A stretch of DNA of 64,000 nucleotides, taken from Branchiostoma floridae. Lineage: Eukaryota > Chordata > Leptocardii > Amphioxiformes > Branchiostomatidae. This document shows, piece after piece, positions 1 through 64,000 of this stretch. The notes under the pieces are model-generated. The model was not told where the DNA came from and made no database searches. It was given only the letters and a program-made list of their open reading frames with translations. The translations under genes and the position numbers were made by a program. Position 1 is the stretch's first letter. The number at the start of each line of letters is the position of its first letter. The stretch spans positions 4,365,298 to 4,429,297 of the forward strand of contig NC_049991.1 of assembly GCF_000003815.2 (NCBI RefSeq), read 5' to 3'.

Positions 1-104
1 ATCACATGTAAATTTGTTGATATTTTACGTTGATGTCCCTGATATTTGAATACCCCATTCTGTGCCCGGAGTTATTGTTTTCAGCTTGTCTGTTCGCAAC
101 GTGT

Positions 105-203
105 TCGTGTGTGTGTGTGTGTGTGTGTATGTGGGGTATGTGGGGATATAACGTTATCTGTGTGTGTACGTGTACGTGTGTGTGTGTGTGTGTGTTTGTG
201 CTA
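105..203. repeat. (GT)n microsatellite, two blocks
   Basis: Two runs of GT dinucleotides (about 105-128 and 158-196) are separated by an irregular GTGGGGTATG stretch. Open frames through it are artefacts of the dinucleotide repeat. Confidence 0.95.
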
Positions 204-248
204 CGTTGTGTACACCTTACCGATACCTAGTATGACAATTCCACTGAA

Positions 249-1765
249 CAAATGTCAGATTGAGATCCATTCCTCAGGTACATGACAGCAAATATTTGGG
301 GAAGGTAGTTAGACTGGATAATGCCCTACCTGTGTCAGGGTGAAACCTAGCCTCAGGGAAAAGAAGGGAGTAACAAGAAGGTCACAAGTCATGCGCAGCA
401 CTGGCGTCTCTTTTCGTCGATGTTTTCATATTTAGTATACGTGTCTTTTATAACTGCACTCAATGAGTGTTCTTGTAGCCTATAATGGGTCTCGATGCAA
501 GTTCACCTGTGGAATTTACCTGCAGCCTCGTAGATTCATCTCTGCACTTCTCAGGTCAGTAACATTGACTTTATCTTATTCACAGAGATGATATCAAAGG
601 ATTTGTTCACTTTTACATTATCATTTTTTATACCAGGAGTGTACACTCAGGTCGAAGGTTGACATGCTTTTTAGGCAGTCATAGAATTACACTTAAAAAA
701 CAATAACAATACAGTAATGACACATTTCTATAACAGCAAAGACTATGAAATTGTATTACTAAGGAAGTTCACTATAGGTCAATTGGCACAGAAATGATCA
801 TTGTATTTCTAGTGTACTCCCACCCGGACTCATGGAATGGGTTAAAACGTCTGGGCTTTCGGGAGGGGGCTTATTGTGTATTATCCGCTGTTCTATGAGT
901 ATGTATATGTAAGTTTGATATGTATTCCCGGTTTCTAAAAATCCCATAAAAAGATAAATGCAGGGCCCCACTGTAAAGCGGTGTGGTTACACTGAGTTGG
1001 GTTGGTCTGGCTAAAGAACACAGAATAAAAAAAAAAGAAAAGAAATAAGACGATCGATTTCCGGAAGGCTTAATATAGAATGACTACCCCAACTTGAGTA
1101 GAAAGGTTTACATTATAACACACGCTAGGCTAGACATTGGTATCCTGCACCAGATCAGGACAGAAAAATGGATCTTTTTTTTAAATCAGAGTGAACTTCT
1201 GAACTCGCGACTGTAGTAGAGAAAGCCATTCAAAACCCAACCGCTTGCCTGGAGGCTAGGTGGTGACGGTTACAGGTATGGAGTGTGGCATAGATGTGGT
1301 CAGGACATTCCTGGGTGTTTAGCGTACATAGGTCTATCTTGCTGAAACCATCATCATGTTACTTTGTACAGTATAGTTTGGTGAATTTCAGACCTGACCA
1401 CGTGGTGACCTGTAGGTTCAGAACAAGTACAGGGTTAGCTTCTGAGTGAGGGACGAACATTTCGGGTTAATTGTCATGTCATGCCAAGTGCTAAGAACAG
1501 TGGCGCTAAAACCACTGTAAACGCATCTAAAATTGCGGGGATTTAATTTCGCGGTAGCGCGAAAAGGGCTATTTGCGTCAGTTTCAAGTTCGCGGTAGCA
1601 CCACGTACGCAATGTAGTCTCTTACTGTCATAGAAACAGTGTTCGCGGTGGTTTTAAGTTTGCGGTAAATTAGCAACGCGAAAACCGCGAACATAAAACC
1701 ATCACCAAAATTTCTGCATTTACAGTATTAGCCAATTATGACGGATTCGGCCAAGCGCACGCGCA
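249..1765. repeat. ~1.5 kb tandem direct repeat, copy 1
   Basis: The stretch from CAAATGTCAGATT to GACGGATTCGG is repeated in the same order and orientation at about 1888-3405, with scattered substitutions and small indels. Neither copy shows a convincing coding region. The unit contains an inverted-repeat MITE near its end (1513-1728). A fragment of the same unit also occurs inverted at 4085-4196, so the unit looks like a dispersed mobile sequence and not only a local duplication. I do not recognise the family. Confidence 0.85.
1513..1728. mobile_element. MITE with ACTGTAAAYGCA inverted termini (copy 1)
   Basis: The left end reads ACTGTAAACGCA and the right end reads TGCATTTACAGT, imperfect inverted repeats that continue into GCGGTTTTCGCG-rich inner sequence. 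The interior has no coding capacity. Similar short GCGGT-rich inverted elements are common in marine invertebrate genomes. I did not assign a superfamily because no clear target-site duplication is visible. Confidence 0.6.
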
Positions 1766-1887
1766 GTTTGAGTAGTGGTAAGCCTAAGGGCGGTTCATGA
1801 CCTTGTCGGGCGAAGAATAGAGGTATACATAACGCCTGAGACAGGCCAATGAGCAAGAGTCAAAGCAGAGACTGCTGTTGCACCGAC

Positions 1888-3405
1888 CAAATGTCAGATT
1901 AAGATCCGTTCGCGACTTCTCCAGGTACATGACAACAAATATTTGGGAATGGTAGTTAAACTGGATAATGCCCTACCTGGGTCAGGTTGAAACCTAGCCT
2001 CAGGGAAAAGAAGGGAGTAACAAGAAGGTCACCAGTCATGCGCAGCACTGGCGTCTCTTTTTGTCGATATTTTGTTTATATTAGTATACGTGTCTTTTAT
2101 AACTGCACTCAATGAGTGTTCGTGTAGCCTCTAATGGGTCTCGATGCAAGTTTCTCTGTAGAAGTTACCTGCAGCCTCGTAGATTCATCTCTGCACCACT
2201 CAGGTCAGTAACACTGGTTATATCTCATTCACAGAGATGAGATCAAAGGTTATGTTCACTTTTACTTTATCATTTTTATACCAGGAGTGTACACTCAGGT
2301 CTAAGCTTGACATGCTTTTTAGGCAGTCATGGACTTACACTTAAAAAACAATAACAATACAGTAATGACACATTTCTATAACAGCATAAACTATGAAATT
2401 GTATTACTAAGGAAGTTCAGTATAGGTCAATTGGCACAGAAATGTTTATATTTATAGTGTACTCACACCCGGACTCATGGAATGGGTTAGAAACGTCTGG
2501 GCTTTTCGGGAGGGGGCTTACTGTGCATTATGTGCTCTTCTATGAGTATGTATATGTAAGTTTGATGTGTATTCCCGGTTTCTAACAATCCCCTAAAAAA
2601 TAATAAATCGAGGGCCCCACTGTCAAACGGTGTGGTTACACTGAGTTGGGTTGTTCTAGCTAAAGAACATAGAATCAAAAAAAAATAAAGAAATAATAAG
2701 GTCGATTCCCGGAAGGCTAAAGATAGAATGACTACCCCCCACTTGAGTAGAAAGGTTTACATTAGAGCACATGCTAGGCTAGCCATTGGTATCCCACACC
2801 AGATCAGGACAGAAAAATAGATTTTTTTTTAAATCAGAGTGAACTTCTAAACTCGCTACTGTACTAGAGACAGACATTCAAAACCCAACCGCTTGCCTGG
2901 AGGCTAGGTGGTGACGTCTGTTACAGACATTGAGTGCGTCATAGTTGTGGTCAGGACATTCCTGGGTGTTTAGCGTACATAGGTCTAAACCTATCTTACC
3001 GTAGCCATCATGTTCCTTAGTATGGCATAGTTTGGTGAATTTCAGACCTGACCACGAGCACGTGGTAACCTGTAGGTTCAGAACAAGTCCAAAGTCAGCT
3101 TCAGGGACGAACCTTTCGGGTTAATTATCATGTCATGCCAAGAGCTAAGAGTTGTGGCGCTGGAACTACTGTACATGCAGTTAAGTTTGCGGGGATTTAA
3201 TTTCGCGGTAGCGGGAAAAGGACTGTTCGCGGTGGTTTTAAGTTCGCGGTAGCACTATGTACTGTAGTCTCTTACTGTCATGGAAACAATGATCGCGGTG
3301 GTTTTTAAGTTTGAGGTAAATTAGCAACGTGAAAACCGCGAACATAAAACCATCACCAAAATTTCTGCATTTACAGTATTAGCCAATTATGACGGATTCG
3401 GTCAA
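1888..3405. repeat. ~1.5 kb tandem direct repeat, copy 2
   Basis: Second copy of the unit at 249-1765, separated from it by about 120 bp of unrelated sequence. It includes its own copy of the internal MITE (3167-3378), so the MITE inserted before the duplication. No conserved open frame is shared by the two copies. Confidence 0.85.
3167..3378. mobile_element. MITE with ACTGTAAAYGCA inverted termini (copy 2)
   Basis: Copy of the element at 1513-1728 inside the second 1.5 kb repeat. It starts at ACTGTACATGCA and ends at TGCATTTACAGT, with the same GCGGT-rich interior. It is a product of the large duplication, not an independent insertion. Confidence 0.6.
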
Positions 3406-4084
3406 GCGCACATGTGACAGAATTTTAAATAGAGTAACTCATTAAGAGTTAAACAGAATTCTTTTGCAACAAATCTAACTGTGCAATGCAATACAAATTG
3501 TAAAAGTTGCTAATGTATCGAAGAAAAAAAGAGAAAATTATACACTAGTATAGATATACATATAGATTTCAAGCAGAAATACATTACACATTCAGTCTCA
3601 CAGGACTTAAACATTATATTGTTTTAACTGCCCATGGACTGAAATGTATCTTTACGTCGACTTCACACCTACTTTCTATGACTCTGAATAGATTCATCAG
3701 GTCTTTTTTGTTAAACAACCTTTTTCAATTCTTTGGTAAACGTTTCGACGACCATCAGTAAAAAGAATACAAATACTTGTACTATCATATAACACCACTA
3801 GTAGCACTGCTACACTGCTGTGTCTGGTCTAGTTTCTGTATTGACACAGACATGTAGTCAGTGCACGAGTAGCCTTTTCTAAAATCAGCTGGTTCTGATT
3901 TGAAGATGGAAGCTGCTGAAATGCGACGGATGGTAACACAACTGAGCACTATATGCATAGAATGAAGCATTTTAGAGTACAATCTCTGGGTTGCCTTTTG
4001 GTACAATCAAATGTAACAAGCTCTCTCTTGAAACACGAAGTCTGATGAAACTCAGGACATTTAAATGTCAATTGACTTACTTAA

Positions 4085-4196
4085 TTTGCTTAGTAATACC
4101 ATCTCATAGTTAATGTTGTTATGGAAATGTGTCATTACTGTATTGTTATTGTTTTTAAAATGTAAGTCCAGGACTTCCCAAGTGTACACTCCTCAT
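4085..4196 (-). repeat. Inverted fragment of the 1.5 kb repeat
   Basis: The reverse complement of this stretch matches about 640-760 of copy 1 and about 2280-2400 of copy 2. Shared blocks include GTGTCATTACTGTATTG and TTGTTATTGTTTTTAA. Its opposite orientation, about 700 bp beyond the tandem pair, argues for a dispersed element. The rest of 3406-4478 shows no gene or repeat that I can support. Confidence 0.7.
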
Positions 4197-4504
4197 TAAA
4201 CAAATAAAATGAAAATGAAATAATAATTTGAAGAAAAACTTTCGAAGATAGTAAATGTTGATGACTTACAATAACGATGTCAACAGACATTTCCCTGAAT
4301 GAAATAGGGGAGCAATCAAAAAGTCATAGTTTCATACTGGTCTAACAGAGGTTTGCCTTGAACTCACAGATGTTGGGCAAAGTCTTCAATCACCATCTTT
4401 GGCAATGGTAAGTCTTGCATACAGTTAATGACATTCAACAATCTATGATAAGATGGAGAAAGTCACATGGCAGCAGTCTCTGTAATGGTTTTCTTTGTTA
4501 TCAG

Positions 4505-4629
4505 GTCGAGACGACATCAGATGACAACAGTTTACACCATAGATGATCGAGGTCTGTTTCCAGAATCAAGAGCCTGCCAAGACATGCACAGTGGGCCACT
4601 CTACGTGAGACCGTCAATAATGTTTGGAG
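4505..4629 (+). other. Candidate orphan exon (unassigned)
   Basis: A 125-nt stretch is bounded by a good acceptor (TTTGTTATCAG) and a good donor (G/GTATGTTTCT). It is open in the frame that gives SRRHQMTTVYTIDDRGLF and onwards, with phase 2 in and phase 1 out. I do not recognise the sequence and see no partner exon nearby. It lies between the two copies of a 15-bp direct repeat that may mark a LINE insertion (4479-6945), so it could equally be noncoding retrotransposon 5' sequence. Treat it as a candidate only. Confidence 0.2.
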
Positions 4630-5077
4630 GTATGTTTCTGAAGACCCAAGCATCAATAACAAATTATTCTCTACAAATCACCCTGACTCCAGGAAGAATA
4701 GTGACATATCAGTCACTTATGAAGATCTGTATCACACTAACCAAACAAACCAAATCAAACCAATAACCACTTCTAAAACGTTCTGAAATAAAATGATTAA
4801 CATTGCTAAGTCCTTCACACTCACGGGGATACCCTAACATCGGCTCCCGGTCCATCCGCCTTGCCGTAGTGTGAGAGCCCGAATGTACCAATCTCCTAGT
4901 CCTGGGGTAGATGTCACATTACTGGGGTAGGTGTCCACACTCTGTAACCTCGAATGCGGGGTGGAGTTTGGGTAGTCGCTAAATGATGGACCTTGCCCCT
5001 CACCCAAGAGGTTAAAAAGGGTTGGAGTAGGGTCAACTACCCTACTTGTAAAAGAGCAACCAGTTACAGAAGCACCG

Positions 5078-6890
5078 ATGATAAAAACCCGAGATAAATT
5101 CGTCATGGGAAAGGAAGGGCCTCCAGACAGGAGGCCTATGACGCAGGACAGTGAAAGCCGAAAGGAAGCTGTCAGGCCGACTCCCCTTCTGACACCCAAG
5201 ACAACCTTAAAAATAGGTACCTGGAATGTTAGAACAATGTATGAAACAGGGAGGACAGCACAGGGGTTGAGTGAAACAAGATGGCTACAGGCGGGACAGG
5301 TTAGGCTAGCTACAGGAGAGACATTACTGTACGCTGGACACACAGAAGATGGAGATCCCCACACAGAGGGAGTCGCCTTGATGCTGTCACGGGAAGCACA
5401 GAGGGCACTCATTGGCTGGAAACCTGTCAGCTTACGTATCATTACTGCCAAGTTTGCCACCAAGAAAAGCAACATCAACATGATTGTCATACAGTGCTAT
5501 GCGCCTACTAATGATGAAGGGGATGAAAAGAAGGATGACTTCTACCAGCGCCTTCAAGCTGTGTTGGACAAGAGCAGAAACAAGGACATCACTTTACTTA
5601 TGGGGGACCTCAATGCCAAGGTAGGAGCAGATAACACAGGTCACGAGGGAGCTAATGGGAAAGGAAGGACTAGGAAAGATGATTGACAATGGGGAAAGCT
5701 TTACAGACCTGTGTTCGCTCAACCAACTGGTCATAGGAGGTAGCATCTTCATGCACAAGAGAATCCACAAGGCCACATGGAGATCACCTGACCATGTCAC
5801 AGAGAACCAAATCGACGACATGTGCATTAACCGGAAGTTCCGACTACTGTGGAGTGATGTAAGGGTGATGAGGAGAGCGGATGTGTCATCAGACCACCAC
5901 CTGCTGGTGAAGTCAGCACGACTGAGGCTGAAGAAATACTCCACAAACACCAACCCCCGCAAAAGATTCAACGTACAGGGATAAGGGCATCCAGACATCA
6001 TTCAAGATAAACCTATCTAACAGATTTCAACCGCTGCAGGAACTCTTCAAAGAGGACTATACAGAAATTGAGAACCAGTGGCAACAGGCCAAGAAGGGGT
6101 GGTTGGACACATGTGAGGAGGTCTTGGGTAAGAAGAAACCACAGCACAAGGAGTGGATCTCTTACAACACTCTGCAGAAGTTGGAAGTGAGGAAACAAAA
6201 GAAGGCTGCACTGAATACAAGGCGGGCAAGATAAGAGAAGGCAAAAGCACAGGAAACATACACAGCTGCTAACAATGAAGTTAAAAAGAGTATCAAAAAG
6301 GACGAAAGGGACCACTTTGAGGACCTAGCTAGACAGGCAGAAGAAGCAGCTGGGAAGGGAAACCTGAGAGACCTCTACATGACAACAAGGAAACTGGCAG
6401 GTAAATTCCAACAAGCAGACAAGCCTGTGAAGGACAAAGAGGGGAACCCACTCACAACAACAGAAGAACAACTGAGAAGATGGGCAGAACACTTTAATGC
6501 GTTGTTAAACAGACCAGCCCCAGAAGCACCGCCAGACATCCCACCGGCAGACTCAGAGCTACCCATCAACACAGGACAAAACCAGTGGTCAGTCAGATCC
6601 TCAAGAGAAAGTGGTCCTGGATAGGACACACCTTCTGGAAGCCACCATCCATCATCACACACCAGGCTTTGACCTGGAACCCACAGGGCAAAAGGAAGAG
6701 GGGAAGGCCCAAGAACAGTTGGAGAAGGGATACGGAGGAGGAGACGAAGAGTATTTAGAACAACTGGCAGGACCTGAGGAAGAAGGCCCAGAGGCGGGTA
6801 CAGTCGAGGGCTATCATCGGTGGCCTATGCTCCGACCGGGGCGAAGGGCCCAAGTCTTTCACGTGATAAAACAATACGGTCCCAGTAATG
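5078..6890 (+). pseudogene. LINE ORF2 remnant: endonuclease plus C-terminal tail, RT deleted
   Basis: The first frame gives an AP-endonuclease domain: GTWNVRTM near the start, GLSETRW, IQCYAPT, then GDLNAKVG at about 5608. After a frameshift near 5655 it continues through SDHHLLV. Between RTAQ and GLSETRW (near 5262) about 16 residues expected in this family are absent. The region after 5985 keeps a thumb-like linker (frame restored at 6018; stop at 6232) up to about 6577. Then the reading jumps directly to the family's C-terminal tail (KRKWSWIGH, GKRKRGRPKNSWRRD) at 6600-6750. The whole reverse transcriptase is therefore missing. Assignment to the RTE/L2/CR1-like part of the LINE tree is from general family knowledge. 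Confidence 0.75.
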
Positions 6891-6945
6891 AAACTTGTTC
6901 TGAGCACAAAGACTATTATGATTATTATTTTCTGTAATGGTTTTC

Positions 6946-9299
6946 AGTCCTTGATGTTTTGCACATAACCTTACAAGAGGAACGGTTCCAACAAAGTTCT
7001 TAACTCATTCATTCATTTATTGTTTATTTTATCATTGTTTCCAACGCTTTGCTGCTCAGGGTAGGTTAGATATACGTGGGATTTTTAACTGGAATAATGC
7101 GCGGCTTTGCCTTTGATCCTGGGATCATAATTGAGATTGTCCCTTTTCTGACGAGAGTTGTGTTTTCTGTAACGTCACTACTGCATCAGAGTTTCGAGGA
7201 TTTTTTTCGTCACAGAGACCAAAGAAGTAGAAAGTAAAGCTTCAGATGAAAGTTTAACGTTTAATTAAGTGGCATCAATAAAATCGTGTTGTCGCCTAGT
7301 CTGTGAGCATGCGAAAGATTGCCTAAAGGATGAAATTCCAAAGTTATGACTGTGATATTGACAGTATCATGATATGAATATTTGGTTGGTGGCTTTGTCA
7401 AAACTAACGATTCACTGTCTGAATCCTCCTGACTGGTTTGTTTTCACCATTGTCATACAAACAAAATCATAAAAAGTGTGATATTGGTTTAAATTCAGTA
7501 CTAGACAGAGGTATTCCAGGTCATTCAAGGGTCATTTCGCTTGACAGACTACTAATGTTGCTAGCGCCAAGCTCAGCAGAGATGACCTGGCGATAGAAAA
7601 TCGTTGAACTGATTGCAATCTATAATTGTACTTAATGAACTATAAACGCACCATCCTCTCCGTGACATTAAGAACAAAAGGAGCATCTGGACAATAGATC
7701 AGTTTATGTACGGCGTCACCAGAGAAAAGTACGTGACTACTATTAATTATAAGGGGCGTGAGCGTAAATACGTACATACAACGAAATCTCTGAGCTCGCA
7801 GGTTACCACCAAAAGTACAGATATTGATGATGTTTATTAATTACGATGCAAATTTCAAGGACGGTTGCCTCTCCCTATCTGCCCGAAATACACAAATAAC
7901 ACAACGCGTTAACGGGAAAGTCATGGTTTCGAAGTGGTCTAACAAAAGCCAATTGAACTCACTACATCGGTTTGTGTTTACCACTTTCATACACACAGAA
8001 TAATAATAGTAATTGATATTTATTCAAATTCAGTACTAGAAAAAGGTATTCCAGAACTTTCCAAGGTCTTTTAAATTATAAATTCCTGATCTTAGCACCG
8101 AAGTCGTAAATAGCTTAACAGAGATGACCCGGCTATAGAAAAGTGATGAACTGTAACTTCATCAGTAATTAGACGTAATTGAGTATGAATCGCGCCATCC
8201 TGTCTGTGATCTTAAGGAGAACAAAAGAAACAAAGGTACAAAGAATGTTTACGACGCTAGTAGTGAAATGTACATGTATAAGGGGCTACGGGTCTACCAA
8301 ATGCCTATTCTGAGTTCGCAGATGATCAGTAGCGTTTTTCACCACAGTTTATCGACAATGGTCTTCAGTTTTGTCAAAGACAAACAAACAATCAAACAAA
8401 GACAATTCTAGAACGTTCTGCACAGGTGTGTCTGGCGGTATCATGTGATCAGTTCCTCCGGCTAGCGTCAAATCTTAACTGCTATCACCCTTGATTGTGC
8501 ACAGGTCAATGCTTTGGAATGCTTCTGACTTACCGGTAGCTACATTGGTGGATGCACCGACGGCGCACCTAAAGATACATTTGCATCAGAAAGACAGTTT
8601 TTGTCGGAGCCAATCAGAAGAAAGATACGTCTTTAGGGCTGCGGTTTCTCCGCCCACTTTGATCGTAATTCTTCTCATCTGTCATAAACAGGGGACGCTA
8701 CCGGCCGTGTGCAGGCAGTTGTGGTGAAGAGAGGAGAAGGCACACCTGTTAGAACATCGAGTCCTTCCGATCATCGATCAGGCATCCAGAGAAATCAAGA
8801 CAACCTTCTTCTGATTAAGGTGTGAACATTTTACTCCTCCTAATGTTTTTACCTAGACATGTAGTGCACTTTATTACCAAATTGTTACCAAACAATAGGG
8901 CCAGTTATGGGCGTGTTGTTTACCAGTGTTGTGTTCGATCTATTCCGAATTGTAAAAGAGCAGCTAATGGTGCGACTACGGACCATAATACCGGCACCCT
9001 GGCGACAAATTTGATTCAGATTTTATTAATATAATGCTTTGTATATTCCTAATGAATTGGACGCTCTTTTATTGAGCTTTTGTCTGTCTCACCGGGGCTA
9101 CGACAATGCCAATCGTAGTAGAGGTGGCGTCAACCGCAACGCACATTGAATATTGAATATGTTTTTTGGATTTAACATAGGGAATTCGGACTAGACCACG
9201 TACGTCAATCGAAAAAGTAGCACCATGCCGCACATCTTAGCTACTATTTCTTGCTACGCGTATGTCGCACAACGTTTAGGTGATTTCGTCCGCCTCCTC
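6946..9299. other. Gene-free stretch with a diverged ~550 bp tandem duplication
   Basis: About 7380-7760 and 7930-8310 are related in the same orientation. Both contain AAATTCAGTACTAGA followed by GGTATTCCAG, then AGAGATGACC, then CGCACCATCCT or CGCGCCATCCT. The duplication is old, with many indels. I see no supported gene in 6946-9299; the small open frames at 8491-8727 and 8822-9034 have no recognisable motif. Confidence 0.55.
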
Positions 9300-9303
9300 T
9301 TAA

Positions 9304-9656
9304 GCTAAGGGCACAACCCGTGCAATTTGTCCGTACGTTTTTTTTTGGGGGGGGGGAGGCCACGTCCGCAACGTATTTTGAAAACGCCCAGGCTGTACAG
9401 GGCAGACGCCCGTACTGGCACTCACGGGAGGGTGGGGGTGCTTTGGGTTTTTGGAAAGTGAATTCGCAGCCCGATGGCACACAAAGTTTTGCCTGCACGT
9501 AAAGTTCTACCTCGTGTGTGCGTGCTCCAAAATCCGTCGGAATCCCTACGAGTTTGTACGGAGGCGGTGCTTTCCACTTACGGATCCCAAAAGATTGCCC
9601 ACGTCTTGACACGTAGACAGCACGTATTTGCACGGACGGCGGGTTGCGCCTTTAGC
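9304..9656. mobile_element. TTAA-flanked MITE, copy 1
   Basis: The left end TTAA/GCTAAGGGCACAACCCG lies at 9300 onwards. The right end, inverted, is GGGTTGCGCCTTTAGC, followed by a decayed TATA in place of TTAA. Internal landmarks shared with the copies at 25792, 30786 and 31588 include TTTGTCCGTAC, GTTTTGCCTGCACGT, TGCTCCAAAATC and AGATTGCCCACGT. It has no coding capacity; open frames through it are fortuitous. TTAA target preference is typical of piggyBac-like elements, so that assignment is an inference. Confidence 0.65.
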
Positions 9657-9814
9657 TATAGAGCGGGTTGACGGGCGAGGAAAGATGCTGGGTTCTGTCA
9701 GTCGCATGTGCCGGCAATACGTCGTGCACGTGGCCGTCACCACCCTCAATTGTGCCGGTGCCCGTCGTAGATTTAGGCCTGGTCGGACTCTGAAGCCACA
9801 ATTTGTCCCGGCGG

Positions 9815-11132
9815 TAGGAGTTAACCATAAATTAACCAACGGAAGAACTCCTATTACCGAAAGCAACTACCGGGTGCCACAAAATTACCCCGGCGGTGAA
9901 AGCTTCTTCTCCCCCGAAGAGAGCCATACAAAAAAGGGCCAGGCGAAAACAAGATAGGCTGGTTGCCAGCCAAGACTGAACAATTAAAGCACCCCGCACC
10001 CTTTTTGCTCGACATGTCATATCATAAGGGCACACAATGACATGTCAATAACCTCGAAAGTTAGCTTCCACACAACGAGGAGTGTTCAAAGGCCAGTCAC
10101 TAAGTCTTCAAAACTGTCTCGTACAAAGATAGACATCAGGATAGATGCGAAATAACTCTTGGAGCTGCGAAAGTTTGAGGCAGTGAGTACGTACTGTCCG
10201 CTTGCACCCTTACCCTAGCGTTTTTTTTTTTCACATACGGGGGACAATTTATCTCGAACGTTTCAGTAGGTGGAATTGATATCGTTAGCATCGAAGATAG
10301 GAGAGTACAAGATATGTAGTGTCAGCCATTCCAACTTTGGTCGGTAAATAAGAGAATCAGTACGTACAATTAATTGTGCAAAGTATGTATGAGATGGGAT
10401 AAGATATGAAAACACATGACGACATCCTGCCTACCATAGATTGGCCAGGCTCTCTTCGGGGTAGAAGAAACTTTCCACCGCCGCAGTAATCTTTGGCACT
10501 CGGTAGGAGTTATACGCGGTAGGGGTTACATAGACCAACCGCGGGACCCCTACCACCTAAAACTTTAACTGCCGGGTGCCAAAGATCACCCCGGCGGCGG
10601 AAAGCTTCTCCTATCCCGAAGAGAGCCCGACCAAAACAGGGCCCAGCGAAAACACGATAGACTGGATACCAGCCAAGACTCAACAAAACATCCCGCAGCC
10701 TTTTTTGCTTGACATACAGATGTCATATCCCAAGGGCCTGCAATGTCAATAACCTCGAAAGTTGGCTTCCACACAATGAGGAGTGTTCAAAAGCCAGTCA
10801 ATAAGTCTTCAACTCGTACAGTTATACGGTTGTTGGAGTTAAATTGACCAACCACGGGACCCCTACCAACTAAAGCTGTAACTACCGGGTGCCAAAGATT
10901 ACCTCGGCGGCGGAAAGCTTCTCCTGCCCCGAGGAGAGTCCGGCAAAAATAGGGCCCTGCGAACTCAAAATGGACGGGATGCCAGTCAGGTCTGAACAAA
11001 GCACCCGTGCCTACTTTTCGGCTGACTAACTGCCAACATATAGAGACGTGAACTCGAAAATCAGCTTGAACACAATGAAGAGAGCATCAAGGGTCAGCGA
11101 TCAAAGCTTAGCCACACTGCCTCGTACAAAGC
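9815..11132 (+). repeat. Three diverged ~315-bp tandem units with an inverted fragment
   Basis: Units lie at about 9815-10135, 10500-10817 and 10818-11132. Each has ACYRCCGGGTGCCA, then CGGCGGYGAAAGCTTCT, then a GAGAGYCC block, then CAATAACCTCGAAAGT or a decayed form, and ends near CTCGTACA. A short inverted copy of the middle block lies at 10444-10500, directly before unit 2, making an imperfect palindrome there. I do not recognise the family and see no conserved protein frame. Confidence 0.65.
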
Positions 11133-11750
11133 CACACCAAACCGCCTTAAGGTTGAATGGGTGATGGCGTTAAGAATTCACATTAAATGGGCGTTTTGTA
11201 CCAATACCCGTCCTGTGAAGTTGTACATTTTAGAAATCAAAGAATACTTCAGTACCTTCATATTTGACCCGAACTTACAAATTCATATTAACCACTTGAC
11301 TTGAGCAGACGGTTATGTAACTTTCAAAGGGAAGATCTAGTTATTTAGAATTAGTATTCCCTAAGATATGCACACTTTAGAAATTCAAGAACCTACGAAT
11401 TAAGTGATCAAAAGACAGGTTTCCCATGAGTAGCATTGAATAAAAATATGCTACCCACGACTAACGGAAAACGCGTTAACTAACGGCATACAGACCCGCA
11501 TATATGTTCAAGATTGCATCTGATGCTCGTTGTGCCGCAAGGCGTATATGCGAAGATGTAAAGATAGGGCAAACCGAGACAAAGTATATAGTGTTTTTCC
11601 CCATTCATTCCATTCTGTATATTGTTGTTGGCTACTACGAGCCAAAAGGGGATTTTCCCGTTTAGGATTCTTTACAATTCTGAAAGGTAGAATTTACCAA
11701 AAGCTTTTGGATGGCCGGTTTGGATCAATAAGAGTTTGAATGATACTCTT
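11133..11750. other. Gene-free stretch upstream of the large gene
   Basis: This is AT-rich unique-looking sequence between the 315-bp array and the promoter-proximal region. I see no repeat, RNA gene or supported coding region in it. A 69-codon open frame at 11530-11739 has no recognisable feature. Confidence 0.4.
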
Positions 11751-11753
11751 ATT

Positions 11754-11776
11754 AACGTCATTGTTTCCATGACAAC
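11754..11776. promoter_or_regulatory. X-box-like (RFX) site beside a CRE-like half site
   Basis: GTTTCCATGACAAC at 11763-11776 is close to the palindromic RFX X-box consensus. It lies about 52 bp upstream of the predicted start codon. Directly before it, AACGTCAT (11754-11761) contains the reverse complement of a CREB-type TGACGT half site. No TATA box is obvious. Function is inferred from motif similarity only. Confidence 0.4.
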
Positions 11777-11828
11777 AGGGACGACCTTGTAGACCGGCCT
11801 GTTGGACTGGTGACGAGAGCGCCCCATC

Positions 11829-11906
11829 ATGGCGTCCACGAGCGCCACCATGCGGAGGATGTTTGTCCTGCTGCTCCTGATCTATATTGTAGATTTTCGG
11901 GCTGAG
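11829..11906 (+). CDS. Exon 1: start codon and signal peptide
   Basis: Residues 1-26, [16 protein letters not shown]-type: a short polar N-region, a hydrophobic core ([10 protein letters not shown]), then FRAE. The ATG at 11829 has A at -3 and G at +4. A second in-frame ATG at 11850 (residue 8) sits in GCCACCATG and would also keep the whole signal peptide. The donor is GAG/GTAAGG, phase 0. Confidence 0.75.
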
Positions 11907-12090
11907 GTAAGGAACGATACATTTTGTGATACCGTATCAATTCATTACGTCGTAATGAGTAGATCAAAGACAAAGTCAGTGAATAGTTTCATCAGGTTGG
12001 TGTGTCCCTGAATATGTGCTTTGTTTACACCGACGTTTCGGTGACAGTCTCTCACCTTCCTTCACTAGCTAGTTCACATTACACTGACGC

Positions 12091-12123
<33 letters not shown>

Positions 12124-14864
12124 TTATGTATATGTGAATGCACATAAATGTAAACACTTGAAGTTTGTAAGCAGCGACACCTGTAGTTGCTGTGAAGCAA
12201 TATTGCCATGAGGAAGGTGACAAGCGGCCACCGAGACGTCGGTGGAAATAATTGATTAAAAGCAAAATTTCCTCTTGCAAATAGATCTGATTTGCTTGTG
12301 TTGGAAATAACAGTTAACGTTTCTTTGACACTAAAATACACAATTTTAATTTTTGAATTTTATCTGCAACAAGCTTAGACCATAGTATCATTCAGTGAAC
12401 ATAAGCGTTAGCACCAAATACATGCAGTCACCCATCTGATGTTATCGATCATAAACCATCGAAAACCAAATNNNNNNNNNNNNNNNNNNNNNNNNNNNNN
12501 NNNNNNNNNNNNNNNNNNNNNNNNNNNNNNNNNNNNNNNNNNNNNNNNNNNNNNNNNNNNNNNNNNNNNNNNNNNNNNNNNNNNNNNNNNNNNNNNNNNN
12601 NNNNNNNNNNNNNNNNNNNNNNNNNNNNNNNNNNCATAGTATCATTCAGTGAACATAAGCGTTAGCACCAAATACATGCAGTCACCCATCTGATGTTATC
12701 GATCATAAACCATCGAAAACCATACTTTAAAGGCAACCTAAGCAATATTACAGCGTCAAAGTGGAAATATTCTGAATAAGGCAATCTGCATGATATTGAC
12801 ATCTACTGCACTGTATTCTCATATTTACATCATTATTTCATACTTTGAGCTGTTAAAAACAGCCCAGAGACAAGTTGCACGAGGATATTCCTTATTATTG
12901 TACCCCCCCCCCCAAAAAAAATCTGGAATCTGGAATCCTTGTGCAACTCGTTCCCGCGCCATTTTTAACGGCTCAATTTATGAAATAATGATGTAAATGT
13001 GCTAAAATAGTGCATTAAATGTCAATATTATACAGACTGCCTTATTTAGAATATTTCCACTTTAAACAATGTAATATTGCTTAGGTTGCCTTTGAGTTCT
13101 TGATTCTTGCCACCGAATAATAAGATTAAACATTAATCATACCTTTCATGAGATCACAATAGACACCGACTGAACTTTGCACCACAGCCTGTAAAACAAA
13201 CACTATTTTACTAGCAGATGGTAGTTAATTATTGGAATACTAAATATTTTTTGCAATTAAAAAATCAACGTTTATTTTAATGCCGTTAGTGTCGTTAGCA
13301 CTTTCTGCACAATTCTGCTTCATAATATTGTCTCAAGGTAACATTATGATATATCAAGAAAATGAGGGTTCGTCTTCCACTCCCACAGGCTTTTTTGTTT
13401 TTCTGGCCACCAAACAAGCCAAACAAACCTAGCCACGGACCAACTCAAGAGGTACAAGGACATGGACAAGGTACGTGAGCTCGCTCGCCATTTTGATTAC
13501 GCATACGCGCTTAGCGGCATGAATTGTCACAGTGGTTAATATTTTAGAGGTAAAGTTCCAGGACTTGTAAAGGGTTCATGTTCTGGATCGTTATATCCGG
13601 CACACATATACATGTCCTGTGTGCCGCACCCGGATATATCCGGGATGGCGTATTCCCCCGAAGTATCAGCTTTGCGCGCGCGTAGCGCACAAACCCAGGA
13701 AGTTAGGGACTTCGGTTTTGTTCGGGGGGTTCTTTTTGGAGGTCAGCAGCCAACCCTGGCACTGATAGCATTTTATAGTGCTGAAACTCTGTCAGTTTAA
13801 GGGTTAAGAATTTCCAGACGTGTTTTGTTTCAGAAGCTGTCACCTTTGACATAAAGCCTGTAATTCATGTCGCTACGTATGCGCAATGGGAATAGTGAAA
13901 GAGTTTATTAATTTTCTCCATGGTTCTGTTTGTGCACCAATAAGTATGTGCATTTCTCAGAAAAACAAGTTTGTGCAGCGATGGGAATTGTGGGTGACAT
14001 GTCAAAGGAGAATGCCATTGAGACATAAGCAAAAGCACGTCTGGAAAATGTCATTAGGGGTGCCTAGTAAGTAATCATACGATCTTAACGGAAAACATAC
14101 GATCCACTACTAGGAAACATACGATCCTTACGGGAAACATACGATCCTTACGGGAAACATACGATGCTTACTAATCTTTTGGACCGACGCAAGGGTCACG
14201 TCACTCAAGCGGCAGATTCACGTGCACTATGGCGGCCTCGGGATTGCTCATTATTCGTTACGATATCTTTGCGTACGGGCTTATCACATCCTGCTAAACA
14301 TGAAAACCCCAACGTACACGGTTGGCCTCTTAGGCGGCATATTATTGTACCGACTATATGGAAAACGAAGTTCTCCAGAGTCCTTCATATTGAATTTGCC
14401 GCTGATGCCACGTGGTCCAGCAAATTAGTAGGGATCGTATGTTTCTAGTAGTGGGTCGTATGTTTTCCGTAAGGATCGTATGTTTTCTAATAGTGGATCG
14501 TATGTTTTCGGTAAGGATCGTATGTTTCTTAGTAGTGGATCCTATGTTTTCTATAAGGATCGTATGTTTTCCGTAAGGATCGTATGGTTACTAAGACACC
14601 CCTGGTCATGCAGATCGAGACAATGATTGGCGGTTTACTAGTTGTGGGCCTTCACTTTTGACATATTACCCACAATTCCTGTCATTGAATATGCGGACTC
14701 GGAATTATGAACGTGCTTTTAGATATCAGTCTAAGATTCTTACATGACTTCTTAAAATCATAAACTAGGTAGCATGTTATCGAGGAATCTGTATTTTTGA
14801 GATAGAAACATAGGTCAACGTTACAAGAGCCATTGGTAATGTGGGAAGGGGTTGTTCAATTCAT

Positions 14865-14900
<36 letters not shown>

Positions 14901-17900
14901 AGTTAGTCTATACAGACTATAACACTTATCAACCTACTGTTTTCAGTATTGCATTTATTGTATTAAGTATATTCTATTGTATTAAGTATGCTTCAAACTG
15001 TAGTTGTGTTCAGACAGATAAAACTTTCGTGCTCCTAACGCCACAATTTACAATGCACAAACAAGACGTCTCATTTGGTGTTTTCTTTTACATACCGCTA
15101 GATATAGCTGGCTACAAGGGCTGTTATGTGGACGGCGGAAACCGTGTGTTCCCCCATTCCTATACGTTTTCGAATAGCATGACCACAGCCATATGCAAGG
15201 CCCATTGCAAAAGGAACGGGTACGCCTATGCAGGTATGTATCTATACATGTATGAGTTTGGTGCTTTGTGGGTGTTTGCTACTATAACTGATTAACATAC
15301 ATTCGCATAATTCCACAGGCGCCATTATACTGCCACCTCAAAATAAGTTAGTATAGAGGTGTTCCCAAGATTGCCTTCCACACCTAAATATCTGAATTGT
15401 ATTACATTCAGGATATTTAACATTCAGCGTTCAAGACAATCTTGGGAAGACCTCTATACTACCGTTTTTTGAGGTGGTGGTATTATGGCACCTGGTGGAG
15501 TTATGATAGTCGATGTTACCTCCAGGAAGAACTGGTGGTTTACCTACGATTGAAGTGTTTTGGGCTGTGTATGTGTGTTCGTACCTATAAAACTCAAGAC
15601 CATTCTGATAAGTTTGTATGTTATGGGTAGTTCGACAGCGTTTGGGGGCCCTTTGCAGTATTTTCTAGGTACAGAGCCATAACATGCCGACATCACCTCC
15701 TAAAATAGTGTGGTACAGCCCATAGACAGATAGTCAGCCAGGTGAGGTTAATACCCTAATTTTTGGACACTTGTAATAGGTTGCTTGTCATCTCCATGAA
15801 AAAATATATACTTAACGTTAGTTTTACAGGGCATTTTACAGGGCATCATCATCATCATTATCATCATCTTCATCCTATTGCTGATTAATCAGCCGTAGTG
15901 GTAGCACAACATGTTATGCTGTGTTAATAGGCATTCTAGTCCCCCGGCGGCGCCTATCTCCTCTCCGGGGTGTGGTGAATGATGTAAATCACCGTATGGC
16001 TGATACGAGGCAGAGGTTTACTTAGACACCGTCTGGGAGATTTGTAGTGAATCACCAACTCCCGACTGAAGAATTTGCTCCATCGCACGTGTGGGGGGTT
16101 CTTTAACGTGCATGGGTGTGGCTCTCCTCATACACGGGACCTCTATTAAACGTCGTATCCGTATATTACACAATACTCTTGAAGTACTGATCATGCAAAT
16201 TACGGTCAAAGGGAATGTGAACGCACCATAATATTTTTGTGAATGATGCGTACGTCTTACTTGCGACAAATACGATCACATATACATAATCTACGTTACC
16301 TTGCATAGATTATGTATATGTGATCGCCATTTCATTTGTATGCACATATATACACATACAAGGTATTCTATTTTGGTAAAGACTCAATTGAAATAGATAA
16401 CACTTAATACAGCATTATTTGCATAATCACTGATGCAAAATAAAACAAGAAAATTTGCACAAACTTTATTTCATGACTCTATGGGGTCCCTGAACTCTTG
16501 TTGCATTTGATGATGTCCCTTTGCAGGCACAGAGGCCGCAAAGGAGTGTTACTGTGGGACGGCGGCGGAGTTCGGCAACCTGCCCGGGTCCCGGCCTCCC
16601 TCCGAATGCAACATAAGGTGCGGAGGCAACAGGAATGAGATCTGTGGAGGACCATGGCGGTTATCAATTTACTGGATTGAAGGTAAGACCGCATCAGCAT
16701 GTTAACGGTGACAGAAATTGTACATGAGTAGTAAGCTCTTTCACAGAGTTCACCACGCTTGTGTGATCAAGAGGAATCCTGGGTACTACGTCGAAGGTGG
16801 AGGCCCATCAGAAGACAACAGTCTCGTCTCAACCATTGTTAAGATTTGCGCGACAATGTCCGTAAAGCTATGACACCTGGTGGAATGTTAACGTGTGGGG
16901 CCTTCACCTTTGACATATTACCCATGAACCATTTAATCTTCTTTTCTTTTAAACGCTACTCACCTACGAACATGTACAGCCTTGTCTCAACTAATGTTTT
17001 GACTTGCATAACACAATTTATGCCCGGAGCGTAATGGTGCCTAAAAATGGTTTTGGACCTTCGATCCTCTTTGACAGAACTGCTGTCGCTGCACATGCCT
17101 AGTGAAGTCTGCGAAAGAGCTTATACTAGCAATAGCATTTAATACAAGGAAGGGTGTGGTCTCAATTTGTTGATGTTGCTTACCTTACTAGGTGGGGGCG
17201 GGGGAGGCACTACGACAAATACACACTACAGAGTGTACAACGAAGCAAAAACGTACTTCGATGCCAAGAGGCGGTGCCAGCAGAATGGTGGACATCTTGC
17301 TGATTTGAAAACACCTGCCATCGCTGCCGTTGTTGCAAGACTGGTGGACAGTAGGAACGGCTATTGGATCGGCCTGAATGATATCAACGTATGTGGTCAT
17401 GCGATGAATCTCTTTAGGATATAGTTCGGGTTAGGGGTAAGGGCTAGGGGTAATGGGTTAGGGTATAGAGTTAGTTTTAGGGGTTAGGGTTAGGGGTTAG
17501 GGGTAGGGATTAGGGTTAGGGTTAGGGTTAGAGGTTATGGGTAGGGATTGGGGTTAGGGTGAGGGGTTTGAGTTAGGGTTAGGGACTAGGGTCAGGGTCA
17601 GGGTTAGGGTTAGGGTTAGGGTCAGGGTCAGGGTCAGGGTTAGGGTTAGGGTTAGGGTTAGGGTTAGGGTTAGGGTTAAGGTTAGGGTTAGGGTTAGGGT
17701 TAGGGAAAAGGGTTAGTGGTTAGGGTTAGGATTAGGGTTAGGGTTAGGGTTAGGGTTAGGGTTAAGGTTAGGGTTAGGGTTAGGGAAAAGGGTTAGTGGT
17801 TAGGGTTAGGATTAGGGTTAGCTCTCGTTTTTTGGCACTTGTTTTGAGTGCTGAAGATTGGTTCTAAACTGGATTTCCAGTGCTGAATCTTACACTTGGT

Positions 17901-20900
17901 ATAACTTCAAACTTCACCATTTTTCACTTAAAAAAAGTAGTCAGTCTTACATTACCATTTATAAGTAAGGCAAAATAATGACAATTTCTAAGATATGCAC
18001 GAATGAACTATATTGCTAAACAGGTACGAGGTACAAGGCAACCAATGACATCTACTAGTTATATAGACAATAGCACTACGAGGCTTCATACAGAATATCT
18101 ATAACAACACAGTCATGTATATGATGAAACATAATTTCTGTTCTTATACAGCATGAGGGTGACTGGCGCTGGTCTGACGGTGTATCACTGAGCAGTTGTA
18201 GCTACCAGAACTGGTACCCTGGGGAACCCAACAACAGTGGTAATAACGAAGACTGTGTCCACCTGTTGGCCAACGAAGGTATGAGGTGGAACGATAACAG
18301 CTGCAATGCGAGGAACTACTTCATCTGTGAAACAGGCAAGTCCTTTCACAACTATGGTGAGAAGACCAAGACCTTAAACTGCAGCTGTTGTTAAGTGTAA
18401 TAAGTTATTAAACTGACTTGAGCGTCCACTAGAAATTTCTGTAAAGTAGAATATGTTTTTTTATACATTGCAACCTGGACCTTGCCGTCCTTTTGATAGA
18501 ATCCGGCGTCAATTTGTTACCGGGTCCCGGAATGATTTTAAGTCCGACTTAAATGAGCCCGGGCCCGGCCGTTCTCGAATGTGTCCCGGGAGCCACGGGT
18601 ATCCCATGAGGTCACATTGGCTACCCTTTTCCAATTCTAGTCGAATCCTGGCGAAATGAAACTTTACGAGCTTAGATTCGTCATAATTTGTAATCTGCTG
18701 GCTCAGATTTTTATGGACTAGAAGACAAGTCAGGCAACTGTCAACCACAGGACTTGAACTGTTCACGGCTAATTAACGGCCATGATAGGGAGACCAGGGT
18801 CAGTTGTATGTCTGTCAAGGGCTTCAGGGCCAGGCTAGTGTTATAGCAGCGATATGGTCCCACACGTGACCTAGTCTGTATCCCCCCCGTCCCATTTCAT
18901 GACTGGAGTACATTCCTTAGTGAGTAAAACGGCGTATTATGCTGAAGCAACGAAGTTATTTCTTTTACAAACTACGTCCTCATATGTATTTCTAATTCTA
19001 ATTTTATGTGATTTTCAGGAGGCGGACAAGTACAGTGCAACGGAATCCCTCCGGGTAGGCTAATCACCGTTCACCGTTCATGAAATAAAGAATTTCTGAA
19101 TGAGACTTGGAAATTTGTCTGAATTTCATTAAACTAATCCAAACATTATCCTTTAATCATAACTAGAGTAATACGACTCCATACCTTTGCCAAATAGTTT
19201 TATGGTACTGCAGTTTTCTGTTTATGTATATGTTTTGTCTGTTGTCAATATAACTCAAGAAGCTGTGAATGAATACTCCTTATTTTTAGTAGAGGGCGGA
19301 AAAAGGAAGGCCAAGTTCCATTATGGGCCTTCTATTGACTAATGTTACTGTGGCGGAGCTTCAAAATTACAAGTTTGAGGTTAAATGTTCTAAAAATGTC
19401 AGGTACATGGTTTTTAATTGGTAGATACTAGTAGCTCTCTGGACAAGGAGTAAGTGTTGTATGTCTGAGCCCCAAGCAGCTTTTTTTTTAAAGTGTAGTG
19501 GGTCTTTTTGTTACTTTTGAGGAGACTAACTCAAGTCATAATCGACGAATATTTATAGCTTTTGGTAGATAGGTACCTTAGACGATGATAAACATAACTA
19601 GAAAGGCCGGCATTTGCTTAAGTGTAAATACAGCATATTTCAGCCATCTCTCTCCCATGCAACGATAGACTGTTCCAAAATCACCCACGTGCGAAAACGG
19701 AACACCTCCACCAAAAATGAACAAAATAGACTCCTCCAGTGTACCCCATGTAAAAATCTTAAAATAGAACAGTCCAAAACACTTCCGCTAGAAATTAAAT
19801 TTCAAATCATTGCCGTCCAAAACTGCATCTAAAAAATTCCCCTCTGTGCAAAATGGACTCTTCCTGTGAAAACTCTATGTTAAGTGGAGCAGTACAAAAA
19901 TACTTCTATTGAAATAGGGCATTGAAATAATCACCAAAGTCCAAAAATGAATTTTGAATAAATGCCCCATGGCCACTTCAAGCAATAATTGACTCTTCTT
20001 GCTAACCCCATGAAAATTGGAAAATAAACCAGACTGAAAACATGGCATTTTGCATAACCAGCCCAGATTCCCCTTTGTAAAAAGTTAAACTTTCCTTTCT
20101 ATATCTTTCAGGCTTCTTCTGTTCCTGCTTTTGACAAAATAACATTTTGGTCTGACTTGCATACTTATATAGTTATGGGCATTCGTACAGAAAGCCATCT
20201 TATGATTATTTATCTTTCACAGAACCTATCAACCACGTATGCCTGGGTCAGCTGTCGTGTCAGACACCATCACGTATGATATTTCTCTTTTTTTTCCTTT
20301 GCATCTATTTCGTGTCTTCATCGATCTGAATGATCCCGATATTGTTGTTTAGTCAAGCTTCGAATTGTAAGTCAATAGATAATAATAGATGGTACTTAGT
20401 GTACATTGATCTATCTCTCACTCACTCTCTTTATCTCTCGCTTAGTGTCATAACTGTGAATCTCTGATATTATCCTCCAATCTTTTCATCAACCTACCCC
20501 ATTTCTTATGGATGATTTTCTGCAATATAGTTTTCGCTAAACCCAATGACAATAACACGTGATAGTCCAGCTTCAGTTTTCTTTTTCCTTTATTTTAGTT
20601 TGGGTAGGATGTCTTTGTAAGGACCGACATTTTCTTATTCCTATGTGCAACATGTGAGATGCTCCCTTGAATCTTCCTGAAGCAGCATTGTATCTCTGTA
20701 TTCTTTTCCCAATTTTGCTGTCCAGAACTCGCAGCCATACAAGAATCCTAAGGTGACCGGAAGGAAACATGGTTTTGAAGTTGAAATCTTGGAGTACATG
20801 TAGTCCAATGTCATAATCATCAACTTATAACAACTCTTTCCTCTTTATAAAATATTATCCTTGTTACTTGTAGCGGGTACGTGCGTGGCATGGGGTGATC

Positions 20901-23900
20901 CTCACTACATCACGTTCGACAACCGCCGTCACGACTTCCAAGGAACGTGCAAATACGTCCTGGTGCGTCACGCCGACTTCACGGTGGCAGTCCGTAACGT
21001 CCACCGTCCCGGTCATAGCCAGCAAGTAGCCTTCTGCGACCGTGTGGAGGTGACAGTGTACGGGTACAAAATCCAGATTCGCAGCGGGAGCGGGAGAGAC
21101 GTCCTGGTAAGTTCAAGGTACCGTTTAGTACCCCCAAAAAGGCCACGTGGCGTAACGGCAACGTGATTGGTCCAGAACCATAGATGTCTAGGGTTCGAAT
21201 TCGGATCCTGATATGTCAACGATCTAGTGTCCTATGTAAAGGGACTTAACACGACTTCCCTCACTTCACGTACACAGTAGGTACCTTAACAGAGGGTCTT
21301 AACTATGTAAAAATGGACGGGACTTTCCTTGTTTGGTGGATTGCTGCGGGTGCTTACCTGTACTAGTTGTCTTCGCCAGGTGGTTGCTTGCGCCAGGTGG
21401 TTCTCTGTGCCAGGTAAAAATCTTAAAATGGAACAGTCCAAAACACTTCCGCTAGAAATTAAATTTCAAATCATTGCCGTCCAAAACTGCATCTAAAAAT
21501 TTTGCCTGTGCCAGGTGTTTGCCTGCGTCAGGTGGTTGCCTTCGTCAGGTGGTTGCCTTCACCAAGCACTAGTTGCCTGTTTCATGTGTTGGCCTGTCGC
21601 AGGTGGTTGCCCGTACTTAGTCTGCACCTAGTCTAGTCAAGTGTCTTACTGAATTTCTCCATACCTTTCCCTAGGTGAATGGATACCGCCGAAGCCTTCC
21701 TGTCTGCTTGAACCGCAAGGTCTACATCTCCATCAGCGGTTTGAATGTGCTGATCGAGACTGACCACTGCTTCTCACTCATGTATGACGGGAATCACCGT
21801 GTGGAGATCAAAGTTCCCGCCTCCTACAAAGGAAAGGTAGGTTACAGGCAGTAGTTGGGACTACATGTAGCTCCTACTACAAAATCATCCCTTGACTAGC
21901 CTCCACCAGGCCTTCCTAGTTACTCGGGTACGGGAATCGTAGAATTCGGACAAAAAACTGGATAGGGAAATTGGATAGGGAAGCCAAGCTTATGTTCATG
22001 TTCGCCTCCGGGCGGCCAACCAACACCTCTTGTAGCAATACTAGTACTCCTTGCAAATTATTCTCTCTATAACAGCAAGTGTAGTCACTTGTGTAGTGTA
22101 GTCTAAAAGAGACTTGATCGTCGTTATGAAAGTAATTACATTCTCAGACTCGGTACCAATCAAATGCAAGAATTCCAGATAAATTACTCAATTGTAAATC
22201 GCAATGTTGTCAATAAAATTGCGACCTGTATAATCATTAGATTCATCAGGTAAAAAAAGATTTGCAGCAATTGCGGCGTTTTGTACCTTTTTGTAATTTT
22301 TTTCGAACGTTTGGGCTGGCACTTTCAATTGCGAATGCCTGGCAAAATTTCGCTTTATAGGTTGGTTACGAGGAAAAGATTGTTTTGTCTTCCACAGATT
22401 TTGTACGTTGTACGGAATCAGATTGCTAGGGCCTGTTTCCAGCTAAATGCCATCTACTATACTACTATGGTTTTACGTTTCAGCTTAGCGGAATGTGCGG
22501 AAACTACAACGGCCAGCCGAATGACGACAACCTGATGCCGGGAGGACAGGTCGCCTCCACCTCCCTTCTGTACGGCAACAGTTGGATCGCTCTTGATGAC
22601 AACACGTATGACTCAAATTTATCTTGTTTTTTTTTAGATGGTATCAAGCAGTATTTAGATCAAAATTAAGCTAAAGGAATCTGCAAGTTTCCAAACATTT
22701 GCCCGACCGAAGTGCTCGTTAAGGATTGATGAGGCAGCGATCGCATATCACGTGATTAGAGTTACATCATGTTCATGGAAGCCTATTGCGGCCCCCGTCT
22801 AAATGATGGCGTCCAACACACACAACTACAGTATCATTGTTCCTACATTGAGAAACGTTGCAATGATGAAACATAGGTATCCTAGCGACATCGAAACGGA
22901 AGCAAAGTAATTATTAGTACACAGAGGTGTTATAGAATAATTCTCTTTTGTCCTATGAAATTCAGTAATTCCTGCTGGACTTTTAAAAGGGTTTCAGATG
23001 TAAGAACACAACCTTTTGTGTGCAATCTTTCTATTCCAGCTGCCCGGACACAAGACCGCAGGACAATTTTGACTCCAACGATATCAGCCCGAGTGATTGG
23101 CAGTGGTACTCGCATCCGAGCAAGTGTGGACTCCTCAGAGCTACAAACGGACCGTTTCGCGTATGTTAACTGCTAAAAGAATGTACTTCTATTCAATCCT
23201 ACATTCCATGTATACCAGCTCCTTATGTAGAGGTGCACTATTGGTGGATGGCATTCACACCAGGAAAGCATGTCTAAAAGTATGTATGACTATGACTGCA
23301 TGTATGTGTTGTTTTTTTACTTAATTGACTGGCTATGTATGTATTTGCGTCTCCATTTGTGTCTCCATTCTGTAACATGTAGGAGATCTTTTCAAACGTA
23401 AACAGGTATAGTGCCTTCCATAGTTTTCTGCTTTCGTAATTTTCTTGTCTTAACAACGGTTTCACAACCCTTGTTTTGGTGACCGTCTGTCAACTCCGAC
23501 TGGTTCATATTGTACTGCAGTTATAGGTATCGCTGCTTACAGATGCGGACCCCAAACGTAGGTAAAGTACATTTTACATAGTATACATAGTAAAGTGATT
23601 ATATGCGATGTCCTCCCAGATAGGACAGCATCTATAAGCAGGGACACCTATAGTTGCATTGAGATGTGAACCAGTTAGACTTGCCCTGAGGAAAGTGACA
23701 GACGGTCATCGAAACATTGAAGCAGATACAAAATGGTTGTGAAAAATGTCCTTGTTCTTCGATTTCTTGTCCGACAGACTTGTCACTCCATTGTGAATCC
23801 ATCGGAGTTCGTGAAGACGTGCGTGTTCGACATGGCGGCGTACCGGGGCGACCAGCTGGTGCTGTGTCAGAACTTACAGGCGTACGCTGACGCATGCGTG

Positions 23901-26900
23901 TCAGCGGGAGGGAAACCACAGCAGTGGAGGAGAAGGGGATTCTGTGGTACGTACCCTAGTAGTGACTAGCCTATAGAAAATAAATTGGATACATAGATGG
24001 CTATTGCATATTTTATGTCTATATCTTTTTACTTGGGTCTATTTTGTTTTAACATAATATAGTACTACTACACTCAGGCTGCTTGATATTTTACTCTTTG
24101 ATACGTTGAAACTAAATGGATATCATGTGACAAGTAAAGATGCTTCACCTTCACGCTCACAGGTTTGTCCCGCCGAAATCACGGAACTTCACGCCTGAAT
24201 GTTCTCTCGCGAGAGCAGATTCAAAATGGCCGCGGAGCTTTGAAAATGGTCTATTAACCCATTCCCCTTTTTTCCACAGAGGTGCCGTGTCCACCTCACA
24301 GCCACTACTCCCAGTGTGCCACTCCCTGCCCCCGAACATGCGCAGACTCCGGCCCGAGGCCCTGTACGAGAAACTGCGTGGAGTCGTGTGTCTGTGATAA
24401 CGGTTATGTGCTCAGTGGTGCCCACTGCGTGCCTTTAAGCAGCTGTGGGTGCTCTAAGGACGGGAGCCTTTATGAGGTTTGTCAAATTTTAGATACTATA
24501 GATGATTGCAAATATCAAGCAACTGTCTTACTCCTATACTTTTATCATTACTATGCTTTATAGGCAGTTGCTGGGTATCTTTTGGTAAACTAATATTGGT
24601 TCACGTTATCATACTATAGTTAAAGGTCAATGACCTAGCCGACATGTTAACGATGACGTAAAACTAGGCCTTTAATCTATAACCACTGAATAAAGCACCG
24701 AGTGAGCGAGGCTGAAGCTTTCATAAATGTAGACAAAATGTTATGTTAAGAAATCTAATTAACCACATGATTACTGATATGTTAACCTAACCTAGCAACG
24801 TCTACTGACTGATGATGACAGTTATTTTGAACAAAACAAAGGATGGTGTTTTCGTTTTCGTCTATTTTCATACCAGAAAAACGAAGTCTGGATATCAGGA
24901 AACGAGATATGTACATGTCTGCCAACCAGACGTATACAATGTGAACCTCAAACTGGTACGTTTATCATTCGAACATATTTTACAAATATTCAAACATCGC
25001 CATATTCCAAACCAGGGCCCGGTCGGACTGTTGGTGGAAACATGAAATAGAAATGTCTAAGTGAAAATTAAAAAAAAAACACAAATAATGCCTGACCACG
25101 ACACTAAACGTCATCTTTTAATGTCTTTTATATCCTACATTTCGTTCCCTAATGCTACCCGGCCAGGCCCCGCTTTGGAAATTGACATAGTTCTTACCAG
25201 TATGATAAAACATATGTTATTAACTGATTTGTGCTGATTCCAACGGTATTTATATTTCGGCTATTAGCATGTTAAGTAACGACAGTAACGATCAGATGGA
25301 TATCTATTTTTGTAATTTCCTATTTCTGTTCTAATATAATTAGGTGGTGAAGTCCCGGTGGAAATCTGTGGTGAGTACAGAATCGCAATATCTTGATATA
25401 GTAACTCGACTATACGCTCAATATACTGCATACATAGACTTACTCTAACTGACGCTTTCTATCGATCTCTGTGTTGGTCTGTGTAATCAACGCCTTGATG
25501 AATAACGTGTTACTAGTATGGCAATGTTGTTTCCAACATATGGATGACTTCGGCACGTGCATCAATATTTGTCATTTTCTTTCTCTAAAAAGTTTTCGGC
25601 CATACTGTTTATACAAACCAGCTGCGAAATGAGCGAATGTATGTCGTGATTATGAATCGGAAATGAATAGTAATTTTGTAGAATGCCAAAGTCAAGGAAG
25701 ATGTGAAAGTACGAATATGAAGACTCTGTTGTTCGGTACCCTCTGCGTTTTATTTTGATCAGTCATTTGTTGGACTTACCTGACTACTTAAGCTAAGGGC
25801 ACAACCCGACGTGCAATTTGTCCGTACGTTTTTAGGAGGCCACGTCAGCCCCGTATTTCTGAAAACGTTCAGGCTGTACAGGGCAGGCAGGTCGCCCGTA
25901 CTGGCACGTAGGGGGGGGGGGGGGGGAGCGAATCTGTAGTCCGATGGCACACAAAGTTTTGCCTGCACGTGCACTGCGTGTCTGCGTGCTCCAAAATTTG
26001 TCTGATTCCCTACGACTTTGCACGGAGGCGGTACTTACCACTTACGGATCCCCAAGATTGCCCACGTTTTGGCACGTACTCGTAGACAGCACGTACGGCG
26101 AGTTGTGCCCTTAGCTTAAGCCTAATCATGTAGGTAGCTTTTTTTTCAAATTGTTGTTGTCGCACTTCTTACCACAGGAACGGGCTGGAACACGGTAGTA
26201 GGGTCTTTGTCGTTCGTGTCCATCGGATTCTGCGGCGTTTGGGGCGTGGACTCCGCCGGAGTGGTCTACTACCGAGTGGGCACGTACGGTAACGAGGGAG
26301 CTGCAGGGACGGGGTGGCTGACAGTAACCGGTGTCAGGCTTGTACAGATCAGTTCCGGCCAGGGCATCGTGTGGGGAGTCACAGCAAGATACAGGGTCTA
26401 TGTGCGAATCGGTACGTACTACGTACAATTGTTCACGTTACTTGATATGCTACGGTTACAATTGAGACGGTGCCCGTCGGGGTAGTAGCCCCGGCCCGGC
26501 TCTAAAGCAGGCGGTCTGTCGGATACAGCAGGGGTCCGTATGCACGATTAGGTCACACCATCTATTTGATGCTGGGCTGAGTTTAATTGCAAGTTAATAA
26601 ATGTGGGATCCGACCATGGCATAATATAATCTGGCATCCAAAGGGTGTTCCACGTCCACGCGGCCACGTAGGGTTCACGCCCGAAAGAGCAACAAAAAAG
26701 CACGTTAGGTACCCGGTAAGGACCTTTTTCAGTCGTGACCGCAGAATGTCACTTGACTGACAAATTGCACAAGCTTCATGAATTTGTGACAATTTTCCCT
26801 TGCGTCAAGTACGGCACAGAGGCCTCGCAGAGGCGGCATCAGCAAACTTCTTCGTGGGGGTAGAGGAACTATTGATCCTCTGAAGCATCATTTCCTGCAT

Positions 26901-29900
26901 TTAAGAGGCACATTATGCTTGTTAACTAAGCGCAGTTTGACATTTCAGAAATTGTTATGAGTGAAAAACCGAAAGCGCGAACCACCGCAAGGAATTTCCG
27001 GAGAAATGTTAAAACTGGACCCTCTGAAACTCCATTTACTGTACTTTCATGCACACATTTTGCCGGTAGACTTGCTCGATTTAATAGAATCTCCATCAGT
27101 AAAAAAATACACATGGATTTCAGTTTGATGATGAAGTCGCTAAAATGTTATAAACATTGTTGATACCAGGCATCACGGCCCAGCGTCCACAGGGCACGGG
27201 TTGGACACAGATCGGCGGAGGTCTGATGTCAATCTGCGTGTCAGGATACTACGTCTGGGGAGCTACAACCACCGGTACAGTCTACTATAGGACTGGGGTA
27301 ACTGCAGCAAGGCAATCGGGTGCGTATGTTATAACTTTTGATATTACATAGAACATCTGAACACCTTACCTTAACACCTAAGGTCATCCCGTGCTTAAGG
27401 CACGTCGGATCGTGCTTTGCATCTATGTCAATGGTGGACCTCCCTCTTTTCTCTGTGTCATCCGCTTTAAAGTCTCTCTCTTACAATTGATTTCCATGTC
27501 AATCTTGGCCTTCCTTGCCTCTTCTCCTTACACCAAGTGGCTTCCTGTCAAGAGTCTTCTCCACCGTTTTCTTCTCTCCCATTCTCAAAGGGCACGTCTT
27601 AGCCATCTTAGCCCCCTCGCTGTTACTTTTCTGTGAATTGGTCTACTGTGAAATCTTTTCTTTTCGGCGAACCTCATATGCATGAACAGATTATTGTCGG
27701 AACAAGGGGTTGGTCATGAATTATTAGACTTTATCGCCGTAGCTTGCACGGGTTCTTTTGTGTATGAATCTGTATGCGTAGATTTTCATTAACTTGATTG
27801 TCACAAATGGTCTGAATGCTTCAATAAGAGTTTGTTTGGTTACGCTGGTCTTTCCCTTGAAGGACCCTTTATTACTAATGCAGTGTGTAACAGTAACGTT
27901 TTGATCACGTTATACCGTTTATCATTGTACATTTAGGTACGGGGTGGGCGCTGGTGAGAGGACCGCCTATACGTGGTCTATCGTACGTATCAATCGGACA
28001 CTGCGGCGTGTGGGCAGTGACCACTACCGGTGCGATCTGGTACCGCATCGGCACGTACGGAGGCACAGGTTCGGTTGGAACACAGTGGGTCCAAGTCACG
28101 GGCTGCTCCCTGGTCAGCATCAGCGTGGGGTACAACGTGGTGTGGGGAGTTAGCGCCATCGGACAAGTCTTCATCAGAATCGGTAAGAAACAAGACCAAA
28201 TTAACACTCTCATACCATTTCGCGTCAAAACCACCATCCCACCACAAAACAAATTAATCAATAGTCGCCGTTGCTGTCGTTCCTTTACATCCGACAAGAC
28301 TGCAGCAGCACGCTCATAACAATTAACGTCAAAAATACAGGTTTTGCTATCGCAAACCTGTAGCTATCGAAAACCTGTAAAATGGCTACACTCTTTCTCA
28401 TCATACACAACTCCTTTGGGAGACAAAATCTCAGTGTCCAAGGCCTGGAAGTAATCCAATACCGGCTTTGCAATCATCATAAACCTGTAAATATTGATCT
28501 TTCTGAACAAGTGCGATTGATACATAGCTTTTTGATGTTATGATGTCAGCCATCTTGGATTCCATACACATCGAAAGAATCTGCGCTAAGCATCATGGGA
28601 TTGCTGCGCATTCTCCTCTATTTCGCCCATGTTGGAAATCTAAAACGTTTTTGCAGGAATAACGGCCCAAAGGCCCCAGGGGACAGCCTGGAGACTGGTT
28701 GGTGGAAGCCTGGCTCAAATCTACGTGAGCGCGACTTCTAACCGCGTGTGGGGCTGCGATGGGGGCCACCACATCTACATCCGCGTGGGTATCACGGGAG
28801 GACAAAGTATGTTGATCCTTTTAGCAACACATCTTTGAAACTTCGTGAACAGATGCATGAAATAGTTTCGGTGCATGTACCCCAGGTGTACAACAAAAAT
28901 GGTATATCTTATCATTAATTATGTTGGGATGTTATGTTTTGCAGCAACGGGACCACCTGTGAACCCGCTGTGTCTGGGTAACCTGAAATGTCCAAGCAGA
29001 CGTAAGTTTCTTTCATTTGAATCTATCATTTCTTACTATGTATACACGTTTTTTTTAATGGATGTACTGTTTTCAACGGTAACTTAGAAAGAAAAGGCGG
29101 CAGGTTTGTATTTCGTNNNNNNNNNNNNNNNNNNNNNNNNNNNNNNNNNNNNNNNNNNNNNNNNNNNNNNNNNNNNNNNNNNNNNNNNNNNNNNNNNNNN
29201 NNNNNNNNNNNNNNNNAGAACCACCGAGTCAGCTAAGCGTAGTAATAAGGACACGGAAACTGCATAACGGACCGTTTGTTAATGTTCGTTGTCTTGTATT
29301 TTCATTTTATTGATTAACTAACAGCGGGTCGGTGCAAGGCATGTGGCGATATTCACTACATCAACTGAATAACATATCAAGGAAGGTATAAACTACCGCA
29401 TGAGCTAAGCGTATTTGTAGGTCACTGACAATGCATTATGTCACAATATTTTATATTCAGTGCATTATCCTTTCGTCGGTTTTGAAACAGCGGGTCAGTG
29501 CAAGGATAGGGCAATCCCACTACAATTTGGCTTAATAATATCAAGGAAGGAATAAATCGCCGAGTGAGTGAAGCGTAGTCATAGGTCACTGAACGTTCTT
29601 ATATCCCTTCTTTTGCATTGCCCTTTTGTTGATTTGAAATAGGGGCATGGGGCAATTCTCAACACATTGACTGAATAACATATCAAGGAAGGAATAAATC
29701 ACCGAGTGAGCGAGGTGTGACTGTTTTTGGCTGAACGTTAGCGTTCGTTAAATCATCATTTTCAATTGTCCTTTCATGGCTTGCAAACAGCGGGTCAGTG
29801 CAAGGCGTATGGTGATCCTCACTACATCACCTTCGACAACCGTCGTCACGACTTCCAAGGAACGTGCAAGTACGTCCTGGTGCGTCACGCCGACTTCACG

Positions 29901-32900
29901 GTGGAGGCACGGAACGTTCACCGCAGCGGGAAGAGCCAGCGGGTGGCCTTCTGTGATCACGTGGAAGTGAACGTGCACAACTACGAGATACAGCTCCGAA
30001 GTGGATCTGACAAGGAAGTGTTGGTAAGGCGACAGCAAGTACATTTATGAATGGCATCCCCTCCAGTGTCCTAGTTTAATGCAACAGTGCGAAAAAAATG
30101 TACATTTTTAAACATCGATGCAAGACAAAAGTGCTTTTCATGACCAGGCCTTATATAGTTATGACACCACATACACCATCGGAGTTGATCATAATCCTCA
30201 ATTGAGTGTTTGAGGAAGGTATTTTAAGGTAATACAATGTGTTGAACATCGATGCTTTAAAGAGAAAGGTGCTTATCATAATTCAATGTGTATGAATCTT
30301 AGGTGAATGGCTACCGCCGCAGCCTACCAGTGTGCCTGAGCCGTAAGGTTGCCATCTCCATCATCGGGAAGAACGTGCAGATTCAGACGGACCAGTGCCT
30401 GTCTGTCCTGTACGACGGAAGACACAGTGTAATAGTGAGACTCCCCACGTCGTACAAGGGCAAGGTAAGAGTATCACTTGATATCATACATGAAAATGGC
30501 TAAACATGGTGAGCACATGACTGAAATTGCAAGAGGATTGGCTAGATCAACAAGTCCCGACTTTATAAATACGACAGTTCAGCTTTAAAAAAAATGTCGG
30601 AGACAAATATTCTGGCATGAGGTATTCGTGTTGTAGCTTTCTGTACACCCATTACAAACTAAAAAGTTTAAAATGTTACAAACACAACCAAAAAAGTATA
30701 GTAAGGATAAGTGTAGATTGTATTTTAGAAGATGTTACACTTGCATCCCAATCTATGTGAAGCGCCGAAGTGGTGTAACGGTTAAGCTAAGGGCACAACC
30801 CGCCGTACGTGCAATTTGTCCGTACTCTTTTATGGGAGGCCACGTATTTCTGAAAACGTGGGGAACGACTGGTAAGAGCAGGGCGGGAGTACGTCAGCGC
30901 ACGGCACAAGTTTTGCCTGCACGTAAAGTTCTACTGCATATCTGCATGCTCCAAAATCCATCGGATGCCCTACGAGTTCGTACGGAGGCGGTACTTACCA
31001 GTTACGGATCTCAAAAGATTGCCCACGTTTTGGCACGTAGACAGCAGGTTATTTGCATGTACGGCGGGCTGTGGTCTTAGCGCTAGGGTGCATAAAAATG
31101 GGTACCTGACTACGGTTGTGGAGGTAAAAGGCAGTGGGAAGACAGGGATGGGCTCTACCTTTCAATGCCTTGCCCTAAACACAGTGGATAACAACTCACT
31201 GCCCTTAGGTCTACCTTTAGCTTTCCTACCGTTACGTCTGGCCAGTTGCAATAATTAGACGTATTCTATTTCTGATAGAGTGTACTCGAACGGGAATCAC
31301 ACTATCTTTTAAACAAATACATTTTGTATCATGAGCCAAAAAGGCCATAGAGAGCCCGCTATGGAGGCTAAGCCAATGCCTCACTTGTGTTCTAGCATCT
31401 TTAATGTTAAGTCTTCCCTTTAGGTTAGCGGAATGTGCGGAAACTACAACGGCCGACCAAACGACGACAACCTCATGCCGGGAGGACAGGTCGCCTCCAC
31501 CTCCCTTCTGTACGGCAACAGTTGGATCGCTCCTGATGACGACACGTATGTGGTCAATTCCTAAACTTCCTTTCAAACCCAAATGAAGCTAAGGGCACAA
31601 CCCGTCGTGCGTGATATTTGTCCGTACTTTTTCGGGGGGAGGACACGTCCGCCACGTTTTACTGAAAACGTGTGGAAGAAATGGCAGGGAGGTCGTACGT
31701 CTCAACACATCATGACATGCCACTCACACGTTGTTCAAGGTGTAAGTATATGGCCTGCATGCCACGCCTGGCCGTGAGCGTTTGCGTGCCATCGTTCGTT
31801 GCGCACGTGGTGAGTTGTACGAACGATCTCTGTACGATTGCCACGTTACCGTATTTACACGTGCTACTTACGTACGGTTTCCTTGTTACTCACTCGCATT
31901 TGCTTCACGGGGAACGCGCGTCGCCCGTACTGACTCGAGCGGGGGTGATTCCGCAGCCCAAAAGCAGAGAAAATTTTGTAAGCACGTAAAGTGCTACGGA
32001 GCGTCTGCATGCTTCCAAATCCGTTAGATTCCGTACGATTTCGTTCGGAGGCGGTACTTACCACTTACAGATACCAAAAGATTGCCAACGTTTTCACAAG
32101 TACACAGCACGACCCGATGTTGTGACCCGATTACTTCAAATCGGGTCACACTCGGAACACCTACCCGGCGATTCAAAACAATTCCTTGGCCTACCACCTA
32201 TGCTGAAATATGGCATTATGGGGTCAAAGGTGGCCTGAAACCATTCGATAATCACCTTTACATGATTAACAGCTTACAAAGTGTTTTCAATGACTACCAA
32301 GAACCGTCGCTATTAATATTGCTATAATCTAGGAATATTCTTAAAAATGTTTTACTGTGCAATTTGAAAGTTTGAACGATCTTTTCTTTTACAGTTGTCC
32401 CGATACAAGACCTCAAGACAACTTTTGTGCTACAGACATTACTGGTGGAGACAGGCAACTTTACCAGGGCCCAGATAAGTGCGGTCTTCTGCGCCTACAA
32501 AATGGTCCATTCCGGGTAGGTTCATGGTTTTATCTTTAACAATGGCCAGAAGAAAAGCGGTTTATATAAGAGGGCATTTTTAGAATGTTTAAGCTCAATC
32601 AAAATATAATTTCGGTGGCTCCGCTCTTGAAGTGTCACCAAAAATGTATTCAGATTATTATTTTTTCAATCTAAAATGCCAAGATGCTCTTTTTAGGCTT
32701 GGACCTTGAATCTCCTGAGCTTAACCAAGCTTTGCAAGAGAATATTATATAGCATTTCTAGCTCAATCGTCATACAATTTCGGTGCCGGTGGCCCCTGAG
32801 ATGTCTCCAAAAATTGTTTTCAATTCATTCAAAGATGCCCAAAGGCTCTTCAGGCTTGCACCTTAGTACGTATTGGTCAACTTAGCTTTGTAAGAGGGCA

Positions 32901-35900
32901 TCTTTAAACAGAATCTTTTATGCTCAATCGGCAATACTATTTTGGTGGCTTCGCCCAGAGGGGACCTTCATTTAACGTCCTATCTTAGGGACGACGCTGA
33001 GGTGTCACCAAAAATGTCTTTAATTTTTTTTTCAAATCTAAGATGCCTAAAGGCTGTTTTCAAGCCCACAGCTCAGTACCCCAGCCGTTGAAGAGGACAT
33101 TACAAAATATTTGAAGCTCAATCGTAATGCCATCTCTTTTGTCACCAAATGTATTTAGGGAATGTTTTTAAAATCTAAGATGCTGTTTTCAGGCTTGCAA
33201 CTCCGTGCTTAACCCAGCCGTGTAAGAGGGCATTCATAGAATATTTGAAGCTCAATCGTAATACTATCTCAGTGGCTTCGCCTCCGAGGTGTCACCAAAA
33301 ACGTATGTGGGGATATGTTTCTAAATTTAGATTTTTTTTCAGACCTGCATCTCAGTGCTTAACCCAGCGACGTATTTTGAGTCGTGTGTGTTCGACATGG
33401 CGGCTTACAGAGGAGACGAGGACATGTTGTGTGAGAATCTGGAGGCCTACAGCGACGACTGTCGGGCAGCGGGAGGAAACCCGGGAGGGTGGAGGACCGC
33501 AAACCGGTGTCGTAAGTACTTCCGAAAGTAATTTCAGGTTGGTAGAACGCAGGATACTGGGCTTTTCTTTTACACAAACATAACCAGTACTTTGTCTTAC
33601 CTGCTTACGTGTAGACTGTAGATGACTATCAGACATTTTCCCCATAGCTTTCTGACTGGAGTGCTGCTTCTAAACGCTATGTAGTCGATTTTGCGGCTTT
33701 TGCGGCAAGGACACAATACCAAACGTGGCTAAGGACGAAAAAAACAGAACGAGGGGATAAAAATTAGCCACGTTTGGGTTCGTGTTTCGCAACAAAAGTA
33801 CCACCTACACCGGCTACATATATATAGCGGTGAGAAGAAGCATCCCAGTCAAAAGCTCATAGAAACAGCTCTAGAGACATCAAAACGTAATCAGGTGAGA
33901 AACATTGTTATATAAAAGAAATATCCAACATCTGGTGTTGTTGATCTTTTTATTTTTTTTAAATTGCTCTTGAGATAGGATGAAGGACTGTAGTGGAAAA
34001 GTGGAAAACCACCCGGCCGCTGTGCGATAAATGTGGATGGATCTTCTTTACTCTTCTTTCTCAACACAGCAGATCTGATAGCTTTTTCCATGCTCGTCGG
34101 TTTTCTCTTCTCTCGACGTTTAAGTTTGCTTCATACCTGTCCATTCGCTCATCATTCCATCAAGTTCATTGCCTACCGGTATTTCTTCTCCACAGAGGTA
34201 TAAGTCATGTGCCAAAAGCATCTGAAACGTTTTTTTAGTAGTAGTCCACTGTATCCTGCTGCTGCAGTGGTCTGGACACCCTGCAGCTGCATTCAGTCTT
34301 TCTTCAACTCTTTCCACTTCGTCCTGTTGAAACGTTACAAGATCATAAAAACAGAAAGATGTCACAGACACAAGAACTACAAACTGAAATCTAATTTGCC
34401 TGTACAAATTGTCTTCGTCGTTAAACTGCTCAGCATGATATTTTTCCTTTGTTCTACAGCATTGCCGTGCCCTCCCCACAGTCAGTACAACTTTTGTGGC
34501 TCTGCCTGTCCGTTGACGTGTGCTGAGCCCAACCCGAGACCCTGTAACAGGATGTGCGTGGAGTCGTGTGTGTGTGACCAGGGGTACGTCCTCAGTGGTT
34601 CCACCTGCATCCCGCGAAGCAGTTGTGGATGCTCTAGCAATGGAAACTATTACCAGGTATGATATGACCAAAGTAACGCTAGTTCACCTACATCCGTTGA
34701 TTTAGAAACATGGTATTCAAATTGACNNNNNNNNNNNNNNNNNNNNNNNNNNNNNNNNNNNNNNNNNNNNNNNNNNNNNNNNNNNNNNNNNNNNNNNNNN
34801 NNNNNNNNNNNNNNNNNNNNNNNNNNAACTAGAATGGCCGACATTTGCTTGAGCGCAAATACAGCATATTTCAGCCATCTCTCTCCCCTTGCAACAATAG
34901 ACAATTCCAAAGTCACCCATGTACAAAAAATGGAACACTTTTGTTTAAAATTCACTTCTATTAATGACAATTTAGCCCAAAAATGAATCTTACAAAATTC
35001 CAAGTGCAATAATGTACTCTTCCAGTGCACCCCATGTGAATTCATACAATAGACCGGTCCAGAAATTCTCCCACTGAAAACATGGCCTTTTGATTAAGCA
35101 TTCCAGTCCAAAGTTGAACTAAGCAAAAAAGGCATTTAAAGGTAAAATAGACCAGTCCAACAACACATCCACTAAAATTGGACTTAGACGTAATCACCAA
35201 AGTCCCAAAAATGGATATAACCCCCCCCTCCATGTAAGAAAGGACTCTTCCAGCACACCCTATGTAAAATTGCAAAATAGACCAGTCAAAAAAAAAATAA
35301 CCACAATGAAACACTTTGACATAATCACCAAAGTCCAAAAACGATTTTTTAAATGCCCCCCTCCATGCAAGAATGGACTCTTCCAGTACACCCCATGTAA
35401 AATTGCAAAATAGTCCAGTTCAAAAATACTCCCACTGAGAGACATTATATAATCGTCAGTCCAAAGATAAATTTTTAAAAAATGTACCCCCTCCGTGCCA
35501 GAATGGACTCATCCAGATAACACCAGGCTCATTCATTGGCTGCCAATCCCCATCGGGATGTTGACTCAGGCTACGTGATTGGTTGCCTCTTTAATCAAGT
35601 TAGTAGTATATATAGACATGTGCACATACTGTCTTCAAGTGGGAGAGGTCAACGACCTTGAGGTCCTTTGGCCAGTGGAAAATTACCAAAAAGTCCCCAA
35701 ATATATCATTTTGAAGTGGTTTATGCCAGAAATTATACATGGGTCATTTGAATGAATATTTCACCTATTTACCAAAATGTAGGTCATTTGGTTATAAGAC
35801 CAGGGAATAGGGGCCAAAAGCGTACGCTTTTGGTCAAACAATGGCCAAAAAATTCCAAAATTAAGCATTTTGTTGTACCGTATGCTAAAAGTGTTATTGA

Positions 35901-38900
35901 ATCCATGTGCGCATATGTAGACGGCACTCCCATACCAAATTTCAGGTCATTTGGTTGAAAAATTGGGGTATAGGAGCCAAAAATGTCATTTCTGGGGCAA
36001 AAAATGGCAAAAATGTCAAAATTAAGCATTTCGCTGTACCGTATGCCAAAACTGTTATTGAATTTTTGTGGGCATATGATCAAGGTACCTCTGTACCAAA
36101 TTTCAGGTCATTCGGCTGTAATACCAGGGTACAGGGGGGCAAAATGTACATAAAAATTGTACAAAAAACATGAATAAAATCATTTTAAAGGTAGATATGA
36201 AAAAAGATGAAATCAAAAAACCTAAGGGTATTGGTCCACTCAACCCTTGTGTCAAATTTCAAGTAATTCGGTACAGGAACGACGGAGTTGATTCGATAGA
36301 ATGATAGATAGACTGAATGACTGACACTCTAGAAAGGCCGACTTTTGCTTGGGAGCAAATACAGCATATTGCAATCCATCTTCATACCTTTGACCCCTTA
36401 CTACCATGGACTCTTCCGCAACACCCCTATCTATGCAAAATGGACTGGTCTATGTGGACCATTTTCCATTTATAGTAGCTAACGCTACCCCGATACCCAA
36501 TTCCAGATCAGTTGGCTTTTTCATGACACAGGAAGCCAAAATATTCATTTTTGTTAAAAAAAGGAAAAAAATCCCAAATTCAACAATTTTTAATTGATGT
36601 ACACCATAGGTGTGAATAGAGCCCTGTGACCACATACTGTACGCACCTTCATACCAAATTTCAGACCATTTGGCTTTCATACATAGGCACAGCAGCCAAA
36701 ACTTAACATTTTTAGTCTAAAAATGGCAAAAAATCCCCAAAATCAACAACTTAAAGTGATGTATACCCAAAGTGAAAATGAAATACTGTGGGTACTTGCC
36801 AGACACACCTTCATGCCGAATTTCAGGTCATTAGGTTTCCATGTAAGGGCTAAGGAGCCAAAAATATACATTTTTAGTCAAAAATGACCGAAAACCCTAA
36901 AATAACTAATTTTTCAAATGATCTCTGAAGAAAGCGTTGACGGGGCTCTGTGCTCATATGTCCAATGCACCTATGTACCAATAACCTGTTGCATAGACAA
37001 GCATCATCCGAGGACGAAACGTCCATGCCGAGGACGGGGACGAATGGTCTAGGGGACGAAAAGACTAGTAACCCCAAATTTCAGGTCATTTGGTTTCCAT
37101 GCAAGGGCATACGAACCAAAAATGTACATTTTTAGTCAAAAATGGCCGAAAACCCCAAAATAACTAATTTTCTAAGCAATCTCGAGCTCAGTCCTGCGCA
37201 ACGCGATCTCACATACAAAGAAGTACATACAGAGAGAGGGTGGGGGGGATTAGAATACCTTTGTTTTCACGGAGGTAAAATGTCAAGTGGATTATGTTTT
37301 GACTATTTTTACTGTGTATTTGCTTACAGAAAAATGAAATGTGGAGGTCCGGAAACCAAATCTGTACATGTACCAACAGGATCGTCTGTGAAGATGAGCC
37401 AAGTGAGTTATTCCCTTGTCAAACTTCAAACAACATTTTGACTGTATTGATAGTTACAGTAAGGTGCTAATTCTAAGTCAAGAACATTACGCCTTTTGCA
37501 ACTGTTGCTGTTTGTCACAAAACTTTGGAATGCATCGCCTTTTCAGCAGTTTCCACAGTTTTAGCGTTATGATTTCTGACATTTTCTTTCTTCTATAGCC
37601 GGAGCAATACCTACTGCAATAACAGGTAAGTCATGTTTTGAATATTCTTACAGTAGAAAGAGCTGTGAATTCAATTACGTTTCGTGAAGTTTAAATGTAG
37701 AACATTGTGTGCATGTCTTTATGAATGCTATTTTTCAGCCATACTGCTCATTTTCCTCGTGAAGCTGTTATATTTGCAGGTGCCATAATACAGCTTATGG
37801 CTTTTGTATCAATGTTGCTTCATGTGTTTTTTCAGTCTTCGTCTTCTGCTTTTCCCTGTGTAATTTCAGTAAATATTGTTATTATCATAAAGAGGTCTCA
37901 GTTAAAAATAGACTTGTCTAGTTATAAAGTTTAATTGAATTTGTTCAAACTTGAAGGAAAGACAAGAAGGTTTTAAAATAGGAACCTCTAAGAGCCGGCA
38001 ACAGCCACGCTTATTCTGCAGTATCTGTACTGATGCTATTGCTCTTGAGGGCACATATTCAGGGGTGCCTAAGCATTTGCACGAACCCTATGAGTTTTGT
38101 ACGAATATTATGTGATACGCACGAATCACAATGTGAAAACGCACGAACCTTATGAAAATCACATGAATCACTATGCGAGGACGTGCGAACCTTATGCGAT
38201 TCACACGAATCACTATGTGACGCACACGAACCTTATGCAATTTGCACGAACCTATGCAAAACTGGGTCACGCGACATTACGCATAAGGTTCATGAAAATC
38301 GCATGCGGTTCGTGTGTGTCACATAGTGATTCGTGCGAATCGCATAAGGTTCGTGTGTTTTCTCATAGTGATTCGTGTATATCACATAATGTTCGTAAGG
38401 ATCTCACAGGGTTCGTGCAAATGCTTTGGCACCCCTAATATTGATCTGTAAACCTCTGATGACCTATCAATATATACCAACTAGCCTATACAAACCGTCC
38501 TTCCGTACGACAAAACAATGATACAGTCCTAAGTATTTGATATACTGCTTTTGTGGGTTTTCCTTTTGCTGTCCATTTTAGGTTCGGGATGGGACACTTG
38601 TCCGGGGTCCCTTTCCTTTGTGACCATCGGCTTGAGCGGAGTATGGGGCGTGAACTCCAGAGGCGTCGTCTTCTACCGAGTCGGAACGTACGGGAAGGAA
38701 GGCCACTTCGGAACGGAGTGGAAGCAGGTAGACGGAAACCTTGTGCAGATCAGTTCCGGCAATGGCATTGTGTGGGGAGTTGACAGACGAAACCAGGTCT
38801 ACGTGCGAACCGGTACGTGATATGCTGTCACTACTGTTCTACACGCCGGCTTACGTGGTTTAGACTGCGTATACGACGTGTGATGTACTGTGGGTATCAT

Positions 38901-41900
38901 AGTTGAAAGCCCTTGGCCTGACAAATTAACAAAACATGTCTGGACAATGCATTTAGCATGGTCTTGACTAGAATTGTTTACAAATATTGGCTTTCACTTT
39001 TGGCCTCTGACTCATTCGCAATTGAAACTTTGAACTGCCTTATTTGACCTAACAGTTGATTATAAGTGTCTTGAACTTTGTGAGTTAAGCGTAAAACATG
39101 GTCTCGTTCTTAATTTTTCCCCATCTCACCGCACAGAACTGTACAGTCACCGTTACTGTTACGGTAATGCATCTGGATATTAGTATATGCCCAGTGTTTC
39201 ACAGTGTTAACTAAGTACATATAGCTAAATCTCATTGAGTTCCTCTGTCAAATGTTTGTGCAAACGAAAAAACCGTTTTTAATTTTTCTTCAGGTATGAC
39301 AGTGATGATAGCGTATCGCACAACTTGGAATATGGTCTCGGGACGGCCTCTGAAGTCAGTGTGCGTCAGTTCCTCAAGCAACTTTGTCTGGGGCGTCTGC
39401 CCTTGTGGTACCATCTGGAGACGGACAGGGATAACCGCCAGAAACCCCATTGGTAGGACAACTAGACTTAATTGGGTGTCACGTGATTATGACGCCATGT
39501 AGCGTCCGCCATGTTGGTGGGTTAGTGACGAACGCCTTTAAAAGAAATGCTATACATCTGGCCTGGAGAGCACAGAAATATGGAATTTTGTAATAATTCT
39601 CATTTATCCGCCCCACCAATGTGGCGGCCAAAAGTGCCGATAAATTGAAGTTGCTGATCCTATATCAACGGCGATAGTGTCGTAGAATAAAGAATTGATG
39701 ACCCGCTCTAGGGGTATACGTTGCACTACTTAATATCCGATTTCTATATAACCACCGAATAAACTACCGAGCGAAGTGAGGCGGGCACATATGGGATATT
39801 AATGACCTTTGTTATGGAAAAAAATGAAGCCTTCTGATTATGATAATGTAGTCTAATGCAGTGCCGTTTTCAGTAAGAAGCTGGCAACTGATACCTGGTA
39901 TGATTAATCATACGAGGCGACCTATCGTACGAGGCAGCCTATCGTATGTGTCATTTGGTTACGCTGGTTTCTGCCTTTAGTTCTAATCTCCAAGCAGATC
40001 TTGAGGTAGTTTAAGACAATAACATAAGCTGGGGAAGGAGTTTAGCCGGCAAAGGAGTTTTATTCTACCGCGATTACTTTAGTACATTTCGTAACAGTAA
40101 CGTTTTGATCATGTTTTACCGTTTATGATTGTACATGTAGGTACGGGGTGGGCGCAGGTGAGCGGACCGGTCATACGTGGTCTATCGTACGTATCAATCG
40201 GACACTGCGGCGCGTGGGCAGTGACATCTACCGGTGCGATCTGGTACCGCATCGGCACGTACGGAGGCACAGATTCGGCTGGAACACGCTGGGTCCAAGT
40301 CACGGGCTCCTTGGTCAGCATCAGCGTGGGGTACAACGTGGTGTGGGGAGTGAGCGCCATTGGACAAGTCTTCATCAGAATCGGTAAGAAAATGTTATAC
40401 ATGGCTTTCTGTTGCACATCATTCTGTGTTTGGCTCATCTTGTAATGCTTTCAATGGTATATATGCGGTTTGTGGTAAACACGATCCAAATCTAAAGGGG
40501 AAAATCCAATTTATTCCCCTTTTTCGTACCTTGACTCTGGTATATGATCGGTATTGCTCTGATGATCTCACACTACTTGTTTCTCTATGGAGAACCTTTG
40601 AGTGTCACAATTAGGTTTTCATTTATTCTACATCGTTTATACTGTTAAATTTAAAGTTTCAAAGTCTTTCTAAAGCAACAGCTTGCCTTGTATTATAAAA
40701 TCGTGGACCTTTCTCGATAACAACTGTTTCACTCCTGTATATACAATCTGCAAGCCATTAAAACCAGTATACGTCGATGTAGGTTAGACATCCAGGTAAT
40801 AAGATACGCCAAAAATAGTTACTCAAGCAACTGGATATGGTTTTGAAACGGTCAGACGTTTCGGAAAGAATCCACTTTCCTTCGTCAGTGACACTGAAGC
40901 GATCTGCAAGAAACAGGTCTTTTTAAACTTTTAGCTCCTGTAACTAAAACAACAGGAGCTAATTGACTCATTTGCATTAACTGTGTCTTAGCCTTGATAT
41001 CCTTTGAAATTCAAATTTTCTTCAGCTTGACTTTGGCTTAGCTTTGTTTTCTTTGGAATCCAAATTGTCTTCAGTCTGAATTGTCTTGCAACCTTTCCTA
41101 TTGGACATCTGAAATTGTCTTCAGGGGGCACACACCAGTTTATTTGGGGGTTCAAATGGAGGCGGCACACCCTCAAGTCTAGTGACCATCTCTTCCAGGG
41201 AATTATCCTGAAGGAAAATAACTGTATATGGGGTGAGAGGATATACCTTCAGCTACAAGACCAACTGAGTTTCGATCCTTCAACTTCTCTAATTTTGAAA
41301 AATTATAGGGAAAAAACATTATTTTCATGTCAAAATTGATGCACAAAATCGGGCATTTTCGCATTGGATAAAACAGATGAAGAAGATTTTTCCGGCAAGC
41401 ACGACTGATACTGCCAGAAAGAGGAAAATCTAAAGACTAATCCAGCCAATTATAAAGAAAATTCTAGTACTACAGTTTTTTTAATCATCCACGGCGCGCG
41501 GCATTGCAACTTTGCTTGACACAGCGCTTCAGAGGTAAATCTAGGTCACGGGCCTCTTTACATTCAGGCATAGGGATATCGCGGAAGCAACGCGCGGACC
41601 AAAACACAATTTGCACCAAAAACACACCATTTCATACGCTTTTCAGCCATGTAACCGTTTAATGTCATTTCGCAGGAAATAATGAGAAATGTCAACTCAA
41701 ACTTGGGCCCTCGGAAGCCTTTCGTCACTTTTTGGTCGCGGACTACCACGGACCCCGGTCGCGGAAGAACTGGGGTGTGCACCGTTAATATATGCAAATT
41801 ATGATTAATATTGTCCATGACTTTAAAAAGTTATACTCTATAATCATGCCAAGTTTGACTTGTCTGCGACTTTTCTTTCTCGAGTAACAGGTGGTTGAAA

Positions 41901-44900
41901 GTTGCGGGGTCGGAAGGCTGATTTTGCGCCTCCAGGATGGTATACCATTCAATGCGCATAATAGCAATTACGTCACAATGAGCTTGTCCTATGGAAGAGG
42001 TTTTAGGCTATCAATACGTGCTAAATAAAGAGTTATGGCCATGAAAAGGAATGACAGAGGGGTGCTCTTGTGATGGAGCACACTTTCCTCCTATTTCTGA
42101 CTGGAACAAACGGTGTAAACCTCTTAGAACATATTTGAGTTCGTGACGTCACAATGCCTGCCGCTGGCCTATGTTCTGAAGTGACAACGATGCAGTTTTA
42201 AGTTCCGCGCTTTAACGGAAAGCACTTGAAATATTAATTTTTGGTCATATCGGGTAGAGAATAGACCTAGCTTTTCCGTCCAAGCGTTTCCGTTGGCAAG
42301 ACTCCTTTTATTTCGTAGAAAAATGAAGTTAAATGTTGTACCTTTGGTAAAGATGGAGGTCTGTGCTGCACTTCTTGCGGCTATGAAGGTATAAACGGGC
42401 ATCTGCTAAGATAAGGCTGTACAGTTTGGTGTCGGTCTCGGTGAGATAAAGAAGCCTTGGGATGTGTCTTCGGATTAGTGCAACTTATTTGTGTTAAGGC
42501 CGAGAACTAGCGCCACACCGAACTTGACACTTGATTCGGAAGGAAAGTGCGAAAGTGACGTCATCGGGGCCTTTTTTCATTGGAAAATGCCTGCTTCTCA
42601 ATGTAGGAGCAATTGTGAAACGTTCAAATGCGATTTCAAAGTGCCCAAGAGGTACTGTAGTTTAAACAACAATGTTTCGGTAGGTTTTATGCAATCTATG
42701 CTTAGCACACACACTTCGAAGGCTATGCGACCGTGTTTGAGGGGGGGGGGGGCGTGGGAGGGGGGCAAATCCACCCATTATATGACAGTGTAGAATCATA
42801 TCAAAACCTGCGAAATCCGGCTTTTTTTCAGTCAGATACGATCGTGGCTATACAATTTCATGGGGAAAATGCAATTTGTTGGCTATTATCACTAATACTT
42901 TTTTCAGGATGGGTGCTTTTAAGGGGGCACACACCAGTTTATTTGGGGGTTCAAATGGAGGCGGCACACCCTCTAGTCTAGCGACCACCTCTTCCAGGGA
43001 ATTATCCTGAAGGAAAATAACTGTATATGGGGTGAGAGGATATACCTTCAGCTACAAGACCAACTGAGTTTCGATCCTTCAACTTCTCTAATTTTGAAAA
43101 ATTATAGGGAAAAAACATTATTTTCATGTCAAAATTGATGCACAAAATCGGGCATTTTCGCATTGGATAAAACAGATGAAGAAGATTTTTCCGGCAAGCA
43201 CGACTGATACTGCCAGAAAGAGGAAAATCTAAAGACTAATCCAGCCAATTATAAAGAAAATTCTAGTACTACAGTTTTTTTAATCATCCACGGCGCGCGG
43301 CATTGCAACTTTGCTTGACACAGCGCTTCAGAGGTAAATCTAGGTCACGGGCCTCTTTACATTCAGGCATAGGGATATCGCGGAAGCAACGCGCGGACCA
43401 AAACACAATTTGCACCAAAAACACACCATTTCCTACGCTTTTCAGCCATGTAACCGTTTAATGTCATTTCGCAGGAACTAATGAGAAATGTCAACTCAAA
43501 CTTGGGCCCTCGGAAGCCTTTCGTCACTTTTTGGTCGCGGACTACCACGGACCCCGGTCGCGGAAGAACTGGGGTGTGCACCGTTAATTCATAGTTAGAG
43601 TTAAAAGACCTGTTTCTTGCAGATCACTTCAGTGTCACTGACGAAGGAAAGTGGATTCTTTCCGAAACGTCTGACCGTTTCAAAACCATATCCAGTTGCT
43701 TGAGTAACTATTTTTGGCCATTAAAACCAGTGTTCACCGCCAAATCTGCTTGCTTTTTTACCATTAAGACATTTGAAACACTATATACTAGGGGTGGGTA
43801 CCGGTAAAAAAAACGTTTTTCTTATCGGACCGGTCCAGAAAAACCGGACCTGAAAAAAATCGGTAGACCAAATGTTGGACCTATTGGAAAATGAGCAGAT
43901 TATATGTTCAGGCATTCACACGTTTTGGGGCTTATCGGTCGAGGAAAACAACAAGAGCAAAGTAGAGTAGAGTCTATAGTCATTCCTATATACAAAGTTT
44001 AACAGTCAATAATACAGAGGCAGTTAGCCATGTAGGATTTTAAAACACGAATGGGAGTCGAATACTCCACAAAACAGTCTTCATTGTAGCGAAATGGACT
44101 ATTGTTTTGAGTATCGTCCATTCACAAATTTTCACATACAGAATCAGGTTCTCTGGACCTGAACCGGATCTGGACCTGAATTTTCTGTACCGGTACCTAC
44201 CCCTACTATATACACATACTCGTACACGTAGAAAGAAATACCCGACAACGTTTCTGGAGAAAAAAGGGCAGTTAAGAGAATGCATCATTCATGGTTTCGT
44301 GCAACACAGTTGCAACATCTGATAGATACACAGAACAAAATGTGTCACTTTTTTTTCTCACTCAGGAATAACGGCCCAAACACCACAGGGAACCGCCTGG
44401 CGATTGGTCGGGGGAAGCCTCACTCAGATCTACGTTAGTTCCTCGTCCAATCGCGTGTGGGGATGTGGTCTGAGTCATCACATCTATCTCCGTGTAGGAA
44501 TTACATGGAGCAAAGAACCTGTGGATATTCCCCGTAAGAATCGGCTATATCATTTTTATTGTATGTAATCTGTTATCTGAAACGTATGCCTCATGGCCTA
44601 ATGCTTCTGTTTGCTCGTTCAGTCCTTGGGTAGTTGTGGTGTGAAGTGGCACAGAAAGTAGGGGAGCAAAATCACTGAAACTTAGAAGGCCTGGATTGAT
44701 TGTAATGATACGAGTATTTAGTATGTGAGTAGGATTCGATGCTAACTTGTACCCCCTATCGGCTTGTTACGGTGCTGCAGCGTAACCTCTGTATTTAATA
44801 TCTTGGTTCCTGGACATGCCACAGTCGTGATTTTGTAGTAGATAGCTCTTATAACTGGGGCAGAGAAAATTGCTTCTTTGGAACTGCAGTATTCGGTTTA

Positions 44901-47900
44901 GTTCAAGACTTTGAGAATATCTCTTGAAAGACGTGGTCGACGGATCGTCATGATTTTTTTTATTTACAGATAGCTTAAGTGTCGCTTGATATAATTATGC
45001 AAATCGGTACTTTTTTGCATAACTGATGAGGAATTTCAAAGCAGTTCCATGACAGGACTATGCCAACATATGACATATGTAACTGAAAAACAGACGAATA
45101 TATTTCAAAGATACATTATATGCAAGTAAAGACTTAGTTTTCATAATCAACGACAAAATGCTATAACTTCAATTGTTGAATACAAGAATCTCATTGATGA
45201 ATGTGTCAAAACAGTATTTCATAATGTTTCTTTTTTTCTGACCGTGAAGCGCCCACCTGTCACTCCAAGGCGGACATCCATGTCCTAGTGGACGGATCTA
45301 AGAGTGTGAAGACGCGTAACTTCCCCGCAGTACGGCAGTTCATCCTCAAACTGGCGGCAGGGTTCGAGATAGGCCCCAACAAGGCTAGAATCGGCGTGTA
45401 CCAGTTCGCTAAGGACATGCAAACGGAGTTCAAGATGAACCAGTACAACAATAGAGAGGTATGTATATTTTGATGTCATTTGTTGACTAGTTCTGAGAAA
45501 TTTTGCCAATAAGATACAGGTTTTTTTAGCTATTGTTTCTAACAGTTCGCTGTAGTACATGACTAACAACCGAATGTAGGTGCTCATAACACTGATATTC
45601 ATTTTGATATTGATGTCGGTGATGGTGATGATCATTTTCATATTGATGATTATGATGATGGCGATCATGTTTACTTTAAAACTAGTGATTACTTGTAATA
45701 ATTGTAAAAGATAATTGTAATGATGTTGATGATAATGATCGGGCTGATTATCTTCATTTTGATGTATATGATAGTGTTGTTGATGTATTCAGGCCTTCAA
45801 GACCCATGTTATTCTCCTAGTAAAATCACTTTAGCCACTCATCAACTTCGAATGGAAACTCATCTGTCCAGTTCAGTTCGTCCTCGTAATACGCTAATAA
45901 TGTCGCTCCAGGCATCTCTATCTAGCATGGCGGCTAGCAAGTTGCGGTTCTTTAGTCCAACAGGAGTCTTCCTCCAGTATCTAAGTGTCGTCCCCTTCTT
46001 CTTTTCTCGTTGGGTGCCAGAGAAGAAGGGTATAGGAGACTCATTTTTACACACCCAGTACTTACTTACATGGCTTACGTTTCGATGTCTCTCAGACACC
46101 TTTGTCAGAGCTTCTAACTGACCTAGAAACGTAAGCCATGTAAGTAACTACTGGTTGTGTAAAATAATTCTCATATATCCTCTATTCTACCAGCCTGATG
46201 AAACTATTTTCGGAAGCCAGAGAACTTTGGGGACCATCTTCTAATGACATACGTGCTACATGGCCGGCTAGAGCCAGTATTTTATTCATGATGGTTTTAG
46301 TGATCAGGGGCAGTCCATTGCAGAATTTTTTTGTTGTTGTCTGTGTTGGTTCTTGTTCGAACGAGTGACTTGGAATTCCACTGAAGGATTTTCTTCACTG
46401 TTCTGTTCTCTCCGTTATTCAGCACATACATTAGCCACCCTGGCCTTCTCTCTTATCGTATTTGACACTTCTCGCTGATTTCGTGTACAGTAAACCTCTT
46501 TGTTACCTTGTCTTTGCATGAGATACCCACTATTTTCGGAAGACATCCTGTGTTGAACGCATTTGCTAGATGCTGCATAATTAAATATTCTTTAAAAATC
46601 AACTTGGAGAGCCTGATGTTACCATCATGAAGATGAAGAGCGACTCACTGCGGTAACTGTTACAGTAGCAGCATCTCTTCTCCCTAAGTAAGAAACATCA
46701 AGCTTAGGCAAGCTTGACTCCACGGACGCAACAGACAAAGCAGAGGTCTCGAAGGCTGCTCGGGAAATATTTAAACCTCATCCACTTGTCATGTTTCATT
46801 GCCAGCACCATTGACAGTAATATGAAGACGACGATACAATTGTTCCTCTCGTTTTCTCCACATAGGCCTTGCTGGATGCCATCAAGAAGATTGAATACAT
46901 GAATGAATTTCACACCAAAACCGGACAGTCCCTAGAGGCTGTTTACGACGAGTTCACCCAAGCTAATGGTGCCCGGGATGGTGTGGAAAAGGTGACGATG
47001 CCTTTAACCGTATTAAGAACGGGATTTTTGTCAATCCTGGACCTATTGAGACCCGCCCCATGCAACTATTTATAAAATGACCACCAACTTTCTAGAGAAT
47101 AATGTAGACATAATATCTGAATTCAACTGATTAAACAAATTTGACTCGATTATGACGTATAATGACGTATTAATGACGTAATCATTTTGATTGACAAATC
47201 ATTGCTCCAGACTAGCATGATATACGTCTTGTAACCCTTTTTTCACAAACAACAATCATGTTTAGATCATCATCTTAGTAACAGACGGGAAGGCCACCGA
47301 CCAAGTGAGAGAGCCTGCGCAGTACGTGAAAAACAAGGGTGCGCACGTGTTCACTGTGGGCGTAGCCAAGTACAAAATGTCTGAACTTAAGGTAAAAAAA
47401 CGCCTTCAAGTTTAGAATTATATCTGTCATATTTGTTTCACATTATGTCTTGTATGTTGATGTTTGCAGTGACAACAATAGTCTTAATTTTAAAAGCCAC
47501 ATTCTTAAGCATATGCGAATTTACAAACGATTTTATGGATAATCGATTGTTCAGATAATATTATATGTATGGCAAGATAGAATTTTTTTATATTATTGGC
47601 AGAATGCCAGATAATTAGGTCCTTAGCTTGCAACTAGGCTGTCGTTTTAGAAGTAAACCTTTCTGCTAATGCTACTACTGTAACACTACTACTAAATCTA
47701 CTACTAAAATTATACTCCTACCACTACTATGTAACTATATTATCACTACTGCTACTTTTTCTGCTACTACTACTAGAACTGGTAATAACCATTACTACTG
47801 CTACTACTACGACTACTTCTACCACTACTACTACGACTCCTAGTACTACGACTACTACTACGACTACTACTACTACTACTACTACTACTACAGAGAGTTG

Positions 47901-50073
47901 ACGTATTTTATAGCTCATTGCGTCGAATGACGACTACGTGGCTACTGCTGACGATTTTGACGACTTGGACCAGATCAGAGACAAAGTGCTGGAAGTCGTC
48001 TGTGATGGTAGTTCATCTAAAGACCTATTTGAACAATACTTTTTAAAAAGTTTTACCCAAGCTTCTAAAGAAGGCGTGTTCGTGACTGGCTTGGGGTGGT
48101 AAGAAATACATGACATATTAACCACAACCCTGTTTGAAGCTGCCGCATTTTTGCCATCAGAACATTTTGGTAAGAAGGGCTGCATGTATAGTGGTGCTAT
48201 ACTCATTTTCTGCAATTCCTACAATTATATAAAAGGATGATATTAAAGGATTAATGTCCCGCCCCAAGGTGTATACGTGTATGGTGACATAGGACCTGTG
48301 GTTTCCATTTCCTTCTTGGCTTACCTTCACTGAAGGTTCTATAACCAGTGAAGCGCTGAGCGAAGCTGACCAATGGCATCACCTAATTCTAATCAATGGG
48401 GGCAACTGCTTGGTTAATGTTTTTAAAAGTCTCTGTTCAAGATAGATACAGGCATTAATGCACCATGTAAATGATTTGTTTTGTTTGTTTTTGTTTGGCA
48501 GCTGACAAGGGCAAACGTAACATTGGAGCCGAGGTCGAGAATGGCCTGCAGTACCTGAAGGGAACAGCAGAGGCGCTGATGGACGACCTGGAGGGACGTA
48601 AGAACCTGGGCCTAGAAACACCACAGACAGAAACTGGAGAGGATGCTGCTATGCAGCTAAGAGAGGTTAGTTTAATCAAAGTCTTCACCATAGCAATTGT
48701 ATAAAGTAACGATAGAGTCTATGACAATGCTGGCCATTTCGACTCATCCTATACATAGGCTATTAATATAGGTGGAGTATATCCATGTCTGTTATACAGA
48801 ATGACTTTTATTCTTTAAAGGCCCACTATATAATATCTAGCCCCAAATTCTAAAATATTATTGGAACAAAAAATTACCCTTTTTCAGTTTAGTCGCATGA
48901 TTGATTGATTAGCCCACCTGGGGGACCTATCAGTGTAAATATACATGTATGTTGTTGTTTACAACAGGGGTCTAATTTAAGATGGTTTCAGAAAATCAGC
49001 AAACCCTGAGTAGCTTGTTTGTGTAAAGTTCGAAAACACCAGAAATACAAAAAAAAAATGCAAATATGCTCAAAAGTGCTTATATAATTCATCGAAAAGG
49101 AAAGTTTCTTTTCGAGAGTATTTTAGATTTGGGGGCAAAAATCGCGGGGGTTTAACTACTTATATTTAAGTATAACACGTTTACTTAAAGTACTGAAAAC
49201 CATATCATATGTAATTACATTGTATTGGATAAAACGTAAAACACTTCATTCTTCATAATCTATCTGATGATCTTCTGCGAGGTGACACTAAATATAACTA
49301 TCAGTTCCTCGTCTTAATAGATGTTAGATTCCATATCCGAGCTGACGACTGACGCCATCGAGGCGGATGAAGAATCTACTAAGAAAGTGTCGCTCGTCCT
49401 CAACGAGATCGACCGACAACTGCAGGACATCCGGGACCTGACGGACATCCGGGACTCCTCCGTCATCCGGGAACCCTCCAACATCCGGGACATTCCAGAG
49501 CCTGATGGGTACGAGGAATCGAGGGACCTTCACGACCCTCAGCCTGACGAGATGGAGGAAATCCGGAACGTTCTAGAGGCAGATCTAGACATGCTGGAGG
49601 AAATCCGGAACCTTCAAGTTGACGGACCAGAGAAAGACGGAATGGAGGAGGACGAGGCCGAGAGTCTTCAATCTGACGGACTGGAAGAAGACGAGGGCCT
49701 GGAAAATGACGGACTGGAGGAAGACGAGGGCCTGGAACATGACGGACGGGAGAAAGACAAAGGCCTTGACTTTGACGGAATGGATGAAGACGAGGCCCTT
49801 GAACCTGCCAGGCTGGAGGAAGGCCTGGGCCTTAAACATGGCGGACTGGAGGAAGACAAGGACATTGAAGACGGACTGGAGGAAGACGAGGGCCTTGAGG
49901 AAATCGAGGGCCTTGAACCTGCCGGGATGGAGGAAGACCAGGACCCTCAACCTGATGGACTTGGGGAAGACGAGGGCCCTGAACTTGGCGGACTGGAGGA
50001 AAATGAGGGCCTTCCCCAACCTGACGATCTGAAGGAAGTGCTAAGGGAGATAGAGGACATCATCGGCGGATGA
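11829..50073 (+). CDS. Large secreted mosaic lectin: WSC, CLECT, 2x(VWD-C8-TIL-VWC-tectonin), VWA, acidic tail
   Basis: I joined 39 exons, all with compatible phases, into 6,240 nt (2,079 residues plus stop). Exons: 11829-11906, 13389-13470, 15102-15233, 16527-16682, 17192-17388, 18152-18335, 19019-19054, 20223-20273, 20874-21106, 21675-21836, 22484-22605, 23040-23160, 23778-23946, 24280-24476, 24877-24955, 25344-25370, 26178-26411, 27170-27319, 27937-28182, 28657-28806, 28945-29001, 29791-30023, 30303-30464, 31424-31545, 32395-32515, 33343-33511, 34460-34656, 37330-37402, 37599-37625, 38582-38812, 39294-39452, 40141-40383, 44366-44533, 45250-45458, 46866-46991, 47266-47391, 47914-48007, 48502-48665, 49321-50073. 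The domains are known from extracellular recognition and matrix proteins. There is a signal peptide and no transmembrane segment, so secretion is inferred. Innate immune or matrix lectin function is an inference from domain content. The join between gene ends could instead be two genes, but phase continuity argues against that. I do not recognise a named orthologue. Confidence 0.8.
12085..12135. repeat. (TATATG)n microsatellite in intron 1
   Basis: Consecutive TATATG/TGTATA hexamers, interrupted once by TATATGTTTATG. Intron 1 (11907-13388) also contains an assembly gap and a fold-back element; nothing else is evident there. Confidence 0.9.
12382..12722. other. Assembly gap with duplicated flanks
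   Basis: N occupies 12472-12634. The roughly 88 bp before the gap (CATAGTATCATTCAGTG to CATCGAAAACCA) recurs essentially exactly after it from 12635. Gap flanks that duplicate each other usually mean that a gap was inserted between overlapping contig ends, so the true locus may lack both the gap and one copy. Confidence 0.75.
12729..13093. mobile_element. Fold-back MITE in intron 1
   Basis: The left end AAAGGCAACCTAAGCAATA and the right end TATTGCTTAGGTTGCCTTT are inverted repeats. The arms continue inward with complementary blocks (GTGGAAATATTCTGAATAAG against CTTATTTAGAATATTTCCAC; GTTGCACGAGGA against TCCTTGTGCAAC). Most of the 365 bp is therefore one long imperfect palindrome around a C/A homopolymer run. 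It has no coding capacity, and no clear target duplication. Confidence 0.8.
13389..13470 (+). CDS. Exon 2: short Pro/Asn/Lys linker
   Basis: 82 nt encode a linker after the signal peptide, [17 protein letters not shown] and onwards, about residues 27-54. The acceptor CTCCCACAG and donor CAAG/GTACGTGAG are both strong. It takes phase 0 in and gives phase 1 out, exactly the bridge needed between exon 1 and the WSC exon; without it the frame breaks. The peptide has no domain, so it rests on splice signals and phase alone. Confidence 0.55.
14055..14604. mobile_element. Fold-back element FB-1, arms of ~20-bp CATACGATC units
   Basis: The ends are TAGGGGTGCCTAGTAA and, inverted, CAGGGGTGTCTTAGTAA. 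A 5-bp direct repeat, GTCAT, flanks it (14050-14054 and 14605-14609). Each arm is an array of ~20-22 bp units alternating ACGATCCTTACGGAAAACAT with ACGATCCACTACTAGGAAACAT. The left arm runs about 14078-14166 and the right arm about 14427-14590. The centre (14167-14426) is unique and carries a small fortuitous open frame. It lies in intron 2. Confidence 0.8.
14866..14897. repeat. (TC)n microsatellite in intron 2
   Basis: Uninterrupted TC dinucleotides. The remainder of intron 2 (13471-15101) outside FB-1 shows no further feature. Confidence 0.95.
15102..16682 (+). CDS. Exons 3-4: WSC domain
   Basis: Exons 15102-15233 and 16527-16682, residues about 54-150. The peptide has the WSC pattern: GYKGCYVD at the start, [14 protein letters not shown] in the middle, ECYCGT after the intron, then [15 protein letters not shown] and a final SIYWI. 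Eight cysteines are present, the number expected for the fold. WSC domains are putative carbohydrate-binding modules found in yeast stress sensors, polycystin-1 and Kremen. The intron between them (15234-16526) carries a fold-back MITE (15313-15498) and a hairpin (16274-16325). Confidence 0.85.
15313..15498. mobile_element. Fold-back MITE in intron 3
   Basis: CCACAGGCGCCATTATAC at the left matches the inverted right end CCACCAGGTGCCATAATAC. Inner arms share ACCTCAAAA, TAGTATAGAGGT and TTCCCAAGATTG. The element is about 186 bp and almost wholly self-complementary. No target duplication is clear. Confidence 0.75.
15846..16160. repeat. Probable dispersed repeat remnant in intron 3
   Basis: A (CAT)n start is followed by sequence containing TTCTTTAACGTGCATGGG and CTCCTCATACACGGGACC. 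I believe similar blocks recur in lancelet genomes as noncoding repeats, but cannot confirm this here. A minus-strand frame of 83 codons overlaps it without a recognised domain. Confidence 0.3.
16274..16325. repeat. Perfect 20-bp hairpin in intron 3
   Basis: GATCACATATACATAATCTA at 16274-16293 is exactly complementary to 16306-16325, with a 12-nt loop. It is AT-rich and may be a cruciform or a minimal transposon relic. Confidence 0.8.
17192..18335 (+). CDS. Exons 5-6: C-type lectin domain
   Basis: Exons 17192-17388 and 18152-18335, residues about 150-277. A GGGGGGTTT linker opens the domain. Visible landmarks are [54 protein letters not shown] and YFICE. EPN plus WND are the motifs of Ca2+-dependent mannose-type binding, so sugar binding is likely though untested. 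The intron (17389-18151) contains the TTAGGG-like array. Exon 6 ends at a GC donor (ACAG/GCAAGT) instead of GT, which fits the known minor class of GC-AG introns. Confidence 0.9.
17426..17821. repeat. Interstitial telomere-like TTAGGG array
   Basis: About 400 bp of GGGTTA repeats with variants (GGGTCA, GGGTTAGGGGTTA, and a repeated AAAAGGGTTAGTGG insert at about 17704 and 17785). It sits inside the C-type lectin intron between exons 5 and 6. The array is clean on the G-rich strand along the gene sense. The rest of the intron (17822-18151) shows nothing. Confidence 0.95.
19019..19054 (+). CDS. Exon 7: 36-nt linker micro-exon
   Basis: Phase 1 in and out, encoding [13 protein letters not shown]. 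The acceptor TGATTTTCAG and donor CCGG/GTAGGC are acceptable. It joins the lectin domain to the first cassette. Its shortness makes it less secure than the domain exons, and it could be skipped without a frame change. Confidence 0.6.
19598..20060. repeat. CTAGAAAGGCC repeat family, copy 1
   Basis: It begins CTAGAAAGGCCGGCATTTGC and continues with ACAGCATATTTCAGCCAT, then rows of ATGGACTCTTCC and CCCCATGTAAAA motifs. The same start recurs at 34829, 36329 and 63800. An 84-bp slice (19749-19833) is repeated at 21414-21497. Noncoding; the family is not recognised. Confidence 0.7.
20223..20273 (+). CDS. Exon 8: Cys linker opening cassette 1
   Basis: 51 nt encode [17 protein letters not shown]. 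It aligns with exon 21 (57 nt, [15 protein letters not shown]), which opens cassette 2, sharing the C-L-G-x-L-x-C core. Both have phase 1 in and out. Its recurrence at the same place in both cassettes supports it despite its small size. Confidence 0.7.
20573..20800 (-). pseudogene. LINE C-terminal remnant in intron 8
   Basis: Read on the minus strand, the sequence gives [14 protein letters not shown] and then, after a frameshift, KCFRKI-like and [10 protein letters not shown]-like words. These resemble the LLYGCETWT and CLRRILGISxxxHxTN landmarks at the end of many LINE reverse transcriptases. It is short and frameshifted, so only a relic. Confidence 0.5.
20874..23160 (+). CDS. Exons 9-12: VWD domain of cassette 1
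   Basis: Exons 20874-21106, 21675-21836, 22484-22605 and 23040-23160, residues about 306-518. The VWD landmarks are [54 protein letters not shown] and [15 protein letters not shown] domains build VWF, mucins and zonadhesin and use paired cysteines for assembly. The usual CGLCG reads SGMCG here, so one cysteine of that motif is missing. The introns hold an 83-bp repeat fragment within a minisatellite (21360-21615); 21837-22483 and 22606-23039 show nothing notable. Confidence 0.9.
21360..21615. repeat. CCAGGTGGTTGCC minisatellite with inserted repeat slice
   Basis: Loose ~20-bp units (GCCAGGTGGTTGCCTGCG and variants) lie in intron 9. They are interrupted at 21414-21497 by a near-exact copy of 19749-19833 from the CTAGAAAGGCC family. 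Confidence 0.75.
23778..23946 (+). CDS. Exon 13: C8 domain of cassette 1
   Basis: 169 nt, residues about 519-575, phase 0 in and 1 out. The cysteine-rich C8 pattern is visible: [20 protein letters not shown], then [18 protein letters not shown], then GFCG. C8 normally follows VWD in VWF, mucins and zonadhesin. The exon 12-13 intron (23161-23777) holds a short dispersed repeat resembling GACAGACGGTCATCGAAAC at 23697 and otherwise nothing I can support. Confidence 0.85.
24280..24476 (+). CDS. Exon 14: TIL domain of cassette 1
   Basis: 197 nt, residues about 575-640. It is a trypsin-inhibitor-like cysteine-rich domain: [18 protein letters not shown], then [19 protein letters not shown], then CVPLSSCGC. 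The TIL domain completes the VWD-C8-TIL order typical of VWF-type assemblies. Within such assemblies it is structural; protease inhibition need not follow. Flanking introns 23947-24279 and 24477-24876 show no other feature. Confidence 0.9.
24877..25370 (+). CDS. Exons 15-16: VWC/TILa-like exon and 27-nt micro-exon
   Basis: Exon 24877-24955 encodes [16 protein letters not shown] followed by IQCEPQTG, the short C-x-C strip that usually trails TIL. Exon 25344-25370 is only 27 nt ([10 protein letters not shown]), phase 1 in and out, with acceptor AATTAG and donor TGTG/GTGAGT. The second cassette has an exon of exactly 27 nt at the same place (37599-37625), which supports both. Confidence 0.7.
25792..26115. 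mobile_element. TTAA-flanked MITE, copy 2 (best preserved)
   Basis: TTAA lies on both sides (25788-25791 and 26116-26119). The inverted ends are GCTAAGGGCACAAC and GTTGTGCCCTTAGC. The interior shares TTTGTCCGTACGTTTTT, GTTTTGCCTGCACGT, TACGGATCC and AGATTGCCCACGT with the other copies. Located in intron 16. Perfect TTAA duplication supports a piggyBac-like mover. Confidence 0.8.
26178..28806 (+). CDS. Exons 17-20: first six-repeat tectonin propeller
   Basis: Exons 26178-26411, 27170-27319, 27937-28182 and 28657-28806, residues about 676-936, all phase 1 to 1. Tectonin (TECPR) repeats follow the pattern W-x-x-v-x-G with S/V-x-x-VWGV and R-x-G. Exon 17 holds two, exon 18 one, exon 19 two and exon 20 one, a total of six: the number seen in closed six-bladed tectonin propellers such as tachylectin-1-type and fish egg lectins, which bind bacterial glycans. 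Ligand binding here is inferred. Introns 26412-27169, 27320-27936 and 28183-28656 show no other supported feature. Confidence 0.85.
28945..29001 (+). CDS. Exon 21: Cys linker opening cassette 2
   Basis: 57 nt, phase 1 in and out, encoding [19 protein letters not shown]. It is the counterpart of exon 8. The following intron (29002-29790) contains an assembly gap (29117-29216) and three decayed copies of the start of exon 22. Confidence 0.7.
29325..29675 (+). pseudogene. Three decayed copies of the start of exon 22
   Basis: Copies start at 29325, 29491 and about 29640. The first two follow an intact AACAG acceptor and read CGGGTCGGTGCAAGG or CGGGTCAGTGCAAGG, like the real exon at 29791. Each is followed by AATATCAAGGAAGG and then CCGAGTGAGCGAGG-like intronic sequence, so the repeating unit (about 150-165 bp) spans the intron end plus about 35 nt of exon. 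In the first, the exon frame reads [14 protein letters not shown] and then stops. They are relics, though the acceptors still look usable. Confidence 0.75.
29791..32515 (+). CDS. Exons 22-25: VWD domain of cassette 2
   Basis: Exons 29791-30023, 30303-30464, 31424-31545 and 32395-32515 have exactly the lengths of exons 9-12 (233, 162, 122, 121). Residues are about 955-1167. Landmarks are [50 protein letters not shown] and [15 protein letters not shown]. The SGMCG variant of the CGLCG motif recurs. Exon 24 is nearly identical in DNA to exon 11 while exon 25 is well diverged from exon 12. The exon 23-24 and 24-25 introns carry TTAA-flanked MITEs (30786-31081, 31588-about 32125). Confidence 0.9.
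30786..31081. mobile_element. TTAA-flanked MITE, copy 3
   Basis: Left end TTAA/GCTAAGGGCACAACCCG at 30782. The right end is decayed (GGGCTGTGGTCTTAGC). The internal order of landmarks is as in copy 2. It lies in intron 23 (30465-31423). Confidence 0.7.
31588..32125. mobile_element. TTAA-flanked MITE, copy 4 (longer, decayed right end)
   Basis: It begins GCTAAGGGCACAACCCG without an intact TTAA and shares TTTGTCCGTAC, GGTACTTACCACTTAC and AAAAGATTGCCAACGTTTT. About 200 bp of extra interior makes it longer than the others. Its right end dissolves near 32125, where an 11-bp-arm hairpin (TGTGACCCGAT, 32121-32150) follows. Located in intron 24. Confidence 0.6.
32552..33342 (+). pseudogene. Four decayed tandem units copying the exon 26 acceptor
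   Basis: Units of about 135-195 bp each contain AGCTCAATCGTAATACTAT, GGTGTCACCAAAAATGT, AATCTAAGATGCC and a pyrimidine-rich acceptor followed by GCTTGCACCTCAGTGCTTAACC-like sequence. Exon-like starts lie at 32697, 32854, about 33058 and 33193. The last one reads [10 protein letters not shown] then stop in the exon frame, against [10 protein letters not shown] in the real exon 26 (33343). The array fills nearly the whole of intron 25. Confidence 0.75.
33343..33511 (+). CDS. Exon 26: C8 domain of cassette 2
   Basis: 169 nt, the same length and phases as exon 13; residues about 1168-1224. The pattern is [20 protein letters not shown], then [19 protein letters not shown], then NRC. The acceptor is a long pyrimidine tract ending TTTTTTTTCAG. 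Upstream, the intron holds four decayed tandem units that each copy this acceptor and the first part of the exon. Confidence 0.85.
34460..34656 (+). CDS. Exon 27: TIL domain of cassette 2
   Basis: 197 nt, as in exon 14; residues about 1224-1289. [37 protein letters not shown] and CIPRSSCGC give the TIL cysteine pattern. The preceding intron (33512-34459) contains a short inverted repeat around AACGTGGCTAA (about 33701-33791) and no other gene that I can support. Confidence 0.9.
34829..35520. repeat. CTAGAAAGGCC repeat family, copy 2
   Basis: It starts directly after the N gap at 34727-34826 with CTAGAATGGCCGACATTTGC, then cycles several times through GGACTCTTCCAG and CCCCATGTAAAATT motifs (period about 150 bp). 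Only noncoding sequence is seen. Confidence 0.7.
35690..37165. repeat. TTTCAGGTCATTTGG tandem array
   Basis: Intron 27 contains at least six diverged units with ACCAAATTTCAGGTCATTTGG, then GCCAAAAATGTCATTTT, then ATGGCAAAAA-type sequence. Positions are near 35770, 35935, 36100, 36650, 36820 and 37075. A further CTAGAAAGGCC start (36329) interrupts them. The two families therefore travel together and may be one larger element. Confidence 0.65.
37330..37625 (+). CDS. Exons 28-29: VWC/TILa-like exon and 27-nt micro-exon of cassette 2
   Basis: Exon 37330-37402 encodes [20 protein letters not shown], aligned with exon 15. Exon 37599-37625 is 27 nt ([10 protein letters not shown]), phase 1 in and out, matching the 27-nt exon 16 in size and position but not in sequence. 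The intron before exon 28 (34657-37329) is filled with repeats and one gap. Confidence 0.7.
38060..38437. mobile_element. Fold-back element FB-2, arms of ~20-bp ACGAACCTTATG units
   Basis: The ends are CAGGGGTGCCTAAGCATTTGC and, inverted, TAGGGGTGCCAAAGCATTTGC, flanked by a 5-bp direct repeat ATATT (38055-38059, 38438-38442). Arms alternate ACGAACCTTATGxGATTC with ACGAATCACTATGTGA units. The left arm runs about 38083-38262 and the right arm 38280-38425, with almost no unique centre. It sits in intron 29. It shares its first ten terminal bases (allowing C/T at the first) and target size with FB-1. Confidence 0.8.
38582..44533 (+). CDS. Exons 30-33: second six-repeat tectonin propeller
   Basis: Exons 38582-38812, 39294-39452, 40141-40383 and 44366-44533, residues about 1323-1590. 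They carry two, one, two and one tectonin repeats, the same layout as exons 17-20. Examples are [15 protein letters not shown] (exon 30), [13 protein letters not shown] (31), [15 protein letters not shown] (32) and [13 protein letters not shown] (33). Exon 32 is nearly identical in DNA to exon 19, whereas exon 31 is strongly diverged from exon 18. Intron 32 (40384-44365) is almost entirely transposon sequence. Introns 37626-38581, 38813-39293 and 39453-40140 hold only the fold-back element at 38060 and short dispersed repeats. Confidence 0.85.
40755..43731. mobile_element. Composite element: outer inverted repeats enclosing two 666-bp direct repeats
   Basis: The outer arms are inverted: 40806-40925 (CCAAAAATAGTTACTCAAGC to AAACAGGTCTTTT) and 43608-43717. 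The 14-bp CCATTAAAACCAGT is present once on each side (40755-40768 and 43718-43731), a possible target duplication. Inside are two near-identical direct repeats, 41124-41789 and 42923-43588. Each begins GGGGGCACACACCAGTT and ends AACTGGGGTGTGCACC, which are themselves imperfect inverted ends. The 1.1 kb between them (41790-42922) has no recognisable protein. It lies in intron 32. Confidence 0.7.
43789..44205. mobile_element. hAT-like MITE with 8-bp target duplication
   Basis: The termini TAGGGGTGGGTACCGGTA and TACCGGTACCTACCCCTA are inverted. CTATATAC flanks it at 43781-43788 and 44206-44213. Eight-bp duplications and TAGGG/CAGGG ends are typical of hAT elements. No transposase is encoded in its 417 bp. 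It is the second transposon in intron 32. Confidence 0.85.
45250..48007 (+). CDS. Exons 34-37: VWA domain
   Basis: Exons 45250-45458, 46866-46991, 47266-47391 and 47914-48007, residues about 1590-1775. The MIDAS metal site is complete: DGSKS (the D-x-S-x-S motif), a Thr in HTKTGQSL, and LVTDG. Other landmarks are [27 protein letters not shown] and [13 protein letters not shown] domains mediate metal-dependent protein binding in integrins, matrilins and collagens. The exon 34 acceptor is GTGAAG, weaker than the others. The intron at 45459-46865 contains a LINE remnant and an inverted repeat, that at 47392-47913 a (CTA)n tract. Confidence 0.9.
45885..46010 (-). pseudogene. LINE C-terminal tail remnant in intron 34
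   Basis: On the minus strand the frame reads [19 protein letters not shown] and then [15 protein letters not shown]. This resembles the end of LINE ORF2 proteins, where a GRRxTTYxDxLxxDTGL-like stretch leads to AMxDRDxWR. Only this tail is present. Confidence 0.5.
46044..46165. repeat. 40-bp inverted repeat in intron 34
   Basis: TTACACACCCAGTACTTACT at 46047, continuing CATGGCTTACGTTT, pairs with AAACGTAAGCCATGTAAGTA and TGTGTAAAA at 46127-46165. The loop contains GACACCTTTGTCAGAG. It is probably a short inverted-repeat element. Between 46166 and 46865 nothing else is evident. Confidence 0.7.
47667..47891. repeat. (CTA)n / (CTACTACGA)n trinucleotide tract
   Basis: Imperfect CTA, CGA and ACT triplets run almost up to the acceptor of exon 37 (TTTTATAG/CTC at 47914). 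The run on the other strand gives a spurious poly-Val frame. Confidence 0.9.
48502..48665 (+). CDS. Exon 38: hydrophilic helical linker
   Basis: 164 nt, phase 1 in and 0 out, residues about 1775-1829. The peptide ([15 protein letters not shown], then [19 protein letters not shown], then [10 protein letters not shown]) is charged, helix-prone and lacks cysteine. It has no domain that I recognise. The acceptor TTTGTTTGGCAG and donor GAGAG/GTTAGT are good. The flanking introns (48008-48501, 48666-49320) show nothing notable. Confidence 0.65.
49321..50073 (+). CDS. Exon 39: terminal exon, acidic repeat tail and stop
   Basis: 753 nt ending in TGA at 50071-50073, residues about 1830-2079. After a helical stretch ([18 protein letters not shown]) and a DIRD-rich part, the tail becomes Glu/Asp-rich with about a dozen degenerate copies of [12 protein letters not shown] (about 10 residues, 30 bp), for instance at 49680-49760. 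It has almost no hydrophobic segment, so it is neither a membrane anchor nor a GPI signal. Such tails may bind calcium or basic partners, which is speculation. The minisatellite-like DNA also leaves long open frames in other frames; they are shadows. Confidence 0.8.
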   Translation: MLDSISELTTDAIEADEESTKKVSLVLNEIDRQLQDIRDLTDIRDSSVIREPSNIRDIPEPDGYEESRDLHDPQPDEMEEIRNVLEADLDMLEEIRNLQVDGPEKDGMEEDEAESLQSDGLEEDEGLENDGLEEDEGLEHDGREKDKGLDFDGMDEDEALEPARLEEGLGLKHGGLEEDKDIEDGLEEDEGLEEIEGLEPAGMEEDQDPQPDGLGEDEGPELGGLEENEGLPQPDDLKEVLREIEDIIGG

Positions 50074-50608
50074 TTGACACCTGACATCCATTTCAAACAT
50101 CGTCTTTACCGAGTGCATTCGTAGTCATGCTGCTTTCTGTTTTAGTTTAGAGATCAGTATATAGCATTATAAGTAGCAAAGTTAGTTCTATGTTATAGAA
50201 TATATGCATTGATATCAGTTCTCAAGCAGAAATAGGCTATATCTATGGTGTTCATGCTAATTTTAGATACGATTGGATGTTATGGGAACCCCCAGATTCT
50301 TTGACTGCTTCCAACAATAATGCCAAGATTCAGACAAACACATATTAGCGTGAAACTTCATCTGTGTTGGTAAATGGCATGAAAAAAAAGTTTACGACTA
50401 CTGAAATAATTTTACAGAGACGGGGGGTGACACAGGTTATCTATCACCTACGACCCGTCGCTGCAGTCACGTGTCTCCAACGTCACGTTCTGCAAGCTGC
50501 AGTAGACGGGTCAATGTAAACGTAAGCAAGGCTGACAAAGTCGGCCGAAATTTTGGTTACCAGTAATTCCCAAATATCTAAGTGCTGGTTTAGTTTTTCA
50601 ACTTTCTT

Positions 50609-50614
50609 AATAAA
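50609..50614 (+). terminator. Possible polyadenylation signal of the large gene
   Basis: This is the first canonical AATAAA that I find downstream of the stop codon, 536 nt after it. Another lies near 51284. Nothing else pins the transcript end. Confidence 0.25.
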
Positions 50615-52773
50615 AGAAAAGATATTAGGGAAACATTTCTAAGCATACAATTTCTCACTTTGCTATTAGTCCTTGGCCAATTACATGCGATAAACGACTT
50701 CAGATATTCTGATAGATTGGTTTCATTTGGTGTAATAGAATAACATAGATGTGCAATGTATTGATATGACATGTATGTAATACATACAGAGGTGGTAGAT
50801 TATAAGAATGTTATGTTTGCAATCGGCAGCTACCTTTTCTTACTGTCTTTTTTGTACCAGTAGTGCACTGCAGAGTATAGAAATATGGAGTCATTATAAT
50901 ATAAGCCTGAACGTCTAGCACGGAAACGCACCAATTCTGCATAATATGTCTAAGCCATATAGAATGCATGTACAATGGAAGCCAGTTAATTGCATGTCGG
51001 ATAAACGCACACTTCGATCAACTGCACGGAATGCTCAAATCCCGTGGTGGTGCGGTCCAACTGGGTAACTTCGCATTATCGCACACGCCGGATAATTGCA
51101 CGGATTTTGCCTTCAAATTGGGTATGCAATTAAGCGGCTTCCGTTGTATTGTACTGACTGTGATCAGAAACATATTGTTAATTTGGAATTATCTTGTAAG
51201 AATCATACAGTGAACAGGTCTAAGTCTAATCCAGGCAGTAGTGGGTGTTTATAGCAAATGACTAAACATTGCAATAGAAAGCAAAATAAAAATGGTAATG
51301 GTATACTTCTGTCTGTCCTTTGTTTTATATCATTCTTATCTTGGCAGCAGGTAGTAATATATTTTCTTGACGACTCAAACGTTTAGGAAAATACTAAACA
51401 AGTTTGAAGACTATCTCATCTCGGAATGACGAAATTTGGCCACTTAAGTATAAGGAGTTGGAAGTCGGTCAACATAAAATGGCGGCGCCAAAACTGCTTG
51501 TGTGGCCGACGTTAGGTAAAATTTCTGGCTAACGGTAGAGTCGCTTACATGTAGCTAACGAAGAGGGTAGAGGGACTATCGGACATTAAGAAAGGAACAC
51601 AAGACGTTTGGGGCTATTTAAAGTGACTCTTGGAATACAGAGGTTAAACCACTTTTATGGACCACTCTGGTTTAAAAATAATGCTTAGCATTTATACATG
51701 GACAAATTACTACAGAATGACCCACAAATGTTGTGATCACGTTTGTGCACACATAGTCTACTCAAAAAGTGATCCTAAAACATCAGAGTATCGAAATTTA
51801 TACTAGTACTAACCGGTACCTGTTTCCATGGTAATAGTCACGTCCTCACCCACCAGCGCACAATGCATTCGAAGGGTCCTCGGGGGGATTCAGGAACTCA
51901 TTTGCTACAATGTTCCCCCTACGTTTAAGCTTCAACTTGTGGTACTTTGGCGAAACAAACTTTATTCAAGCATAATTATCTATTCTCTGAGGAATTATGA
52001 TACTCGCTTTTAGATGGGAGTGCCCCTTAAACCATTTTTTTTACCGTGACAGTAGAGGCCATCCTTATGTAAACTTAGAACTGCAAGTCATGCTGATGGT
52101 TAATCAATAGGAGCAAATAATTTGGCTTATCCAAATCGAACTTGGTATAATTAAAAAAAAAAAAACTTTGGTATGGAACATATTTCATGTTAAAATATCG
52201 GTAGTACAGATTCCTTAAATCTATGTTAAACGTCTTATAATCATCTAACTAGAACTTGAACTACTATTTAATAACAGATACAAATTGAACATTAAACGAT
52301 GCTTCAAATATATCACAGTAGACGATTTTCAACGTTGCTCTTGATGTACTCTCTTACATGTACAGTATAAGACGTTCTTCGTTTGTCGGTGTTCAAGATG
52401 CGAAAAGATTACCTGCAAAATTAGTCCTAACAGCGTGTCCCAAAGGAATTAAGATTCGCCAAAGTCTTGGCATTTGCAGGCACTCGGAAAATTTAACAAC
52501 TGCCGTAATTCGTCAATATTGTCGTAACGTACTATTACAATCGCAGTCGTCGGCGTTGTTGCAGTACTGAGGACACCTTGCGGAAATATTTATTTGAAAC
52601 TGCAATGTTAGATTTTTAGTTGTAAACTTCGAAAGCCGGTGAATACTGCCTAATGATCTTGTCTCTGCTCTAAAAAGTTTATATTGACAGGACGATTCTA
52701 TCTTTCTCTTTCTTTGCTATCCCCTACTAAAGTACCAAATATCCGAAAATCCATCAACACCTCTGGGGATATG

Positions 52774-52781
52774 CACACACA

Positions 52782-52836
<55 letters not shown>
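52774..52836. repeat. (CA)n microsatellite
   Basis: Nearly uninterrupted CA dinucleotides, with one CATA. Confidence 0.95.
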
Positions 52837-52838
<2 letters not shown>

Positions 52839-53147
52839 TACCTTTACCTTACCTTACCAAAATGCCACCACCAGGAGAACTAGTATTTGGTATTCAAACT
52901 TTAGACTAATTGCCACCAATTTATCAATGTATAAATGCCATGACTAAGGCCTGCGTGTATCAAAATTTGACCAATCCTTCTTTACAGAGTTTCATGTTTC
53001 TCAAAACACCCTTCTTCGGACCTTCTTTCTAATGATTGTCTTAGAAGCCACATGGGTACATTAGGTCATCCACTGTTGTTCCAAACAAGCGTCATCGGCA
53101 CGCAGTTATGCCTCTATCTCCGCCTAGCCAACTTAGCCCGCCCCCGT

Positions 53148-53515
53148 GAAATTGGGGGAGATGGTAGCGGGCGGAGGCAAAATTTCCTCGGAGGTATGTT
53201 AGACATGGTGCCGAAAAGCTGGCTTGTGTGGCCCCTGACTACAGTCCGTGTGATTTCGCCTGACTGAACCTAATTCAAGACGGCCTCCGGGGGAGATGGT
53301 AGCGGGCGGAGGCAAAATATCCTCGGGGGTATTTAGTTGACCTATTACCGAAGAGCTGGCTTGTCTGGGCCCTGACAACAGTGCGTGCGATTTCGCCTGA
53401 CTGGATCCATTTAAAATAGACTTGGGGGGAGAAGGTAGCGGGCGGAGGCAAAATTTCTTCGGGGATATGTTAGACCTGATGCCGAACAGCTGACTTGTGT
53501 GGGCCCTGACAACAT
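53148..53515. repeat. Three-unit ~130-140 bp tandem repeat
   Basis: Each unit has GGTAGCGGGCGGAGGCAAAA, then a TCCTCGGxGGTAT block, then CCGAAxAGCTGGCTTGTGT, then GCCTGACT-type sequence. Units begin near 53154, 53287 and 53427. Noncoding. Confidence 0.85.
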
Positions 53516-55682
53516 TCTTATGTTTTCACTGCTACTTCAGTCATATCAAATTTAGAAAAAATCATTTCCTTATTTATGAATGCTAATCTGCGAATAAAAG
53601 GTTTTCTTCTTGGTTCTTATTTTGAATTTGTTTCACCTCGGTAAAGCTTTTTATGGATTAAAATGATCTTTATATGAAATGCCATATCATTTAGGTCTTA
53701 CCATGATAAATAACCAAATCATCAACTTAAGAATAAAAAACCAGAACGACCAGTATTTGGTCCACAAACTGCAATTTATTGCCACCATATTGAAAAAGAA
53801 TACATATTATGGGCTAATAAAGAAAATCAGTAAATACTTCTGTCCAGATATTGTCTATTTTGCATGTTACTCACAACATTCTTGCTTCATGTCTGCGTAT
53901 TTGCTTATTCCAATGGTAGTCTTTTAGACCGCATCGGAACGTATAAACCATAAACATCGATGACAACAATTCACGTTCATATGAATCCATTCATATCTAA
54001 ACTCAAGTCGAAGTTGTTTAAGCTATGCTACCAGAAAATCATATCAAATTGAGTTAAAGTCTTGATATCTGCAAGAGAAGAGTATGCCTTTTTGATGTAA
54101 TATAGGTCTTGCCAAAACTAAAGGAAAACTAAATACACTGAAATTTGTATTCTTACTAAGTACGTTTTGGTCAGTAACTTGTGATAAACTAGCAGACTGT
54201 TCTTGACTAATAATACTCTGTAAGATAACGTTCTAACATAACCAATTATAATTATTTCATACCCTTAACACCAAAATTGATCTAGCTTTTGATACGTTAA
54301 AGGAAGTTAAAGTCAAAATTGTCCTTTTTAGATGGTTGTGCTGCTTATGTACATGTCTCTAAAACTGGTAGCAGTGTAGCTGTTTACCACGTGATTATCT
54401 AAATAAAATTTGATTCTTCAGAATTGGCAATAAATGAATGCTGCAACCTTGTTAAAGTAAGCACTTTGTAGGAAGTGAAGACTGGGGTCGAGTAAAGTTT
54501 TCCGTACAGAACTGAATTGACTTATTATTATCTTTTGTTATGTTTGTCTCTTTTGACATTGCTTGGTTATTAGATTTTTCTAGTGGTAAAAGCTTGGCGA
54601 TTTAATGTATATTTCTGAGATAAAGTTTTTGTTTCCATCCTTTGCATTTACATGTTACAGTCTCACTTCCTACAATGTATTGCTATTCTACAGTTTGTTT
54701 TCGGACCATTTTCTCCCTCAACCCACCATAATCTTTTTTTTTTTTTTGGAACGACAACAGGTCATGACCTCTCTCTATCCTTTCATCAGACCTCGATATA
54801 CATCTTTCTCACGCGGCGGCCATGATAGATCGAAACCGAGGCCAATGTGGAAAACAAAAGACTGTCCATCATAATAAGCAGTTCAACCAATGGTAGCAGG
54901 GCAATTAGGAAATCAACCAAACAGAGAATGCCTGCATGTCTGTCAAATGTCTGTCTGTTTTTATTATGCATCTCTTCAGGGATGCTACTCCAAACTTTTG
55001 ATGCATAACGCTAGTTATGATATTTAGTATTTGATCCTATATTGTGAAAATCTGTCTGTTTTTTGGGAAAACTAAATTTGAGCTAAAATTTAGAAATACG
55101 TTTTGTCTGTTTGCCTCATTGACCTCGTTTTCGATCTATCATGGCTGCCGTGTAGGAAAGGTGTATTGTCTTGTCTTATGGGAGTAAATTGTGCAATGTT
55201 AGACAAGTTAGAAAGTGCTTATGAAAAGGCTTATCATTGTAGCCAATTTAGTTTTGTTTCAAAGTAAGATGCTAACTTAATATTGTTTGATGCAGGCGAA
55301 ACGTTTCTTTAATGACACAATTTGAGATTGTTGGAATGTCGACCAAAATCTACTATTCTGTAGATATTAAAACTAATTTTTGATAGTTTTCAGCATTGAT
55401 TTACCCGTAATGTAGTTAAAACTACATTACTGGTATCGTGACAAAGGTTTTTCTTTTCTTTTTCAATGCACAACTGAACTCAAATGTTTAGACCCGCTCT
55501 TATTCTAGATGATGTCTCTTCTCCAAGCCCTCAAACACTTACATTTACGACTCTAAACACTGAACGTTTCCTTTTGTTTGAAAACGTCACTTTCAACCTC
55601 ACTGCTGTCGACACCGCTAACTAATTTAGAAGATATGTTTTAAAACATACAATGTAAGTAATGTATCTCCATACTCCTGCAG
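53516..55682. other. Intergenic AT-rich stretch with a weak inverted repeat
   Basis: CATGATAGATCGAAACCGAGG at 54821 is the inverted counterpart of CCTCGTTTTCGATCTATCATG at 55122. They may be the two ends of a ~330-bp inverted-repeat element around 54819-55146. No gene is supported. Confidence 0.4.
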
Positions 55683-56262
55683 TAGAGGTACAGTAGTGTG
55701 CAAGAAAATGAAATATCAGATACACCGAAGGCATCAAATGAACAGCGTCTAGTTTAGATGATCAGAAATCATCACCATTATGATACTTGATAAAGGAGGG
55801 TACAGTAGTGTGCAAGAAAATGGAGTATGAAATACACAGAAGGCACCAAATGAGCAGCCTCTAGTTTAGAAAATCAGAAAAGATTACAATAACGATACTT
55901 GATAAAGAAGGGTACAGTAGTGTGCACGAAAATGGAGTATGAGATATACAGAAGGCACCAAATGAGCAGCCTCTAGTTTAGAAAATCAGAAAATATTACA
56001 ATTACGATACTTGATAAAGGAGGGTACAGTAGTGCGCACGAAAATGGAGTAGGAGACACACAGAAGGCACCAAATGAGCAGCCTCTGGTTTAGAAGATCA
56101 GAAAAGATGACCATTATGATACTTGATACAGAAGGGTATAGAAGTGTGCAAGGAATTTAAAATGGAGTGTCAGATACACTGAATGCACCAAATGAACAGC
56201 CTCTAGTTTAGAAGATCAAAAAAGATCACCATTACGATACTTGATAAAGGAGGGGGGGAGAA
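55683..56262. repeat. ~115-bp tandem repeat, five units
   Basis: Each unit runs GGTACAGTAGTGTGCAAGAA, then AGAAGGCACCAAATGA, then GCAGCCTCTAGTTTAGAA, then ATACTTGATAAAGxAGG. Units start near 55686, 55800, 55913, 56024 and 56136. Units 2-4 are most alike. Noncoding. Confidence 0.9.
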
Positions 56263-57139
56263 GGCAAGTATCTGTTGAGACAACGTAGATTTGACGTAGG
56301 CCACAGAAAACTAGCTGTTGCAAATAGCGTCCATATCTAAAACTAAATGCAAGAAAAAGGGACTAGAGAGTTATTCGGAAAAAGTAAATGATAGGTATAA
56401 AGCTTTTCAATAAAAAATTCTCCTGACCTATAACTTCTGGTTATTGTTTGATGTATTCGACATATAAGATAACGACACTTGTTGCATATCATTAGGTAAT
56501 AAGTGTGCAAAAGTTTAATTGCTGTTGGTCACAATGAAATTAGTCTTTAAAAGCACTTTTTACACACCTCGTATATTGGGGACCCTGATAGAAACTTATA
56601 TGGCATTTATGGATATCTGTACGTTTGAAATTTAGGTCTTCTACAATAACCAGAAGGGGGCAGGCGAAATCCTAATTAAACTACCCTCGTAAGGCACACC
56701 AGGTTGAGTCTCATTGGACAGTTCTATCAGTTGCTGAGCGCTTCAAGCGATGAACAGCGCTGACTCTTATCAGCTTGGAATTTAGTCTGCAAAATAAAAC
56801 ATCAATTAGTTACAACTAGATCCAACAGAGTTAACTATGCTTTAAATAAAACATATCTACTCCTTTTTGCTCCAATTTTCCCGTGGTAGCTCTTCACGCG
56901 ATACTACATTTTCCTGATGTGTAAGTGATATAACCTCGTGGAATTATACCTCATACACTCTCTCAATGATAAACAGTAATATGACGAAAATGTAAGCATG
57001 CATTTTGGTTTTAAACATAAACTCACACTTTCACATCTATCAAAAAAAAATATGATTGTACTTAATATTTCGAACAGGTATCATAACAATTTAAAACATT
57101 TTCCTATTGTTTTAATATGGGTAACTAAACTTTGTTTAC
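56263..57139 (-). other. 3' end region of the F-type lectin gene
   Basis: It contains the candidate five-nucleotide coding end (56786-56782), reached through a good TTTTATTTTGCAG acceptor, with a possible 3' untranslated region below it. I did not find a convincing minus-strand AATAAA. No other feature is evident. Confidence 0.35.
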
Positions 57140-60100
57140 CGGATTCCTCTTCCTCAGCGGCCGGCTCCGGACAGGTCCACAGTCCGTCTTTTCCCAGGAA
57201 TGGCTTGTCTTCACCACTCTCTCCACATATCACCTCGTAGCACACTGTTTGATTCATCTCACAGATGCAGTTCTCTTCACCGTCATCAGATAACCAGGTG
57301 TCTCCTGCCTGTTGGACATAGCAATACGTTTATATGTGCATGTTAAACACTGGATTGCAAGGGATTGTTTGGAAATGGCAATGGAATTGAATGCAATAGG
57401 AAAGGCTTAACAACTTGTAGAGAACATAGCTCACCAGCATTATCAAAAACAAGCAAATTGAACATTACTAACAGGCCCCAAACAGCAAGCTTATTAGTAC
57501 TACTACTGTGTGATGTGAATAGGATTTATCTACATGTAGTAACTGCCGCACTACTGTACACACTAACCTGATGTTCTCCACAATCCTGGCCCTCGGTACC
57601 ACGCACTTCAGAGGTCCTCTTTCCGGTAACCGTACCTGAAAAATTAGAATTTTGATGTCTGTCTGTCTGTTTGTTTCTTCCTCTCTTTCTTTCAAGTAAC
57701 ATTAGTAATGGCCACACTGATTGCAGAAAGCAGAAAAACTGAAAAGAAATGTTTACAAACCTACCTTTATAAACTTCAACTTTGACACTCTAGGAACTAT
57801 GAACTACTATTATCGTAATAGACCTCGTTTTTTCTACTTACTCTATTATCTGTGCTTAATTACAGCTATGGTGGTTAGTGACGGAAGTCTGCATTTTGTA
57901 GACATCTGACATGTAGTCATCTATTGACTATTTCCAATAGTTTTCAGATCGGTAGCTAAACTTTGTTTACCGGATTCCTCTTCCTCAGCGGCCGGCTCCG
58001 GACAGGTCCAAAGTCCGTCTTTTCCCAGGAATGGCTTGTCTTCACCACTCTCTCCACATATCACCTCGTAGCACACTGTTTGATTCATCTCACAGATGCA
58101 GTTCTTTTCACCGTCATCAGATAACCAGGTGTCTCCTGCCTGTTGGACATAGCAATACGTTTATATGTGCATGTTAAACACTGGATTGCAAGGGATTGTT
58201 TGGAAATGGCAATGCACAAGCATGGAATTGAATGCAATAGAAAAGGCTTAACAACTTGTAGAGAACAGAGCTTACCGGCATTATCAAAAACAAGCAAATA
58301 AACAATAAATTGAACATTACTAGCAGGTCCCAAACAGCAAGCTTAGTACAAGTGAGATGTGATTCTTCTTTATCTACATGTAGTTACTGCCGCACTACTG
58401 TACACACTATCCTGATGTTCTTCACAGCCCTGGCTAGTCAGCTGGGAATCTGCTTTATCTACATGTAGTTACTGCCGCACTACTGTGCACACTAACCTGA
58501 TGTTCTTCACTGCCCTGGCTAGTCAGCTGGGAATCTGCTTTATCTACATGTAGTAACTACCGCACTACTGTACACACTATCCTGATGTTCTTCACAGCCC
58601 TGGCTAGTCAGAAGGGAATCTGCTTTATCTACATGTAGTAACTGCCGCACTACGTACTGTGCACACTAACCTGATGTTCTTCACAGCCTTGGCTAGTCAG
58701 ATGGGAATCTGCTTTATCTACATGTAGTAACTGCCGCACTACTGTATACACTAACCTGATGTTCTCCACAATCCTGGCCCTCGGTACCACGCACTTCAGA
58801 GGTCCTCTTTCTGGTCACCGTACCTGAAAAATTAGAATGTTGATGTCTGTCTGTCTGTCTGTCCCCTTCCTCTCTCTCTCTTTCATTTGACCTTTAAAGG
58901 GTCATAACGATTGAAGAAAACATAAAAGATGAAAAGAAATTTTTACAAACATACCTTCATAAACTTCAACTTCACAGATTGACAAGGTACGGCTGTTGCC
59001 AGGCAGACGGATCCCCACATATCGCCCTCTTATCCCGTTACAGTTGGTGGCAATCTTATTCTTCTTATCATATGGTAGGAAAATAACACTGCCGCAGTGT
59101 CGGTTACGGTCTACGCGTTCTTCGTTTCCAACATATAGCTCGAAGAGGTCAAGTCGCTGTCCTGTCTTGTCCTGGCGGTTGATGATGACCACCCACCGGA
59201 CACTGACTTCGGTACCAAGGTCTACTCGCAACCAAGGGTTCGACTGCGCCGGAGTGGACGTGCAGCACAAGCTATCCCAGTCCGGGTCCCTACAACCGTC
59301 AGTCGCTCGGGAGGCAACCCCTTTATATGCGACCTTTGACTGGACAGTTGGTTTTCCCCAAGCTAAATTTGTAGCTGTAAGAAAATAAAACACGACAACA
59401 GGACAACGTAAGTAACAACACACAGAGATACTGAAAAACATGCTTGAGTACAACTATGACCAGTTCAAAGGATTTAAAGCTACAGCTCTAGATGAGCATT
59501 CAGGCCTTCAGTTAAGAAGACTGTGATGTAATAGTGAGGAAAAAAACTTCTTGAGGGAACAAATCCAACGGTTAAGTTGTCCAAATGATTGCTTTCATCA
59601 TTACAATGTTTGTCTAAATCTGCCTTACTCACCTGCATAAACCTCCACTTCGCACAGCGATAGGATTCGACTCTTTCCCGGGAGTTTGATGCCCACGTAC
59701 CTGCCCTTCATCCCGCGGCAGTGGACAACATGCTCGGTATCTGTCGGGCAGAAGCGATGATGCCCGCCGCACCTCGGGTTCCTAGTCACGTCAGTGCTGT
59801 CCCCAACGTGGAGGTCGAAAGGCGTGATGTGCTCCATCAAAGAGTCTCGACGGTTGACGATGGTGACGTGGTCGACAGTGACCGAATATCCCAAATCAAC
59901 ATACCAATATGGGTCGTCTTCTTCGTATGTTTTTGTACAAAAACTGCTTGGAGTTTTGGGACTTCTGTTTCCGTCGATAGCTAGACCGGGGGATCCCATG
60001 GAGTCAACACTAGACTGAAACGCAGCTCTTCTTAATGCAATGTTTGGGTCAGCAGCGTGAGCTGTAAATAACAATTTAGTGCATACGGTTTCATTGTACG

Positions 60101-62184
60101 TCCCGAGGAGAGGTCAGAGTCAAGGAAGAGAACACATTAACATTAACATTAACATTAACATATTATTATTATTAAAAGTTTTTTCGAAAGGAAAAAGAAT
60201 GCCTTGTTGAAATTCTATTACTTTCTCATATATACTCCTCAGTTTACCTAAATGTTCATGATTTCCCCTATATTTGCCTGCTTTCCCCTATATTGTCCTG
60301 CTTCCTAATATACTGCCCTACTTAATCTCCTGCATTGTCCTGCTTTCTAATATATTGTCCTATTTCTCCTATATTTCTCCATCTAGGGTACAGATCACAG
60401 GCAGGGCGACTCGCAATAACCACAAACTGTTACTGCCAGAAAGCTAAAACCAATTGGTTTCTAAATTCCTGTATTCCATGCCTGACACGCCTCATTAATC
60501 AATATGGTTAGTGATTTTTTCTTTTAATATGTTTACAAGCTACATATCTGTTTTAGCTAATATCTGTCTCACACGAATTATGCAAATGGTGCTCTGTTGT
60601 GAATACTTTATGTATTATACTGTTCAGTACTGATCTAGCCTGATGCCCAATGAACCCTTACGTACTAGAGTATCTCCAATCTAAGGTAATTATAGCCTCC
60701 TAATGATACAACTCATAAGTTCCCTTCATTTGCCGCCACGGATCCATAGTATTTTCTCATTACTTGTGCAATTGCCTATCAAAATCCTACTCTATCTCAG
60801 TTACGTATGTTATATGTTGGAGAGTCCAACTTGATTTATAAAACTTCTTATTATGCAATTATTTTACCCCCTGATTTGCATCTAAAAAGTAATAATCATC
60901 ATTGGTCAACAACTTCTCTTTTCAAGCTCTCAAATTAAGCTACATCGATAACCTTATTGGCGAAGGTATTTGTATTCTATTAAGACCCCAGCTAATAAAC
61001 TTTATGGATGACACCCTCTTTAGACTGCAAAAATAGTAAGTAAAGGAGAAATAAAACAGCATGGCTACATTTTAGAAACAGACACCATGAACGTTGTAAC
61101 AAGAATTAAAGGGACAATACATGGCATCACTGCTAACAATGCATTCATTCTAGATCTTGTACATCAAGACAGGTACTGGTGTAGTAAAAGTGACCTAGTG
61201 TTTTCAACTAGTATCACTAATACCGGTTTTCCACTAGGGCGGCGCTCTCAATGCGCTCCCTCTGCGATCTGAAACTGACAATAACGCGCAAAAAGCGCTC
61301 TGGGATCACCAAGGTCGCCATGGAAGCGCGCAGAGAGCGCGGTGGGATAGCCATGATCGCCATGGAAGCGCGCAGAGAGCGCGGTGGGAGCTCCAAGGTC
61401 GCCATGGAAGCGCGCGGAGAGCGCGGTAAGTGCTCCAAGGTCGTCATGGAAGCGCGCAGAGAGCGCGGTGGGATCGCCGTGGTCGTCATGGAAGCGCGCA
61501 GAGAGCGCGGTGGGAGCTCCAAGGTCGCCATGGAAGCGCGCGGAGAGCGCGGTAAGTGCTCCAAGGTCGTCATGGAAGCGCGCAGAGAGCGCGGTGGGAT
61601 CGCCGTGGTCGCCATGGAAGCGCGCAGAGAGCGCGGTGGGAGCTCCAAGGTCGGCATGGAAGCGCGCAGAGAGCGCGGTGGGAGCTCCAAGGTCATCATG
61701 GAAGCGCGCAGAGAGCGCGGCGGGATCGCCGTGGTCGCCATGGAAGCGCGCAGAGAGCGCGGTGGGAGCTCCAAGGTCGCCATGGAAGCGCGCAGAGAGC
61801 GCGGTGGGTGCTCCAAGGTCGCCATGGAAGCGCGCAGAGAGCGCGGTGGGATCGCCAAGGTCGCCATGGAAGCGCGCAGAGATGGCCATGGCCATGGCCT
61901 TATGCTTAGATTATTGTTAAAGTTCATCGTCAAGGCTTTTACATTGTTGACCACCTCTTTCAAACGGGCTTCTTCTTATCATGAAATAATAATATCCTAC
62001 ATACCTGAGTCACAGATAAGGTCGATTCCAGTCCATTGTCCATCATTGCAGGTCTTTTCGCTGCTGCCAGAGGCTTGAGTGAACCCTGTAGTGCACTCGT
62101 ACGTACATTTCTCTCCGTGTAGGTAGGGGGAGGAACAGGCGCTCCTGATTGTGTTCGCTTGGGTCGGTGGCTCGGGGCAGCCCC
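56782..62184 (-). CDS. F-type lectin gene (CCP, 2x FTP, 2x VWC-like), 5' incomplete
   Basis: Exons in transcript order on the minus strand: 62184-62005, 60061-59633, 59374-58955, 58823-58756, 58139-57971, 57635-57568, 57308-57140, and a candidate last exon 56786-56782. All phases agree, giving 502 codons including the stop after an initial split codon. Every domain exon sits between phase-1 introns, the signature of shuffled extracellular modules. The product is probably a secreted or surface fucose-type lectin. The first exon with signal peptide lies upstream of 62184 and was not found; 62185-63379 and the gap at 63380-63643 or sequence beyond the window may hold it. Confidence 0.8.
57140..57308 (-). 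CDS. Exon B, copy 2: VWC-like
   Basis: 169 nt, phase 0 in and 1 out; it reads TWLSDDGEENCICEMN and onward as in copy 1. The donor is ATCCG/GTAAAC. What follows is less certain: a candidate terminal exon at 56786 (acceptor TTTTGCAG) reads AC-TAA, giving Asp then stop. Confidence 0.7.
57568..57635 (-). CDS. Exon A, copy 2 (68 nt)
   Basis: Almost identical to exon A copy 1, with the same splice sites and phases. The flanking intron sequence is also duplicated, so the A-B pair and its introns were copied recently as a block. Confidence 0.75.
57971..58139 (-). CDS. Exon B, copy 1: VWC-like
   Basis: 169 nt, phase 0 in and 1 out. It reads AGDTWLSDDGEKNCICEMN, then VCYEVICGESG, then GLWTCPEPAAEEEESG. 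The W, C-x-C and C-x4-C spacing recalls a partial von Willebrand type C module; assignment is tentative. It ends in an acidic strip. It is nearly identical to copy 2, differing mainly by Lys for Glu before NCIC. Confidence 0.7.
58395..58755 (-). repeat. Four ~88-bp tandem units, each a mini-exon-like relic of exon A
   Basis: On the minus strand each unit reads GATAAAGCAG, then an open 41-nt stretch (D-S-x-L-T-S-Q-G-C/S-E-E-H-Q in exon A's frame), then CATCAG followed by GTTAGTG or GATAGTG. The C-terminal words match exon A (GQDCGEHQ). Two units keep a GT donor and two have GA. Phases (1 in, 0 out) equal those of exon A. They may be alternative mini-exons or decayed copies. Confidence 0.6.
58756..58823 (-). 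CDS. Exon A, copy 1 (68 nt)
   Basis: Phase 1 in and 0 out; it reads GTVTRKRTSEVRGTEGQ then DCGEHQ. The acceptor is TTTTTCAG and the donor CATCAG/GTTAGT. It is nearly identical to exon A copy 2 (57568-57635). It connects FTP2 to the VWC-like exon. Confidence 0.75.
58955..59374 (-). CDS. F-type lectin (FTP) domain 2
   Basis: 420 nt, phase 1 in and out. It reads NLAWGKPTVQSK, then ATDGCRDPDW, then NPWLRVDLG, then IINRQDKTGQRLD, then GRYVGIRLPG and LSICEVEVYEG. R-Q-D-K-T-G-Q-R satisfies the R-x-D-x4-R part of the fucose motif. I could not identify the upstream His with confidence, since the corresponding position appears to be Ser or Thr. The intron between the FTP exons (59375-59632) shows nothing notable. 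Confidence 0.9.
59633..60061 (-). CDS. F-type lectin (FTP) domain 1
   Basis: 429 nt, phase 1 in and out. It reads NIALRRAAFQSS, then LAIDGNRSP, then DPYWYVDLG, then VTIVNRRDS, then GRYVGIKLPG and LSLCEVEVYAG: a complete F5/8C-related fucolectin fold. The sugar-binding R-x-D-x4-R/K motif known for F-type lectins reads RRDSLMEH, with the last basic residue replaced by His, so fucose binding is doubtful. Confidence 0.9.
60062..61240. other. Large intron of the F-type lectin gene, left part
   Basis: It contains an (ATTAAC)n/(TTA)n microsatellite at 60138-60171 and loose ~20-bp repeats (CCTATATTGTCCTGCTTTC) at about 60230-60385. The latter recur on the far side of the CCP exon at 62545-62630. No exon is supported here. 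Confidence 0.5.
61290..61885. repeat. 42-bp minisatellite with 126-bp higher-order period
   Basis: About 14 copies of a 42-bp unit (GCGCGCAGAGAGCGCGGTGG, then a variable 9-12 nt block, then AAGGTCGCCATGGAA). The variable block cycles in order: GATCGCC, GAGCTCC, GTGCTCC. Because 42 is a multiple of 3, frames on both strands stay open for over 200 codons. It lies between the CCP and FTP1 exons of the minus gene and is read as intronic repeat, not a gene. Confidence 0.9.
62005..62184 (-). CDS. CCP/sushi domain exon
   Basis: 180 nt, phase 1 in and out. It reads GCPEPPTQANTIRSACSS, then GEKCTYECTTGFTQASG, then KTCNDGQWTGIDLICDSG: four cysteines plus the conserved Trp of a complement control module. 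The donor is TCAG/GTATGT. Confidence 0.9.
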
Positions 62185-63379
62185 CTGGTGTCGGTGAAAA
62201 CAAATAGAAATACCCGATTTTAAAACCGTTACGAGGAGGTGGAAAAGAATTAACTTTTGGGTTGCGTTGTCAACCGACAACCCTCTAATGATGATCACCT
62301 ACGTTTATCTGCCTGATAATTTCCTTAATATGTGATTTACTAAAGATGTCCAATGATGGCAACTTTCACATTTACCGACGCGTATCAAGAAAAAGCCAAG
62401 TGAATCAACATAGGATGCATTACTACGTTCTCACAGGAGAATTGTGGCATTTTGATTTGTTTACATTTCATAATGTAGGGATTTTGCTGGCAGATATGTC
62501 CCTCCAGCAACCCAGTCTAATGTAATTAAGATGCTTGTAAAACACCTGCTTTCTTCCACATTGTCCTGCTTTCTTCTGTATTATCCTGCACACTCCTACA
62601 TTGTCCTGACTTTCCTATACTGCCCTGCGTATGACTGATTGTTTCTGTCATACATTTTGTTGTGCCGTAAGTCGCTAAAGAAGCTTACCCAGCAACGTCG
62701 ACAGTGATCTGGATCCTTATAATGATTTTATATCAGAACTTTATTGCACGACAATTGTACATCGTACAAAGTACGGCAACAACTATTTCATATGTATAGA
62801 GCTTGAGATTGAAGAAGTGGTCGGGCACGCTAAGGCTCTATCCCGCCAGGTTGTCTAACCCACCCCGTGGGCTGTTAATTGTTGAACAAATCTAATGGAT
62901 GGGCCATGGCTCAGGCCAAGCTTAATTAGCCTTATAGTAGCATTAAGTAGCTAGCCGTGACGACTCCATACACCGCATTTGTTTACTATATCACCGTTAG
63001 TAGCCTTTCACACAATAAAAGTGATGCAACAGCAGGAGGAGCAGTGTCAAGTCAATTAGTTATGCTTTGCAAAGGCAACAACGCTCGGATTTTCAAAAGA
63101 AACTTACTGAACGCACAGCCGTAAATTTCAACCCTCATACTCATATAGGTGTAATAGGTCTGAGGCAAAAAACGCACAAAACGAGCTTGAATGGGGTTGT
63201 CCAATGTGTTTCTTACAGGGTGGGTCCTGTCATAATTGCCTGGAAATACCTAGACGGTAAACAAATAATCAATGTGAGTTTTTTTTTCTCTTTTGCATAA
63301 TACATTCAGCTCGTCACCACACAAATGACAGATGGAACCAATATCATTAGCAAGTTAAATACAACACGTTCTCCATCGG
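62185..63379. other. Upstream part of the minus-strand gene, no exon found
   Basis: CCTGCTTTCTTCCACATTGT-type short repeats occur at 62545-62630. A search by eye for a signal-peptide exon with phase-1 donor on the minus strand found none. Sequence from 63380 to 63643 is N. Confidence 0.35.
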
Positions 63380-63799
63380 NNNNNNNNNNNNNNNNNNNNN
63401 NNNNNNNNNNNNNNNNNNNNNNNNNNNNNNNNNNNNNNNNNNNNNNNNNNNNNNNNNNNNNNNNNNNNNNNNNNNNNNNNNNNNNNNNNNNNNNNNNNNN
63501 NNNNNNNNNNNNNNNNNNNNNNNNNNNNNNNNNNNNNNNNNNNNNNNNNNNNNNNNNNNNNNNNNNNNNNNNNNNNNNNNNNNNNNNNNNNNNNNNNNNN
63601 NNNNNNNNNNNNNNNNNNNNNNNNNNNNNNNNNNNNNNNNNNNTACGTACAATGTAAGAAGGGCAGATACAAATTAGTCTTGATTACGTATACTAGTCAC
63701 TGATACGAGGTCACATTGTGCAGAGTGAAATGTCCCCCATTGCATCAAATCTATTAGATTCAGAGCTAGATACAGCCGTGTTCATCAACATATGATAAA

Positions 63800-64000
63800 C
63801 TAGAAAGGCCCACATTTGTTTGAGACCAAATACAGCATATTTCAGCCATACCATGCAACATTAAACTGTTGCAAATCACCCCTGCGCGAAAATGGAACAT
63901 TTCAAGGGTAAATTCTCCCCAAAAGTGAACTAATATGTGAAGTTATTCCATGTCAAAAAGGAGCTTACCCAATATGCCCGGACCCTTCTGGAAGAATATG
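63800..64000. repeat. CTAGAAAGGCC repeat family, copy at window edge
   Basis: It begins CTAGAAAGGCCCACATTTG and continues with ACAGCATATTTCAGCCAT and the same motif order as 19598 and 34829. It runs off the window end. Confidence 0.7.

Follow-up and report, generated by a model that had tools for sequence, protein, structure and literature searches.

In the 64,000-nucleotide stretch of Branchiostoma floridae DNA analysed here (the window), a cassette of 13 exons is present twice, as cassette A (20223-28806) and cassette B (28945-44533), and each copy has Pfam matches to VWD, C8, TIL and Tectonin (Table 1). We put the probability at about 0.6 that the whole region is one gene. Its product would be a secreted protein of mosaic type, which in the exon model has about 2,040 residues and the predicted domain order, given the same confidence, of signal peptide, WSC, C-type lectin, two units each made of a VWD-C8-TIL-E assembly and a six-bladed tectonin propeller, VWA and an acidic tail. 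Most likely this product would be a multivalent lectin that is secreted into mucus or an adhesive material, cleaves itself and stays together through disulphides. The gene is one of four related genes on one contig (C13), the others being referred to here as G1, which has a single cassette, and G2 and G4, which have two each. The tandem duplication within one gene and the order WSC, C-type lectin, two cassettes and VWA had been proposed from the sequence alone; the former is borne out by the window exons together with the two two-cassette paralogues, one of them gap-free, and the latter by Pfam.

All 13 exon pairs have exactly the lengths given in that sequence-only reading, with AG and GT borders, and they match in order and phase, being equal in length modulo 3 in 13/13. 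The cassettes total 1941 nt (A) and 1962 nt (B), both multiples of 3, and the 26 joined exons read through 1300 codons in one frame without a stop, compared with 46 and 44 stops in the other frames. Over 641 aligned codons the proteins of A and B share about 70% identity (0.696). The micro-exon pair taken alone is weakly alike (44% nucleotide identity), and counterparts with AG/GT borders are found in cassette A of G1 and in cassettes A and B of both G2 and G4.

Table 1. Exons of the window gene and the assembly gap, in order of position
Feature	Position	Strand	Length (nt)	Remarks
Signal-peptide exon	11829..11906	+		Open frame, 26 residues; donor GAG/GTAAGG; conserved upstream of G1 and G2
WSC exon a	15102..15233	+		Acceptor uncertain, 15102 or 15108; conserved in G2
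WSC exon b	16527..16682	+		Counterpart in G2
C-type lectin exon a	17192..17388	+		Conserved in G1 and G2
C-type lectin exon b	18152..18335	+		EPN and WND; GC donor CAG/GCAAGT
A exon 1 (exon 8), linker	20223..20273	+	51	
A exon 2 (exon 9), VWD with GDPH	20874..21106	+	233	
A exon 3 (exon 10), VWD	21675..21836	+	162	
A exon 4 (exon 11), end of VWD	22484..22605	+	122	Probably homogenised with 31424-31545
A exon 5 (exon 12), linker to C8	23040..23160	+	121	
A exon 6 (exon 13), C8	23778..23946	+	169	
A exon 7 (exon 14), TIL	24280..24476	+	197	
A exon 8 (exon 15), E-module-like	24877..24955	+	79	
A exon 9 (exon 16), micro-exon	25344..25370	+	27	Counterparts in G1, G2, G4
A exon 10 (exon 17), tectonin repeats 1-2	26178..26411	+	234	
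A exon 11 (exon 18), tectonin repeat 3	27170..27319	+	150	
A exon 12 (exon 19), tectonin repeats 4-5	27937..28182	+	246	Probably homogenised with 40141-40383; putative recombination sites
A exon 13 (exon 20), tectonin repeat 6	28657..28806	+	150	
B exon 1 (exon 21), linker	28945..29001	+	57	
100-N assembly gap	29117-29216	.		Intron between B exons 1 and 2; absent from the sequence-only reading
B exon 2 (exon 22), VWD with GDPH	29791..30023	+	233	
B exon 3 (exon 23), VWD	30303..30464	+	162	
B exon 4 (exon 24), end of VWD	31424..31545	+	122	
B exon 5 (exon 25), linker to C8	32395..32515	+	121	
B exon 6 (exon 26), C8	33343..33511	+	169	
B exon 7 (exon 27), TIL	34460..34656	+	197	
B exon 8 (exon 28), E-module-like	37330..37402	+	73	
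B exon 9 (exon 29), micro-exon	37599..37625	+	27	Counterparts in G2, G4
B exon 10 (exon 30), tectonin repeats 1-2	38582..38812	+	231	
B exon 11 (exon 31), tectonin repeat 3	39294..39452	+	159	
B exon 12 (exon 32), tectonin repeats 4-5	40141..40383	+	243	5' part mostly A-like
B exon 13 (exon 33), tectonin repeat 6	44366..44533	+	168	
VWA exon 1, MIDAS DGSKS	45250..45458	+		
VWA exon 2	46866..46991	+		
VWA exon 3, TDG	47266..47391	+		
VWA exon 4	47914..48007	+		
C-terminal exon 1	48502..48665	+		Conserved in G1, G2, G4
Last exon, acidic repeat tail and stop	49321..50073	+		250 aa, 94 D/E, 19 K/R, 0 C

Predicted domains and lectin or adhesive relatives

The assembled protein matches the Pfam families WSC (6e-17 for its two exons), Lectin_C (1.2e-24 for its two exons), VWD, C8, TIL, Tectonin (3e-46 and 3e-51 in the two cassettes, over the family cut-off) and VWA (7.6e-43 for its four exons together), and the acidic tail has no Pfam match. 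Upstream of the cassettes five exons are supported where seven had been claimed. The phases of the signal-peptide and WSC exons are incompatible as drawn, so the model probably lacks a small exon at this joint. A motif scan placed EPN at 186 and WND at 207 of the assembled protein, the signature of mannose-type Ca2+-dependent C-type lectins, and DGSKS at 1538 and TDG at 1641, corresponding to the DxSxS and TDG of MIDAS-bearing VWA domains. Glycan binding by the protein would be expected from its motifs. The six repeats of the propeller predicted for each cassette are borne out by the translations, in which they count 2+1+2+1 per exon. The exon previously termed VWC-like is present, but its VWC identity did not hold up, as it has no Pfam VWC match and takes the position of the E module of VWD-C8-TIL-E. 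With one N-glycosylation pattern only and no mucin-like region seen in the assembled protein, the product is not itself a mucin.

Nearest to the tectonin part are fish-egg lectin (4ruq) and fungal tectonin 2 (5fsb), which, like horseshoe-crab TL-1, have six repeats per propeller, the window count being taken from translations. TL-1 and carp FEL are presented in PMC3269628 as plain 6x propeller/tectonin lectins, and that source, the only one among the papers listed in which both tectonin and VWD occur, treats the two in separate contexts, whereas the window protein places two propellers inside a mosaic protein. The earlier statement that no described protein is known with VWD-C8-TIL fused to tectonin propellers, twice, after WSC and C-type lectin domains and before VWA, is consistent with the open-licence literature, where this architecture was not found among the matches listed. 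In the genome searches for VWD, C8 and tectonin (150 of 307, 180 and 164 candidates scored), the match lists coincide at the C13 loci by by-eye comparison, and no D assembly with tectonin was found beyond C13, for VWD and C8 among the matches listed. The nearest other case, on C3, has VWD-C8-TIL at 4662073-4664588 and tectonin at 4696475-4698668, 32 kb apart, with nothing found joining them.

Relatives of another kind raise the alternative, unlikely though to be taken seriously, that the product is a cohesive or adhesive protein and not a mucosal defence lectin, serving as bulk glue (feeding net, egg coat, attachment) with lectin parts that would tie it to surface or matrix glycans. Aquatic adhesive proteins are described as often sharing VWD, C8, TIL, C-type lectin and EGF repeats, and flatworm Tmed-ap1, given as signal peptide, C-type lectin, EGF, VWD, C8, TIL, VWC and 19 EGF, likewise combines a C-type lectin with VWD, C8 and TIL (PMC9229212). 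Tmed-ap1 shares with the window protein a signal peptide and C-type lectin followed by the VWD-C8-TIL-VWC order, but it has EGF arrays instead of tectonin propellers and one assembly instead of two, and WSC and VWA are not stated in the passages describing it (PMC9229212). A sea-urchin adhesive candidate consists of SUEL lectin, EGF, VWD, C8 and TIL in the account of PMC10057474, and among the matches to the window VWA, mussel byssal PTMP1 (4cn8) ranks second. The stickleback glue spiggin is described as a secreted adhesive derived from a mucin gene and expanded into a tandem gene family, but there whole genes are arrayed and no propeller is stated in that description (PMC4989455). The window protein, on the other hand, has no EGF repeats in Pfam, and mucus, adhesive and egg-coat proteins draw on overlapping sets of domains, so that the sequence does not decide between an immune role and a structural or adhesive one.

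Divergence and probable exchange among cassettes and paralogues

With the acidic last exon left out, pooled comparisons of A with B within genes gave dS of 0.94-1.00 and dN of 0.23, and A-A and B-B comparisons between genes gave dS of 0.11-0.26 and dN of 0.01-0.05, with pooled dN/dS of 0.08-0.27. Overall, dS is about 1-1.5 for the cassette duplication and about 0.1-0.3 for the gene duplications. At the level of coding sequence, the cassettes of the window gene and its paralogues evolve under purifying selection, and the doubling of the cassette predates that of the gene. Between genes, constraint is not apparent in three single exons: cassette B exon 11 (window versus G2 and G4, dN 0.15-0.16, dS 0.07-0.10), lectin exon b (window versus G2, dN 0.14, dS 0.07) and the last exon with its acidic tail (dN/dS about 0.4-0.8).

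Two exon pairs have an A-B dS far below that of the other exons, namely 11/24 (cassette exon 4, 0.17-0.21) and 19/32 (cassette exon 12, 0.09). Because these pairs are far more alike than the rest, we infer gene conversion between the cassettes. Their likeness could instead reflect silent-site selection or a recent partial duplication, since sequence alone cannot show a conversion event and since the exon 12 signal is weak in G4 (19/66 silent differences), where the longest silent run falls in exon 2. This explanation is improbable given that, among same-residue codons of the window gene, silent differences number 4/34 in exon 4 and 4/68 in exon 12 against 160/325 in the other exons, that the exon 12 similarity tract takes in 50 bp of the upstream intron, and that informative sites in exon 12 of window cassette B are mostly A-type at the 5' end and B-type at the 3' end.

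Exon 12 also appears to mark a breakpoint in G1. In that gene, exons 1-3, 5-8, 10 and 11 are closer to A, exon 13 is closer to B, exon 4 is a tie and exon 12 is mixed, its informative sites switching from A-type to B-type inside the exon. This pattern suggests that G1 is a recombinant of A and B, broken within its counterpart of exons 19/32, and an ancestral one-cassette state was rejected on account of the A-like 5' exons and B-like exon 13. G1 contains an N gap (3710579-3711783), and the 156 bp between exon 12 and this gap are 85% identical to the G4 B-type intron from its first base, 89% to the G2 B-type intron over 74 bp and, more weakly, 71-74% to A12-A13 introns, with no match to the window gene's B-type intron at that end. 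A single cassette produced merely by the gap was rejected, as the intron sequence preceding it is closer to B-type introns and exon 12 carries the A-to-B switch.

Self-cleavage motif, D assemblies and the assembly gap

The self-cleavage motif GDPH, absent from the sequence-only reading, occurs in both VWD domains of the window gene and in 7/7 aligned VWD copies, with a Cys four residues upstream, placed so that it could retain the first strand, and Gln at Asp+14. Both D assemblies have FCGBP as their best sequence match among solved structures, and they also match structures of VWF, MUC2, MUC5AC and MUC5B. FCGBP, a protein of vertebrate mucus, carries an IgGFc-binding N-terminal domain, to which the assembled protein, its N-terminus incomplete by a probable small exon, has no Pfam match; invertebrate chordates are not known to have IgG. 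Asp, His and Gln (at Asp+14 here) are among the determinants of FCGBP cleavage reported as tested in PMC10880436, which gives 13 VWD domains, 11 with GDPH. The window protein resembles FCGBP in its tandem VWD-C8-TIL-E assemblies and in GDPH with a preceding Cys, but has 2 VWD domains, each then followed by a tectonin propeller, adds WSC, C-type lectin, VWA and the acidic tail, and lacks CGLCG. This motif, present in the aligned FCGBP chain, has 0 matches in the assembled protein, and the aligned VWD copies of the four genes carry SGMCG, or RGMCG in one (S/R-GMCG in 7/7), so the disulphide pattern differs from that of FCGBP.

The same motif bears on whether the protein forms a gel-like polymer in which, as in VWF and mucins, chains are joined end to end through disulphides of their D assemblies. 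The two VWD-C8-TIL-E assemblies per chain and the VWF, MUC2, MUC5AC and MUC5B matches speak for such a polymer. CGLCG in VWD and a C-terminal cystine knot, however, are features of gel-forming mucins and VWF, and the window protein lacks the former, has no mucin region and has no cystine knot among the 9 Pfam families matched at E up to 0.001, which leaves polymerisation a quite improbable reading. VWF also carries VWA, but the window VWA is closer to collagen VI alpha 3 and integrin alpha 1.

It is very improbable that the N gap between the cassettes wrongly connects a cassette B from a different gene or haplotype, or that two neighbouring genes are involved, as B exon 1 precedes the gap in phase, the A13-B1 intron measures 138 bp in the window gene against 446 bp in G2, G2 (C13:3828716-3869863) carries both cassettes with 0 N over 3821447-3890999, and an A-B dS of about 1 is far above allelic difference; an assembly artefact was accordingly rejected. 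AATAAA/ATTAAA occurs 0 times in the 138-bp intron and 2 times in the next, which is weak evidence on a transcript end between the cassettes.

Proposed origin and role

The cassette, of phase 1-1, would have been duplicated via unequal crossing-over, after which exons 4 and 12 may have been homogenised via gene conversion and G1 may have lost its remaining cassette parts through recombination at exon 12. As suggested by the motif, each VWD would cut itself between GD and PH after secretion, like FCGBP, and the pieces would be held together by disulphides. The D assemblies would then act as arms that present the two glycan-binding propellers next to a C-type lectin domain of the Ca2+ type, and matrix or metal may be bound by the VWA domain and the acidic tail. 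Such a multivalent lectin scaffold, whether in mucus or in a sticky secretion, could hold glycans, particles or microbes.

We tentatively propose, at somewhat less than even odds, that self-cleaving lectins of this kind, with a separate six-bladed sugar-binding propeller on each D assembly, are a family not yet described and perhaps restricted to lancelets. Arm number would change by recombination within exon 12, which would also keep that exon alike between arms, and lectin valency would be set by copy number as the other exons diverge. Lancelets are rich in new domain combinations, so one more of them is in itself no more than moderately surprising. The tandem unit combines the self-cleaving D assembly known from mucus proteins with a lectin propeller of tectonin type, each of them well studied, and the four related genes may allow the age of the cassette duplication, the later conversion and the recombinational loss to be traced in a single set of exons. 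Should the protein occur in mucus, it would illustrate how an invertebrate chordate could put glycan recognition directly onto a D-assembly scaffold.

Exon structure and domains of the two cassettes

The sequence-only reading had paired the exons of the two cassettes of the window gene (A1-A13 and B1-B13) one to one, with defined lengths and matching phases. A search for each exon length that required AG...GT borders and an open frame recovered 13 of 13 pairs, with lengths equal modulo 3 in every pair and a GT donor in 26 of 26 cassette exons. When joined, the 26 exons can be read as a single frame of 1300 stop-free codons, against 46 and 44 stops in the alternative frames, and the two cassette proteins share 69.6% identity across 641 aligned codons. 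Judged from exon lengths, intron phase is 1 at both cassette ends and likewise for the WSC, C-type lectin and VWA modules; modules bounded by phase 1 at both ends are the usual signature of exon shuffling. Because the signal-peptide exon, which has conserved counterparts upstream of paralogues G1 and G2, ends in phase 0 and the WSC exon requires phase 1, the gene model probably lacks one small exon between them.

A Pfam search of the assembled protein (2013 residues, signal-peptide exon left out) identified WSC (4-85), Lectin_C (114-222) and VWA (1532-1700), together with two VWD, two C8 and two TIL domains and stretches of Tectonin/Hyd_WA. On each cassette alone, Pfam finds the VWD, C8, TIL and tectonin previously attributed to it, as well as Hyd_WA. 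The exon described as VWC-like is present, but it occupies the position of the E module in the FCGBP alignment. The protein ends in an acidic repeat tail without cysteine (D/E 94/250), which comes from the last exon and for which Pfam returned no match. In sequence searches of solved structures, the D assemblies were nearest to FCGBP (8rde, 1311 bits in six stretches, 232.6 bits for the best single stretch) and the VWA to collagen VI alpha 3, mussel PTMP1 and integrin alpha 1, while the propeller had two matches, fish-egg lectin (4ruq, 9.5e-11, the nearest) and tectonin 2 (5fsb, 4.9e-10).

The B12-B13 intron spans 3,982 bp in the window gene, 255 bp in G2 and 849 bp in G4, its length in the window gene being due in part to an insert-like element. 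The G1 and G4 regions likewise contain pieces resembling the ends of this element. An interstitial telomere-like repeat lies between the lectin exons, and G1 carries a similar TTAGGG-rich array there. Elsewhere, two identical stretches flanking an N gap look like an unmerged assembly overlap.

Paralogues, relative age and probable exchange between cassettes

Paralogues were found by DNA search of the 513,431,437-base genome (431 contigs). G2 contains both cassettes: 34 of 36 modelled exons were recovered in the main comparison and both micro-exons in a separate search, none of them with a stop. Its region holds no N, so the 100-N gap that lies between the window cassettes no longer gives reason for doubt. 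The G4 exons comprise 30 from the main comparison and 2 from the micro-exon search, and the locus contains a single gap of 100 Ns. A search for its WSC and lectin exons, four in all, recovered none, with Ns lying upstream; a lectin match at C13:4715116 was dropped for invalid borders. G1 retains lectin exons a and b, A1-A12, B13, four VWA and two C-terminal exons, the last counted only to the end of the match; a WSC match listed for it contains stops and was dropped. At a fifth place, no VWD, C8 or tectonin was among the matches listed.

Coordinates of paralogues and other features (window positions unless a contig is named; C13 is the contig of the window, which spans C13:4365298-4429297)
Feature	Position	Strand	Content
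Retroelement-like open frames	4976-6934	+	three of them compared with Pfam
Signal-peptide exon	11829-11906		
Stretches flanking gap	12381-12722		88 bp each; 163 N
TTAGGG-rich array	17520-17830		28 copies/311 bases
Insert-like element	40808-43718		
Its inverted ends	40808-40923, 43603-43718		116 bp, 99% identical
Its direct repeats	41120-41789, 42919-43588		670 bp, 99.1% identical
Discoidin-like open frames	58905-60113	-	two frames, F5/8 type C
Repeat-rich frame	61220-61975	-	
G1	C13:3701753-3723569; signal-peptide start 3726863	-	21/36 exons
G2	C13, WSC 3828716 to last exon 3869863; signal-peptide start 3826232	+	both cassettes
G2 region	C13:3821447-3890999		no N
G4	C13:4655971-4698502	-	32/32 exons from A1 onward
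Fifth place	C13:4826056-4830745		VWA, C-terminal exon 1
Tectonin-VWA locus	C13:13908127-13938718		tectonin 13908127-13916885; VWA 13920196, 13938509
VWD-C8-TIL and tectonin locus	C3:4662073-4699169		CGLCG intact
C8 and VWD matches	C6:15469232-15505656		
VWA array	C2:13018455-13086986		
VWA array	C12:14821743-14905772		

Nei-Gojobori distances with Jukes-Cantor correction, for which several single exons were saturated, were pooled over exons. Cassettes A and B within a gene differ with dS 0.94-1.00 and dN 0.23, compared with dS 0.11-0.26 and dN 0.01-0.05 for A-A and B-B between genes; flanking exons between genes, without the last exon, give dS 0.20-0.27 and dN 0.03-0.07. As A-B dS exceeds dS between genes, the cassette was doubled first and the gene later. 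Pooled dN/dS of 0.08-0.27 shows purifying selection on the copies taken whole. Exceptions are window cassette B exon 11 against G2 and G4 (dN 0.15-0.16, dS 0.07-0.10), lectin exon b of the window gene against G2 (dN 0.14, dS 0.07) and the last exon, which encodes the acidic tail, at a dN/dS of about 0.4-0.8.

Exons 4 and 12 of the cassette (11/24 and 19/32 in the numbering of the sequence-only reading) depart from this pattern and were probably homogenised between A and B by gene conversion. A-B dS is 0.17, 0.08 and 0.12 for exon 4 and 0.09, 0.33 and 0.45 for exon 12 in the window gene, G2 and G4, respectively, and without these two exons the window-gene value is 1.47. Among same-residue codons of the window gene, silent differences number 4/34 in exon 4 and 4/68 in exon 12, compared with 168/427 overall. 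Among 10,000 shuffles, the longest stretch free of silent differences (exon 12 in the window gene and G2, exon 2 in G4) was matched 23 times for the window gene, 8 times for G2 and 34 times for G4, and the minimum number of differences per 30 same-residue codons (exon 12 in the window gene, exon 2 in G2, exons 3-4 in G4) 5, 6 and 246 times, respectively. Since these stretches fall in exon 2 in G4 and G2, part of that exon may be converted too; the exon 12 signal in G4 is weak. In G2 and G4, 31 sites of exon 12 tell the A type from the B type. Of these, window cassette B has the A state at 23 of the first 26 (up to position 85) and the B state at the last five (from 104), and in the window gene the A-B match extends 50 bp into the upstream intron.

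G1 is closer to A in exons 1-3, 5-8, 10 and 11, tied in exon 4 and closer to B in exon 13. Within its exon 12, the A type holds up to position 24 (12/12 sites) and the B type from 85 onward (6/6), with a mixture between 26 and 69, and the following intron is B-type starting at its first base. A 1205-N gap farther along this intron might account for the missing part, but B-type sequence precedes the gap, so exchange rather than the gap took away the rest. Unequal recombination between A exon 12 and B exon 12 is the simplest account, and we infer that the lost part formerly stood in G1's own lineage.

Predicted processing and role of the product

All seven VWD copies of the window gene, G1, G2 and G4 carry GDPH, a Cys four residues upstream and a Gln at Asp+14. 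Work on FCGBP reports that cleavage is stopped or inhibited when the Asp or His is changed and reduced when the Gln at Asp+14 is changed, and that cysteines are positioned to hold the first strand in all VWD domains (PMC10880436). Because these determinants are shared, each cassette would be expected to be cut once, at its VWD, with the pieces held by disulphides. Of the cassette cysteine columns, 32/39 are kept in all seven copies; the seven variable ones lie in the propeller (five), the micro-exon (one) and exon 5 (one). As the VWD copies read S/R-GMCG in place of CGLCG and further cysteines are present, the disulphide pattern is predicted to differ in detail from that of FCGBP.

The C-type lectin domain carries EPN and WND, and the VWA carries DGSKS and TDG. 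Tectonin lectins of horseshoe crab and carp bind LPS parts or GlcNAc (PMC3269628), and human hTectonin binds LPS (PMC2707011). Taken together with the D assembly, this suggests that the product serves in a secretion as a multivalent scaffold for binding glycans. The main rival to a role in mucosal defence is that the protein is a glue, because the C-type lectin and the VWD-C8-TIL-VWC order are also found in flatworm adhesive proteins (PMC9229212).

Related loci and novelty

A locus farther along C13 with tectonin and then VWA matches, the latter 66% and 61% identical to the VWA of the window gene, had no VWD or C8 among the matches listed and may be a relative that lacks the D assembly. On C3, VWD-C8-TIL comes first and, 32 kb farther on, a tectonin propeller; the acidic tail behind the propeller is 29% like that of the window gene. 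At least 18 C8 matches next to VWD matches on C6, most 1.94 kb apart with equal scores, reflect either a large array of FCGBP type or a repeat created in assembly. Long VWA-match arrays on C2 and C12 (26-42% identity to the window-gene VWA) are, at a guess, collagen VI- or matrilin-like. Near the window gene, the discoidin-like frames probably belong to a neighbouring lectin-type gene; Pfam gave no match for the repeat-rich frame or for three of the frames resembling a retroelement by eye (GTWNVRTM).

The earlier statement, that no described protein was known with VWD-C8-TIL fused twice to tectonin propellers, behind WSC and C-type lectin domains and ahead of VWA, agrees with the open-licence literature, where no fusion of tectonin to VWD-C8-TIL was among the matches listed. 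An uncharacterised protein model has probably been deposited already. The component domains are known and what is new is the mosaic itself, in a family whose history of duplication, conversion and loss is unusually clear.
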